Shown here piece after piece: positions 1 through 64,000 of a stretch of 64,000 nt of DNA. The stretch is from positions 159,088,875 to 159,152,874 of the forward strand of contig CP136062.1 in the NCBI GenBank assembly GCA_032622095.1. Direction: 5' to 3'. The notes under the pieces are model-generated. The model searched no databases and was not told where the DNA came from. It was given only the letters and a program-made list of their open reading frames with translations. Made by a program: the position numbers and the translations under genes. Position 1 is the first letter of the stretch; each line of letters begins with the position of its first letter. Source of the DNA: Siphonodentalium dalli (taxonomy: Eukaryota > Mollusca > Scaphopoda > Gadilida > Siphonodentaliidae).

Positions 1-167
1 ACCCTATAACATGTTTCCTCAGTTCTGGTTTCTGAGATGCCCCAAGAAGAGTCGCGCGGGTATATCATGGTTATGTATGGTATTAGCATTATTCTTCAAA
101 CTGGGATGAACTGGGATGAACAGTTGTATTTCCACATGTTTTGATAAACAATTTGATTCCAGCAATA

Positions 168-321
168 CAGTGAGTAATGCCCTAATTAAACGACTCCATA
201 ACCACAGCAGAATAATGGGTAATTTTTCAGGATTTAGTCAGAAATATGGCTTGTTGTCATTCATCGGAAAGCTCTCAGGGAGAAAACTGAAAAATGGAGT
301 CGATTAATTAGGGCATTACTG
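168..321. mobile_element. pogo-like palindromic MITE, copy 1
   Basis: Begins near CAG..TAATGCCCTAATTAA and ends GGGCATTACTG, flanked by TA. The left arm holds the family's internal words (CCACAGCAGAAT, TTTTCAGGATTTAGTC, GCCATTCATCGGAAAGCTC). The right arm is shortened to its outer 35 bases or so. CAGT-start TIRs in a TA target are typical of Tc1/mariner, and the TAATCGAC portion resembles pogo/Tigger ends. The superfamily call is inference. Confidence 0.7.
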
Positions 322-654
322 TATATCACATAGCAAATATCAAAATATCAAATAATCTGAAATTTGTTGTACCGGTACCATGTGTTATGTAGAATACTCA
401 AATGTGATTATGTGACTAGATCATGTGACTATATATTATGAAAATGAATGTTAATAAAAACTTTGGCACTCTGCCTATATATCCCTAGAAATGTGATTAT
501 GTTGACACATTTCTTGATTAATGACACTTATATGATAAATTCAAATAGTATCGTTATCTCATTATGCACTGTTCTATTCAAATATCGCGCAATAAATTAT
601 GATAATGCAGGATAATCAGCTATTTTGTTGCTCAATTGATCATTTTCTCAAATT
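322..654. other. AT-rich stretch, nothing recognised
   Basis: No open frame with coding character, no terminal repeats and no RNA gene seen. Confidence 0.5.
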
Positions 655-805
655 TAGGGGGGGTGGGTGTCCAAAACTGACCGGAAAAAACTTCCTGAAA
701 CGGAAAAAAAAGGGTGGGTGTCCAAAATTGCCTGGAAAAAAAGGCCGGAAACGGAAGAAATTGGGTGGGTGGGTCCCCCGAGGCCGGAAAAAATAAAAAT
801 CATCA
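655..805. repeat. GGGTGGGTGTCC imperfect tandem repeat
   Basis: Three imperfect units of about 51 bp, each opening with GGGTGGGTGTCC or GGGTGGGTGGGTCC and followed by a purine-rich CCGGAAA tract. It is followed by a C-run at about 829-842. The open frames here only reflect the composition. Confidence 0.7.
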
Positions 806-1170
806 TACGTGCCTGGAAAATTTTTCCGACCCCCCCCCCCCCTGAACACAACCGAACATAACCGAACACAAGGCATGTGTATTCATGTTCAGACTAATAC
901 CATACGAAGTTTGGTGGAGTTTGGGCCAATAATAAGTGTTTTATTTGATGTTTTGTAAAACGCGTTTTGTGTTCGGCATAATTATATAGAAAAGCCGAAC
1001 ACAAGCTTCTGTTCGGCATTCAGTCACCGTTAATTAATTAACACATAGACTAAGTAGCGATTAACGCTGGGCTTATCTTTTATGAAAGGCATATATATAC
1101 GACGATGTATTATTATATGTTATTCTCAATTCATTCATTCATTTCCTCAGTTAGCCGTTGAGCGGGCAGG
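806..1170. other. Unassigned; short GTTCGGC hairpin
   Basis: Near 993-1018, GCCGAACA and TGTTCGGC form a small stem, and related GAACACAA words lie around 845-870 and 970. This may be an eroded palindromic repeat. No gene seen. Confidence 0.35.
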
Positions 1171-1226
1171 GTCTACACTAAACTAAATAACAACTAAACA
1201 CATGTTTGAGCAGATAGCCAGTGTCT
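1171..1226. repeat. 56-bp direct repeat, distal copy
   Basis: Identical to 1961-2016, running from GTCTACACTAAACTAAATAA to AGATAGCCAGTGTCT. It lies downstream of the YR gene. It may be the second B copy of split direct repeats, with 1227-1960 as the A2-containing spacer. Confidence 0.75.
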
Positions 1227-1960
1227 TTATTCGCAGAAGTTGACACCAGATGGGCACACCAAAAACCGCTTGATGTACAACATATACAACATTCGTTACA
1301 AATTAATATGTGTGAGCATCTCATTTCAATAGTATATTCACATATTGTAATTCCGATAATTATACTGTAATAATTAACATGTCATTCTATGCACAAGAAT
1401 CCTACACAAATCTCCAGCAGTTTCCGGTTAGAATTCCTGCGATAAACCAGAGATAAAACCACATTTTGTGGGGAAAACTCTGGAAGCATTGGATGCTGCA
1501 TGCCCAGTGAACATAATTTTTATGTTGTCATATATATGTAACATGTCACATTCGAAACGTATGTTTATGTGCATGTACGAGACGTTTCCGTCCGCTTCGC
1601 GATTATATATAACGTTTCATTAATTAATGTGTTATACATCTGTATGTAATAAATCTTATTTGATGTGTAATTATTAATTTGTACAATTATATTACCATAA
1701 TGGTGCTCATGTAACTAGGAACTATACTCATATAAAATTATTTTTACTCAGATATGTGGAATTTAAGTTGTCACTCCTAGCGAAAAACTGGCTAAAGTGA
1801 CCCAACTTTATTATGCGCTAACGAAATTACTCACTCACTCAGTGAACTCCAATTATCGTTAGCCAATTACCTACTGATACTCTAGACAACTCAGTTGTAT
1901 TCACACGATACGCTACAGACAATAGTTTTGGGCTAATCTACGAAACGCTCAAAACATGTA
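1227..1960. other. Spacer between the two 56-bp direct repeats
   Basis: Non-coding, AT-rich, 734 bp. If the element is Ngaro/PAT-like, the second A repeat should lie here, but the matching A1 at the missing 5' end cannot be seen. Confidence 0.45.
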
Positions 1961-2016
1961 GTCTACACTAAACTAAATAACAACTAAACACATGTTTGAG
2001 CAGATAGCCAGTGTCT
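1961..2016. repeat. 56-bp direct repeat, proximal copy
   Basis: Perfect copy of 1171-1226 by eye, starting 218 bp beyond the YR stop codon. See the element entry for the split-direct-repeat reading. Confidence 0.75.
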
Positions 2017-2233
2017 GCTAAATTAACGTTCAAAAGAATAAGTGCGGCTGCCCAAAAGATTTCTTTTGAGCTCGGTTATGGTTGATCTATTAATATATTT
2101 CTTATAAGACGAATTGAGAAATGTTTGTTTCACTCTGAATAATGACAATTATGCATATTTCGGCCATGACAAAGTATATCAAGTAACAATGGTATATCCT
2201 GTCTATCTGACAGTACACATGCAATTTTAAGTT

Positions 2234-3259
2234 TTATAAATTGAGGCTTCTGGATACATGCAACCTGGATTCTAACGAATCCACTACATCACCGTCCTTG
2301 GCGGACTCAGATTGCCATCTACCGTGGCGTTTCCAACATCTGTCGTTGACGCCAGACCTGGCGGCTTCTGTAGCGCCGCCTGTTCTCATTGAATGAAGCC
2401 CTAAATTGGCGTCTTTTCCACAAACCTCTTTCATTCGGGTTGTGATACATTCTCTAGCCCTAGTATAACTTAAGGGCTTATTCTTATATACTAATTTGAT
2501 TGACCCCTTTGAACCGAACATGGGCCTGAAGAAATACATGTCTGATTTAATATCTAAGTTGGCCACATTAATATATTTAGAAATAATTGTTAAAGGACAT
2601 GCTACTGTGTTTCCTTTGGCAATCACGATTTCGTTGCCCTGTCTATATTGATCTGTTTTACTCTTTTCAATAATCAATTTCAAATGATCTGGCAATATTT
2701 CAATATTACTGCATTTTAGTGCTTGAAGTTCCGAAAACCTTAAAAATCCACTGAATCCGAGAACTATCATAGATAGATCTCTAATTACTGTCAAATCTGT
2801 TGAATCAGCATATTTTGTACAAATGTTAATGACGTCGTCAGAGTAAACAGGGTCCTTCTTTTGGATTTTCTTTGTACATAATCTCTTTGCTGCCTCGACG
2901 ATTCCGGTAACGAATCCGTTTGATGTCGGATCCAAATGTCCATGTAACTCGTGAATCCATCTTATTGCGTATTTTGCTGAAGACACCACGTTATGCGAAC
3001 TTCCGTTGTCCACGAGGCTGGTTAGAAATAGCGCCACGTGTACAGAGTCCGCTGGCATAACCGTTCCTCCTATACCGCGAACAAAGTCAGTCCACCGCCG
3101 GAATTGTGAATAATATTTCGACACTGTACTGTCCGCTCGGGATCGCAACAACAATGCGGCCATCTTACTGCTCAATACGTCGGTTTTGTTTGATTCTGCC
3201 ACGCCAGTGTCATCTAGCGCCGTTCGTATCTGTTGTGATAACCCTAAAAGATTAGTCAA
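2234..3259 (-). CDS. DIRS/Ngaro tyrosine recombinase, catalytic Tyr lost
   Basis: Predicted integrase-type tyrosine recombinase of a DIRS-order retroelement, which normally inserts a circular DNA copy without making target duplications. The 341 residues span an N-terminal SAM-like DNA-binding part (about 30-125: RADSTVSKYYSQF, WIHELHG) and a catalytic part (about 140-335). The catalytic residues I can place are Arg174 in GFLRFSEL, Lys201 in KSKTDQ, His289 and Arg292 in GLHSMRTGG, and His312 with Trp315 in RHGRW. Family members normally have Tyr in the following AKDGY motif. Here it reads AKDGD, with Asp at residue 324 (codon 2288-2290), so a one-base TAT-to-GAT type change would have removed the nucleophile. 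The ATG is 13 bp past the preceding RNase H stop, which fits tight packing of element ORFs. The frame is otherwise open, so inactivation looks fairly recent or the Tyr change was the first hit. The family call is firm; that the protein is inactive is inference. Confidence 0.88.
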   Translation of the reverse strand: MTNLLGLSQQIRTALDDTGVAESNKTDVLSSKMAALLLRSRADSTVSKYYSQFRRWTDFVRGIGGTVMPADSVHVALFLTSLVDNGSSHNVVSSAKYAIRWIHELHGHLDPTSNGFVTGIVEAAKRLCTKKIQKKDPVYSDDVINICTKYADSTDLTVIRDLSMIVLGFSGFLRFSELQALKCSNIEILPDHLKLIIEKSKTDQYRQGNEIVIAKGNTVACPLTIISKYINVANLDIKSDMYFFRPMFGSKGSIKLVYKNKPLSYTRARECITTRMKEVCGKDANLGLHSMRTGGATEAARSGVNDRCWKRHGRWQSESAKDGDVVDSLESRLHVSRSLNL

Positions 3260-3272
3260 TTTAGTTTTTTAA

Positions 3273-3983
3273 TCACATGACATTATATGTGAAATGGACA
3301 GCTCCTAATTGGAAACTCAATATACTGTGTGCAAATATGCCGTTATGTCCCCTTCCGGGGTGAACGATGTGTTCAGACCCGAGGGTTTTCAACCCGTTAT
3401 TCCCATCCGATATCGCGTCTGCTTCTCGGATTAAGGGCCAAAAAGGCGCAGATTTCCATATGGGAAAAAATTAAGTTGCTCTCACATTGCTCAATATTCT
3501 AGGGGGTGGAACGATCCAGTTATTCTCGCCCCACCAACATTGCTTCATTGCGTCAACCGCTTCGGTTCCCGGGCACCACCATCTAGAATTAAATCTATCT
3601 AGTTGAGAATTGTAATCTGTTGCGAATCTGTCGATTGAGTGTGGTCCCCATAAATTGTTTAATTTGTGAAATATTTCGACGTCGATACACCAGTCATCGG
3701 GATCGAAACACCTGCTCAATGCATCTGCACTCATATTGAGTTCTCTCGGTATCCATGTGGGTACCAGCGTGAAGTTATTTTCAACGCGCGTTGATTCTAT
3801 ATCAAGCGCGACTTTTTGTAAATGCTCTTTACTACTGCACTTCGTGATCACGCTCACGACGGCTTTATTGTCGGTGTATAACATGAACCTTCCTCCCGAC
3901 ATGGCCGCTGAATTTGATTTACAAACTCTATTCACAGCTTCTAGCTCTCTCCATGTGGAGCTACTTCCGGCTTTACGGGATTG
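3273..3983 (-). pseudogene. DIRS-type RNase H domain remnant with in-frame stop
   Basis: This is the C-terminal RNase H part of a DIRS RT-RNaseH polyprotein. The readable frame starts after a stop at 3984-3986, with STWRELEAV (acidic Glu). It continues through LYTDNKAVVSVI (acidic Asp) and NMSADALSRCFDPDDW (acidic Asp), then GPHSIDRFATDYNSQ and WWCPGTEAVDA. A TAA codon at 3471-3473 interrupts the frame. The same frame then resumes with PIWKSAPFWPLIREAD, which is the usual end of this family, and stops at 3273-3275 just before the recombinase. RT motifs are absent, so the element is cut on its 5' side. The domain identification rests on these motifs. Confidence 0.85.
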
Positions 3984-3986
3984 CTA

Positions 3987-4244
3987 CGGGACCTCTTCCC
4001 ACTATGGGGTAGGCGGCTGTCGCCCCTGCGCCATGGGTCTCAACTGGGTGAACACTGCACCTTGATGTTGAGACCTTTGAGGTCTCCACCAGGCGTGCTA
4101 TACGTCTGGGATCCGAGCCCCCTAGGACCTCCACCGGGCGTACTGTACTCTCTTAACAGTAAAAGAAGAAATCCTAGACAGACAAAGAAATCACTAACGG
4201 TGGGCCTCCTACTTTGAGGACATATCAACGCCGCTCGAATCCAC
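3987..4244. other. Junction region, unassigned
   Basis: GC-richer than its surroundings. Two short similar words, GGTCTCCACCAGGCGTG near 4081 and GGACCTCCACCGGGCGTA near 4127, occur 46 bp apart. It could be upstream LINE sequence, but no protein motif is convincing. Confidence 0.3.
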
Positions 4245-4410
4245 TAACTTCAATGACCAATTCAAAATTCTCGTGGAAGAAGAAATTGATGATCTTACCA
4301 AGACACTGACCAAAAAATCGAAGGCACATTCACCCAACAACCCCTGATGAAGTAGCATTGTGTATCAAGTCCGTCAAATCTGGCAAGGCACCTGACGAAG
4401 ATGGAATCAC
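4245..4410 (+). pseudogene. LINE reverse transcriptase fragment, left part
   Basis: Translation gives a stretch beginning VEEEIDDLTKTL, followed after a frameshift near 4345 by TPDEVALCIKSV and KSGKAPDEDGIT. The GKAPxxDGI motif is characteristic of the N-terminal part of non-LTR retrotransposon RT domains. The fragment stops exactly where a SINE is inserted, and its continuation is at 5738-5950. Confidence 0.8.
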
Positions 4411-4416
4411 TATGGA

Positions 4417-4794
4417 TAGCCCAGTGGGTAGAGTGTCGGACTTGTAATGGTGTTAATGCACCGGCGTGAGTTCGCGCCTCGCTCGGTGAACAGTGGCTTG
4501 GCCGAATTGAGCGGTGTGTGTGCTATATATAGCCACAAACTGTTTCAAATCTCGCGCCAGGTTGTGACCCTTGGGCAAGGTCACTTGTACTGTGCTCGCT
4601 TCGTTGTACCTAATCGCGAAATAGGTACCTGGTTGTTGGGTATCCGTAAGACGGTCTAGTGAAGCGCCTCTAAAATGGCAGCAGGCACAAGACTCGGCAT
4701 TGCTCATAAAAAACAGCTGGGGTAATAATGTGAGCGCTTAGAGCTACACCAGGGATTAAGCGCTATATAAATGATATACATTATTATACGCCCT
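4417..4794 (+). mobile_element. tRNA-derived SINE inside the LINE fragment
   Basis: The head is tRNA-like, with A-box-like TAGCCCAGTGGGTAGAG at 4417 and a B-box-like GAGTTCGCGCC near 4469. A conserved-looking body follows (GTGACCCTTGGGCAAGG), and the 3' end reads GCGCTATATAAATG followed by a TTA microsatellite, a tail type shared with CR1/L2-type LINEs. The hexamer TATGGA at 4411-4416 recurs at 5732-5737 beyond the interrupted (TTA)n tail (5698-5731) and is the likely target duplication. Confidence 0.8.
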
Positions 4795-5694
4795 TTTTGA
4801 AAAAAGGTCGTATTATGTTATCAGTCTGTCCGTCCGTCCGTATGTCCGCCCGTCCGTCTGTCCGTCTGTCTGTCCGTCCGTCCGTTAACATTTTTGGTTT
4901 CCGATCGATAACTCCAGTTTGGAGTATTTTATCTGAACCAAAGTTGGTATGTGTATTTCCCAGCTAAAGATACAGGCCAAGTTCGAATATGGGTTCCGTC
5001 CAATTATTTTTACATGAGTTACGGCCCATTTTCGACTTAGAATTTGACCGTCTGTTAACATTTTTGGTTTCCGACCGATAACTCCAGTTTGGATTATTTG
5101 ATCTGAACCAAAGTTGGTATGTGTATTTCCCAGCTAAAGATACAGGACAAGTTCGAACATGGGTTCCGTCCAATTATTTTTACATGAGTTACGGCCCTTC
5201 TTCGACTTAGAATTTGACCGTCTGTTAACATTTTTGGTTTCCGACCGATAACTCCTGTTTGGATTATTTGATCTGAACCAAAGTTGGTATGTGTATTTCC
5301 CAGCTAAAGATACAGGCCAAGTTCGAATATGGGTTCCGTCCAGTTATTTTTACATGAGTTACGGCCCTTTTTCAACTTAGAATTTTACCAATTTCATAAC
5401 ATTTTGGTTTCCGACCGATAACTCCAGTTTTGATTATTTGAGCTGAATCAAAGCTGGTATGTGTATTTCCCAGCTAAAACTACAGGCCAAGTTTGAATAT
5501 AGGTTCTGTCTAATTATTTTTACATGAATTATGGCCATTTTTCGACTTAGAATTTGACCACATTTTGGCATTGAAATTAGGGGTACATGCATATCAGATT
5601 TTCTTCAAATGTAAGCTCAAAGTATTATCTTATTTTGCGATAGTACAATTCGAAATGGCTAAAGGGCGTATTTTGCCACGCCCTAGCGATGCTC

Positions 5695-5697
<3 letters not shown>
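4795..5697 (+). mobile_element. pearl/Helentron-type non-autonomous element, subfamily A copy 1
   Basis: Starts TATACGCCC with a local hairpin (CCCTTTTTGAAAAAAGG). A (GTCC/GTCT)n microsatellite follows at about 4829-4885, then three to four tandem units of about 178 bp (GATAACTCCAGTTTGG, GGTATGTGTATTTCC, TTCGAATATGGGTTCC, GAGTTACGGCCC, TTCGACTTAGAATTTGACC). Near the 3' end AAGGGCGTAT mirrors the 5' terminus, followed by the small stem CGCCCTAGCG and the end GCTCTTG. Tetranucleotide repeat plus 150-180-bp core repeats plus asymmetric terminal repeats and a 3' hairpin match bivalve pearl elements, now regarded as Helentron-associated. It sits within the SINE's (TTA)n tail. Confidence 0.75.
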
Positions 5698-5734
<37 letters not shown>

Positions 5735-5737
5735 GGA

Positions 5738-5950
5738 ACACCTAAAATATGGAGGAGAAATAAAATATTTCTGGAAGCCCAGATCCCAGACTGTATGAAA
5801 GGTGGAACAGTTTGCCCAATATACAAAAAAGGAGGGAAACCAAAAGACGACCCCAACTCATATAGGAAGATCACCATGCATCACCAACACAATTGGAAAG
5901 ACTATCGAAAAACTCCATCTGAAAAGAAAAGAGGCAGTAAAATCCCTAGT
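5738..5950 (+). pseudogene. LINE reverse transcriptase fragment, right part
   Basis: Translates to EHLKYGGE, then IPDCMKGGTVCPIYKKGG, KPKDDPNSYRKI and, after a frameshift, ITNTIGKTIEKLHLKRK. The PIYKKGGKPKDPxSYRxI pattern is the second conserved RT block of non-LTR elements. The fragment picks up exactly where 4410 leaves off, showing that one ancestral ORF was split by the SINE. It is too short and shifted to encode anything. The clade is not resolved. Confidence 0.8.
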
Positions 5951-6148
5951 CTTGATTGACAGCCGTCTTGTTCCAATAGACGTCTGATAACAGCTGCTGC
6001 CATCTTAATTTAAGATTAAGCTCCGCCCCTCGATCGACATCGACCCGCGCTTTGTTAGGATGACATTAACGCGAGTTGGCCCTAACAGTATTCCATACTA
6101 ACACGAACACGGACTTCCGGGTTGATAGCACCTTTTTCGGATCAGCTC
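5951..6148. other. Unassigned sequence
   Basis: No repeat or coding signature recognised. Confidence 0.4.
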
Positions 6149-6614
6149 TATAGGAATCACTGAACTAAATGGTTTCCCATAGGCGACAGTGTTAACGTTT
6201 CGGCCAAATTCACTGAATTGAAGCCTGCAAGCCATACCAGTGATGTTTACCCAGCTAGATTGACACCAGTTGATCACGAAAATGCAAGAAAAATCATAGG
6301 TCATGTGTTTACTTTTAAAAATAAATCCCAAAGTCTACGACAGGGCTATCTCACAGACAAATTTGATCTGGAAAACCCCAGGACTACAGCAGCTAGTTAA
6401 ATAAATTTCCCGCTCACAAAAATCCATTCCCCCATTCATTCACCAGTTTAAATTATTTAGATATTATGTACAAATCAAATAAACGCGATGTCATCCTTTA
6501 ATAACGTGTCGCGTGTATCAGGTGAAGGTCATTCTTCAGTTACCTTCACCTTTAGCATTCCACGGTGTACTCGCTCCCCGACCCTAGAACACATTTAGCT
6601 CCCTGATTCCTATA
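6149..6614 (-). mobile_element. 470-bp TIR element (TATAGGAATCA family), copy 1
   Basis: Ends are TATAGGAATCACTGAACTAAA and its near-inverse TTAGCTCCCTGATTCCTATA. The inside is AT-rich with no transposase. It is inverted relative to the copies at 6920 and 8275. A TA or TATA target is likely; the superfamily is unknown. Confidence 0.8.
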
Positions 6615-6919
6615 CGGACCCTCCAACCGGAAGTGGGTGAATCGTGAATCAACAGGCTACGAAAAATGCAGAAAGTTGGATATTGAATGAATCGTCCGCC
6701 AACTTGACCTTGACCTTTGCGGCGACTTTGGGATTTGACTTTTAGCATTCTAGACTGTTCTAGATGCCGTCTATTGACAGAAGTTCAGGGTGAATAACTC
6801 TATTGCTTACAAATGCACGCATTTTAGTTACCTTTTAAGCATTCATGTCAGCTAAATGTTACGGATCGGCGAACTGTCAATATGACGTCACGAATTACTA
6901 TATCCGGTGTGAGGGTCCG
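6615..6919. other. Loop between two inverted TATAGGAATCA elements
   Basis: Bounded by CGGACCCTCCAACCGGA and its near-inverse TCCGGTGTGAGGGTCCG, so the symmetry extends about 17 bp past both flanking elements. The loop may be part of an older inverted-repeat element. Confidence 0.5.
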
Positions 6920-7385
6920 TATAGGAATCAGGGAGCTAAATGTGTTCTAGAGTCGGGGAGCGAGTACACCGTGGAATGCTAATGGTGAAGGTAACTGAAG
7001 AATGACCTTCACCTGATACATGCGTCACGTTATTAAAGGACGACATCGCGTTTATTTGATTTGTACATAATATCTAAATAATTTAAACTGGTGAGTGAAT
7101 GGGGGAACGGATTTTTGTGAGCGGGAAATGTATTTAACAAGCTGTTGTAGATCTGGGTTTTTCCAGATCAAATTTGGCTGTGGGATAGCCCTGTCGTACA
7201 CTTGGGGATTTATTTTAAAAAGTAAACACATGACCTATGATTTTTCTTGCATTTTCGTGATAAACTGGTGTCAATCTAGCTGGGTAAACATCACTGGTAT
7301 GGCCCGCAGGCTTCAGTTCAGTGAATTTGGCCGAAACGTTAACACTGTCGCCTATGGGAAACCATTTAGTTCAGTGATTCCTATA
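6920..7385 (+). mobile_element. 470-bp TIR element (TATAGGAATCA family), copy 2
   Basis: Close match to copy 3 and to the reverse complement of copy 1, with termini TATAGGAATCAGGGAGC and CAGTGATTCCTATA. Its open frames also occur in the sister copies only because of shared descent. Confidence 0.8.
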
Positions 7386-8274
7386 AGAAAAAATTGAATT
7401 TTACGAAATTTCACGTCTCGCCATGATAAGTTGTTAATTCCATATTTTCTTATTTTCAAATGATAATGACCACATTTTGGACAGATTTAAAGAAGAAACG
7501 CATGGATTCGCATGTAGATAGTAAAGAAAGTGATAAATCTGGTAATTTTGCATGGATGTCAGGTACCATTAGGGGGTCAGGGGTCTAAAGCCCCCCTCCC
7601 CACAATTCTGAGGAGTGTTAACCCCCCCCCCCCCATTGGGAAAAGGTGTCATTTGACCAATTAAGCTTTTCCGGCACCCAGTAGCCTTATCTGGGACCGT
7701 AGCCCCACCCCAAGTCGGGGGGGGGGGGGGGGGGGTGATGGCATCACCACTAGAGTTACTGTCGTGCAAAACTGTCATGGCAGCTTTGTTAAACAGACAG
7801 TATGCCCTGCCATCTGGTAAAATTTCATCCCTGAAGCTGTGTCTGATGTTGTATCATAATGTTTCGATATTTAAATTGACTTATGGTTGCTTTACATTGT
7901 TATTAAAATATTTGGAATTTTTATTTTCTGTTAATTTTGGTAAATATTTATTATAAATTGCCAAATTCTGCATGAAAAGGGTTTAAAATTGGACAATATA
8001 TCCCTCTCAAAATGTATATTAACATTTCCTCTTCAATTTAGTAATATTATGGTATATAAGGACATACTTCAGTTATACAAGATGCATTGGCTAGTAAAAT
8101 TGAAAAAAAGCTCCTTTTTTTGGCTTTATTTTGAGGATTGACACTAATTTTCAGGATGCCTCATATTGGAAAAATAAACCACTACTGCTCGATATAATCC
8201 ATTTTTGATTTCAGTAAGGTCTATATTTTGATAAAATACTATAAGAAACGCTGTGTTTCACACATATACATATA
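7386..8274. other. Unassigned, with C- and G-runs
   Basis: Contains a C-run near 7621-7634 and a G-run near 7717-7734, then AT-rich sequence. No gene or terminal repeats seen. Confidence 0.4.
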
Positions 8275-8739
8275 TATAGGAATCAGGGAGCTAAATGTGG
8301 TCTAGAGTCGGGGAGCGAGTACACCGTGGAATGCCAATGGTGAAGGTAACTGAATAATGACCTTCACCTGATACATGCGTCACGTTATTAAAGGACGACA
8401 TCGCGTTTATTTGATTTGTACATAATATCTAAATAATTTAAACTGGTGAGTGAATGGGGGAACGGATTTTTGTGAGCGGGAAATGTATTTAACAAGCTGT
8501 TGTAGATCTGGGTTTTCCAGATCAAATTTGGCTGTGGGATAGCCCTGTCGTACACTTTGGGATTTATTTAAAAAAGTAACCACATGACCTATGATTTTTC
8601 TTGAATTTTCGTGATCAACTGGTGTCAATCTAGCTGGGTAAACATCACTGGTATGGCCTGCAGGCTTCAATTCTGTGAATTTGGCCGAAACGTTAACACT
8701 GTCGCCTATGGGAAACCATTTAGTTCAGTGATTCCTATA
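8275..8739 (+). mobile_element. 470-bp TIR element (TATAGGAATCA family), copy 3
   Basis: Same termini and orientation as copy 2, inserted in a TATATATA run. Confidence 0.8.
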
Positions 8740-9774
8740 GAGACGTCGAAGAAGGCAAATAAAACAGCGCCGGAAGTTAACGGCGGGTGCTATAACGCAC
8801 ACATCGAGTTATCGTTCCTGAATGGGATAACCGCATGTCAAGATGTCCGCAGTTTTCGAAAACAATGGATCTAAATTAAAAATCAAGATTAAATCTACTT
8901 GAATACGAAATGACACAAGGCTAAATCATAAAATTTAACATCATTGAGTAAAAGCACAAGAAAAGAGAGTCTGCGCGCTCCGCATATCGAGATAAATCGA
9001 CCGAATTGATAGATGCACGATATTCAGGGGGGGGGGTGAAAAAATTGCTTCCGGCACGTATGCCGGGGTGGGTGGGTGGTCAAAGCCACCAACAAGCAAT
9101 TTTTTCCGCAACTAAAAAAAAAAATTCCTGCTTGTTTTTTTAGTGTTTTGGCAATGAGTTGGGCTTCAAAACCACTTTGAATCAGTTTGAATGAGAGAAA
9201 TAATGTAATTCTAAATGGTAAACTGACTGCAGGCAGTTATCGTGTTGTATTTTGTTGCAAATTTTGAAATCCAAGATGGCCGCTGGCAGCCATGTTTTTT
9301 TGGCCGAATGACCTCAAAATGACTCATTCCTATTTACATGTCCAGTCGATCGCACGTGCTATCACGGACTGAATACAAACATGTCAATTGAATTCTGATG
9401 ATTAGCATACGTTGGAAATAATAAAACACAGCAGCATTTCATGCCTTCATCGGCAATTTGAGACATAATATAGGTTGAAATTGTTCTCATTGTTTAATTT
9501 TCCAACCTGAATTTAATGAAGAGTGAATGTTATTTTTAGACCAACAGTCAAATATTTTCCAATGGGCGGTAAAATAATGGAGCTTTCCACAGAGGCCACA
9601 CCCACAGCAGTAGTCCCGCCCACTGGTAAAAATACTTTATCCACACAAATATTGTCTGTTACCGAGATCGACTTCCAAAGTGAACTCATCAGCACTTGCC
9701 CTTATATTATGTTAACTAGCTGAAACATACTCATGTATATGATTCGTTCAAATATGAACTTTTAACCAGTTTGA
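8740..9774. other. Unassigned sequence
   Basis: A G-run lies at about 9027-9037, followed by a palindromic patch around GGCACGTATGCCGG and GTGGTCAAAGCCACC, each a short stem. No coding region recognised. Confidence 0.35.
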
Positions 9775-10095
9775 TTTAAAAAAAATTATTTAGATTCAAT
9801 TTTTTATTTTTTTTTTATATTGAACTTTGATCTGCTGTTGAACAAAAACAAAATAATAATTTGTTTTTTAAATTAAAAAAAAAAATTACATTATTTTTTA
9901 AAATTAAATATTTTTTATTTTCTTTTTAGATTTTTAGATTGAATCTTTAAAAAAAAATTTAATTTAATTTTTTTTTTACTTGATTAAAATATTTTTAAAT
10001 TTAATTTTAAAATTTTCTTTTTAGATTTTTAGATTGAAACTTATTGCTAAAAAATTCAAAAATTTGTTTAAAAAAATTTAATTTAAAATATAAGT
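9775..10095. repeat. Very AT-rich low-complexity tract
   Basis: Almost only A and T, with many A5-A9 and T5-T9 runs and the repeated phrase TTTTTAGATTTTTAGATTGAA (at about 9924 and 10018, each slightly different). It may be an eroded AT minisatellite. Confidence 0.7.
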
Positions 10096-13000
10096 TCGTT
10101 ATAACATCTGCCGTGGTACCCCGAGGTACCACACCAAAATTGGTTAAAATCGATCAAGGGCTCTGGAAGAAAAATTGCATACAGACCAGAGCAGACACAC
10201 AGATCACTGAACTCTAATATATATCTAAATCAGAGAACATACATTCGTTTTGCCATTAAATGTGAAAATAATGACAAGTGTCATGCTAAACGAAAAACAT
10301 TGTTATAATCACGGATAAATTTATAACATCATGCCGCAAATATAAATCTCAGTATATTATGATTTGACAACAAAAAAGATGGGAAATTGAATGGCTATCA
10401 GTTGGAACACTTCCAACTATACAGGGTGCCAGGTTGAAAAATTATAGCAGTTGGAATTCTTGAGGGATCTGCACCTGTTTGGGGGGGGGGGGGGTCCAAG
10501 CCAAATTATTAACCCACCCGCAAGGGGTGTGTGAGGGACAGGGACGTGGCCAATTCCCCCCGCCCCCCACATTGAACCAGACAATTCCCCCAAAATCCCG
10601 CCCTTGTTTAGAAAATGTTTATCTGGTGTCTCAAACTTTCCAACTGTTGGAAATGTCGAACCCCAAACCCCCTAAGGTTGAAAAATTTGCCGAATAATGG
10701 ACACTTTTAGACCAAAATTTTGACAAAAAAATAGAAAAAATATTCTGCTATTGACAGTTGGTCTAAAAATAACTTATTCCCCACTATACCAGTATAATAA
10801 CTGGTTGGGCATACATACAAATAATTGAGAACAATTTCAACCTATACGGGTAACTGTGGTGTAATATGCTCTAACTATAAAAGTTGTGTTGGACCGGGTC
10901 AGACATGATTTTCTAGCTTGAACATATTTATCAATGTTGGTGAGGGGGAGGGTCACCCAACACCAGACCTGTCACTATGTCCTTAAGGATGGTGTGAATA
11001 TAATTACCTGGATTCAGGATGTTGGGTCTCGCCCAAATGGATGGTGCCCATATGAATATGCTAAGGTGCATCCACCAAATGGAGTGCCCAAGCCATATAA
11101 TCCTCCCCGAGAAAACCACAAAATAAAAAGAATATATAAACACCAAATGATAATTTAGCAATTTCAATTGTTCCGTTATAAATAGATATATTAGTACATT
11201 GCATTATGTGTACAATCGGTTAGTGTGCCATGTAACTGCTGTGATGGTAACCTCTGACGGGGATGAATCCAGGCACTTCATGCAGTGCTAGCTGGCAGGT
11301 CGATTCTATTGGGACGGGGCTGAGAAAATTTAAGATTAACACACAACTGAGTGTGGGTTTGGTGCTTGGTGGAAATGGGTATACTCATGTCAGTGGTGAG
11401 ATACACCCAACACTCACTGTCATTCGCGACGTCCGTGGTAATAACGTTTACCTTTGTTTTTCTGGATCAGAGCAAAAGGAAAGTAATTGCAAGTCCCAGT
11501 ATTGTCGTAATGCTTCTTTCTTGATGTATACATTGAATACAAATGTAATCTAAATTGCTTGAATCGTGATCCACAAATAAAGCGATAAGTGGACTAGCTC
11601 ACAAACCAATGATATTAATTTGATACATGTATATGTCAATCAGATTTGGCACTGGTAAGTGCTGCACATGCATTGCAATGAAATGAGTACACCACATTTG
11701 CTATTCATGGTCATACCGGTATAAACATGTAGGCCAAATCAATATGTTGTCAGTTTTGTGTGTGTTTGTGACATTAATTAATTTAGAAACTACAAAACAT
11801 ATAATTATGTACTGTCCGAAAATAAATATTGAGCTTTGGTATTTCTCTGACAATTAAATGAGTAAAAAATGTGAGTTAAAGATATGTAATTAAATAAGTT
11901 ATAGGTAATAACAACAACTTTGCCTCTTGAGGCGACTCAAGACAGTACAATCCACAATGCATCTTATGACTGATCCACTTGGGATTTGGGATGCAAGCGC
12001 CCAAGGTGCTCGAAACGATCAAATGATCTTGTCCGCCACCTTCTGTTCTGGTAAATTACCACTTTCCAGTGTTTTATATCAGTTTGTTGCCTTTACCCCT
12101 GTTTATCCAATAGAAAGAATGGAGCTGTCCTATCCTGACTGCCCACCATCCACCCCAACTGCTGCCACCTCTGCTCTGATTATACTACTACTACTACATG
12201 TAGTATATGTTTGTATTATGAACACAAAACATTCAATCACACACTATAACACTACTACATATGATTTGTGAGTGAATGCTATTAACTGTACATAGGGCCA
12301 TATTATGTTGGGAACAAATGTAATTACTAATTTGACTCGGGGTTTGTATTTCCACTATAAAAAATAAATAAAAACATATTTCTCAGCAACTAATTTTTCT
12401 ACAAATCAGTTATTGATTGTGATTCTATTAGCGCTAATTATCATCATCAAAAACTTGGAATTAGTTTCCCCGACGATGACGTACACGTGTATCGTCTGTG
12501 CCTTGGTTATTGTTTTGAACATCGTTTTGTTTACATTCTGGTGATGCTGAAATGGAGTCTATATTAAACAAGTTTGTGTTTGATACAAAAGTTTTAATTG
12601 GAATAAATACATCTTGCACATGTTATTTGTGGTTTAATGACACACAAACAGCCATAAATTGTGATATATACAGCTCAAACGAAAGGTGACCCTTTACTGC
12701 CTGAATTGACCCCTTATTGCCTGGATTTCGTGCTATCTTTGATCGCGTATTTTAAACACAAAGAGCAAAATTTGTGAACATCACATAAGATGTATGATAG
12801 AGCTAGGATTTATGAACAAAATGATATATAAATTTGTATCCATTGTACTTGCATACAGACAGGTGCAGCACAAACATTAAAAGTGACCCTTTACTGCCTG
12901 AATGACTGTACTGACTCACTAACTGACGGATCACAACATCTACATATGTAGGGCTATTAATGCCTTATTCTATATCTGATGACTGTTGCACATGAAGATT

Positions 13001-13824
13001 AAGCAAGTTTTTATCACTTTATTTCACCAATCAACTTCAAGCAATACTTTCTCATATGTTCTGTCCGGCCATCTATTTGTTTACTTGTTGTTTGTCTGTT
13101 TTAATATCTAAATTACTCTACCTGTGAAGGTGACTTGATTGTCAATAAACTTATCTTTATCTTATCTTTACATATATGATAGGCCAATAGATATATATCT
13201 GTGTTGATTCGGTACGGTATTTAACGTACAAGTCATATTTATAGCTCTATTAGTTGGGTTGTATGTGCGCCGTTGGAAGGTATTATGCTAAATATGTTGA
13301 TGTTCTTGGTTGGTTCTTTCGGTTGATGTTATTTCACGGTGTCTGTATCGTCCAGATGATCAATTTGATTATTGTCATCACAGTCTTGAAAAAAATGCAT
13401 ATTTCTATTGAGACTTATTTGCTCTTTTTGTACAAATTATTAAATATTCAAAACAAATATACATTTGGTCAAAATTAATTATGAGCATTGAGCAGAGCCT
13501 GGTTGAAATGCTACGGTGTGACGAATCATGCTCGTCTGCGAGCTACTGTCAGAACTGATGCCATATATGCATGGTTCTATTAATGGTTTGTATTTTGATG
13601 AGGTAAACTGCTCGTAACCTCCATTGTAGACAATTTCACACCAGGTTCTACTGATTCATAAACAAATTAGAAATTTGGCATAAGGAACTGTAGTAAACAA
13701 ATGTCTGTCCGAATGACTAGATCATTGACGACTCGGGCAGACATATACGGGATAATCCAATGTTAATAATGTAATGATCGAGGCAGCATATCCAACACAA
13801 CCTTTATTATTAAACATTATAAAG
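10096..13824. other. Long unassigned stretch
   Basis: No coding region, SINE or TIR element could be supported. Visible details are a G-run at about 10482-10495, a duplicated phrase GTGACCCTTTACTGCCTGAA near 12687 and 12883, and TCAATAAACTTATC followed by TTATCTTTA-type repeats near 13142-13168, which looks like a LINE 3' tail. Short open frames (for example 11263-11553) resemble nothing I recognise. Confidence 0.4.
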
Positions 13825-13828
13825 TTAA

Positions 13829-14306
13829 AGGTACTCAATCCGTAAAGAGGGTCCCAATCTCAACAGATTCCAACAACAACAATCCGATCAGAGGGTCCTA
13901 TATTACTATTTCTTTGGCTTTGGGGGTAAAAAATATTTGATTCGAGTTGAGGAACCCATCAAACAAAGCTCAGAGTTATTAGATATTGATTTTTGAAATT
14001 TGTTAATTGCTCGAGATGAGTACTAATAAATGCCGTCAATTTGGTAACCTGCTCGAGATTTTAAGCCAAAACTCTATTCAAACAGACAAGGATGGATAAC
14101 TCTATAATCAAGTGGTAATAATAACGAAATTTTAACTGTCTTCTGGGCCAGAAAGAATTCCCGATAATGAAAAATAATAGATTTCTAAAATCGATATCTA
14201 ACAAATCTGAGCTTTGATGGGTGACTTCCTCGACTCGAATCAAATATTTTTGACCCCCGAAGCCATTGAAATAGTAATTGAGAGGAGTTTTATCGGATTG
14301 AGTACC
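13829..14306 (+). mobile_element. Kolobok/T2-like TTAA element, copy 1
   Basis: Exact TTAA on both sides (13825-13828 and 14307-14310). TIRs AGGTACTCAATCCG and CGGATTGAGTACCT extend imperfectly into the arms (CAACAACAACAATCCGATC; TTTGATTCGAGTYGAGG on each side). TTAA targets with TTAAAGG ends recall the Xenopus T2 MITEs of the Kolobok superfamily; piggyBac is the alternative. No transposase. Confidence 0.75.
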
Positions 14307-14310
14307 TTTA

Positions 14311-15148
14311 ACATATTAAAATTTAAAGAAATATGGTCGAAATGCAAATGAAAGAAATAATGCTGAATGAGGCCAGAAAATAAAGATGCTTTGTTTCCGT
14401 ACATCGACCGACCCTAAAAATAACCCGCCGACCCTAAAGTGTTTATTGATATTTGGAGAAAAAGTTTTCTATTTTTTTTTTTACTGTTTTTACGACTAAA
14501 GCTCATAAATATTGATGATTATTAGTGTACAAAACACATGGCTTCTAATGACATATCCCTGTGAAAAGTGACGTGAAGTGTGTGATGGGTTGTGGATTGA
14601 TGGGCATGAATTTTGCAATTTTAATTTTATGAGAGTGGATCTCATGCCTGGCTGCTTTACCTGTATGCCTTGTTTGGGACTTATGGAACATACTCTTGGG
14701 TTCCAAATAAACATGCATGCATATTTGTTATTTTATTTGGAAATCTGCCCCTGCATAATGGTTATTTGGGTCTGCAAGTTTATTAATTTTGAGGCTATGC
14801 AAATTGAAATCAGCACAAACTCAAGATTTGTATATGATTATGATACCAAATTGATGAGCTTATAACTTTATGCATGTACATATTCAAGTATATTGCATAG
14901 ATGTGAACATTTAAATATTGAATAAACACCACATGACACATATTTTGTTGATTCCCATGTGTGATTGATTGGCCTATACAAATAATTGTTTAACTATAGT
15001 TGATGTTTTGCTCAGTTTCCCCTGTGGTATTATTTGGGTCTGCACTGTTATTAACTTGCAATGGAATTCCCCCCCCCCTTCACTTTTATTTGGAGCCCGA
15101 GAGTACAGATAGGAACACTATCAACATACATGGTGGTGTGTATCTGTA
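14311..15148. other. Unassigned sequence
   Basis: Contains the phrase CCGACCCTAAAAATAACCC with a second CCGACCCTAAA near 14408-14437, possibly an old repeat end. No gene recognised. Confidence 0.35.
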
Positions 15149-15158
15149 CAGTAATGCC

Positions 15159-15614
15159 GATGGGGTCATTGTCACAAGGCTCCGGTCACATTCGTAGCCA
15201 GCTTTTTAAATCGATCACAAATGTAGCCAGCTTTTCACCGGCGATCACATTCGTAGCCAGCTTTTCTAAATGCATGCGAAATATGACGTCATCGCAATCG
15301 TGACTAAAATGTGGACGTCATTCTCCAAAACTGACTTCGTTTATCAACTTATATTGGAACATAATTCGAGCATTCTAACGACACTGATAAGAAACGTTAG
15401 ATTATTAGATGAACTAATATCAAATTAAAATTCAAGTTGTTTCTCATCCATCAACTCAGAACAATGAGCTTAACCTAATCTTGTTCATTGAGGCTCGCAT
15501 GAATATGAAAAGCTGGCTACAAATGTGATCACCATAGAAAAGCTGGCTACATTTGTGATCGATTTAAAAAGCTGGCTACGAATGTGATCGATGCCTTGTG
15601 ACAATGACCCCATC
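15159..15614. mobile_element. Foldback element with GTAGCCAGCTTTT repeats
   Basis: TIRs are GATGGGGTCATTGTCACAAG and its inverse. Each arm has three tandem copies of a roughly 32-bp unit (GATCACATTCGTAGCCAGC followed by TTTT) in opposite orientation across a 220-bp centre. It is inserted between bases 10 and 11 of the host MITE, with a short possible GCC duplication. Confidence 0.8.
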
Positions 15615-15656
15615 AGCCTAAGTAATTGACTCTTTAACTACAGCAGAGTTATGGGT

Positions 15657-15771
15657 AGTCCAAGTCTTCTCGTACTAAAACCAGCTAAGATATTGGTATG
15701 GCGAGATGCTGGATTTTAGCATCTCGCCATACCAATATCTTAGCTGGTTTTAGTACGAGAAGACTTGGACT
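15657..15771. mobile_element. 115-bp near-perfect palindrome
   Basis: Runs AGTCCAAGTCTTCTCGTAC ... GTACGAGAAGACTTGGACT around a 9-base centre. AGTTATGGGTA occurs just before (15647-15657) and just after (15773-15783), a target duplication of about 10-11 bp as seen with Mutator-like elements. A partial copy lies at 18399-18492. Confidence 0.8.
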
Positions 15772-15816
15772 AAGTTATGGGTAACTTTTCCGGATTTAGT
15801 ACTTAGGGCATTACTG

Positions 15817-17734
15817 TATATATACATGTATAGAGGTATCACCACATATGTTAGGGGTACAGCTACTGTTTCCAAAAACCAGGCATGCTAGGTTGGGTGT
15901 ACTGGCTACCTCCAGACAATGGGATGTAGTCGTCACAATACAAGTACAGTATTATAGTCGTGTCATGGGTAAAATTATAAAAAGTTAGTGACATCAATTT
16001 CGTACCAAGTTTATAGCCAACTTTAGGAAAATGTGGTATGTGAATATTAAATAAAAAACATACTTAAGCATGAAGTACCGGTAAGTTTGATCTTTCATCA
16101 ATCATAATGTATATTTCCACTGTTGTTATCAAGCAATACTTTTCCCACAACACATGTTGGCATTTTATGTCACTTCAGTCGAGGTGATTCAATATTTCTG
16201 CAGCTGAATAAAAAATATCAAAATAATTTATTTTTTTAAATCCCTACCTACCTACAGCCCTCTTAATTCAGATTGTTTGGCTTCGGCAATCCGCTACGGC
16301 AACAGTATGCCGTGGCCTAGTTTGCTTCAGCAAATTGCTTCGGCATTGAATGCTGATTGCCATAGCCAATTATGAAGGCTGTACCTACCCTAATTTTTTC
16401 GCTCCATTATCGGAAACATACACTCGATGTAATATGTGTCCACTGACAACCCAATCATTGCCTACGTGTTGAACGCACTGAGTTCTAGTTCCGATTTTTT
16501 TGTTTTGCCTGACAAATATATTTGTGTTTAAATAATAAAAAAAATGTCAATATAATTTAATATATAGATAATTAAATAAAATAATATATATCTTTAATAA
16601 ATAATTTAAAATAGTAATTTTGTGTTCCTAAATACGTTCCACATACCGCAGAAAAGAGAATTTTTTCACCTACATAGTGTTACTAAAATAATCTTTAAGA
16701 ACATCCATATTAAGGTTGATTTAATGAACTTTATGAAGCTATGGGGGGGGGTAAAATAATATAAATTGCAACAAAAATGGTAAATAAAATAAATTTCAGA
16801 TTATTTGAGTGAATAGCATATACCGCTCAAGTAACCAAACATTCGTCACAATCAGAGATGGACATGTATGTCCTTTTGTAGCCATAAACACATTTTCAAC
16901 CGTTGAACTTGGAAAAAGGGGTTGCTGGGTGCACGGAAATCTTCCTAAATTGGTTGGCCCATAATGTTTGATAAGTGGAATCTAAGTAATTCTAGCTGAA
17001 AATGTGTTTTAACATATGTAAGTCATATCCATATATAATTGACCGTACTTACTCTATAGTATTATTCAATAAACTTGACAGTTTGGGCTATAATTCGTTA
17101 ACAATTGCAACAACTTGCTCGTAAAAATTTAAAATGTTGAAGTTTGTTTACCACGTTGCAGAGGTCGAGGGTCATTGGCGAAAGGTCGAGGTCACCAGCA
17201 GTTTCCTGACTCTAAGTATGCTTGGAATCAGGTCCGTCCTGGTTAGAGTTTGACCACCTTGACATGAAATTGTATACCTGCCAAGCCCCTGGTTTGCAGT
17301 TTTATTGAAGACACTCAAATTTAAACCTTTGATTGGTATGATGAATGTGATTTTAATTAGACAAGTTGCTGTGTCCAAAACATGTCTCTGATGGTATCCT
17401 CAGAAGACCTGAGCTCTACAAAGAACTCAAAGTCTGTAGTAAAATCGGATCCGATTGTGTACCTTTAAGTGAAAACTTCGTGTTTGAACAGCTTCTATCT
17501 CAAGCTCCATGCAGAGTTCAGTCCCCTGCGCAAGACTTATCGAGCCCGCACCTGCACGTACTGTGAAGAAATGTCGCATTTATTTATTTGAGATTTTTAT
17601 AGCTTACAATTAATTCTGAATTATTCTGAGAAACAACTGTCCATATTCATTTGAAAATTGTCTAGATTAAGCCAGAATTAATTATAACTGACAAAACACT
17701 TCAATAAAACATGTTAGATTTAATTAAAAAAATA
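15817..17734. other. Mostly unassigned; one small palindromic element
   Basis: At about 16251-16383, ACAGCCCTCTTAATT and AATTATGAAGGCTGT bracket GGCTTCGGCAATCCGC-type stems, a likely 130-bp MITE in a CCTAC-rich target. The rest shows nothing recognised apart from a G-run at 16743. Confidence 0.4.
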
Positions 17735-18090
17735 CAAATGCCGGCAGCGTTCAGACATCGCGTAGCGAGGGGGCGCAACTCTGTTTTGCAGCTTGCTTCT
17801 AGAGAACGACGGGAAATTCGCGACGCTGGGGGAGCATCGATTTAGTTTTTCTATGAACAAAACGGCAGTCTGGTGGAGAGTGGGGGAAATCATCTGCGGT
17901 GAATGAACGCGCACCGGTTTACTTCGTGAGTACATGTAGGTCGCGATTGTCGTAATAAACCACACAGAGTCGTGAATTTTCGATGCGCGTGCAGCTGGCG
18001 ATGTTGTCGATATTTCTCAAACTCGCCTCTGGTCATATTGGAGGTATAAAAATCGATTTTGGGATTATATTTTTCAACCTTGTTTTGCTT
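17735..18090. other. CpG-richer island without an assigned gene
   Basis: Contrasts with the AT-rich surroundings, with frequent CG dinucleotides (GCGTAGCGAGGGGGCGC, CGCGACGCTGG, GATGCGCGTGCAGC). A GTGAGTAC donor-like word is at 17926. It could be an exon or promoter remnant, but there is no protein similarity to support it. Confidence 0.25.
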
Positions 18091-18398
18091 TATCATATAT
18101 TATGGATGTTAGTGATGAAGACTAATGTCTAAGTAAGGGGTAGTGCTGTCAACATTGATATTTTAAAAAAATAGCTATTTTCCCTATAAGATTGGTGTTA
18201 TTTCCTCGAAAAATCCAGATGTGACCCTTCTGAAAATAATATAATAAAATATAAAAAAAATTATTCCCGGACCCTAGCTGTGGTTTATATGCACTGTTTC
18301 GCACAGTAGTCTCTGGAGCACTGAAAACGGGCACTTTTTGACGTACATGTAAGTCATATGTATTAGTAGAAAAATAAAGCTTTGAGGTACCATGCAGC

Positions 18399-18492
18399 TA
18401 AGATATTGGGATGGCGAGATGCTGTTTTTAAAAATAGCATCTCGCCATCCCAATATCTTAGCCGGTTTTAGTACGAGAAGACTTGGACTATG
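18399..18492. mobile_element. Partial copy of the 115-bp palindrome
   Basis: AGCTAAGATATTGGGATGGC and its inverse around GCTGTTTTTAAAAATAGC, then GTACGAGAAGACTTGGACT. The left outer part is missing. Confidence 0.75.
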
Positions 18493-18784
18493 ACTATGAG
18501 GTACACAACCTTACTCGTATTTAAATTCGCGCAGTAATCATTTTCGCGCCCTCATCGATGAGCGAATTTAAAACTGAGCGAAAATTAGTACGACCTCTGA
18601 GTTTACACCAAACCACGTGGCAGACAAGAGGGCTATTTTGATGGATTACATACATTACTCAATGTTAGACTGAAACTAGTATGCCAATATTTACATACAA
18701 GCAACCAACATCAACACAATTACCCATATGTGAAGCGACAAATCATGGTAACATCGTCGATGTTGAAATGCATGTGATTGTTAA

Positions 18785-19263
18785 AGGTACTCAATCCGTA
18801 AAGAGGGTCCCCATCTCAACAGATTCCAACAACAACAATCCGATCAGATGGTCCTATATTACTATTTCTTTGGCTTTGGGGGTAAAAAATATTTGATTCG
18901 AGTTGAGGAACCCATCAAACAAAGCTCAGAGTTATTAGATATTGATTTTTGAAATTTGTTAATTGCTCGAGATGAGTACTAATAAATGCCGTCAATTTGG
19001 TAACCTGCTCGAGATTTTAAGCCAAAACTCTATTCAAACAGACAAGGATGGATAACTCTATAATCAAGTGGTAATATTAACGAAATTTTGACTGTCTTCT
19101 GGGCCAGAAAGAATTCCCGATAATGAAAAATAATAGATTTCTAAAATCGATATCTAACAAATCTGAGCTTTGATGGGTGACTTCCTCGACTCGAATCAAA
19201 TATTTTTGACCCCCGAAGCCATTGAAATAGTAATTGAGAGGAGTTTTATCGGATTGAGTACCT
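18785..19263 (+). mobile_element. Kolobok/T2-like TTAA element, copy 2
   Basis: Nearly identical to 13829-14306 and in the same orientation, with TTAA at 18781-18784 and 19264-19267. The low divergence suggests recent mobility relative to other families here. Confidence 0.8.
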
Positions 19264-19267
19264 TTAA

Positions 19268-20040
19268 GTACACATTATCCAGACTGTATAGGTGCGCGAA
19301 AGAACGACCTACAACTATGGAGTGACACCCTCTCTAACCAAATAGCCTGAATTAGTTATGTCAACACAACCTGCAGGCAAGTGTTGATTTTTTTTTAAAG
19401 ACAGTATATAGCATATACGCGGTTGTGGTTTTACTTCTTTCTAGTTCATTTCAATGATATCTATAACTATTTCAGTGTCCGAATAATTATTTGGAGCATA
19501 TAAACACATCTTCACAACAAATTGATGACGCAGTTATGTTTTACACTATGCAATTCCGTCTTGGTAGTGTTTAAGATTCACATGTATCTTCGGGAACGAG
19601 TAAGCACTCAAATTGTCATCAGATCCAAGACTTTTACGAAAATATTTGTGTCTGTTTTTAATTCGCGCAGCTAGGTGCGCGAATTTAAAGTGCGCGAATT
19701 AAAAACTGAGCAAAAAATAGTACTGCGCGAAATTTAAATACGAGTAAGGTAGATAATATTGTACATGATGTGCGCTGCATCTCACACCGATTAAAGTCAA
19801 TTATATATAGTCCAATAAGATGCCGAAGTTTAATCAAAACTTGACAGTAAGCATTGTAAAAGGTAAAAGTATTGAAAAATATTCTGAAAATCATATTCAG
19901 ACTGAAATAGTTCAACATCCTTGTGCATAAATGGTCAGGTTATATACCGGTACTACGTTTTCAACTTTTCGTTGAACAAAGCTAGACAAGGATCAGTCCA
20001 TCCCGCGAAATTCGACAACAACATTACTGTCTATATTTCT
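19268..20040. other. Unassigned sequence
   Basis: AT-rich. The words AATTCGCGCA and GTGCGCGAATT (near 19660-19700) echo 18524-18570, suggesting a small dispersed repeat. Confidence 0.35.
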
Positions 20041-20112
20041 AGTTCATGGAAGTAAAAGTACATTTTGATGAATGAATTTCGTCTCAAAGTTGATATAACT
20101 GCTTAGTGAACG
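20041..20112. repeat. Dispersed repeat shared with 44452-44523
   Basis: TCATGGAAGTAAAAGTACATT and CTCAAAGTTGATATAACTGC recur with few changes near 44452-44523. Neither copy has visible terminal repeats. Confidence 0.55.
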
Positions 20113-20114
20113 TA

Positions 20115-20230
20115 AATTGCTATCTAGCTGTCGTCTGTCATTGTTTTTGCGACTCTCGAGCTGTCGCCTGTCATTGTTTTTGCGACTCTCGAGCTGTCGC
20201 CTGTCATTGTTTTGTGACTCTCGTGTCTGT
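20115..20230. repeat. 33-bp tandem repeat, about 3.5 units
   Basis: Units of CTGTCGCCTGTCATTGTTTT followed by TGCGACTCTCGAG. The 33-bp period is a multiple of three, so frames stay open on both strands, but nothing suggests a protein-coding gene. Confidence 0.8.
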
Positions 20231-20509
20231 TTATTTTCGCTCACTCAATGTCTCTTGTTCAATAGACTGGTTCCTGGTAGAAAGCTGCACATATCTCACA
20301 AATCAGAAAATTGTTTACAGAACAATAGTTTCAACAAGCTTTTAATAACGAATATATATAAGAACAATGTGTATCTATATCCAGGATCTGGGAATATAAA
20401 CATGCCAAATGGGATATCTATATCAGGCTTGCAGACGGCGTACGATGCGGGCGAATCGCAAAATTCGCAGAAAACAATGCTGCAGAATTTTACGTCGCTG
20501 TCATATTAA

Positions 20510-20989
20510 AGGTACTCAATCCGATAAAACTCCTCTCAATTACTATTTCAATGGCTTCGGGGGTCAAAAATATTTGATTCGAGTCGAGGAAGTCACCCAT
20601 CAAAGCTCAGATTTGTTAGATATCGATTTTAGAAATCTATTTATTTTTCATTATCGGGAATTCTTTCTGGCCCAGAAGACAGTCAAAATTTCGTTAATAT
20701 TACCACTTGATTATAGAGTTATCCATCCTTGTCTGTTTGAATAGAGTTTTGGCTTAAAATCTCGAGCAGGTTACCAAATTGACGGCAGTTATTAGTACTC
20801 ATCTCGAGCAATTAACAAATTTCAAAAATCAATATCTAATAACTCTGAGCTTTGTTTGATGGGTTCCTCGACTCGAATCAAATATGTTTTACCCCCAAAG
20901 CCAAAGAAATAGTAATATAGGACCCTCTGATCGGATTGTTGTTGTTGGAATATGTTGAGATGGGGATCCTCTTTACGGATTGAGTACCT
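20510..20989 (-). mobile_element. Kolobok/T2-like TTAA element, copy 3 (inverted)
   Basis: Reverse orientation of copies 1 and 2, with TTAA at 20506-20509 and 20990-20993. Nearly full-length match across the roughly 480 bp. Confidence 0.8.
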
Positions 20990-21032
20990 TTAATCTGTCG
21001 GTGCATGCAGAAACGCGCGTGAAATGAAATAA

Positions 21033-21274
21033 AGATTAAGTCTTGTCACTGAATCGCGGCCATATTGGATCCACCCAGCCCAGTTTCGTGGTTTTAGTGC
21101 TACGGGTCAAATTTCTGGAGTAGCATTCCATATATGCATGGCGCTTTTGAATATTCATGAATTCCATATATGGAATGCTACTCCAGAAATTTAACCTGTA
21201 GCATTAATACCACGGAACGGGGTTGGGTGGACCCCATATTATGGCCGTGACTCAGTGACAAGGCTTATTAAAGA
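21033..21274. mobile_element. 240-bp imperfect palindromic element
   Basis: Arms AAGTCTTGTCACTGAATCG, GCGGCCATATTGGATCCACC, GTAGCATTCCATATATG mirror CATATATGGAATGCTAC, GGGTGGACCCCATATTATGG, ACTCAGTGACAAGGCTT around a short centre at about 21145. No target duplication was identified. Confidence 0.7.
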
Positions 21275-21744
21275 ATAACACAACAGTAAAACTGTTATCT
21301 GTCAAGGTATATAGGTCAGTTTTAGACTTTGATTGTGCATTGCTGCAACATGCAATGACATCAATCTTGTTGGGATATCTTCAAACCAGTGGAAAAAGAC
21401 ACATACATGTACCAAATTACCCATTAAAACACAACCCTTGTATGCATTACTTATTGTATTTAATACTTATAGACATTAAAGATGCATAATCCGATTAAGC
21501 GCCCCTCAGTTTGTAACTGGATTAGGCCTATATATCGAAACGGAATGTAACTTTAAGGTTGAAGATATAGGACAATCATATGGGGAAGTGGTCGAAAGAG
21601 CACTGGACCGAAAAGTCCAAGGCCGAAAGAGCCCTGGACCGAATCGACCCGCTCCCCTATAAGCTATAAACCTATAAACTATCCGTATGCTCTATATCAC
21701 TATATATGCACAGAGCTCTGTAACATGCCCCCTTCGTTTATGGG

Positions 21745-22152
21745 AGGCCGTTTTCACATTTATTATATAATTGGACTTTTAAACGCAATTGGGTGAACAC
21801 ATATGAAATTAAATTGCGCTTTTAAAAGTGCAATTCATTTAACATTATGTGGGCAGTAATTTCGTTTTAAAAGCGAAATTAAAAACTCTGTCATTCCAAT
21901 TGCGCTTAACGCAATTATTGATCATCAAAAACAAAACCCACTTAATTCTTATAGAAAAGTCTGCAGAATGACTATCCAGGCAAAACTGATTATCAACCTC
22001 AATTGATCTTCGAGGGGTGAAAACTTGTTATGGCTATTGCGCTTAAATTAAAAGATAAAGTTGTGAGTAATAACGCTTAACATATTAAAATTTAACTTAA
22101 TTGCGTTAAAAAGTCCAATTATTTAATAAAATTTAATGTGAAAACGGCCTCA
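21745..22152. mobile_element. 408-bp TIR element, AGGCCGTTTTCACATT ends
   Basis: Termini are AGGCCGTTTTCACATT and AATGTGAAAACGGCCT, followed on both sides by AATTGGACTTTT and ACGCAATT. The inside repeats AATTGCGCTTTTAAAA-like words in both orientations (about 21815-22130), which may be subterminal binding sites. No clear TSD. Confidence 0.65.
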
Positions 22153-23669
22153 CATATTCGTTAGGTGCTCGCTTTTATCAACTTGAAGATTGTTTCAAAA
22201 TTGATAATCAGCAGCAGAGAAATTGTTTGGTAAATTTAGAAAGCAGTCATCCTTTTCATTTTCAATCTTAAAATCAGGTTCATTCAATTTCATTTCGAGT
22301 AGTCGATATGACCATTGAACCCACCAGCATGCATGCAATTAGTGAATTACCTAAAATAGAATATTTGGAAATATCTGTTTTTTATTTGTCAAGTTATCAA
22401 TAACTGAACTATACGTAGAATTTTTTGGTAACTTTTTCCCAATCACTGAACACATATGCAATGTATCATCACACACATGCACATATCATGGAATAACTTA
22501 TTGAACTATCGTGTGAAGATGTTGGATTATTTACGGTAAAGTAAACGGAAATGGACTCTTCTGTAGCGAAAAGTATGAAAGGTCTCAGGTGAACATAATT
22601 GGGTCAAGGACGATCGTAAGTCGGCCAAATCTACGGAAGTTTCTTTATGGTCTAAGAATTATTCCTTATTTCTGGTTGTTGTTGCCCTAACAATCAACAT
22701 GTGAGGAATACATAGCACATACTAGCCCAATGTCACTTTGTTTTGTATCGGTAAGTAGTTTATTTTGCAATTTTCTTGTCCAATTGGCATTTGAAATGTG
22801 TCAAAATACTGACATCGACAGCCATTTTTGTGCCTCGTTGAAATTATTTGTACCAAATGAACCTTGATCCAGCTTGTGGTTTCAGGTATCGTTTTTTTCT
22901 TGTATATATGTGTAGCTTTCTTTTTCAATAACTTCCATCTATCTTGTAAATTATTCACATGTGTTCTATGGTTTTCATATTTTTATGTCAATGATGATTG
23001 ATTGTATACAATCAATGAGTGTATAGACTATTTAGTAATAGTACAGTATACCAGCATTGACTACACTCGACTACTGTAACAGTCTACACTACACACTATA
23101 TATAAACACAGTGTCAGTGACACTGAAAGTCTACAGTCAGTAAAGACAAGTCAGTATTAGAATTTGTGAAAAGAATCTACATGTAGACTACCATGCTTAT
23201 CAAAACATTGTGATGGCTCTGAATACTGTGAGTCAGTCTTGTACTTACAAGTTACATTCCACTATTTATTAACAAATTATAAGAAGCAGAAACTTCATTT
23301 AAAATAAGTCAAAAACGAACCAAAGTTATGCAGGTTACAAACAGACATGTGTGAAACTGAAAGTACAAAATGGACCCGTCTTACAGTTTTACCCGCAAAC
23401 AAAATTGACACATTCCATTCGCATGCTTTATGACAGTGGTTATTTAACAGCTGGGCAATTCCACAACGGAGAATGAAATTTGTGAAAAAATTAAATCTCT
23501 CAAATTGACTAAACAGTTTGACAACAGTTTTTTTCTTGCTCATGCAGTGGCTCATGTTCATCGTGTTAGTGATGAAAGCTTATGTCATTGTTAACCCACT
23601 TGGGCTACTAAAATATCTGACCATAGTGGTTTGTAAATAAATGAGCAAATAATAACAAATCACTATACT
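22153..23669. other. Unassigned sequence
   Basis: Only small stems are visible, such as ATTGATTGTATACAATCAAT near 22995. No coding region recognised. Confidence 0.4.
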
Positions 23670-25486
23670 TAAAGTAATTGACCATCTATAACGCGTTGTC
23701 ACCCCGTTAATACCGCAGTATGATACCGCGGTATCCCCAATACCGTGGTACTGATGCCGCTTATTAACGCTTCAACACTGCGCATACCGCGGTGACACCA
23801 CGATGCATGTGGTCACGGTTCGCGATACCGCAGTGATTTTAACGGACAATTTGCGCGGAAAAAAACAAAGGACACTGAAGAAATCTTCATTCATTGTGGA
23901 TATGTTTTTTTGCCAATAGTGATTTGTCCATGTGTATAATATGCTTTTGCCAATAGTGATTTCTTTATGTGTCTGAGTCATCAAAAACTATCTCTTGAGT
24001 GGAAATTTTTTTCTCGTCTATAGATATTGATAGACGGTAAGTCTTCCTTAGAAAATCCGATATATCCGACCTAATTTATTTTTTACCCTCGACTCTGTTT
24101 ATTGTCGTTGAACTTTATAGGATTTATTTTTATTTTACGATTTGAAACATCGTGCATACGTATACATGTTGACCCATCGACGTATGCATGCATATAGACA
24201 TAGGTCGATGATAAACCTACATGAGAATGCATATCAGTTTTAGTTGCGATGCAGGGTACAGGTAGGTAAGAATTATCTGAGTGACCCAAATAATAGTGCG
24301 GGTGGGGAAACAACAATTCTTACCGATATTCCCAACTTTATCAATCTCCAATGCAATTTGATTTATTTTGTGTGATTTTATTGACATTATAAAAACAGAA
24401 ATATATGGTGCCAATATCGAGACCGGCAGAAAATATTTACTATTCTTGTGAGCAGGTTGTGCGATCCCTAATAATGAGATAACCCTGACGATATCATGCG
24501 CGAACGTCATGGAAACACGGCTTAATTGGAACCAGATTCGTCTACTTTTACAGGCACACGGGGAGATCGTGTATGGTTATTTATAAGTGAGATAATCCTG
24601 ATGATTATGACGACACATGCGCGTCCTGTTATAAAGACATGTGGGATGGGAACAGTCCGTATGCATCTGCTACATGTATATAGATAGATTGTTTATTGCC
24701 GTAATATGTCAACATGGAAATTTGACAAATGTGGACGCTTACAATTTGACATTTATAAGAAGCAAACAAAAACATAAGCACGTGGTTGAACACAATTTGA
24801 CAATATGACCCACGATGACGTCATCAAGGGAACTTCCCCAAACACTAAACGATAAACACGTCACAAAAATGTCACGTGGGCTTGTTCTGAATGCGACAGG
24901 TCGTCATGGTAATCTTCAGCAGGGCTGAGTGCAACACAAAGTATCACGCCGTGAACATACGCTACCGGTACTTTGAAGTTGCCGACATCGGCTATCAAAT
25001 TGTAAACTCCACCCATCGCCTGGTGTCCGGGCACTGAGGTGTCTTCCAACACATACCTGCCCTTGAAATAATTTCACCACGCACCAAGTTATGACGGAAC
25101 GTTTTTTAAAAATATTTTTATTCAATAAAGTAAGATGGACATTCTAAGGCAGGGATTGGCATTGACACGAAGTCGTGGAAATCACAGTGATTCTCCTTTT
25201 ATCTGTGGAATTTAATGAGATCCTTAATTAAGGCTTATAGACATATTGTTTTAACTTTCGGTGTGACAACCAAGCCAGCAGGAGTCGTCATTTAATTAAT
25301 AGATATTATACCAATGCCGTGAATCATGCGTCAAAAACACGAACATTGCACTTGTATTAAAGAAAATATAAACTCGCATTTATAAACACATGGGACGATA
25401 TACTTATTTTTTTTATAGATGATTTTCCAATATCATCATATTTCTCTTGCTATTCCACATAGTTCAAATCATTTTGGATTTATTCC

Positions 25487-25534
<48 letters not shown>

Positions 25535-26016
25535 CTCCGATTTTCAGAAATAAACCACGAATAAAGCATGTGATTGACTATCCTACGACATTTCCAGCTA
25601 CGATTTTTACGTACACACGACTGCGATTACGTCACAAGTGGAGGTTATCAAGGATACGCCACGATTTCGCATCTAAAATCAAACAGTGCTTGATACTATT
25701 TTTTTACTTGCGACATTGTCGTCAGCATGCGCAATCCAACTATCGGTTACTTCCGGCCTCGACGGAAATCTTTCCACTTACGATTGAATCGTTGTTGTCT
25801 GAACGTTCACTAAATGCATCCCTTCAAAGAGTTCCATGAAAATCACCGCGGTATTCAAAACATTTATCGCGGTGCCCGCTATCAGACCGCGGTATCCTTA
25901 CCGCCCGATACCGTAACTCCACCGCTGTGACCGTCTCGATACCGCTACCCGCTTATTACCGGTATCACCGCGGTCATGACCGGGGTATCACCCCGTTTTT
26001 CTGGTCAATTACTTTG
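23670..26016. mobile_element. 2.35-kb TIR element with CCGCGGTA-rich ends
   Basis: Left end TAAAGTAATTGACCA and right end TGGTCAATTACTTTGA. Both ends continue into 130-150 bp dense in CCGCGGTA, GATACCGC and ACCCCG words (23700-23835 and 25845-25996). The same end reappears alone at 63671. The 2-kb interior shows no transposase, so this is a non-autonomous or decayed element; the superfamily is unknown. Confidence 0.6.
25489..25533. repeat. 45-base poly-C tract
   Basis: Uninterrupted C run. The apparent polyproline reading frame across it is an artefact of the tract. Length may vary between reads or individuals. Confidence 0.95.
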
Positions 26017-26141
26017 AGAATAGCGGTACTATTTAAGTATTTAAATATGTAGATTCATGCTATAACATATTTTAGGTTGATATTCCTGTCCCTGATGTCC
26101 ATTTGAGAAAAATCGGTTTTCAGAAAACTCCATACTAGATG

Positions 26142-27976
26142 CAATGTCAGTCACAAAAATACTATCATTGTTGTTATAAAATTCTAATGCCTGACTATAT
26201 AACAACCATATCTTAGATACACTCACTACACTTGAGCCTGAATGTCTGTGTTCAAAATAAGCGCCCTTCTATGTCTAAGTTGACCACTAGCAAGAGTTGA
26301 AATATGTAATGTCAGTCACGCGTAATGTCAGTCACGGCATGTAATGTCAGTCATGTTAAAATTGCGATTTTTGTTCTATTCCGCTAGACGACATAAAAAT
26401 CTTGTAAGAATATATATATAATTGAATTTGCATTTGCATATAGGTGCCTCTGCTACTAGTAATTTAGAATACTGCTCTCATACATGTACAAGTATGTATT
26501 GTGAGCATTGCTTACATGTACGTACATGTATGTGTATTTAATACAATAAGAAATGTTTAAGAACATACATGTACTAGTAGCTATGATTTGATAAAAGATT
26601 CTCAAATTCTTAAGATGCGCATTGTATTCTGTAAATATGCACACCACCATTTATTGGCCAAATTTTTGCGCCACATGCTGTGGATATCTATAGATTATGG
26701 GCAAGTTTTTCAAGCTAAACCTACAGCATATTTCAAGTAAAACTATCAATTGATACCCTACTGTTTGCATTTAAAAGAAAACTACAAGCGGACTGAAAAT
26801 AGTTCAGCTACATGTAGGTCATCTATTCGGAAATTCAAATCCCCAGGTATAATGAACAGTGTGCTCAGACATTTGTAATGGCTAATGAGTTGTTCAATTT
26901 CGACGAGAAAGTCCACAGTATTTGCTCATCATATTTCAAGGAGGCTGCCATACAATGGCGATTCTCATCCACTTATTTATTATTCAACTTATTAGTTATT
27001 AGTTTGACCATGGCAATGTCAACCTAGTTTCGGTCTAAAATTTCCAACAGAAATATCCGTGCTTACAAAATTGGCCAAAGTATTAAGGACAACCTATCCA
27101 AACCACCTCCCCTTTTTAACAAGTCTTCGAACACTATAAATGTCTGAAAAACTTGTGCAAAATTTAAATGTGAAAGTCAAAGTAGTATTTTGTTCTTTTT
27201 CCATAGGGTAATGTTAGGCACAAAATCAATTATGTAATGTCAGTCACAGACAGGTTGGTCATTGAAATACTATATAAACTACCGGTATAAATAATTGAAA
27301 GAGTTGTTCATATTAATTCATATTAGTTCATTTGAATGTACATGTAAGACAAATCAGCGATGTATATATATTCGCATCCATTAAATTAAATTTGAAATTC
27401 AGTTTGCATATATCTTCCGATAGTTTTGTGTAATGTCAGTCACGCTAACATAAGTCAATGTCATGTTCATATGCTGTACATGTATATGAGAATAAAATAT
27501 ATTAAATGCATTTAAACCCCATAAAATATGATTGGTAGGGCGTAATTACTTATTTTGATTGGAAACTGTTGGAAATATTTAATCTATTTCATAGAGTAAT
27601 GTCAGTCACAAAATGAATGTAATGTCAGTCACGCACTGTTTGTGCAACAACATATATTTCATGTCAGTTCTAAGCTCAAATTATGCATTAACATTATTTT
27701 GAAATGTCTACCATGAAAACATTACCAAAAAAATCATGAGTTTCTGTAAATTTAAGACAAATTTTATTTGAAAAAAAGTTTCATGTAATGTCAGTCACGC
27801 AAGTATTGAACGATGCCATGTTATCATCGCTTGACTAATTCGGAACAATCCTCATTTTTGGATGCACCCTGGCTCAAGACAAAATCACACATATCAGAAA
27901 TATTTTATATTTATAAATGTTGCTCGTATCATCACAATGAATCTGGAAAAAGTTCTTTGAATGTAATGTCAGTCAC
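26142..27976. repeat. Array of dispersed GTAATGTCAGTCAC motifs
   Basis: The 14-mer GTAATGTCAGTCAC, or a one- or two-base variant, occurs ten times in one orientation: 26142, 26306, 26322, 26341, 27234, 27430, 27596, 27619, 27785 and 27963. Three copies are nearly head to tail (16- and 19-bp steps), and two other gaps are exactly 166 bp. Intervening DNA is AT-rich and not obviously repeated. A degenerate copy (GTAATGTTAGGCAC) lies at 27208. On the other strand each motif can read VTDIT, but stops surround it. Confidence 0.85.
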
Positions 27977-28289
27977 ATGGAATTGCCCAGCTGTGTGATT
28001 CTGGAGGCTCTTAACAAATACCGGTAGGTTTTTTGAAATAAAGTAAATGCATGATTGGATGTTTGTTTTGACAAATGCTTGAACTGTTTTTAGAACAATT
28101 AATTAATATATTGAGGGATGCCCAAATTGTGAAAAACGGAATAGTGGCCAATGCGTGTACTGATTTTATCTGTTGACATGCGTGGCCCTACTAATTAGCC
28201 TCGTTGTCACATGCGGAAGAAATTGGTGGTTATCCATATTTTAGATGTTTTCGCTATGGTAATCTGGGAGTCTCACGGACAATCCGTGA

Positions 28290-28619
28290 AACTTAACAGC
28301 TCTGGATCAGATTGAAGTTCCCCAGTTGAAGTTGGTGATGTTCAGCCATTAGTCACCTCGATTACATGTATGCATTTTACCTTCTGCAAATTCGAGGATA
28401 TAGAAACCAAAAGGGAAAAAGTAACTAAAAACAATGTTAATTTGAAACATACAAGTACATGTAGATACTTCCCAGAAGATGAGGGTTAAGCAGAATGAGG
28501 TCCCCAGAGGGTGTATTTATTGATGCTAACCCACTGTGTGGGGTAGTGTCACTAAATTACCCTCTGGGGACCTCATTCTGCAAATAGCATTATGACAGAC
28601 ACACTATTTCAAGGCTTTG
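28290..28619 (+). mobile_element. hAT-like foldback (GAATGAGGTCCC family), core plus right palindrome
   Basis: Core words GATTGAAGTTCCCCAGTTG, TGCAAATTCGAGGATATAG and ACTTCCCAGAAGATGAG are followed by GCAGAATGAGGTCCCCAGAG and its inverse around ACCCACTGTGTGGGGT. The end is CACTATTTCAAGGCTTTG. The left terminus is not seen. Confidence 0.65.
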
Positions 28620-28887
28620 ACACAGTGATTGATACAAAATTCCGACATGACCACATCTGTACACAACCTATCTAGAACCGCATATACTAGTACATGTACA
28701 TGTATACATGCGCAATTGTGATATTATCAGACACTGCGCATGTGCCGGAAATTAGGAAGTGAGCTCGCTTAATCCACCTACATGTACATGTACTCCGAAG
28801 TCTGTCTACTAGTACATCTGCCGGTATGACTACCGGTATCACTTTGTTTGCACATGAACATTTAATTCACCACTGAAGTTTATCCCA

Positions 28888-28994
28888 GTGAGAGCTTTCC
28901 GATGAATGGCAACAAGCCATATTTACGACTAAATCCTGAAAAATAACCCATAATTCTGCTGTGGTTAAGGTGTCGATTATTTAAGGCATTCCTG
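28888..28994 (-). mobile_element. pogo-like MITE, half copy
   Basis: GAGAGCTTTCCGATGAATGG through TAATTCTGCTGTGGTTAAGG to GGCATTCCTG. Only one arm of the palindrome is present. Confidence 0.7.
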
Positions 28995-29429
28995 TAAGTC
29001 TGGCATTTGAGATCTTAAATTCTTAATACATTATAAGTATGTCTGGTGACAAGTTGTGGTAATCTGACAAATAGTCAACAACATACTATCATAAACTCAA
29101 GGTGTCACATACTAGTACATGTAATCCAGCCATCCTGATTAGAAAAAATTTCCACAGTCAATTACTGGCATTATTATGTGACACAGTATGTGATATTATA
29201 GGAAAAAAGTTCCTCGGTTGATAACACATATGAATATTGATCAGGAATCATTTGAATGCCCACAAGTGACAGCTATGCGAGGATAAATCAACCACTTACT
29301 GGCACTATACAAATACCAATCAATGACAATGCCTGACACACTATCAAAGAAAGACACGTTCAGGCCTCGAATATTAGCTACGGCAAAAGGCAATGCCATA
29401 GAAAGAGCCATAGAAGCCAATATAGAAAT

Positions 29430-29580
29430 CAAGCCTTGAAATAGTGTGCCTGTCATTTGCAGAATGAGGTTCCCAGAGGGTGAATTTGGTGATGCTAGCC
29501 CACTATGCGGGGTAGCATCACTAAATTCACCCTCTGGGGACCTCATTCTGTAAATGACAGACTCACTATTTCAAGGCTTG
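29430..29580. mobile_element. hAT-like foldback MITE with perfect 8-bp TSD
   Basis: TIRs are CAAGCCTTGAAATAGTG and CACTATTTCAAGGCTTG, with the whole 151 bp nearly palindromic through AGAATGAGGT..CCAGAGGG. ATAGAAAT is duplicated at 29422-29429 and 29581-29588. An 8-bp TSD with C/TAA-type ends points to the hAT superfamily. This copy defines the ends for the whole GAATGAGG family. Confidence 0.9.
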
Positions 29581-29738
29581 ATAGAAATGCTGTAGAAGAA
29601 AATGCCAATTTCAAGGGCTGCTCACCTGTGTGTTGTTTCCGAAAATATGATAAAATCAAATTGAATCAATTATAAAATCCAGGAAGAAATTCAGAATGTC
29701 ATTCTACTTGTGTGATGCCCACATTGATGTCTTTAAAC

Positions 29739-30205
29739 GTACACAATCTGATCAGACACTCATAAATTTCTATTTCTTTGTCTTCGGGTGTAAAAGATAT
29801 TTGATTCGAGTCGAGGAACCCACTCATCAAAGCTCAGAGTGATCAGATATCAATTTTTGAAGTTTGTTATTTCTCGAGATGTAATAATATGTGGCCAAGC
29901 TGCCAAACGTGGTCAAACGGAGGGTCTCAGACAAAATTGCAGATGAAGATGGATAACTCTAAAATCAAGTGGTAATACGGTCAAATTTTGTGATACTTTA
30001 GTGATAACACGGCCATATTTTGTTGAAATATTTTTTGATAAATAACAAGTTTTGGGAAATTTGATAAATTTGATAGTTGACAGCGGTTAGCATTATTTTG
30101 TTTAAAGAAATTGATTCTGATAACTAAAGTGTATTTTGAAGAAATGTTGTTGTTGTTGTTGCATCATGATGTTATGGGGACCGTCTGATCGGATTGAGTA
30201 TCGCT
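29739..30205 (+). mobile_element. Diverged Kolobok/T2-like element, copy 4
   Basis: Shares ATATTTGATTCGAGTCGAGG, AAGCTCAGAGT, GGATGGATAACTCTAAAATC and the end GATCGGATTGAGTA with copies 1-3, but the middle differs and the TTAA ends are eroded. Confidence 0.65.
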
Positions 30206-30357
30206 TGTGGAACAGACGGCATCATTTCATTACATGTAAATGTTACCTCCACCACGTCATGTTGCTTTGATTGTTGTCTCCTCCATATTGAGGAACATTT
30301 GCAACCGCGTTGCAGAAATGTTGGAATCTCATTGGGTTAAAACTAAATCTTCATTTT

Positions 30358-32680
30358 TATGTTTACCCATACCATAGTATGGTAAACATAGTGTCGTTGC
30401 CCGGATTGACCACTCGTCGTTGGTCCGTCTGTCCGTCTGTCTGTCCGTCTGTCTGTCCGTCTGTCCGTAGACACTTTACGAGTAATGCGATAACTCAAAA
30501 CATTTTTTATCCGATCGAAACCAAATTTTGTATATGGGTTTCTCAGCCCAAAATACAGATCGAGTTCGAATTTGGGTTTGATCCGAGATTTTGTTACAGA
30601 GTTATGGCCCTTTTTCAACTTAGAATTCACGCATTCTGCCATAACTCAAACATTTTTTATCTGATTGGAACCAAATTTGGTATGCGAGTTTCACAGCCCA
30701 AAATACAGATCGAGTTCGAATATGGGTTTGATCCGAGTTTTTTTTACGGAGTTATGGCCCTCTTTCGACTTAGAATTCATGGATGCTACGATAACTAAAA
30801 AAAATATTATCTCATGAGAACCAAATTTGGTATGTGAGTTTCTCTATCTAAAATACAATTCGAGTTCGAATATGGGTTTGATCAGATTATTTTTAATGGA
30901 GTTATGGTCCTTTGATATAGAATTCATCCATGCTTCGATAGCTCAACCAGTTATCGTCTGATAGGAACCAAATTTGGTATGTGAGTTTCTCAACTCAAAA
31001 TACAGATCAAGTTTGAATATGGGTTAGATCCTGTTTTTTATACCAGAGTTATGGCCCTTTTTAACTAAGGATTGAACAGATTCGATATTTTTATGCTTAT
31101 CATGTAGAACCATAGCAGCTATTAAACCCCTGTGATATCAGTTAGCACTGAGAGAGAGAATAGATTAACTTGTATTATTGGAAATTAGAGTTATTTTTAG
31201 CCATCATATTGTCACAGTGGAAGGTGTAATTGGACACCTTTACACAAGGTGTAAAATCTTCTCAGCAGTAACTGTTATTTATTGTATTTCCATACAGCTT
31301 TCTGGTTTAGGATATCAATGCAGTGTTCCAGTGACATACCTGTACCTAATTTTATTGAGTTAAAATTGTTAACCCTTGTCATCAATTTTATGCTTTTGTA
31401 TATTTTTTATGTAATCATTCTCCTATTATATCCCTTTCACTTGTATGGATTTTTATACGCCCTTTTGAAAAAAAGGTCGTATTATAGTATTGGTTTGTCC
31501 GTCCGGGCGTCCGGGCGTCCGTTAACCTGTTGTCCGGATGATAACTTTAGTTAGAGTGAACCAAAATTAGTAAAATTTGGTATGTGGGTTTATTAGCCGA
31601 AAAGTAAGTTCAAGTTCGAATTTGGGTTCCGCCCGCCAATTTTCACCGGAGTTATGCCCCTTATTTAACGTTTTTTGACTTAGAAAATCCTTGAAATTTG
31701 TTGTCCGGATGATAACTTTAGTATAGTTTATCGGAATGAATCCAAATTTGGTATATTACTTTCTCCCACCAAAACACAGGTCAAGTTCGAACTTGGGTTC
31801 TGTCCGACCATTTTTGGCAGAGTTATGCCCCTTTTTCGACTCAGAAAATTCAGTTTTTCTTATGTTTTTTGGTTTCCGGATGATAACTCAATTTTGGAAT
31901 GTTTATACGCAAAACCCGTATTTTTGTGGATTACATATATCGAAATACAGCTCAAGTCCGAATTTCGTTTTAATCAGATAATTTTTGCGAGAGTTATGGC
32001 CCCTTTTTTGACGTAATTTGACTTAGAAAATCCATGAAATTTGTTGTCCGGATGATAACTTTAGTTAGAGTGAACCGATTTCAATCAAATTTGGTATATG
32101 GGTTTATTAGGAGAAAAGACAGTTCAAGTTCGAATTTGGGTTCCGTCCGCCAATTTTCACCGGAGTTATGCCCCTTATTTGACGTAATTTGACTTAGAAA
32201 ATCCCTGAAATTTGTTGTCCGCATGATAACTTTACTAGAGCTTATCGGATTCAATGATAATTTGGTATATTACTTTCTCCCACCAAAACACAGGTCAAGT
32301 TCAAATTTGAGTTCCGTCCGCCAATTTTTACCAGAGTTATGTCCCTTTTTTATCAGTTTCCGCCGACCCAAGAGAGGGCATATATTGCACGCCCAGCGTA
32401 GCTCTTGTTGTGGTTAAAATGAACCCTTAATTCTCAACATTCCTTATACTTAGCAGAAATACCTTTCATCTGATATATCTCATTTTATTGAGATGTATTT
32501 AAATTTTGTATGTGAATTTCTCAGCCCAAAATACAGATAGATTTCGAATTTGGGTTTGATCCATTTTTTTATATTTTAAACAGAGTTATGGCTTATGGAT
32601 TTTCGTGTCAGAACTGAAAATAGCTGATCACTATCGCCAAGGTATGGGTTAAACATCTGCCGATCGTGATCGGCCTCTCG
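30358..32680 (+). mobile_element. pearl/Helentron-type element, subfamily B copy 1 (interrupted)
   Basis: Starts TATGTTTACCCATACC with the hairpin ACCATAGTATGGT. A (GTCC/GTCT)n run sits at 30423-30470, followed by tandem units of about 155 bp (CCAAATTTGGTATGTGAG, AAAATACAGATCGAGTTCG, GAGTTATGGCCC). The 3' portion holds GTATGGGTTAAACATC, mirroring the 5' end, then the stem GCCGATCGTGATCGGC and the end CTCTCG. A second element occupies 31454-32407. Without it the length is about 1,370 bp, close to the 1,330 bp of the copy at 44708-46037. Confidence 0.75.
31454..32407 (+). mobile_element. pearl/Helentron-type element, subfamily A copy 2
   Basis: TATACGCCC start and GAAAAAAAGGTCGTATTAT as in 4795-5697, then a short GTCCGGGC run. 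About five core units follow (TTGTCCGGATGATAACTTTA, TCAAGTTCGAATTTGGGTTC, GAGTTATGCCCC). The end has GAGGGCATATATTGCACGCC with the small stem ACGCCCAGCGT, then AGCTCTTG. It is nested in the subfamily B copy. Confidence 0.75.
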
Positions 32681-33156
32681 TTATTCAATGTGGTTGCACG
32701 CCTATTCCAAACTTCCAACGCCGTCGGGAGGGGACATATTTTGAGAATATGTGTATAGACAGGCACAGTGAGGCACTCAATGAGCTAAATAGTTCATTTG
32801 AGCTATGGCAGTGATGTACATGTAGCTAATTAAATCAAGCATTTTGAATAATATCACAAAACAGTATCGACCAGCTTGGGAAAGGCTGCCCTATGTTCAT
32901 ACATGTATACGCAAAGCCTCCATTTGACCTAATCTGAAGACATACCAGCAGGATAAGTTTTAGCTAAAACTCCGTCCCACGATTCTGATTTTAGTGTTGA
33001 AACGACTGTGGTACATGTACTAGTACATGTACATTATTTCAGTCAACAACCCACACAGGATTCTCAAGGTAAGTTTTACACATCGAGGATCTGATTTCAA
33101 AGTGTTTGAATGCCAATTTTCACAGCTGTTTGCTATCGTAAATTTACTATGAGAAC
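32681..33156. other. Unassigned sequence
   Basis: Includes the perfect palindrome TACATGTACTAGTACATGTA near 33012. No gene seen. Confidence 0.4.
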
Positions 33157-33164
33157 ATCCATAC

Positions 33165-34276
33165 TAGTGATGCGGACGGGACCGCTTTGGACCAGTCCGG
33201 TCCGCGGTCCAGGGGTGGACTGCGGTCCGCTCCAGACTGGGTGTCACTGGACTGGACCGGACCGCTTTTTGCCGCCGGTCCGGTACTCTCCGGTCCGGTC
33301 CACTATTTTACTTCCGTTATAATAAACTATCACGAATATTATTGCGTATTTGTCGTCATATCAATTAGCAACGATGTATTGACGCATTCAAGTGGTTAAT
33401 ATCTATTACATGATTGATGCCACGAAAACAATTATGTATAGATGTACTTTGTACATGTCACTTTCCTTATGATGAAAGTGCCAGTGTGGGCGGCCGCTTG
33501 TTTCGTTCTAAATTGTTTTTAATAACTACTATCCTACACTGGCCAACACTATGTAGCCCCCTATCAATGCGACAAACATGCAACTGTATGAGTATGGAAT
33601 TACTTGTCATAAACAGTGTAACATGGCATCAACTAATCAATTTGGATGGATATCGAATCGAGTATTCTATTGTTTTTCACAGTTATAATTATCGAAGAAA
33701 CATGCTAACCACATTACATAGTACATACAAAAGACAGTCACATTAATCCAATAGTAGTTGTACTGATAGGTGTATAACTGTAATTGTCAGGACTATACAA
33801 TCAGCCATCACAGTCTCCAAGACTCCAATATTAATGTAGTAGTCATATTAGTACACATTTGTATAATTGTCATCAGTATACATGTAGTTATTTCGTTTAA
33901 ATTTCAATTTAATGAAAATAAGTATGATACGAATCATGCATACGATCAGTTGAGTGCCATGTTAGATTGGTTATAACACATGGCCCTAGCTATATATCTG
34001 TCCAATACATTTAATTAGTGCATGTTCGCATTACTAGAAATACTATTATCGTGAATCGTTCCCAGTATATCCCACCAGAGACAGACAATGATGCATACAA
34101 TCGGCAAACAATGTAAGTTTTGACATATATGGACTCATTGCAATGCACTGAAATCAGTAACCTTATCGTTTGTACTATACAGAGTAAAAACTTTGAGAAA
34201 ACAGAGAATTCATTAACATATAGCCTATTATAGGTGGACCGGACCGTTTTGTGGTCCGGTCCGGTCCGCATCACTA
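33165..34276. mobile_element. hAT-type element with 8-bp TSD, no transposase
   Basis: ATCCATAC is duplicated exactly at 33157-33164 and 34277-34284. TIRs are TAGTGATGCGGACGGGACCG and its inverse CGGTCCGCATCACTA. The left 130 bp and right 45 bp are packed with GGTCC/GGACC words in both orientations, likely subterminal transposase sites. The 1.1-kb interior is AT-rich and its open frames (for example 33414-33746) match nothing known to me, so it is non-autonomous. Confidence 0.9.
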
Positions 34277-34284
34277 ATCCATAC

Positions 34285-34839
34285 ATGTACTTATCATTAA
34301 ATACAAAATAATATTGGGATAAACTTCAGTGGTGGAGTACTGTTCGCATGCATTCCTGACAAAGTGACAGTCATGCATAAATGCAGACAGAAATTTGAAG
34401 TAGCTAGATGCAGGGAGCTTTCTAACTTGTAGTACGGTACATGCTCAGTCTAATATGAGTATGATAATATCACAATTGCGCATGTGTACGCGATTCTGGA
34501 TAATTTTGGTTGTGTACAGATTCAGAACTATACACTTATTAACTTCTGAATTGGTTTGATTTTGTATCAATCACTGCATCAGCAAAATAAATCAGAATAT
34601 TTCAATTGCTATGTCAAACATTCATGTAGGTCAAATACACAGAGCTTTGAAAAATGCGATTTGTGTAGAGTAACTTCTACTTAATAACTGCAACATCAGA
34701 ATTTTTCCAATTTTCCGACAAATAACAGATCGCGGATTTTATAATACAGTAATAGCGATCATGCAGGCAGTTGTATATGGGGTCCACGACGATCATTGGC
34801 ACTTTATTTACATGTACATGGGGAGTCTCGCATTTATAA
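34285..34839. other. Unassigned sequence
   Basis: No repeat ends or coding signature found. Confidence 0.4.
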
Positions 34840-34958
34840 GATAATCCACTGGCTTACAAGGTCAAGGTAAATGCTCCCTATGGAAAGCTCACATATATAA
34901 GAGAATGCATTGGCACAAGGGTTTTGTCAAATTTCAGGAAGCTCCAGTCATGAAAGGG
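34840..34958 (-). mobile_element. piggyBac-like CCCTTTCATGACTGGAGC element, one end
   Basis: Ends GCTCCAGTCATGAAAGGG directly before TTAA (34959-34962). Inside is half of the ATATATAAGAGAATGCATTG cassette. The opposite end is not clear. Confidence 0.55.
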
Positions 34959-35100
34959 TTAAAGGAGTTAGGAGTACTGTGGTCTGGTTGGACGAATATG
35001 CAACACACCATGTGTACCTTGAAGTGGAGACCCGAAACATGTCAGTTTAAAGGTTCAAAGACTACAGCAGGTTCCAGCGGGGCCTTGAAAACTTGAAATA

Positions 35101-35289
35101 CAGTAATGCTCTAATTAATCGACTCCTTAACCACAGCAGAATTATGGGTAACTTTTCAGGATTTAGTCGGAAATATGGCTTGTTGCCATTCATCGTAAAG
35201 CTCTCACTCAGCCATATTTCCGACTAAATCCTGAAAAGTTACCCATAATTCTGCTGTGGTTAAGGAGTCGATTAATTAGAGCATTACTG
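35101..35289. mobile_element. pogo-like palindromic MITE, full copy
   Basis: CAGTAATGCTCTAATTAATC to its inverse GATTAATTAGAGCATTACTG, with internal arms GGTAACTTTTCAGGATTTAG mirrored around the centre near 35200. TA flanks both sides. Confidence 0.85.
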
Positions 35290-35359
35290 TAGCTTTGAAT
35301 TTGATTAAAACCTACTGGGTGCTTCTACATGTATATGCGAGCATAAAATCTGCTGTTAA

Positions 35360-35490
35360 CCCTTATGACTGGAGTTTACTGAAATTTTGCGAAAACCCTG
35401 TGCCAATGCATTCTCTTAAATATTTTAGTCTCCCGTAAGGAGCCTCGCATATATAAGAGAATGCATTGGCCTAACAATATTTACCTTGTG
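35360..35490 (+). mobile_element. piggyBac-like TTAA element end with palindromic cassette
   Basis: TTAA (35356-35359), then CCCTTATGACTGGAG, CCTGTGCCAATGCATTCTC, a bulged stem and GAGAATGCATTGGCCTAACA. The far end is not recognised. Confidence 0.55.
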
Positions 35491-35636
35491 GGGTGAAGGA
35501 GAAGATCGCTCAATCTTTTCGACCATCCCGGTGCTTCCATATTAACTCTCCAATGGTGAGATGTCACATATCAAACCCATTAGATACATGTAGAAATACT
35601 GATAAAAGTCCAATTAATCTATAAGATACTGAAGTA

Positions 35637-35748
35637 CAGTAATGCTCTAATTAATCGACTCCTTAACACACAGCAGAATTATGGGTAACTTTTCAGGATT
35701 TAGTCAGAAATATGGCTTGTTGCCATTCATCGGAAAGCTCTCGGCGAG
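35637..35748 (+). mobile_element. pogo-like MITE, left half
   Basis: CAGTAATGCTCTAATTAATC through GCCATTCATCGGAAAGCTC, after which the sequence diverges. No right arm. Confidence 0.7.
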
Positions 35749-35837
35749 ATAAAAACTTGATGCTAAACATTGGAAAAATTCACTGGCTTACAAGATGTAG
35801 ATAAATACTGTTACCGGTAGGCATTAGGTCAATGCAT

Positions 35838-36250
35838 TCTCTTATATATGCGAATCACCTTATGGGCGATTCGCATATATATACATGTAAGAGAATTCAT
35901 GGCACATGGTTTTCTTTAAAAAATCAGGAAGCTCCGGTCATCAAAGTATAAACTATAACATCTCTATGTATGGAAACTTGACCATAATAAGCCAATAGTG
36001 ACAAGAGGTCTCCGACATTTACAGAGATTGCCAGACATTAACGATTAATCATGCTTGGCAATGTGCCAGAGAGAATGTTGAAAAATATTCTGAAAAATCA
36101 TATTTAGACTATTATATGTTTAGCATATTTTAACCCTTCCATGACGGGAGTTGCGCTGGTGCAGCATAATGCATTAAAGAAAATACACTGGCTTATAAGG
36201 TCAAGGTAAATATTGTTAGGCCGATGTACATGTATTTTCTTATATACATA
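35838..36250. repeat. Fragments of the AATGCATTCTCTTATATATG cassette and a TTAA end
   Basis: The palindromic patch at about 35838-35905 is followed by CAGGAAGCTCCGGTCAT (35926). TTAA at 36130-36133 precedes CCCTTCCATGACGGGAG, a second element end resembling 60442. These look like broken members of the CCCTTTCATGA family. Confidence 0.5.
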
Positions 36251-36568
36251 ACAATGGTTTCAACCCACAAAATTTCATTATTGCAGTGCTATCAATAATT
36301 AATATAAGAACAAAGTGTACCTATTTTCTCATGTTCATGTTTTTAACAGACTTCGTGTCTCTTTAAGCTTATTCTGAATAATTCGTACAAAGTGGGGACT
36401 TCATGTCTTCTCTCCCCATGATATATGACATCACATATGGCAGAAATTATAATGATGGCTGTAAAAGGGCGCGTTGTGCTACACATTACAGTATCAATTT
36501 TCTGCACAGCTTTCAAATGAGACCATCTTAAGAAAATTAATATCGTCAGTTCGTGAACATTAAACCAA

Positions 36569-36853
36569 CAAGTCTGCAAATAGTGTGTCTGTCATTTGCA
36601 GAATGAGGTCCCCAGAGGGTGAATTTAGTGACAGTATCATGCACATTGTTTTAGTTACTTTTTCCCTTCTGGGAAGTTTCTATATCCCCTAATTTGCAGA
36701 AGATAAATAGTATAATCGATGTGACTGATGTGTGAACTTCACCAATTTCAACTGGGGAATCTTCAATCTGATCCTAGGTCTCCCATACTAGTAGCAGTTG
36801 AGGCCTCTGGGGACCTCATTCTGTAAATGACAGACACACTATTTGCAGGCTTG
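36569..36853. mobile_element. hAT-like foldback, GAATGAGG family
   Basis: CAAGTCTGCAAATAGTGTG to CACACTATTTGCAGGCTTG. A core resembling 28290-28480 in inverse orientation lies between the partial palindromes. No matching 8-bp TSD was found at its edges. Confidence 0.75.
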
Positions 36854-36960
36854 ATGAGTACATGTAGTTTGTTGAACTTATTATTTGAAAATTCCCAATT
36901 ATACATGTAACTGGCGGGAGAATTCATTTGGTATATAACGGATTAAAATAGGGTTGGTTT

Positions 36961-37504
36961 CAAGTCTGCAAATAGTGGGCCTGTCATTTGCAGAATGAGG
37001 TCCCCAGAGGGTGAATTAACCCTTTACCCAACAGAACGGCCCTGTGCCAATGCATTCTCTTATATATGCGAGTCGACCATAGGTCGCCTCGCATATATAA
37101 GAGAATGCATTGGCTTAACACATTAAAAATTATAAAATTGTTAAAGAATGTAAGAAAAAATGTTAAAAAGTGTTAATTTTTTTTTTTTTTAGGCCAATGC
37201 ATTCTCTTATATATGCGAGGCGACCTATGGTCGACTCGCATATATAAAAGAATGCATTGGCACAGGGCATAACTGTAACCATCACAATGTGGTCAATGAG
37301 CCGGTTCCAATGATATCCATATTTGTATGGTTTTATTGAGACAGACCCAAGATAATTTAGGCTGTTGCAGCTTTATTTGGTCGTTTTTGGCCGGTTTGTT
37401 GGGTAAAGGGTTAAGTGATGCTATCTATCCCACCTATAGCATCACTAAATTCATCCTCTTTCGACCTCATTCTGTAAATGACAGGCATCTTATTCTCAAG
37501 CCTG
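36961..37504. mobile_element. hAT-like foldback split by a TTAA element
   Basis: CAAGTCTGCAAATAGTGGG, AGAATGAGGTCCCCAGAGG on the left and GTGATGCTATC, GACCTCATTCTGTAAATGAC on the right. The two halves join as one family copy once 37020-37410 is set aside. Confidence 0.8.
37020..37410. mobile_element. piggyBac-like element, exact TTAA insertion
   Basis: TTAA at 37016-37019 and 37411-37414 flanks TIRs CCCTTTACCCAACA and TGTTGGGTAAAGGG. Inside are two head-to-head palindromic cassettes (about 37047-37117 and 37193-37265) around an AT-rich spacer with a T-run. CCC ends with a TTAA target are the piggyBac signature. No transposase. Confidence 0.85.
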
Positions 37505-37672
37505 GTGTGTCGATGTGCAAATGATTGAAATTCCCGGGAGTATCTAAAATGCTGATCAGCTGCTGATCAGCAGGTTACCACCTAAAATGCTGATCAGCAG
37601 ATTTCCTGATTTTAGTTTAACTCAATTATAATGACGATAGTCAGTTGTGGGTTGTGTAAATGACACGTAATA

Positions 37673-38669
37673 TACCCCGCTGGACAAAACAAGTGTCCAT
37701 TGGCACCGCGGTGTACATGTATTTGCCGTTCGGCTGCGGTGTCAGAGTTTGTAACTGCAGTTGAGCACCGCGGCCGAACGGCAAGTACACTGCGGCCAAA
37801 CGGCAAGTTCACTGCGGCCGAAAGGCAACTACCCTCAAGGTCGAATGGCATGTACACCTTGGTTAGATTTCTGGTTTGTATTGTCTTTTTATACCCCCAC
37901 TTTCGAAGAATATGGGGGGTATACTGGATTGACTGCGTCCGTCCGTCACGCTTTCTCCGTCCGTCCGTCCGTCGAGCCGTCCGTCCGTCCGTCCGTCCGA
38001 CCTCATAACTCGAACAACTATGAACCGATTTCAATAATTTTTTGTATGCAATCTCCTTAGGACGGTCTCTCCGCATGATGCTAATTGTGGTTCGGTCCGA
38101 CTTTTTTTTTTCAAGTTACGCCTCTTTTTCGACTTATTTTGACTTAGAAAATTCTGTCCGGCTTAATAACTTTAACAAATATGAACCGATTTCAATAATT
38201 TTTGGTATACATGCTTCTCACAATACCCTCTCTACATGATGCGGCTAGGGCTTGGCTCAGACTGTTTTTCGTAATATTACACCTCATTTTCGACTTATTT
38301 TGACTTAGAAAATTCTGTCTGACTTCATAACTTTAACAAATATGAACCGATTTGAATAATTTTTTCTGTACAAGCTTCATGTGACACCATATCGATATTA
38401 TTAGTCCGAATTTTTCTTTACTTTTTGGTTGAGTTTACGGATAATGCGGGTTGAATTTGCCACGGTGGGGGTATGCTAGCACTCGAGTGCACACCTCTTG
38501 TTTCAGTTTGATGAAAGTACACCGTGGCAAATACACCATGCTGAATGGCAATTACACCGCGGCCCAACTGTAGTTAACCGGTGGAGCCGCGGTGTAGTTG
38601 CATTTCGGCTGCAGTGGCAATGCTAACCGCACCGCAGTTAAGTGGACACTTGTTTTGTCCAGCAGGGTA
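37673..38669. mobile_element. TA-flanked CCCCGCTGGACAAAACAAG element, interrupted copy
   Basis: TIRs CCCCGCTGGACAAAACAAG and CTTGTTTTGTCCAGCAGGG flanked by TA. The ends carry CACCGCGGTGTA and GCCGTTCGGC-type words repeated about every 20 bp. A pearl-like element occupies 37890-38500. The remainder (about 386 bp) matches the uninterrupted 388-bp copy at 43471-43858. Confidence 0.85.
37890..38500 (+). mobile_element. pearl/Helentron-type element, subfamily C
   Basis: Starts TATACCCCCACTTTCG with the hairpin partner ATGGGGGGTATA, then (GTCC)n at 37937-37998. About two and a half core units follow (ACAAATATGAACCGATTTC, TTCGACTTATTTTGACTTAG). The 3' end carries GTGGGGGTAT mirroring the start, the perfect stem GCACTCGAGTGC and the end ACACCTCTTG. 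It sits inside a T-run, whose empty version is at 43639-43644 on the opposite strand. Confidence 0.85.
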
Positions 38670-38962
38670 AGTGTTATATCCCACTACAGGAAGGGGACAC
38701 CTTTTGACTGGCCACCATGCCCATTCAGGAGTTCAGCAGTCTGGCGGCTGCAGTTCAGCAAATTATCGCGAATGCAGTTTAACTCAATTATAACGAAGTT
38801 ACAGTAGTGGAGTTTCGGTTGTGTAATCGATGGGCCATAACCATTTACAGGTACAGGGAGGGAAAACCATTTGACCAAACACCACCCCAGTTCAACAGTT
38901 CAAAATCACGTTCAGCAATTCATATGGAGCAGTTCAGCAGATTCCCCGAATGTAGTTTAACT

Positions 38963-39507
38963 TTAAAGGGACGGGCGGCGTTCGTTGCCGAAATATTCAT
39001 ATTTGTTCAAATCGCCATCAACAGAAGGAATATTAAAATATATATAGTTTTGTTCATATGCCAAACATAATCAGCGCGTAAATAGTATATTGTCGTCAAG
39101 ACATACAGTATGTATACATTGTACGATGGTGTACGCAAACAAGAGCCTGCTCGTGTTACAGAAGTTGTGCTTCTGTTTACATAACACATCGCAATTCTAT
39201 TGGTTAATCACACACAAATGATATAAACGCTCTTTATTATTTCCATATCAGGAGAACAGTAACAAATAACGCTCTTTATGTTTACCATATCCGGATCTAA
39301 ACAAAAGCCAGGTAACGTAACGTTTTTTGCTTTTGTTTACATAACAAAGGGAAAAAATTGACAATAACATACTGTTTTTGCCATATTTCTGATTGGTGAA
39401 AGGACAAAGTCTGTCTATATTTTACTATTCTTTCTGTTTATGGCGGTTTTTGACGGAGGTGAATATTTTAACAGCATACCCACCGCCAACGCCGCCCGTA
39501 TCTTTAA
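38963..39507. mobile_element. TTAA-flanked element with GGGCGGCG ends (Kolobok-like)
   Basis: TTAAAGGGACGGGCGGCG on the left and CGCCGCCCGTATCTTTAA on the right. It is set in a host unit that normally reads GTTTAACTCAATTATAATG. No ORF of note. The exact left boundary is ambiguous by about six bases. Confidence 0.7.
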
Positions 39508-40357
39508 CTAAATTATAATGAGGTTATTCGGGTATCCTAGTAGGTTATGCAAATGACTCATGATTGATGTGCCTTAACTAAATACATAGAGAGAACACCA
39601 TTTGACCGACGTCCATCCTAGTTCAACAGTTCAAAATCCCGTTTAGCATGTTATTGGATACAGTTCAACTGATTCCACCGAATGCAGTTTTAACCTATTT
39701 TTAATGAGGATAGTCTGGTATATGTTGTGCAAATGACTTGTAATAGATGGGCCATAACCAAATTCATGTACATGTACAGGGATGGAACACCATTTGACCG
39801 ACCTTCGTTAAAAGTTGGTTAAATTGCTTTGGGGGGATCTGCTGAACTGTTCCCGATAAAGTGCTGAACAGGATCTTGAACTGCTGAACTGGGGTGGAGG
39901 TCAGTCAAATGGTGTTCCATCCCTGTATTTGTGTTCCATCGATAGAAAGCAACAGTCATTTGCACAACATACATCATCCTTGTTAAAATTCAGTTAATCT
40001 GCGTTCGGTGCATGGAATCAGCTGAACTGTCTTCAATAATGTGCTGAACTGGATTTTGAACTGTTGAACTAGGATGGAGGTCGGTCAAATGGTGTTCTCT
40101 GTATGTATTGAGTTAAGGCACATCGATCATAAGTCATTTGCTCAACCTACATGTATACATGTACCTGAAAAACTTCATTATAATTGAGTTAAACTGTTGT
40201 ATTCGCAATAATCTGCTGAATGGGATGTTGAACTCCAGAAAGAGCATGGCGTGCAGTCAACAGGTGGGATATCATAACACTTATATTTTGTGTCATTTAC
40301 ACAACCCACCACAGACTATCATCATTATAATTGGGTTAAAATGAAATCAGCATTTTA

Positions 40358-42438
40358 CAGTAATGCGCTATAAATAATCGACCCCTTAACAACATCAGCC
40401 CACTGGGACGGTCGCACTAGTGCTTGACGCGCTAAAGCCAGTGAGTTGCTGTTGCATTCTCTTATATATGCGTCATGCGAGTCGACCATAGGCTCGGTGG
40501 ACAATGGATTCTACTCTAATCCCCACCGAGCTTTTGCATGCGCTGAGCTGCTTTCAGTCGGCCCATTGTGTTAGCTGGACACTCCATGCTAACAGGGGTC
40601 GGCTGGAAGTGGTTTTGGATATCCAGGTCACTCCGGTGGAACCCTCCACCAGCCGTGGCCTGGATGGACCGACCGGACTTCTCCGGTCCGGGGCTTTCCA
40701 GACCATCCGCACCGAGAAGGAAAAGAAGACACCATCAAGACGCCGCAGGGACGCTGACAGGAGGGCCAAGTGGAAACGGGGAACTGAGAGACGCCCAGTT
40801 CTCCCCCACTTGGCCTCCGGGCAAGAAGATCTGCCAGATGTCGACATCACTACCACCAGCGGATGCAGGGACACCGAAGTCACCCCGGAGGTCCCTGCCG
40901 TCGACGTAGACAGCGGCAACAGGACGCCGATGCCATCCCGGAAGTCCCCGCCGCTGTCTTCGACGTGGAGATGGCAACACCTCCATCCAGCCAGACTCCA
41001 CCAGGGACGGAAAATGTCAGCTACGTCCCTGCGACGCCGATGTACGAAGAAAGGCCGGTGTCACCAAAGAAAGAAACATTAGAAGAACGCATAGAAAGAA
41101 ATCGTGTGAAAATCAAACTGAACATCTCAGATTTTCACAGAGAAGGAAAGGTCTACCAGTGCTCTAATTTGGAATTCCACCTACTGAGAGACCGTAAAAT
41201 CTAGAAATGGACAAACAAGAGCGAAGCTTCATCAGGGAACGCCTGGATAAACAGCGATGGCAAGATTGCCTACTCAAAAAGGCCACCACCACTGAAATAA
41301 AAGAACTCTAGAAATTTATGTTTGAAAATGCTATGCATTTTTTTTCTTTTCTTTTTGATATTTCTGAATTAAAGCTTAACATGAGGGGTGATGGAGTAGG
41401 CCTCTCGGCCTATTCGACCATCCCAGGGTTAGCCCCCCCAAACCACATACCCTACAACAGAATTATGGGTAACTTTTCAGGATTTAGTCGGAAATATGGC
41501 TTGTTGCCATTCATCGGAAAGCTCTCAGTGTGAGCTTTCCGATTAATGGCAACAAGCCATAATTCTGCTGTGGTTAAGGTAAGGACCAGCCTAGACCTGA
41601 TTTTCAGGGCGAAGTGACTTCTAACTGTCACATAAATAAGGCGAAATGGGCGCTCAATAGGGCGAAGAACGAAAATAGGAGATATGTAATATCTAAATTA
41701 AAATGATGAAACAATGGTTTAAATATGGAATAATTATGTTCAAATCATAACTCTAATATTAAACTATGAATAATGTCCAAACATAATTGTGAGAGAATGG
41801 TGGCATTTTATCTAATAATTTTGGGAAAACGGCATTTTTAGAACCGCTTATGAATACAATTTTTTTTTTACTAAACAATGCTTATGAGTAAGAAAAAAAT
41901 TACTAAACGAAACAAAATCCTGAATATTCTCACTCATTAAAAGTGCATAAGCTGGGTACAAATATTAACATGTTACACAAATGAATTTGCTTTCAAAGTT
42001 GTTCTGGCCTTTACAAACTATAACAAAGGGGTGATGAACTGACACATGGTAAGGTGTATGAGTTGTCATCTACAGTGTGATAATCCCAAAATCACAAGTC
42101 ACTGCAGACACATTACGATGTATTCACAGTTGTCGGCAATCAACTCTCAGGTGTGAATGCGCTCCCAAATCGGATTAATATAGATGTCAATAAGAATTAT
42201 GGTGTTTTATAAGACCCTGTCTATAGATAACTGGGTTCAATCAATGTTAGCAATAAATTAGGATGAATATTTTCCCGATTTTCGTCGGTCAACTTCGGAA
42301 ATTTCAGGGCGACTTAAACTTCGCCCGACTGCAAAATTAGTGCGAAATTAGCAAGAATAGGGAGACTTCTTCGCCCACGCCCACGTCGCCTCTCGGCTAT
42401 TCCCTGGGTTAAGGGGTCAATTATTTAGGGCATTACTG
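40358..42438. mobile_element. 2.1-kb pogo-type TIR element with coding-like cargo
   Basis: Left end CAGTAATGCGCTATAAATAA and then TCGACCCCTTAA; right end TTAAGGGGTCAATTATTTAG and then GGCATTACTG; TA on both sides. Inside are a GC-rich decayed coding region (40504-41312), a copy of the family palindrome (41452-41578) and an 800-bp segment with GGGCGAAGTGAC..GGGCGACTT words at its ends (41585-42400). Confidence 0.65.
40504..41312 (+). pseudogene. GC-rich decayed coding region, possible element ORF1
   Basis: GC-rich and CpG-containing, unlike the flanks. The first frame (ATG 40504) reads HCVSWTLHANRGRLEVVLDI, then a basic stretch TPSRRRRDADRRAKWKRG and an acidic part (EDLPDVDITTT). Near 40915 the sense shifts frame to DADAIPEVPAAVFDVEMATPP, TPMYEERPVSPKKETLEERI and IKLNISDFHREGK. 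After about 41195 it shifts again to MDKQERSFIRERLDKQRWQD, ending at 41312. Two frameshifts imply a pseudogene. A basic KSPSxxRRD-like patch beside acidic and proline-rich segments resembles proteins that I associate with invertebrate transposon ORFs, but I cannot name the family. A captured host gene fragment is also possible. Confidence 0.5.
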
Positions 42439-42886
42439 TAGGTACATGTTACATGTACTCCCGAAATTCACTATTTTTGAAATGATGTCGACCGCAATAA
42501 TTGAACAAAGCGAAATAAAATGTGAAAAGTACAAAACTATTTAGAAAATGCTCTAAATGTCACACACGTAACGAAAGAATGAGCTTGGTACAATGTATTC
42601 GTTTCTGCTTTCTATTGTATCATGCAGATAATATTACTAGATTTTATACTTTATACGAATGCTAAAATAGTGCTGCCAATATAAATAATAATAAGTTTTC
42701 ACATGCATGACATTTATGGACAATGAATATGCACCAATGGTACGAAGGCTTTTAACTTGTACTGCAGCTGTGAACTGTGCGACAAAAGCGTCTTTTGCGA
42801 CTGGGGGCGGTTATTCGTATATTTCCATTGCAAGTCAAGGTTTTTTGTTAGGCCAAACAAAAAAAGATATTTGATTCTAGGTACCT
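42439..42886. other. Unassigned sequence
   Basis: AT-rich, no repeat ends or coding character seen. Confidence 0.4.
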
Positions 42887-42991
42887 GAGAGCTTTCCGAT
42901 GAATGGTAACAAGCCATATTTCCGACTAAATCCTGAAAAATTACCCATAATTCTGCTGTGGTTAAGGAGTCGATTAGTTACGGCATTACTG
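42887..42991 (-). mobile_element. pogo-like MITE, half copy
   Basis: GAGAGCTTTCCGATGAATGG to GGCATTACTG. Only one arm, as at 28888. Confidence 0.7.
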
Positions 42992-43096
42992 TAGATTTGG
43001 ACCTCAAAATACTTAAATTCAGCCCAGTTCAGCCTATAAAAATATTAACATTTTAAATAAGAATCTTAACACAAACATTGAGATATGTGATCTATG

Positions 43097-44338
43097 CAAG
43101 TCTGAGTTTAGTGTGCCTGTTATTTGCAGAATGAGGTCTAGCGGGCTAGCATCACCAAATTCACCCTCTGGGGACCTAATTCTACATGGCCTCATCTGCT
43201 ATTGTAGATCATGCCATGAATCTCTACTCAAAGCTGACACCCGTAGAGATCATACTACTTGTGTTCAAAACCCGGGTACTTTATTAAAGTTTTGACAGGG
43301 AACCGTATAAAGTCAAAAAAATAACGCGGGGAATGTATTTCTTTGTTCATACCTGTTGCTTAATGATTTATTCATAGGTACATGAAGTTCCCAGCTCGAT
43401 ATTTCATTGTTTAGGTGACTTTTGAGACCTGATTCCGCTTACGGCCTGAATTTTCGTGACGGGAAGTAAAGTACCCTGCTTGACAAAACAAGTGTCCACT
43501 TAACCGCGGTGCAGTTAGCGTTGCCACCGTGGCTGAAATGCAACTACACCGCGCCTCCACTGTCTAACTACAGTTGGGCCGCGGTGTACTTGCCGTTCGG
43601 CCATGGTGTAATTGCTGCGGTGTACGTTCATTAAACTGAAAAAAGACGATACAAACCAGAAATCTAACCACGGTGTACATGCCGTTCGGCTGCGGTGTAG
43701 TTGCCTTTCGGCCGCAGTGTACTTGCTGTTGGGCCACGGTGTACATGATGTACTTGCCGTTCGGCCGCGGTGCTCAACTGCAGTTACAAACTCTGACACC
43801 GCGACCGAACGGCAAATACACCGCGGTGTCAATGGACACTTGTTTTGTCCAGCGGGGTAAATATTTATCGCGGAATCGGGTCTCAAAAGTCACCTAAACA
43901 ATGAAATATCGAGCTGGGAACTTAACGTACCGATGAATAAATCATTAAGCAACAGGTATGAACAAAGAAATACATTCCCCGCGTTATTTTTTCGACTTTA
44001 TACGGTTCCCTGTCAAAACTTAAAAAAAGTTCCCGGGTTTTGAACACAAGGAGTATAATCTCTATGGGCGTCAGCTTTGAGTAGAGATTCATGGCATGAT
44101 CTACTGCTATTGGAGACATAGACTCAGATAGAAGTTCCCAAATGGTGAATATTGTGATGTACACGTACCCACTGGGAACCTCGATTATGCAATGTGTCAT
44201 CTGCCAATTTGGGGATATAGAGAAACTAAACATGGGTGAATTTAGTGATGCTAGTTCGCTATGTGTGGGATAGCATCACTAAATTCACCCTCTGGGGACC
44301 TCATTTTGCAAATGACAGGCACAATAAACTCAGGCTTG
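43097..44338. mobile_element. 1.24-kb hAT-like foldback with perfect 8-bp TSD
   Basis: GATCTATG is duplicated at 43089-43096 and 44339-44346. Ends are CAAGTCTGAGTTTAGTGTG and CACAATAAACTCAGGCTTG. The family palindromes lie just inside, then long inverted arms of about 250 bp (43195-43450 against 43870-44115, sharing ATGCCATGAATCTCTACTC and CAGGGAACCGTATAAAGTC). The loop is occupied by another element (43471-43858). Largest GAATGAGG family member here with proven boundaries. Confidence 0.9.
43471..43858. mobile_element. TA-flanked CCCCGCTGGACAAAACAAG element, uninterrupted copy
   Basis: CCCTGCTTGACAAAACAAG and CTTGTTTTGTCCAGCGGGG in a TA target, in the loop of the foldback. Internal CACCGCGG..GCCGTTCGGC words as in 37673-38669 but in inverse orientation. 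It keeps the empty A6 tract (43639-43644) where the sister copy received a pearl-like element. Confidence 0.85.
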
Positions 44339-44451
44339 GATCTATGGTGTAACTAGAAAGGGTCAAGATACTACGAATCGGGCGGGTGGTCAGTTTGGGA
44401 CGAGGACAAGTCTAATGTGCGAAATTCAGCAACAACTGTCAGAAGTTTCCA

Positions 44452-44523
44452 CTTCATGGAAATAAAAGTACATTTTAGTAACAGAATTTCATCTCAAAGT
44501 TGTTATATTTCCTTAGTGAATGA
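44452..44523. repeat. Dispersed repeat shared with 20041-20112
   Basis: TTCATGGAAATAAAAGTACA and CTCAAAGTTGTTATATTTCC correspond to the earlier copy. Confidence 0.55.
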
Positions 44524-44707
44524 AAAGGTAGAGGTCTAATGTCGCTAGAACTATACTCGTCCTTGACCTTGATACTCGTAGGGCGCACATCCACTATGGT
44601 AATCTGTTTCATATTTGGGGTCATAGGGGCCAGCATCCTCATGATATTATGACTGTATAACATTATATAGATAACACTGTTGTATTATATAAACTACATG
44701 TATTTTT

Positions 44708-46037
44708 TATGTTTACCCATACCATGTATGGTAAACATAGTGTCGTTGTCCGGATTGACCACTCGTCGTTCGTCCGTCTGTCCGTCCGTCTGTCCGTCCG
44801 TCCGTCCGTCTGTCCGTCCGTAGACACTTTACGTGTAATGCGATAACTCAAACATTTTCTACCTTATCAAAACCAAATTTTGTATATGGGGTTTTCAGAT
44901 CGAGTTCGAATATGGGTTTGATCCGACTTTTTTTTACAGAGTTATGGAACTTTTTCGACTTAGAATTCACGCATTCTGCCATAACTCAAACATTTTTTAT
45001 CTGATCGGAACCAAATTTGGTATGTGAGTTTCTCGGCCCAAAATACAGACCGAGTTCGAATATGGGTTTGATCCGAGTTTTTTTTACAGAGTTATGGCCC
45101 TTTTTTGACTTAGAATTCATGAATTCTGCCATAACTCAAACATTTTTTATCTGATTGTAACCAAATATGGTATATGAGGTTCTCAGACCAACATACTGAT
45201 TGAGTTCGAATATGGGTTTGATCGGATGTTTTTTAATGGAGTTATGGTCCTTTGACATATAGTTCACACATACTTCGATAAAGCAACCATTTTTCATCTG
45301 ATAGGAGCCAAATTTGGTATATGAGTTTCTCAACTCAAAATACAGAACGAGTTTGAATATGGGTTAGATCCAATTTGTTATATCCGAGATATGGCCCTTT
45401 TTCAACTAAGAATTATCCAATTATAACCCAAGTAACTTACAATTAATGAATACCTCAGCCTCACAGCTTCTCTGTGAGAGAGATAAAAAGACATGGTTTA
45501 TTGAGAGTTATTTATAGCTCTCATATGTTCCCTCTGTATAAGAGACACAAATTAGTGAATTATTGGATAAATTGATTTAGCTATCTTATTAACCACAACT
45601 TAATGTGAATTTATTTAACTAGACCAATGGAGCTCTCTAAGTCCTTGGATGATGGGACTACATTGGATCAAACAGGGCAGAGATAGGTGATTAACCCCTT
45701 TTACCCATTCCATGTCTTTTAACCTTTTCCATTAAATAAATAATTATATTATTTTGATATCTCACATGGCAATTTGCAACAACATGAATAGAACTGCTTA
45801 TACTATGATAGTGGTGACAGGCTCTAGAGTTTAGACGTTATATTAACCCTTCTATATTGACTCATACATTCCAATAATTTGTGTTATTACTGGTTATTAT
45901 GTACATTTGCCATATACTACTTCATATCATAACAGTATACTCTATAATTCAACATTAAAAGATTATGATTCTGATTATAACAATTTACTATCGCCAAGGG
46001 ATGGGTTAAACATCTGCCGATCGTGATCGGCCTCTCG
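44708..46037 (+). mobile_element. pearl/Helentron-type element, subfamily B copy 2
   Basis: TATGTTTACCCATACC start, (GTCC/GTCT)n at 44773-44820, about four core units (CAAATTTGGTATGTGAG, GAGTTCGAATATGGGTTTG, GAGTTATGG). The end has GGATGGGTTAAACATC, the stem GCCGATCGTGATCGGC and CTCTCG. It is preceded and followed by T-runs. Uninterrupted, unlike copy 1. Confidence 0.75.
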
Positions 46038-46451
46038 TTATTTTTATTTATTGGAATCAGATGATATGGAGACTATCGAATTGGATTGTGTACCTTTAAA
46101 ATAATAATCTGTAAACCAACTAATAAAAAAATAGTGGCCTTTTGATGCATATTTGAATAATCCATCCACATTATGTAATGTGGGTAGTCAGCAACACCTG
46201 ATATTCAGCGGATTTGAATGCAGAGGGTTTGAACAGGTATCATGTTTCCCTACGTATTGAGAATCGTCTCCCTTTTCAGTCAGCACTTATCATACTACGT
46301 CTGACTATGGAACTCACTAACATTGATTTTCAGCAGGTTTCTTTAGGAGACGAGTACATTGGAAATTCTATCAATTCAGTTGAAGGTATCTATTTTAAAC
46401 TCATTTAAAGAAGGCATCGCATTTTGTAATGATGGGCCTAAATTATAATAC
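46038..46451. other. Unassigned, with a Kolobok-like end fragment
   Basis: TCGAATTGGATTGTGTACCT followed by TTAAA near 46077-46100 resembles the right end of the AGGTACTCAATCCG family. Nothing else recognised. Confidence 0.4.
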
Positions 46452-46832
46452 CAGGTCTGGAAAGAGTGTGTCTGTCATCTCTAGAATAAGGTCCCCAGAA
46501 GCTATCATGCATGCAAATTCACACTCTGGGAACCTAATTCTGCTATTTTTCTGCTATTTTTCAACTGTATCTAGGATCAAATTGAAGTTCCCCAGTTGAA
46601 GTTGGTGATAATCATCCTTGATCACCTCGATTATGAAATTTATCTTCTGCAAATTAGGGGATATAGAAACTGAACAGAAGGGAAAAAGTAATAAAAAACA
46701 ATGTTAATTTGAGACCATAGATACTTCCTAGAAAATGAGGCCTAAGCAGAATGAGGTCCACAGAGGGTGAATTTAGTGATGCTAGCCTGCTGTGTGGGAT
46801 AGCATCACCAAATACACCCTCTGGGGACCCAG
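46452..46832. mobile_element. hAT-like foldback, GAATGAGG family
   Basis: GGTCTGGAAAGAGTGTGTCTG, degraded left palindrome, core (GAAGTTCCCCAGTTGAAG, CTGCAAATTAGGGGATATAG), then right palindrome GCAGAATGAGGTCCACAGAG..CCCTCTGGGGACC. The outer right TIR is lost. Confidence 0.7.
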
Positions 46833-47077
46833 GTTAATAAAATTTCATGTATACTAGTAGCAATCTAATATTAATGTTTTGCGATCAAAATGACTACCTC
46901 TTGTACTAATATTTCTTAATTTATCCTGTGTAACTTTATCACTATTCTCCCCAAACTGGGTAATTTTTTCACAATTTTGGGAACTTGGGAACTTTGGTAA
47001 CTCTATCACTAAAAACCAGTCAGTGACCAAATCAGCTCAAATTACAGTAATGCCCTAAATAATCGACTTTAACAAAT

Positions 47078-47534
47078 GTGACCCGCCATATCAAATCCAG
47101 TCGTAAGTCGGGATTTATTTTACCCTGTGCCAATGCATTCTCTTATATATGCGAGTCGACCATAGGTCGCCTCGCATATATAAGAGAATGCATTGGCCTA
47201 ACAATATTTTATCATTTTTTTTAAATAAATGTTTCTTACAATTTTTAGGACATAAAATAAAAAACATCCATTACCCTGCAGGGAGCCCCACACATATATA
47301 GAAGCATATAGAAGAGTGTCGTCTGCTCATGTTTGTCTGGGGCTCTGTATGGGTGAAATTATAAAATTGTTAAAGAATACAAGAAAAAATTATTAAAATT
47401 GTAAAAAATTGTTAGGCCAATGCCTTCTCTTATATATGCGAGGCGACCTATGGTCGACTCGCATATATAAGAGAATGCATTGGCACAGGGTTAAAAAATC
47501 CCGACCTACGACTGGATTTTATATGGCGGGTCAC
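47078..47534. mobile_element. 457-bp GTGACCCGCC double-palindrome element, copy 1
   Basis: GTGACCCGCCATATCAAATCC to its inverse ending GGCGGGTCAC. AAAT is repeated at 47074-47077 and 47535-47538. Two palindromic cassettes (about 47132-47203 and 47411-47490) lie head to head around a unique spacer with CAGGGAGCCCCACACATATA. It interrupts a subfamily C pearl remnant. Confidence 0.85.
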
Positions 47535-47869
47535 AAATATGAACCGATTTCAATAATTTTTGGTATACATGATTCTCACAATACCCTCTCTACATGATGC
47601 GGCTAGGGATTGGCTCAGACTGTTTTTCATAATATTACACTTCATTTTCGACTTATTTTGACTTAGAAAATTCTGTCCGACTTAATAACTTTAACAAATA
47701 TGAACCAATTTGAATAATTTTTTCTGTACAAGCTTCTTGTGACACCATATCGATATTATAGTCTGAATTTTTCTTTAAAGTTAAAAATCTTTTTGTTGGG
47801 TTTTTACGGATAATGCGGGTTGAAATTGCCACGGTGGGGGTATGCTAGCACTCAAGTGCACACCTCTTG
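47535..47869 (+). mobile_element. pearl-type subfamily C, 5'-truncated copy
   Basis: Continues from CTTTAACAAAT (47067-47077) on the other side of the inserted element with ATGAACCGATTTCAATAATT. It ends with GTGGGGGTATGCTAGCACTC and CACACCTCTTG. The 5' hairpin and GTCC run are missing. Confidence 0.8.
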
Positions 47870-48428
47870 TTTATAATGTGTGAGCTTACCACCCCCTCCC
47901 CACCTCAAGCGCACATTTTCATATATTTAGTGAACACCAGTGCCCCCCTCCCCATACTTTTTTCAAGTTTCTGCTGCCCCAGATGATATATATATAGTCA
48001 ACAGATCAATATGACCCGGCCTGCTATCCCTTAGGTAGAACATCCCGTTGGCCGCAGTTAATTTTCCATTTCATGAAACTCTCGATAGATAACAGGTAAT
48101 AGTGCAGTCACCGATGATCCGATGGATCATATTATTACTGGACTCCGCAAAAAATATATTTAATGCGCGTTTATCTATAATTACACGGGCTATCAGATGA
48201 GCTATTTATAAATCAACAGTATGTTCTTTTGAGTTCATAACCCAGAGTTAAAACCAATTAGATCTGTGGATTGGGTTCTTGGTTGGTGGTATGTTTACAT
48301 TGACCAGTTATTGGGGATTACTGTGTTAGGCCAAGTAATTTTTTTTTATTTCTTTCCGTTTTGATGTTGGAAAAAAAAACCAGTCAGGCAAGTAGGGAAT
48401 TTATTTGTTTTTGTTTGTTTATTGAGAA
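47870..48428. other. Unassigned sequence
   Basis: C-rich patches near 47891 and 47943. No gene seen. Confidence 0.35.
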
Positions 48429-48895
48429 CAAGCCTGAGTTCAGTGTGCCCGTCATTTGCAGAATGAGGTCCCCAGAGGGTGAATTTAGTGACCCTATCCC
48501 ACATAGTGGCCTAGCATCACTAAATTCACCCTCTGGGGACCTCATTCTGCTTAGGCCTCATCTTCTCTGGAAAGTTTCTTTATTATCAAATTTCTAAAGA
48601 AACTTCTTCACATACATGTAGGTTCTATTTCGTTTTTAGTTAGTTTCTCTATATCCCCAAATTGGCAGATGACACATTGCTTAATCGAGGTTCCCAATGG
48701 GTGCACATCACAATATTCACCATTTGGGAACTTCAATCTGAGTCTATGTCCCCTATAGCAGATGAGGCCATGCAGAATGAGGTTCCCAGAGGGTGAATTT
48801 TGTGATGCTAGCCCGCTATGCGTGGGATAGCGTCACTAAATTCACCCTCTGGGGACCTCATTCTGCAAATGTCCGGCACCATACTTTCAGGCCTG
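48429..48895. mobile_element. hAT-like foldback, full-length GAATGAGG member
   Basis: CAAGCCTGAGTTCAGTGTG to the CATACTTTCAGGCCTG end. One complete palindrome at each side, and a 230-bp core with ATATCCCCAAATTGGCAGATG and TCCCAATGGGTGCACATCAC. Good template for the family layout. No matching TSD. Confidence 0.8.
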
Positions 48896-49058
48896 TTAGC
48901 CATGGCTGGCCAGATTTTGCAGCTTGCCAGACTTGGGAGGCATCTTTGCCCTGAAACATGCAACTTCTCCCTATTTTTGTCCCAGGGAGAAGTGACATTG
49001 CTCTCATACCAGTACGCATGGTTACAACATCATATTTAAAGCTTTAATGCATATTTAC

Positions 49059-49437
49059 TATAGGGCTGCAACGATTCATCATGAATTCAATGTATCGTGA
49101 TACACTTTCGAAGGACACCTGTATCATATCTTGTCATATGTATCACGATACAGGAAATCAATTAATGTCTGAAGATGGGCTTGTGTCAAAAAGCAAAACT
49201 TGCAATTATCCTTCAAGTTTACATGTATACTATGTATATTTGAGTCATCTAGCCAACAATTAAACTCCATTTTAGTTTAAAATGAACTGTACCTCCAGAT
49301 ATAAATATGTTGTTTCCGATAATTCAGGCAGTATTCATTTGGAAACACTAATTTAGTGTATCGTGATATGTATCGTATCGTTGATCATATGTCATGATTT
49401 GTATCATATCATGAACACGTGTATCATTGCAGCCCTA
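49059..49437. mobile_element. hAT MITE, TAGGGCTGCAACGAT ends
   Basis: TAGGGCTGCAACGAT and ATTGCAGCCCTA termini, a classic hAT end. ATATTTAC is duplicated at 49051-49058 and 49438-49445, with two extra bases TA on the left. The arms repeat GTATCGTGATA/TATCACGATAC words. Non-coding. Confidence 0.88.
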
Positions 49438-49445
49438 ATATTTAC

Positions 49446-49918
49446 TGATTATAATGGTGTCCATTCTCACTATAATGGTTTATAAATGGGATCTTGTGTT
49501 TCATAATTCTTATTTGATCATAGAATGGTGATGTTGGGGTGTATTATAAAATTGAACTTCGGACATTGTTACTTCTCCCTGATAACAGTCCAGACTCAGT
49601 CAGCTTATCCCCAATAACCAGACAGGGAGAAGGGATTTCTCCCAATTTGAAACCTTTAGACTGGACCCTGAGGCAGGCAAATCGGAAACTCTTTTTTTTT
49701 GGCCTTTCCACAGAACATGCTCCTGTACCTGGTATGTATTTACCTCATACATATGTAGACTTTAGAGCCATGCCAATCAGATCGATCCCCTGCTCTCGTG
49801 AAATGTGAGTCCAGCTAGTATAAAAGTGCAGATTTAAAATCCTGATTTCAATAGTAAAATGTGATATAAGGTGATGTTTATTTTTGGTTGAGTTTGCATC
49901 GCGATGTACATAATAATG
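49446..49918. other. Unassigned sequence
   Basis: Nothing recognised. Confidence 0.4.
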
Positions 49919-49922
49919 TTAA

Positions 49923-50166
49923 CCCTTTCATGCAGGAGCTGCGCTGGTGCAGCATTAAAGAAATAAAGATCTTGTGCCAATGCATTCCCTTATATATTTG
50001 AGTTTCCCCATAGGGAAACTTATATATTTGAGTTTCCCCACAGGGAGCCTGCATACATGTACATGTATATAAGAGAATGCACTGGCTTACAAGGTCAAGG
50101 TAAATATTGTTAGGCCAATGTATTCTCTTATACATGTATATGAGAGTTTCCAGTTCAGGAACTTAC
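49923..50166 (+). mobile_element. piggyBac-like CCCTTTCATG element, interrupted by a SINE
   Basis: TTAA (49919-49922), then CCCTTTCATGCAGGAGCTGCG as at 60442, then broken cassettes ATGCATTCCCTTATATAT and ATATAAGAGAATGCACTGGC. Reaches GGAAGCTCCATG, where the SINE begins; the far end is not found beyond it. Confidence 0.6.
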
Positions 50167-50179
50167 AGGAAGCTCCATG

Positions 50180-50438
50180 CGGGCCTCGGTGACTCAGTCA
50201 ATAAGGGGCTCTGCTCCAGACCAACTCCCTCTACAGTGCCGGTGATTTGGGTTCAATTCCCATGCCAGTTACTCGCCAATGGTCGGTGGTATTGATAGGA
50301 AAATGGGTCATTCTTTCAGCCAATGAAATCACAGCTAGATTTACCTTAGTGCTCAGACTTTCCCTCCACCAATAAAACTGGCGACGTCGTGATATAGCCC
50401 TGGCTGCTGAAAGTGACGTTAAACCCCAATAAATGAAT
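50180..50438 (+). mobile_element. tRNA-derived SINE with perfect 13-bp TSD
   Basis: AGGAAGCTCCATG flanks it exactly at 50167-50179 and 50439-50451. The tRNA-like head has a weak A box (GGTGACTCAGTCAATAAGG) and a good B box GGTTCAATTCC at 50250-50260. The body ends GAAAGTGACGTTAAACCCC followed by an AATAAATGAAT tail. Pol III transcription and LINE-mediated insertion are inferred from this layout. Unrelated in body to the SINE at 4417. Confidence 0.9.
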
Positions 50439-50454
50439 AGGAAGCTCCATGGTG

Positions 50455-50640
50455 AGAATCTGAGTTTAGCGTGCCTGTCATTTGCAGAATGAGGTCCCTA
50501 GAGGGTGAATTTAGTGATGCTATCCCGCATAAGGGGCTAGCATCACTAAATAACCCTCTGGGGACCTCATTCTACTTAGGCCTCATCTTCTCTGGAAAGT
50601 TTCTTTGGTATCAAATTTCTGTAGAAACATTGAAAGAATT
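50455..50640. mobile_element. hAT-like foldback, left part
   Basis: GAGTTTAGCGTGCCTGTCAT, palindrome GCAGAATGAGGTCCCTAGAG..CTCTGGGGACCTCATTCT, then core TTAGGCCTCATCTTCTCTGG as in 48429-48895. It then stops. Confidence 0.7.
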
Positions 50641-50682
50641 AAAGACATATTACATGTACAGTAATGCCCTAAATAATTGATA

Positions 50683-51197
50683 ACAATAATAATAACTCCA
50701 TTAACGATAATTGCAACATTGATGATTATGTCCCTTTAATTCTTTCATTAACGACCATTGTAACATTGATGCGTGAACTGCGAGGTAGAGGACAGAACGG
50801 CAAGAAAACAAATTAGAGAGGCTGAAGAAAGCAAGAAACCCAAACTTTGAACCAGATCTCAACAGCTCGGCCATTTCTGTTTTCACATGAAAATAACCTC
50901 TTCCATAAATAGACATTGAAAATGACTATGAACCCTGTGCTCACCCTTGTATCTTATCGGTCTAGCCATAAGCCAATATCTACCAGAGCACCAGTCATAC
51001 TTCCTTTCTGATGCTGGCTGGATACAAGTGTGGTGTTTTATATTTAGCGCAGGTTTTTTTTTCCAAGCAAAAAAATGGCGAACTGAATCCCCGCAAATGT
51101 CCTACGTGCTTTGAGAATTCCCTCTCTAAAAACTTATCGAAGTCTTGTTGGTGAATTTTGCATGCTACTCATCAAAATGGCAGCCAACTAGAACTTA
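50683..51197. other. Unassigned sequence
   Basis: A CAGTAATGCCCTAAATAAT end fragment lies just before (50659). TTAACGATAATTGCAAC and TTAACGACCATTGTAAC (about 50701 and 50749) are a short repeated phrase. No gene. Confidence 0.4.
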
Positions 51198-51725
51198 CAG
51201 TAATGCCCTAAATAAACGACTCCTTAACCACAGCAGAATTATGGGTAATTTTTCAGGATTTAGTCAGAAATATGGCTTGTTGCCATTCATCGGAAAGCTC
51301 TCCGACTAAATCTTGAAAAAATTCCCAAAATTCTGCTGTGGTTAAGGAGTCGATTATTTTGGGCATTACTGTATATCATTGAATAATGCCATAAATAATC
51401 AACTCCTTAACCACAGCAGAATTATGGGTAATTTTTCAGGATTTAGTCAGAAATATGGCTTGTTGCGATTCATAGGAAAGCTCTCCGACTAAATCTTGAA
51501 AAATTTCCCAAAATTCTGCTGTGGTTAAGGAGTCGATTATTTTGGGCATTACTGTATATCATTGAATAATGCCATAAATAATCGACTCCTTAACCACAGC
51601 AGAATTATGGGTAATTTTTCAGGATTTAGTCGGAAATATGGCTTGTTGCCATTCATCGGAAAGCTCTCCGACTAAATCTTGAAAAATTTCCCATAATTCT
51701 GCTGTGATTATTTTGGGCATTACTG
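51198..51725. repeat. Three tandem copies of the pogo-like MITE
   Basis: Copies at 51198-51371, 51379-51554 and 51563-51725, each palindromic. They are joined by TGTATATCATTGAATAATGC, which replaces the normal CAGTAATGC start in copies 2 and 3. The same linker follows copy 3 (TATATCATTGAATAAAACC), so this is a local tandem duplication of element plus flank, not three insertions. Confidence 0.85.
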
Positions 51726-52437
51726 TATATCATTGAATAAAACCAATTAGTTAGTATCATAACACTATCCACATTGGACCTATGAACTATAAGATTGTCG
51801 AAAGTTGCAACCACATCATCTATAACATTTCAGAGAATACAACATTGGAACTACTCACAAATGTAAATATTTACTACTTTAGTCGGGACGCTTTATTCTG
51901 CATAAATATTACAGCAATGATTGCGCCAATAATAGTCACTGCGTATAATGCGTTTATAACAATGAAACTGTTTTCTGGTTATTTCGATATAAAATATATG
52001 AAAATAACTTATTTTGGCATGAGAATATTCCATTCAGAAAACCTGATCGGAGTGTTTCACATCACTTTAATAAGAACAGAGTTCCCTCTCCTGATTGGTA
52101 GCATTTTCTGAGAGTTACTCCCCTTAGTTAAAGATGAAGCCTGTCAGTGCTGCCAATTTTTAGAACATGAGCACTTGTTCAATTTATTAAGACGGTACTC
52201 GAATCTGTAGAATTCGTTCGTTGACTCCCCGTTTGTCCCTATTAACTGTCTGGTTCCTCCAATTTAATTAAAAGATACACAGAGTACTTTAGGCTATCTG
52301 TCAATTTTTTCAACAAGGCGTATTGTGAACCGTTTTACATATATACAAAGATTTTCATGTTACAGTCCATTTCACTGTTGAAGATCCCATATTAAAGGCA
52401 CCCACAGAGTTATTATGAGATATATTACTACGGTATA
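51726..52437. other. Unassigned; one open frame of doubtful meaning
   Basis: 51782-52111 is open for 109 codons with a hydrophobic patch (NITAMIAPIIVTAYNAFI), but has no recognisable domain, no upstream context and AT-driven codon use. Confidence 0.3.
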
Positions 52438-52570
52438 CAGTAATGCCCTAAATAATCGACTCCTTAACCACAGCAGAATTATGTGTAACTTTTCAGGATT
52501 TAGTCGGAAATATGGCTTGTTACCCATAATTCTGCTGTGGTTAAGGAGTCGATTATTTAGGCCATTACTA
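52438..52570. mobile_element. pogo-like MITE, shortened copy
   Basis: CAGTAATGCCCTAAATAATC to GGCCATTACT with the inner arms largely deleted. Confidence 0.8.
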
Positions 52571-52964
52571 AAATAGTGGCACGCAAATCTGGCAATTATT
52601 TAGGAAATTCATCATTTATTGGTTTACATTGCATGGACCGATTTTGACGATTTAACCACCAAATTATGGCAAATGAACGACAATTATCAAAATCCTAACA
52701 TCTTATCTAACTTATATGAATAGACATCCTATGACGATATGAAGTTACTGAAACTATAATCACAAGAGAAAGCACTTGTGCAATGGGATGACTCAGTGCA
52801 ACATCGTGCTTGTGAATGACATGGAATTTGTCTTTAGTAATCAAATAACAAAACAGTTGTTGCCCTTCTTCTCTGGAGACATTGAATCATTCTGTTCATG
52901 AGCGGGTGACAAATCTCAATGTCTCCCTCGACAGCAGGCGACAACTGTATAATGTTAACATGAT

Positions 52965-53120
52965 AATAAAGATACTTCCCAGAAGATGAGGCCTAAGCAG
53001 AATGAGGTCCCCAGATTGTCCATTTGGTGATGCTAGCCCACTATGTGCAGGATAGTGTCACTAAATTCACTCATTGCGGACCTCATTATGCAAATGTCAG
53101 ACACACTATATCCAGGTTTG
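52965..53120. mobile_element. hAT-like foldback, right part
   Basis: ATACTTCCCAGAAGATGAGG, GCAGAATGAGGTCCCCAGAT and its partial inverse GGACCTCATTATGC, ending CACACTATATCCAGGTTTG. Confidence 0.7.
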
Positions 53121-53131
53121 CATTCAGTGTA

Positions 53132-53344
53132 CAGTAATGCTCTAATTAATCGACCTCTTAACCACAGCAGAATTATGGGTAACTTTTCAGGATTTAGTCG
53201 GAAATATGGCTTGTTGCCATTCACCCGAAAGCTCTCGGGGAGAGCTTTCCAATGAATGGCAACAAGCCATATTTCCGACTAAATCCTGAAAAGTTACCCA
53301 TAATTCTGCTGTGGTTAAGAGGTCGATTAATCAGAGCATTACTG
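53132..53344. mobile_element. pogo-like MITE, full 213-bp copy
   Basis: CAGTAATGCTCTAATTAATC to its inverse. Arms of about 100 bp meet at CTCTCGGGGAGAGCTTTCC. TA at both sides. One of the most complete palindromes in the window. Confidence 0.88.
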
Positions 53345-53615
53345 TATGTTATCTTTGTTCAAATGTTCAAATAGACAAACTGGTCAATTAATAAACACAC
53401 AAAGATATTCATGTAGACATATAACTTCTTAGTCATATAAACATTTTAGACTCAACAGTATGTCAACACTCAAATTAGGCCAACAAACACGATGATAAGA
53501 ATCGTGAAATATTTAGGATAGGAAGGTAGGAACATTTTTATATGAGGTCCATGAAGTGAATATTGACTTTCAAAGGTTAACAATTCTTTGAGTGAACCTC
53601 TAAACAATGTGTTAA

Positions 53616-54091
53616 CCCTTTCAGTGCCAAGTCTGATTTTTGTATCAACCCATATACCCTGTGCCAATGCATTCTCTTATATATGCGAGTTGACCATAGG
53701 TCATCTCGCATATATAAGAGAATGCATCGGCCTAACAAATTTTCATCATTTGTTATTATTTTTTACAATTGTTTACAATTTTAATAATTTTTTCTTATAT
53801 TCTACTCTTTCAGTGCCAGACTTATTTTGTAGGTTTAATGCCAGGGAATCTTACGTTTTTCATGGGCATCAAAATTATTACTATGAATACTTGGTGATAG
53901 TTTTGAGTTATAACATGCCCCTAAGGTTTTAACCAGTTTGTTTTTAAATTCGCTATAGCATGCTTAAGCATACCCAAAACAAATTCAACCCAAAAAAAAA
54001 AAAAAATCTAAAAGAATTGTTTTATTTTTTTTATTTTTTAGGGCCGATTTTACAGACCGTAAATTAGGGTCGATGAGATCGGCCCCTGGCA
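53616..54091 (+). mobile_element. piggyBac-like CCCTTTCAGTGCC element, right end lost
   Basis: TTAA (53612-53615), CCCTTTCAGTGCCAAGTCTG, cassette palindrome at about 53660-53737, then ACTTATTTTGTAGGTTTAAT. A GTCGATGAGATCGGCCCC patch near 54070 resembles the end of 63735-63957, but no closing TTAA is found. Confidence 0.6.
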
Positions 54092-54460
54092 CAGACAAAT
54101 ATATATGTTGGGGTTTCCCTATGGACCCTATTTTCTTCCCAATACACTATAATGGTATAACTAAAACCTCTTGAAATTTCGACAGATTATATGGTAACAG
54201 ATAATAAAGTTTTGTTATCCGGGAAAGTCAGCTGTAGGTCATTCTTTGAACTTATTATCTGAAGGTTTTCCTCCAATAAATTTGACTCCTACTGAACTTT
54301 TATTATCTGCCGTCTCTTTATTTTTCCTGAACACCCCTCCAGATGAATGATAGACCATTCCAATATATACTTTTATAACTGAGTGGAAGAATCCATTTAG
54401 TAAAGAATGGGTTAATATTTGGGTTTGATAATAATGTTGTCCTTGAAATAAATAAAGCTA

Positions 54461-54643
54461 CAGTAATGCCCTAAATAATCAACTCCTTAACCACAGCAGA
54501 ATTATGGGTAACTTTTCAGGATTTAGTCGGAAATATGGCTTGTTGCCATTCATTGGAAAGCTCTCTCATATTTCCGACTAAATCCTGAAAAGTTACCCAT
54601 AATTCTGCTGTCGTTAAGGAGTTGATTATTTAGGGCATTACTG
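54461..54643. mobile_element. pogo-like palindromic MITE
   Basis: CAGTAATGCCCTAAATAATC to GATTATTTAGGGCATTACTG, arms complete except a short loss at the centre. Confidence 0.85.
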
Positions 54644-54825
54644 TACAGAAAGCTTTCGCAATGGGACCCAGGGTACAGAGAAAAATCTTACCAAGATTGT
54701 TTTAGCCATTATCGTGTGCTGTGTATTTCCTCAATAAATTATTTAAAACAGCAATAGTTAGCACTCAAGTCACCTTATATTCATTTCTTTGTATTAAAAA
54801 CAACAGAAAACATTATTTGTATATA

Positions 54826-55038
54826 CAGTAATGCTCTAAGTAATCGACTCCTTAACCACAGCAGAATTATGGGTAACTTTTCAGGATTTAGTCGGAAATA
54901 TGGCTTGTTGCCATTCATTGGAAAGCTCTCGGGGAGAGCTTTCCGATGAATGGCAACAAGCCATATTTCCGACTAAATCCTGAAAAGTTACCCATAATTC
55001 TGCTGTCGTTAAGGAGTTGATTACTTAGAGCATTACTG
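54826..55038. mobile_element. pogo-like MITE, full 213-bp copy
   Basis: CAGTAATGCTCTAAGTAATC to GATTACTTAGAGCATTACTG. Same centre as 53132-53344. Confidence 0.88.
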
Positions 55039-55314
55039 TAGTACTTTGCATAAATGTTCTGGCAATCATTATAAGTTATCTGGAGAAGTTGGCCCCATTA
55101 GATGGGAATTGTATGAAGCCTTGAATCAGCTTAATTTGATTTAGATATTAGATACAGGTAGTGTTTAGGCCTATGTACCGGTAGGCTAATTGTGAAGTCG
55201 GCAACTTAATTTGGTTGATATATGGGGCCCACTTCTCCTGTATTCTCAACATAATGAGTAAATTTTGGACACCTTGTGAAGCAGATATGTTTCTAGATGA
55301 TAGTATATCATCAT

Positions 55315-55840
55315 TTTATCATGCCACGAATCTCTACTCTTGCTAACACCCGTAGAGATCATATTCCATAAGTACAAAACCTGGGAACTTTTCGATGTTC
55401 TGACCCATTCTGACAGGGAACTTTATAACATTGAACAAACAAGGCAGGGACTATATTTCTTTGTTTATATTTGTTCCTCGATAATCTACTTCAAAGTATG
55501 GGGTGGTCCCAGCTAAAAAATTGCATGCTTTTTAGTGACATTAGTGTGCCGATATTGCAAAAACATTGAATTAATTACCGTGGATAAATACACGATTGTG
55601 AGTGGCACGAAGCCCACAAAGTCCCTTAAATAATGTGATCTCGAACTGTGACCTTCGTCTACAATACTGATGAATAAACTATTGAGCAACAGGTATTAAC
55701 AAAGAAATATATTCCCTGTGCTACTGGTTTGACTTTATAACGTTACCTGTCAAAAAAAGTAACCATGTTTTGTACTGGTGGATTATGATCTCTACAGGCG
55801 GTAGCCATAGTAGAGATTCATGGCATGATCTAGATCTAAG
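55315..55840. mobile_element. Foldback arms, ATGCCACGAATCTCTAC family
   Basis: CATGCCACGAATCTCTACTC, TTCTGACAGGGAACTTTATA on the left are mirrored by TATAACGTTACCTGTCAA, GTAGAGATTCATGGCATGAT on the right. Related to the inner arms of 43097-44338 and 58131-60245, but without the outer GAATGAGG palindromes. Confidence 0.7.
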
Positions 55841-57150
55841 GCGATATATGCTGGAGTCGGTATCATTCACAACGGTAAGATGGTATTTGTTTTTTAATTG
55901 GCAAATTTGCAATAACTTTCTATTCTCATGCATTGACTCAAGGGCGATATGGAATTCAGGCCTATTGTTTTCATTGAAACTCAAAAAACAAAAACAAAAA
56001 TGCATGTAATTAATTCCTGACATCTGGCTGAAATCATTCTGGCCGAATATTGTGTTTAGTCTGCACAGAATTAGCAAGAGTTAGCGGGTTGTCTGCGGAT
56101 GAAGAAAATTAATTTTTTCCAATATTTTGGTTGTCTGTGTTGAAGAAAATTAATTTTTCCCAATATCTTTCTTCATCAACGATGTCAGTTGCGATTCACC
56201 GACATTACCATAAAAATCTATAAGTCTGAGAATGAATCGCTAGCTGGCCACACTGAAAAACAATAACAATGTGTGGAGGCTATTATTTTGTTTTATCAAT
56301 AAGTCTATTTTAGTCTGGTTCACAGGTGGGCGTCCCCTGCATCTAACTATGTGTAACTCCATTGACGACTCTTACAAACCTTACTCTAGTCTGTGTATAG
56401 GTATATTGATTGGTGTATGGGGCGCATGCAAGCTGTCTGCTCTTGCTGGGAATTTGCATGCGTTTTAGTCTAGCCGATTCTAAGCTAGCTTGGGTCATTC
56501 ACTTCTATTTGGATTACGAACCATGCTACAATGGGCAAGTATTAATACCTATATAAACTATGTTTATACATAGAGTACACTTCAGCTTAATTCCCATGCT
56601 ATATCTATTGAATAGCTCTATTTAGTATGTGTGTGTATAGCCCAATGCAGCTTGTAATTTTACAACATGTTCTGAAATAGGTCATTACATTGTTTCATGC
56701 TGTTGACATATATATCTTTACATGCATGCTTAAGTGATGAGATATTTGTCGCCCATGGCGTGTTACCAGGTCTGGCTCATGTGCAGATTTGACTATATAC
56801 TAGTAGTCTGATTTGCGCATAATGTGCGAATCGAGCTATATGTATATCAGTTTATTATCAAATTTTATTAGGACAAAGATCATCATTATTTCTGTCACTT
56901 AATGTTTGATTTCATTATGATTTTTGAGCCAAAAATGGACTTTTGATGATTATACTTTGGTATAATTGCTTTTAATCTTCTTCAAACGAAACAAAATTCA
57001 CTTTATTTTGGAAACAATTGTTACCAAAAGATTGAGAAATTTCTAATTGGATTTCAAAAGAAATGGTAATTGGTACCTGTGGAAATAGAAAATTTCATAC
57101 CAAAAGTGAAAACCGTTCACAACTATGCACATTATGCGCAAATCAGACTA
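55841..57150. other. Unassigned sequence
   Basis: GAAGAAAATTAATTTTT occurs twice (56101, 56143). No coding region or TIR seen. Confidence 0.4.
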
Positions 57151-57274
57151 CAGTAATGCTCTAAGTAATCGAGAGCTTTTCGATGAATGGCAACAAGATA
57201 TATTTCCGACTAAATCTTGAAAAGTTACCCATAATTCTGCTGTGGTTAAGAAGTCGATTACTTAGAGCATTACT
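57151..57274. mobile_element. pogo-like MITE with left arm deleted
   Basis: CAGTAATGCTCTAAGTAATC, then directly GAGAGCTTTTCGATGAATGG, to GAGCATTACTG. Confidence 0.8.
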
Positions 57275-57468
57275 GTATATAGTCAGGTTTTCACATGAGC
57301 CAGACCTGGTTACAAGAATTCATATTCAATGCACTTAACTTGTAGTGTCATATATGTAATGAAAGTGTTATGCAAAACAATACAATTGATCCAGTTGATT
57401 TGAACATGATTTTAAGCTGTTAGAAATTGATGTATTTCCAACATTGAACATAGTATGCTTTGCTTTAA

Positions 57469-57679
57469 CCCTTTCGGTGCCAAGTCCGATTTTTTTATCA
57501 GCTCATATTTCCTTGATCATTTTTCAAATTGATTGATTATAATAATGTGATACATTGATGGAAAGAGCTCTTAGAGCTCTTTCCATCAATGTATCACATT
57601 ATTATAATCAATATTAAAATTTGAAAAATGATCAAGGAAATTTGGGTTGATACAAAAATCGGACTTGGCACTGAAAGGG
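57469..57679. mobile_element. piggyBac-like 211-bp near-perfect palindrome
   Basis: TTAA at 57465-57468 and 57680-57683. TIRs CCCTTTCGGTGCCAAGTCCG and CGGACTTGGCACTGAAAGGG. The arms run without large gaps to the centre GAAAGAGCTCTTAGAGCTCTTTC, i.e. about 100-bp arms. It contains a different inner palindrome from the cassette used by the other CCCTTT elements. Confidence 0.9.
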
Positions 57680-57696
57680 TTAAATCATGCCATGAA

Positions 57697-58127
57697 CAAG
57701 CCTGAGTTTATAGTGTGCCTATCATTTGTGGAATGAGTTCCCCAGAGGGTGAATTTAGTGATGCTATCCGGCATAGCAGGCTGGTATCACCAAATTCACC
57801 CTCTGGGGACCTCATTCTGGATGGCCTCATCTGCTTTGGGAGACATTGACTCAGATTGAAGTTTCCAAATGATGAATATTGTGATGTACACCCATTGGGA
57901 ACCTCGATTATGCAATGTGTCGTCTGCCAATTGGGGATATACATGTACATGTAGAGAAATTAATCTAAAAAAGAAATAGAATCTATGTGAAGAAGTTTCT
58001 ATAGAAATTTGATAATAAATAAACTTTCCAGAGAAGATGAGGCCAAAGCAGAATGAAGTACCCAGAGGGTGATCTTAGTGATGCTAGCCCGCTATGCAGG
58101 ATAGTGTCACTAAATTCACTGAATTTC
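57697..58127. mobile_element. hAT-like foldback, GAATGAGG family
   Basis: CAAGCCTGAGTTTATAGTGTG, left palindrome to CCTCATTCTGG, core ATATCCCC..CATTGGGAACCTCG (inverse form), then degraded right palindrome GCAGAATGAAGTACCCAGAG. The right terminus is missing. Confidence 0.75.
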
Positions 58128-58288
58128 TACTCTAGATCATACTCCACCAGTTTATACCATGAATGTCTACTTTGGCTACATGCCGGCAGAGATCATATTC
58201 CACCAATTCAAAATCTGGGAACTTTTTGACATTCTGACCTGTTCTGACGGGGAACTTTATAACATTGAACAAACAATACAGGGAATAT

Positions 58289-58744
58289 GTGACCCGCCAT
58301 ATCAAATCCAGTCATAAGTCGGGATTTTTTTACCCTGTGCCAATGCATTCTCTTATATATGCGAGTCGACCATAGGTCGCCTCGCATATATAAGAGAATG
58401 CATTGGCCTAACAATTTTTTACAATTTTAATAATTTTTTCTTGTATTCTTTAACAATTTTATAATTTCACCCATACAGAGCCCCAGACAAACATGAGCAG
58501 ACGACCCTCTTCTATATGCTTCTATATATGTGTGGGGCTCCCTGCAGGGTAATGGATGTTTTTTATTTTATGTCCTAAAAATTGTAAGAAACATTTATTT
58601 AAATTTTTTTTTAAATAATGGTTAGGCCAATGCATTCTCTTATATATGCGAGGTGACCTATGGTCGACTCGCATATATAAGAGAATGCATTGGCACAGGG
58701 TAAAAAAATCCTGATTTACGACTGGATTTGATATGGCAGGTCAC
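58289..58744. mobile_element. 456-bp GTGACCCGCC double-palindrome element, copy 2
   Basis: GTGACCCGCCATATCAAATCC to TGATATGGCAGGTCAC. ATAT at 58285-58288 and 58745-58748. Same two cassettes as 47078-47534, but the central unique spacer is reversed, which is possible because the arms are symmetric. Confidence 0.87.
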
Positions 58745-58994
58745 ATATATTTCAATGTTAATACTAGATCATGGAAGCTTAGACAGGGAAGCTTATAAAG
58801 TCGAAAAAATAACACAGGGAATATATTTCTTAGTGATTATCTGTTCCTTAATAGGATACATCACTACATGTGAAGGTCCCAACTCGAAATTGCATGTTTT
58901 TTCTGTGACTTGAGAGCCGATATCGCAATTAACTGAACTACTAGTACATGTATGCTCTAATTAATCGACCCTCCTTAACGAGGTTGACATGCGG

Positions 58995-59180
58995 TATGAC
59001 CGCTGTGTAATACCGCGGTCGGGCAGTGTAATAACGCCTGACAGCGGTGTAATACCGCCTGACTGCGGTGTAATACCGCCTGACCGCGGTGTAATAACGC
59101 CTGACCGCAGTGTAATAACGCCTGACCGAGGTGTAATAACGCCTGACCGCGGTGTAATAACGCGGTCAGGCTGTGTAAGT
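58995..59180. repeat. 21-bp minisatellite, left array
   Basis: About eight units of GCGGTGTAATAACGCCTGAC plus one base. The CCGCGG in better units is self-complementary. Confidence 0.85.
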
Positions 59181-59805
59181 TTAAACCACAGTAAAACCTA
59201 GCGTCCGTATCGCAACTGAGCATTGTAAATTATCTGACAATAGACTGACATATTGCGCATGGAAAATATTAATCTGAAATTGAAAATAAATCGGTTCTAA
59301 TTTACCACGGTCCCGATTTCCTTAAGCGTGCCAAATAAAGAGCGTCTGTTTATTCGTGATATGGTATATGGATAAGGCGTGCGCGATTAAGAATTAAAAT
59401 GGGTTATCGGTTCGAGCAAGATAATTATGCGATCGCCATGTGCACATTTCACCGACACAAAAATCATTTGGCTCAAGGAATTACGTGGGGACGTCAACCA
59501 TTGAAGACGTCAGTACTCTAAAATAAATTTAGTTTGGCGCGAGGAATGAATGTAAGGTCAGTTTCTTAATATATTGACGCAAATTATAGGCCAACCTGAA
59601 CAAGACAGATCGAAATTCTTACCTTGAGTCTTCCAAAAGAAAAAGAAAAAGCAGATTTTTATCGGCAGATTATTCGAACGCGGTTGACACGGGGAATGAC
59701 CGCTGTGTAAGGCGGTCGCGGAAAATACTACCGCGGTGTACGCCGGTAACGGTCTAGATTACCGCGGTGGACTTCCAACATGACCGTGGTCAGATACCGC
59801 GTGTC

Positions 59806-59935
59806 GCCGCGCATTGCGGTGTATTACCGTATGACTGCGGTGTACTACCGCATGACCGCGATGTACTACCGCATGGCCGCGGTGTACTACCGTATGACCG
59901 CGGTGTACTACCGCATGACCGCGGTCATGACCGGC
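59806..59935. repeat. 21-bp minisatellite, right array
   Basis: About six units of GCGGTGTACTACCGCATGAC plus one base. Same period, orientation and core as the left array but with its own variant letters. Confidence 0.85.
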
Positions 59936-60441
59936 CCATAACCTCGTTAAAGGGGTCGATTAATTAGAGCATAGCTGTAATTGCCCAAGAAAAATTCCAT
60001 AATTGTAAGAAACGCAAATCAAAATCGCTCAAATGTCACTTAAATCGTGAAATTTCGAGTTGGGATCTTCACCTACAGTGAAGTACATTATTAAGAAAGA
60101 GATAATAACAAAGAAATATATTCCCTTTGTTATTTTTTCGATTTTATAAGGTTCCGTGTCAAAACTTCAAAAAGTTCCCAGGTGTTGTACTGGTGGAATA
60201 TGATCTCTACAAGCATTAGCCATACTAGAGATTCATGGCATGATCTAAGTTAATACCAGTCTGGAGTGAACTACATACCCATATATAAAATAGTGGATCT
60301 GATAACCTTTCGTAGAGTTTTCATTTCCCAATCCTGGGATTCCACGTCAGTAGCGCCAATCAGAACTCACAATTAGTATCTAGCCAATCAGAACTCACCA
60401 TTTGTAGCACCAAGATAAAGGAGTCAAATCGAAAAGCTTAA

Positions 60442-60600
60442 CCATTTCATGATGGGAGCTGCGCTGATGCAGCATTAAAGACCCTGTGCCAATGCATTCT
60501 CTTATATATGCGAGTTTCCCTATGGGAGACTCGCATATATAAGAGAAATACATTGGCACAGGGTGTTCGAAAAATTTCGGAAAGCTCCAGTCATGAAAGG
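60442..60600. mobile_element. piggyBac-like 159-bp element with TTAA flanks
   Basis: TTAA at 60438-60441 and 60601-60604. CCATTTCATGATGGGAGCT against AGCTCCAGTCATGAAAGGG. The whole interior is one cassette palindrome (GTGCCAATGCATTCTC..GAGAAATACATTGGCAC). Confidence 0.88.
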
Positions 60601-60716
60601 GTTAACAAAGCGCGATGTGACGTAATTCAGGGGAATAACGCAAGCCTTCTGAGAAATGAAAGTTGGCAGGAATATGATAGACTCAGTATCCATTTGAATC
60701 TAAGTGTATGTTTATA

Positions 60717-60822
60717 CAGTAATGCTCTAATTAATCGACCTCTTAACGATAGCAGAATTATGGGTAACTTTTCAGGATTTAGTCGGAAATATGGCTTGTT
60801 GCCATTCATCAGAAAGCTCCCT
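60717..60822 (+). mobile_element. pogo-like MITE, left half
   Basis: CAGTAATGCTCTAATTAATC to CATTCATCAGAAAGCTCCC. It then continues into hAT-foldback core sequence. Confidence 0.75.
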
Positions 60823-60828
60823 TCTGTT

Positions 60829-61063
60829 CAGTTTCTGGATCCACTAATTTGCAGAAGATAAAATAGATATTAATTGAGGTGACTGATGGGTGAACATCCC
60901 CAACTTCCAACTGGGGAACTTCAATCTGATCCTACGTCTCCTAGTAGCAGTTGAGTCCTAAGCAGAATGAGACTGGTGATGCTAGCCAGCTGTGCGAGGA
61001 TATCGTCACTAAATTTACCCACTAGGGACCTCAGTCAGACACACTATATCCAGGCCTGTCCGC
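60829..61063. mobile_element. hAT-like foldback, core and degraded right end
   Basis: CTAATTTGCAGAAGATAAAA, CCAACTGGGGAACTTCAATC, AGCAGAATGAGACTGGTGATG and the end CACACTATATCCAGGCCTG. Confidence 0.65.
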
Positions 61064-61410
61064 TTGCAACGCTGGTCAGACCACTGCCATCACATGCTAG
61101 TCATATTGGAACAGGGATTTTTCTGGGAAATAACAGGGGCCAAAACGGAGGGAGTTATTGTTTCTTACAGAGTAGTTGCCCCCTTGAGTTTTGGATGGGT
61201 TGTATTCCACTGCGACATCTCTAATGGATTTTATTGCCACCTTGCAGATGGAGTTATTGCCCCTGATTACTTGCTATCTTACATAGTTGTTCTTGAGGTT
61301 TGGTGCAGTCATTACCACCTTGCTCTTGAGTTATTGCCCCTGCTTGCTTGGTGTCTTACAGAGTTGTTGCCCTTGAGTTTTGTAACAGTTATTGCCACCT
61401 TGTGGATAGA
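61064..61410. other. Sequence leading into the minisatellite
   Basis: Carries diverged single words of the downstream repeat (GAGTTATTGCCCCTG, GAGTTGTTGCCC, ACATCTCTAATGGATTTTAT); the last recurs after the array at about 62077. The array probably grew from this unit. Confidence 0.5.
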
Positions 61411-62050
61411 GTTGTTGCCCCTGCTCACTCGGTATCTTGTGGAGGGAGTTGTTGCCCCAGCTCACTCAGTATCTTGTGGAGGGAGTTGTTGCCCCAGCTC
61501 ACTCAGTATATTGTGGAGGGAGTTGTTGCCCCAGCTCACTCAGTATCTTGTGGAGGGAGTTGTTGCCCCGGCTCACTCAGTATATTGCGGAGGGAGTTGT
61601 TGTCCCTGCTCACTCGGTATCTTGTGGAGGGAGTTGTTGCCCCTGCTCACTCGGTATCTTGTGGAGGGAGTTGTTGTCCCTGCTCACTCAGTATATTGTG
61701 GAGGGAGTTGTTGCCCCGGCTCACTCAGTATCTTACAGAGGGAGTTGTTGCCCCTGCTCACTCGGTATCTTGTGGAGGGAGTTGTTGCCCCTGCTCACTC
61801 AGTATCTTGTGGAGGGAGTTGTTGTCCCTGCTCACTCAGTATCTTGTGGAGGGAGTTGTTGTCCCTGCTCACTCAGTATATTGTGGAGGGAGTTGTTGCC
61901 CCGGCTCACTCAGTATCTTACAGAGGGAGTTGTTGCCCCTGCTCACTCAGTATCTTACAGAGGGAGTTGTTGCCCCTGCATGCTCGGTATCTTGCGGAGG
62001 GAGTTGTTGCCCCTGCTCGCTCGGTATCTTGCGGAGTTGTTGCCCCCTGA
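61411..62050. repeat. 37-bp minisatellite, about 17 units
   Basis: Unit GTTGTTGCCCCTGCTCACTC plus AGTATCTTGTGGAGGGA. The period is not a multiple of three and no frame of the unit has a stop on the plus strand, so all three plus frames stay open for hundreds of codons. That explains the long open frames here without a gene. Confidence 0.95.
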
Positions 62051-62255
62051 GTTTTTTAACAGTTATCCGCTGAGACATCTCTGATGGATTTTATTCTGTG
62101 ATTTATCGTCTGCCTTGTATCCATCATGTTAACGTAATTGCTCCATGCTCGCCAGATTGATTTGGATGTCGAGACTAATAGTACTGTGTAGTTATAATGC
62201 AGCAATTATACAATCATCTCTGGGTTGGGAGGGGCTGTTTGTTCCGATAGAATAG

Positions 62256-62700
62256 CAAACCTGCAAATACATGTAGCATGTCTGTCATTTGCAGAATGAG
62301 GTCCCCAGAGGGTGAATTTAGTGATGCTATCCCACACAGCAGGCTGGCATCACTAAATTCACCCTCTGTAGACCTCATTCTGCTTAGGCCACAACTTCTG
62401 GGAAGTATCTATAGTCTCAAATTAACATTGTATTGAGTTACTTTTTAACTTCTGTTCAGTTTCTATATCCCCTAATTTGCAGAAGATAAAATGCATGATC
62501 GAGGAGACTTATAGGTGAACATCACCAACTTATTCAACTGGGAACTGACATAGCAGTTGAGGCCTCGTCAGAATGAGCTTCCCAGAGGGTGAATTTGGTG
62601 ATGCTAGCCCACCTTGCAGAATAGCAAGCATCATTAAATTCACCCTCGGGGGACCTCATTCTGCAAATGACAGACACATTATAAATGATTGGTGAATAGA
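62256..62700. mobile_element. hAT-like foldback, GAATGAGG family
   Basis: CAAACCTGCAAATACATGTAG, left palindrome, core CTAATTTGCAGAAGATAAAA, right palindrome GAATGAGCTTCCCAGAGGG..CCTCATTCTGCAAATGAC. TAGAATAG before and TGAATAG after could be a decayed TSD. Confidence 0.75.
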
Positions 62701-62891
62701 CACAGGGTAACAAATTGATCTATCAGTCCTGGGAATTAATCTTGGAAATAGGGAATGGCTTGGTAAAGCAGAGGTAAAATCAGTTTGCCTAGCCAATTGG
62801 GTTACTAAAATTTCATTGTATCAATCATAAATATGGTACAATCTCTTTAGCCAAAATGACTTCCTTTCACACTTCTTTATATTGTCCTACT

Positions 62892-63145
62892 CAAGCCTTG
62901 AAATAGGATGTCTGTCATTTGCAGAATGAGGTCCCCAGAGGGTGAATTTAGTGATGCTACCCCGCATAGCGGGCTAGCATCACCAAATTCACCCTCTTGG
63001 GACCTCATTCTGCTTACACCTCAGCAGAATGAGGTTCCCAGAGGGTGAATTTGGTGATGCTAGCCCGCTATGTAGGATAGTGTCACTAAATTCAACCTCT
63101 GGGGACCTCATTCTGCAACTGACAGGTACATTAAACTCAGACTTG
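62892..63145. mobile_element. hAT-like foldback with two abutting palindromes
   Basis: CAAGCCTTGAAATAGGATG to CATTAAACTCAGACTTG. Two complete palindromes stand only about 15 bp apart, so the core is almost absent. Confidence 0.8.
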
Positions 63146-63449
63146 ATGCACAATAGATTAATTATAGCTGTATCAGGAATATATTCTAAAACATTAGTAA
63201 GTGAACTATTTGCAGAAAAGTCACAGACGGTCATATCTTTTAATTTAATGTATCCAGAATTGATAACAAAGAGCACTTTTGAGTTGTTTTATGGGGATTA
63301 ATTATCTTCAATAAATGTGTTTTTGGATCATGATGGTCTGTATATTGGGCAGACTACAAACAACGTACTCTGTTACCTCCAATCAGATATCACATAGCAT
63401 ACAGGTACTTCACTAAAGATTTAAATGTTTTAGGCCACTATTAAAAATA

Positions 63450-63657
63450 CAGTAATGCCCTAAATAATCGACTCCTTAATCACAGCAGAATTATGGGTAA
63501 TTTTTCAGGATTTATTCGGAAATATATGGCTTGTTGCCATTCATCGGAAACTGAGAGCTTTCCGATGAATGGCAACAAGTCATATTTCCGACTAAATCCT
63601 GAAAAATTACCCATAATTCTGCTGTGGTTAAGGAGTCGATTATTTAGGGCATTACTG
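63450..63657. mobile_element. pogo-like palindromic MITE
   Basis: CAGTAATGCCCTAAATAATC to GATTATTTAGGGCATTACTG, arms about 95 bp each. Followed at 63671 by a lone AAAGTAATTGACC end of the 23670-26016 type. Confidence 0.87.
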
Positions 63658-63734
63658 TACAGCTATCCTTAAAGTAATTGACCTATAATGTTGTGTCACT
63701 CTGGTAATACAGTGGTAACCACCAACACTATTAA

Positions 63735-63957
63735 AACCTTTGAGTGCCAAGGGCCGATCTCATCGGCCCTAAACCTACAAAATAAGTCTGTTAAAGAATA
63801 TAAGAATAAATTATTAACATTGTAAAAAAAAAAAATTGTTAGGCCAATGCATTCTCTTATATATGCGAGGCGACCTATGGTCGACTCGCATATATAAGAG
63901 AATGCATTGGCACAGGGTATATCGGTTGATACAAAAATCGACCTGGCACTCAAAGGG
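63735..63957. mobile_element. piggyBac-like CCTTTGAGTGCC element
   Basis: TTAA at 63731-63734 and 63958-63961. CCTTTGAGTGCCAAGGGCC on the left, GACCTGGCACTCAAAGGG on the right. Inside are the hairpin GGGCCGATCTCATCGGCCC and one cassette palindrome (about 63838-63918). Confidence 0.82.
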
Positions 63958-64000
63958 TTAAGGTTACTGATTAAAAACCGTGATTTAGAGCTATTAAAAA

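Follow-up and report, generated by a model that had tools for sequence, protein, structure and literature searches.

A window of 64,000 bp from the genome of Siphonodentalium dalli, by which we mean the whole stretch of DNA analysed here, contains repeated elements with a common layout, and it raises the question of what these elements are and what moves them. We consider it very probable that they are HINEs, that is, non-autonomous Helentrons of the pearl/Cg_HINE kind, which would be moved in trans by a Helentron-type Rep (HUH nuclease)/Pif1 helicase, and that the partner of family B is an element on contig C3, or a close relative of that element. The reading as pearl/Helentron-associated elements had been proposed in an earlier note on this DNA; it is supported here by the printed features of HINEs and by the finding of a Rep/helicase element that bears B ends.

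The window holds six elements, five of them complete and one truncated, all on the + strand. Element A1 (family A) occupies positions 4785-5697, begins with TATACGCCC and ends with CTCTTG; its hairpin (4785-4813) and GTCY run (4824-4885) are accompanied by four core units of 170 bp and by the 5′ arm repeated in inverted orientation, AAAGGGCGTAT. A TTA microsatellite follows A1. Element B1 (family B) spans 30358-32680, ends with CTCTCG and is 1,369 bp long when the insertion that it contains, A2 (family A, 31454-32407), is subtracted. Element C1 (family C, 37890-38500) is likewise nested, its insertion host being a MITE at 37673-38669 with 27-bp inverted arms (37673-37699 and 38643-38669). Element B2 (family B, 44708-46037) consists of a hairpin (44708-44739), a GTCY run (44767-44821) and an interior of 3.5 core units of 150 bp followed by a segment without core units, and ends with CTCTCG. 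Finally, a family C remnant at 47535-47869 is truncated at its 5′ side and retains an intact 3′ end; immediately to its left is a foldback element (47077-47535, arms 47077-47119 and 47493-47535). All copies listed in the earlier note exist, but the first starts ten positions to the left of 4795, and the overlapping entries at 31454-32407 and 30358-32680 are both real, the former being nested in the latter.

The elements share a layout that opens with a 5′ hairpin and a GTCY run, continues with tandem core units, and closes with the 5′ arm in inverted copy, a 3′ palindrome (clear in family B only) and a terminal CTCTTG or CTCTCG. On the + strand of the window there are five runs of at least four GTC[C/T/A] units (at 4824, 4852, 30423, 37979 and 44772), and each falls inside A1, B1, C1 or B2; the minus strand has none. 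A2 contains no run of this length, only a decayed one. Tandem Repeats Finder reported core arrays of 170 bp x 4.0 in A1, 171 bp x 4.8 in A2, 150 bp x 3.9 in B1 and 150 bp x 3.5 in B2. It listed no core array for C1, and BLAST placed matches of the C remnant to C1 at 38016, 38177 and 38338, giving C units that are 161 bp apart. Counted by the core word, six family A copies have from one to five core units each. Of the two core words proposed as common to the families, GACTTAGAA is present in A, B and C, whereas words of the GAGTTATG type are found in A and B and are absent from C1 (0 found). The division into three subfamilies holds for the window; genome-wide it is an undercount, since two further HINE families, D and E, sit outside the window in helentron loci.

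The 5′ hairpins of A1, A2, B1, B2 and C1 are well supported by folding, with only 0 to 3 of 200 shuffled sequences folding equally well. A longer piece of C1 gave 6 of 200, and for family D the single hairpin examined gave a weaker result, 12 of 200. Searching with a perfect palindrome as the pattern for the family A hairpin returned 0 matches because the right side of the actual hairpin carries GGTCGTATT. In families A, B and C the first hairpin arm recurs in inverted orientation some 25 bp short of the 3′ end. Among 2000 shuffles, the match between the 5′ arm and this subterminal copy was equalled by 0 for A1, 0 for B2 and 1 for C1. In a five-family matrix, for which A, B and C came from the window and a helentron locus supplied D and E, pairing each 5′ sequence with the 3′ sequence of its own family gives the highest sum among the 120 permutations. 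The proposal that structure matters more than letters finds support for the 5′ arm and its 3′ subterminal copy across the matrix as a whole; family by family it stands for A, B and C, which exceed their shuffles, but not for D and E, whose pairing taken alone is not significant (678 and 86 of 2000 shuffles as good).

The short 3′ stem that had been ascribed to all families is less uniform. A 3′ palindrome is clear in family B only; it is short in A and present as letters in C. By folding energy the 3′ stems are weaker than the 5′ hairpins: shuffles were as good in 4 and 19 of 200 cases for the two B copies, in 15 and 9 of 200 for the A copies, and in 189 of 200 for each of two C copies. Element C1 has a letter palindrome, GCACTCGAGTGC, near its 3′ end, yet this is unstable by folding energy.

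We searched the whole genome (2.2 Gb, nine contigs) for the element ends, allowing up to three mismatches, and obtained 1,888 A 5′ ends (921 + 967), 10,925 B 3′ ends (5,398 + 5,527) and 2,800 C 3′ ends (1,417 + 1,383), with 0 matches each time for reversed-pattern controls of the A, B and C ends. The borders are sharp. For intact ends of B and C, to which the next-base counts apply, the following base is T in 6,058 of 6,086 exact B 3′ ends and in 1,269 of 1,278 exact C 3′ ends, and after B the second base is T as well in 5,868 of the 6,058. Thus, termini that run past the end in most copies, which the earlier note had named as an outcome contrary to its reading, are not seen for B and C, where about 99% of exact ends are followed by T. 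For family A, six of the 1,888 loci were fetched by their 5′ end; a T precedes that end in 6/6, and the four loci that include the 3′ end, which lay outside the search pattern, all stop at CTCTTG followed by TT. The elements do not fit a canonical Helitron, with a CTRR 3′ end and insertion between A and T, as the CTCTTG and CTCTCG ends lie between Ts.

The second contrary outcome, target-site duplication, is also absent: the flanks of 12 junction pairs share no more than 1 to 4 T-rich bases. Empty sites agree with this. For element C1, the joined flanks match across the junction in 40/40 scored paralogous places (from 2,437 candidates), and the six empty sites that were inspected all have 6 T compared with 7 T at the filled site, the extra T being ambiguous between element and target. 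For A2, B-related sequence (74-78% identical) without the insertion occurs in two helentron loci, one of which (H3) has a run of 6 T where A2 is flanked by 4 + 2, and the other TTATT. Together, the empty sites and junction flanks show no duplication beyond what the T-runs themselves yield, and insertion occurs into a T-run or TT without target-site duplication. These data bear on whether the elements could be cut-and-paste MITEs with terminal inverted repeats, the form in which pearl was first described. The inverted copy of the 5′ arm close to the 3′ end would fit such an element, but that copy is internal to the 3′ end by about 25 bp, the empty sites disfavour a duplicating insertion, and the B ends are carried by an element with Rep and helicase; we give this possibility next to no weight and retain the HINE reading.

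A Rep-helicase element that shares the 3′ end, which the earlier note had suggested searching for, was found for family B, as one element. It is 11,869 bp long (G000:C3:145044376-145056244), with its Rep place at C3:145051064, and we identified a single copy with B ends. Of its first 64 bp, 63 are identical to B1; of its last 53 bp, 52 are identical to B1 and 50 to B2, and TT follows. The 5′ part comprises the B 5′ end, a GTCY run and a single core unit; nine matches of 92-143 bp align this unit with the units of B1 and B2 at 76-85% identity, and the B copies of the window have about 3.5 to 4 units as against this one. No further B end was found inside the element. Its stop-free open reading frame of 2,589 codons matches PF14214 (5.5e-24) and PIF1 (2.5e-27) and is predicted to encode, in one frame, a Rep with the HUH motif SPHIHMMLW, DUF6570 and a Pif1-type helicase. 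A simple pattern for the Y..Y motif had no match in the stretch of the frame that was searched. The C-terminus appears endonuclease-like from a weak PF03372 match (2.7e-4; 21.2 bits against a curated 24.5) to a query that stopped where the piece ended, the domain expected of a Helentron at this place being an apurinic-like endonuclease, and an endonuclease was absent at 0.01 from the listing for a longer piece. Because the endonuclease match is below the Pfam curated score, the assignment to Helentron rather than Helitron2 leans on a weak domain.

The relation between this element and its presumed passengers was examined further. One of four B 3′-end loci (L016) matches positions 126-665 of the partner, through and past the core, as well as its 3′ end, as would a deletion derivative of the partner. 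An exact B 5′ word was absent within 1.5 kb upstream at 4/4 of these loci. Outside the ends and core, B1 has no match to the partner and B2 has one of 59 bp, so the B copies of the window are not simple internal deletions of the C3 copy. A Rep place at C1:177418265-177418846, on the minus strand, scores equal to that of the C3 element.

Searches of the genome gave at least 151 PF14214 matches (150 of 457 candidates scored) and at least 133 matches to a helentron-type Rep (150 of 175 scored); given these fractions, more Rep places may exist. We examined 14 Rep loci with their flanks, in whole or in part. At 13 of the 14, A, B or C ends do not form the borders within the stretches read, and for families A and C these 14 loci include no autonomous partner. 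The top PF14214 places (L001-L006) belong to another Rep type and were scanned solely for end words, over 3.5 kb each. An informal comparison by eye of some of the first 100 A, B and C end places with the Rep places on contigs C1 and C2 found none close.

Several of these loci contain HINE pieces near a helentron frame, and they have a direct bearing on whether two separate HINE fragments with B ends might by chance flank the helentron body on C3, in which case the real partner would be another element and the window copies would still be HINEs. In the H8a family, the region upstream of the frame contains B and A-like pieces in the four copies compared (the fourth by alignment only), and homology between copies passes beyond the pieces, so that this family was rejected as a partner. 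H8b/H4, with a family-A-like 3′ end 3.8 kb behind the frame, was rejected in the same way since homology continues beyond that end. The H1 family, in which one score is common to 15 of the at least 133 Rep places, holds D and E HINEs within it; H1 diverges from two stretches at a palindrome and CTAG, a border that rests on H1 itself because the two compared stretches remain similar beyond that point. The loci at C1:61520938, C3:299307241 and C7:100202204 were set aside because a search at E up to 0.05 of the sequence read there gave no end of family A, B or C, the sole exception being a 17-bp C-like match on the opposite strand; an E-like 3′ end is found near the C1:61520938 frame. Such pieces show that HINE fragments can lie beside helentron frames. 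In the C3 element, however, the 5′ end runs through the GTCY run and one core unit to the frame with no B 3′ end between, and no 5′ hairpin or core precedes the 3′ end. Moreover, with 10,925 B 3′ ends across 2.2 Gb, we estimate that a frame would have a same-strand B 3′ end in the 1.1 kb behind it in about 0.3% of cases if the ends were evenly spread, which they perhaps are not. The clustering of HINE pieces at helentron frames makes this estimate too kind, and we have lowered our confidence in the main reading slightly on that account. Chance flanking is in our judgement improbable, and we favour the C3 element as a genuine bearer of B ends.

The architecture itself is already described. Printed HINE features include a 5′ subTIR accompanied by an inverted repeat, a GTCY microsatellite, central repeats, a 3′ subTIR, a 3′ palindrome, TT insertion and no target-site duplication (PMC7492417, PMC4067079, in the portions available, as for all sources below). 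In particular, Cg_HINE of Crassostrea gigas shares with the window elements the 5′ subTIR and inverted repeat, central repeats of the Cg170 kind, the 3′ subTIR, a GTCY/GTCC-type microsatellite (in several Cg elements), the 3′ palindrome (clear here in family B only), the T-rich target and the lack of duplication (PMC7492417). Compared by description, the pearl elements CvA, CvE and CvG of Crassostrea virginica are alike in architecture; their central repeats, each of about 160 bp, number up to six (PMC7492417, PMC11136912). DINE-1/HINE-Mo and their Helentrons have subTIRs, an inverted repeat (DINE-1), a 3′ stem loop and TT preference, and a Helentron partner with matching ends, in other hosts and with other sequences; there passenger and partner are 95-98% identical (PMC4067079), compared with 98% at the ends for B1 and 76-85% in the core for the B copies here. 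Helitron2 likewise has a Rep/helicase, asymmetrical terminal inverted repeats and a palindrome at each end, but is said to lack the endonuclease (PMC4067079) to which the C3 partner has its weak match. What appears to be new is an autonomous partner for a mollusc tandem-repeat HINE. The accessible text of PMC7492417 reports that, of 10 Repbase elements bearing a Rep motif of the Helentron type, none could be related to Cg_HINEs, whereas here both ends and a core unit of family B recur in an autonomous element; that of a later oyster genome paper reports autonomous Helitron sequences as undetected (PMC7992393). We found no published partner for a mollusc tandem-repeat HINE in a coverage mostly outside subscription journals, which for oyster leans on these two papers.

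By analogy with the Helentron literature, from which mobilisation in trans, the order of nicking and array growth are drawn, the Rep would recognise three sites: the 5′ arm, the sequence that pairs with it in the hairpin, and the inverted copy close to the 3′ end. It would nick the element end, after which the helicase would strip one strand; the 3′ palindrome and CTCTYG would terminate replication, and the freed strand would be joined into a T-run with no target duplication. The core array of family B would be a multiplied form of the unit that occurs once in the autonomous element, the multiplication probably taking place during rolling-circle or recombinational copying. Families A and C presumably work like B, given their common layout, border and target. 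More tentatively, and as a suggestion that we hold to be possible rather than probable, the tandem units of pearl-type HINEs might not be captured satellites at all; each might come from the single 5′-region unit beside the GTCY run of its own Helentron and become arrayed once the coding part was lost, with the arm sequence, present three times (as the 5′ arm itself, as its partner in the hairpin and as the 3′ subterminal copy), forming an either/or single-strand pairing switch by which Rep tells start from end.

Pearl-type HINEs disperse satellite-like repeats in oyster genomes. The C3 element, which is full-length and has B ends, a single core unit and a Rep/helicase frame that is open, provides a pair in which partner recognition can be tested, and the same pairing of family B with its C3 partner also allows the birth of a repeat array to be tested.

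The family of elements encoding Rep, helicase and endonuclease that is represented at C1:214407300-214437000 (fetched stretches L034, L031, L025, L026, L036 and L049) and its relatives is present at no fewer than 15 Rep places with equal score, with 150 of 175 candidates scored, and copies of this family harbor non-autonomous Helentrons (HINEs) of families D and E. At AATTGCTGTGCAATT...CTAG, H1, the joined C1:214407300- sequence, ceases to match two other stretches, and this Helitron-like end lies close to a frame bearing an endonuclease.

The HINE-like family D was found at L046:642-, at 19972-20377 of H1 and at 11325-12759 of H8b (the joined C8:4870800- sequence), and is characterized by the hairpin TAGCTCACCTGAG, GGTGRGCGA, CAGTCATTGACTG and an end of TCTTG or ACTTG. 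The stretch L061 carries a hairpin of a distinct type, TATGCCCCC, accompanied by GTCC units.

Within the window, the 5'-truncated family C copy is directly adjoined on its left by a foldback element (47077-47535) of nested inverted repeats, with outer arms of 43 bp and 104 bp and two inner hairpins of 33 bp each. A tandem repeat of 17 copies of a 37-bp unit (61399-62036) leaves several reading frames open. On the minus strand (2234-3935), a tyrosine-recombinase-like frame (PF00589, 3.7e-5, under the cut-off) adjoins a second frame whose RNase H-like match is weak (RVT_3, 0.0028), a pair that we take to be possibly the remnant of a DIRS/Ngaro-like retroelement.

Comparison of helentron pairs revealed that C8:82466900-82481400 and C3:300738700-300752500 are 88% identical in their left part and then 98–99%, and that C1:214407300-214437000 and C1:169472200-169494500 are 93% and then 98–99% identical. 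In both pairs identity shifts around a 54-bp minisatellite within the frame, a sequence pattern that looks as if halves had been swapped between copies.
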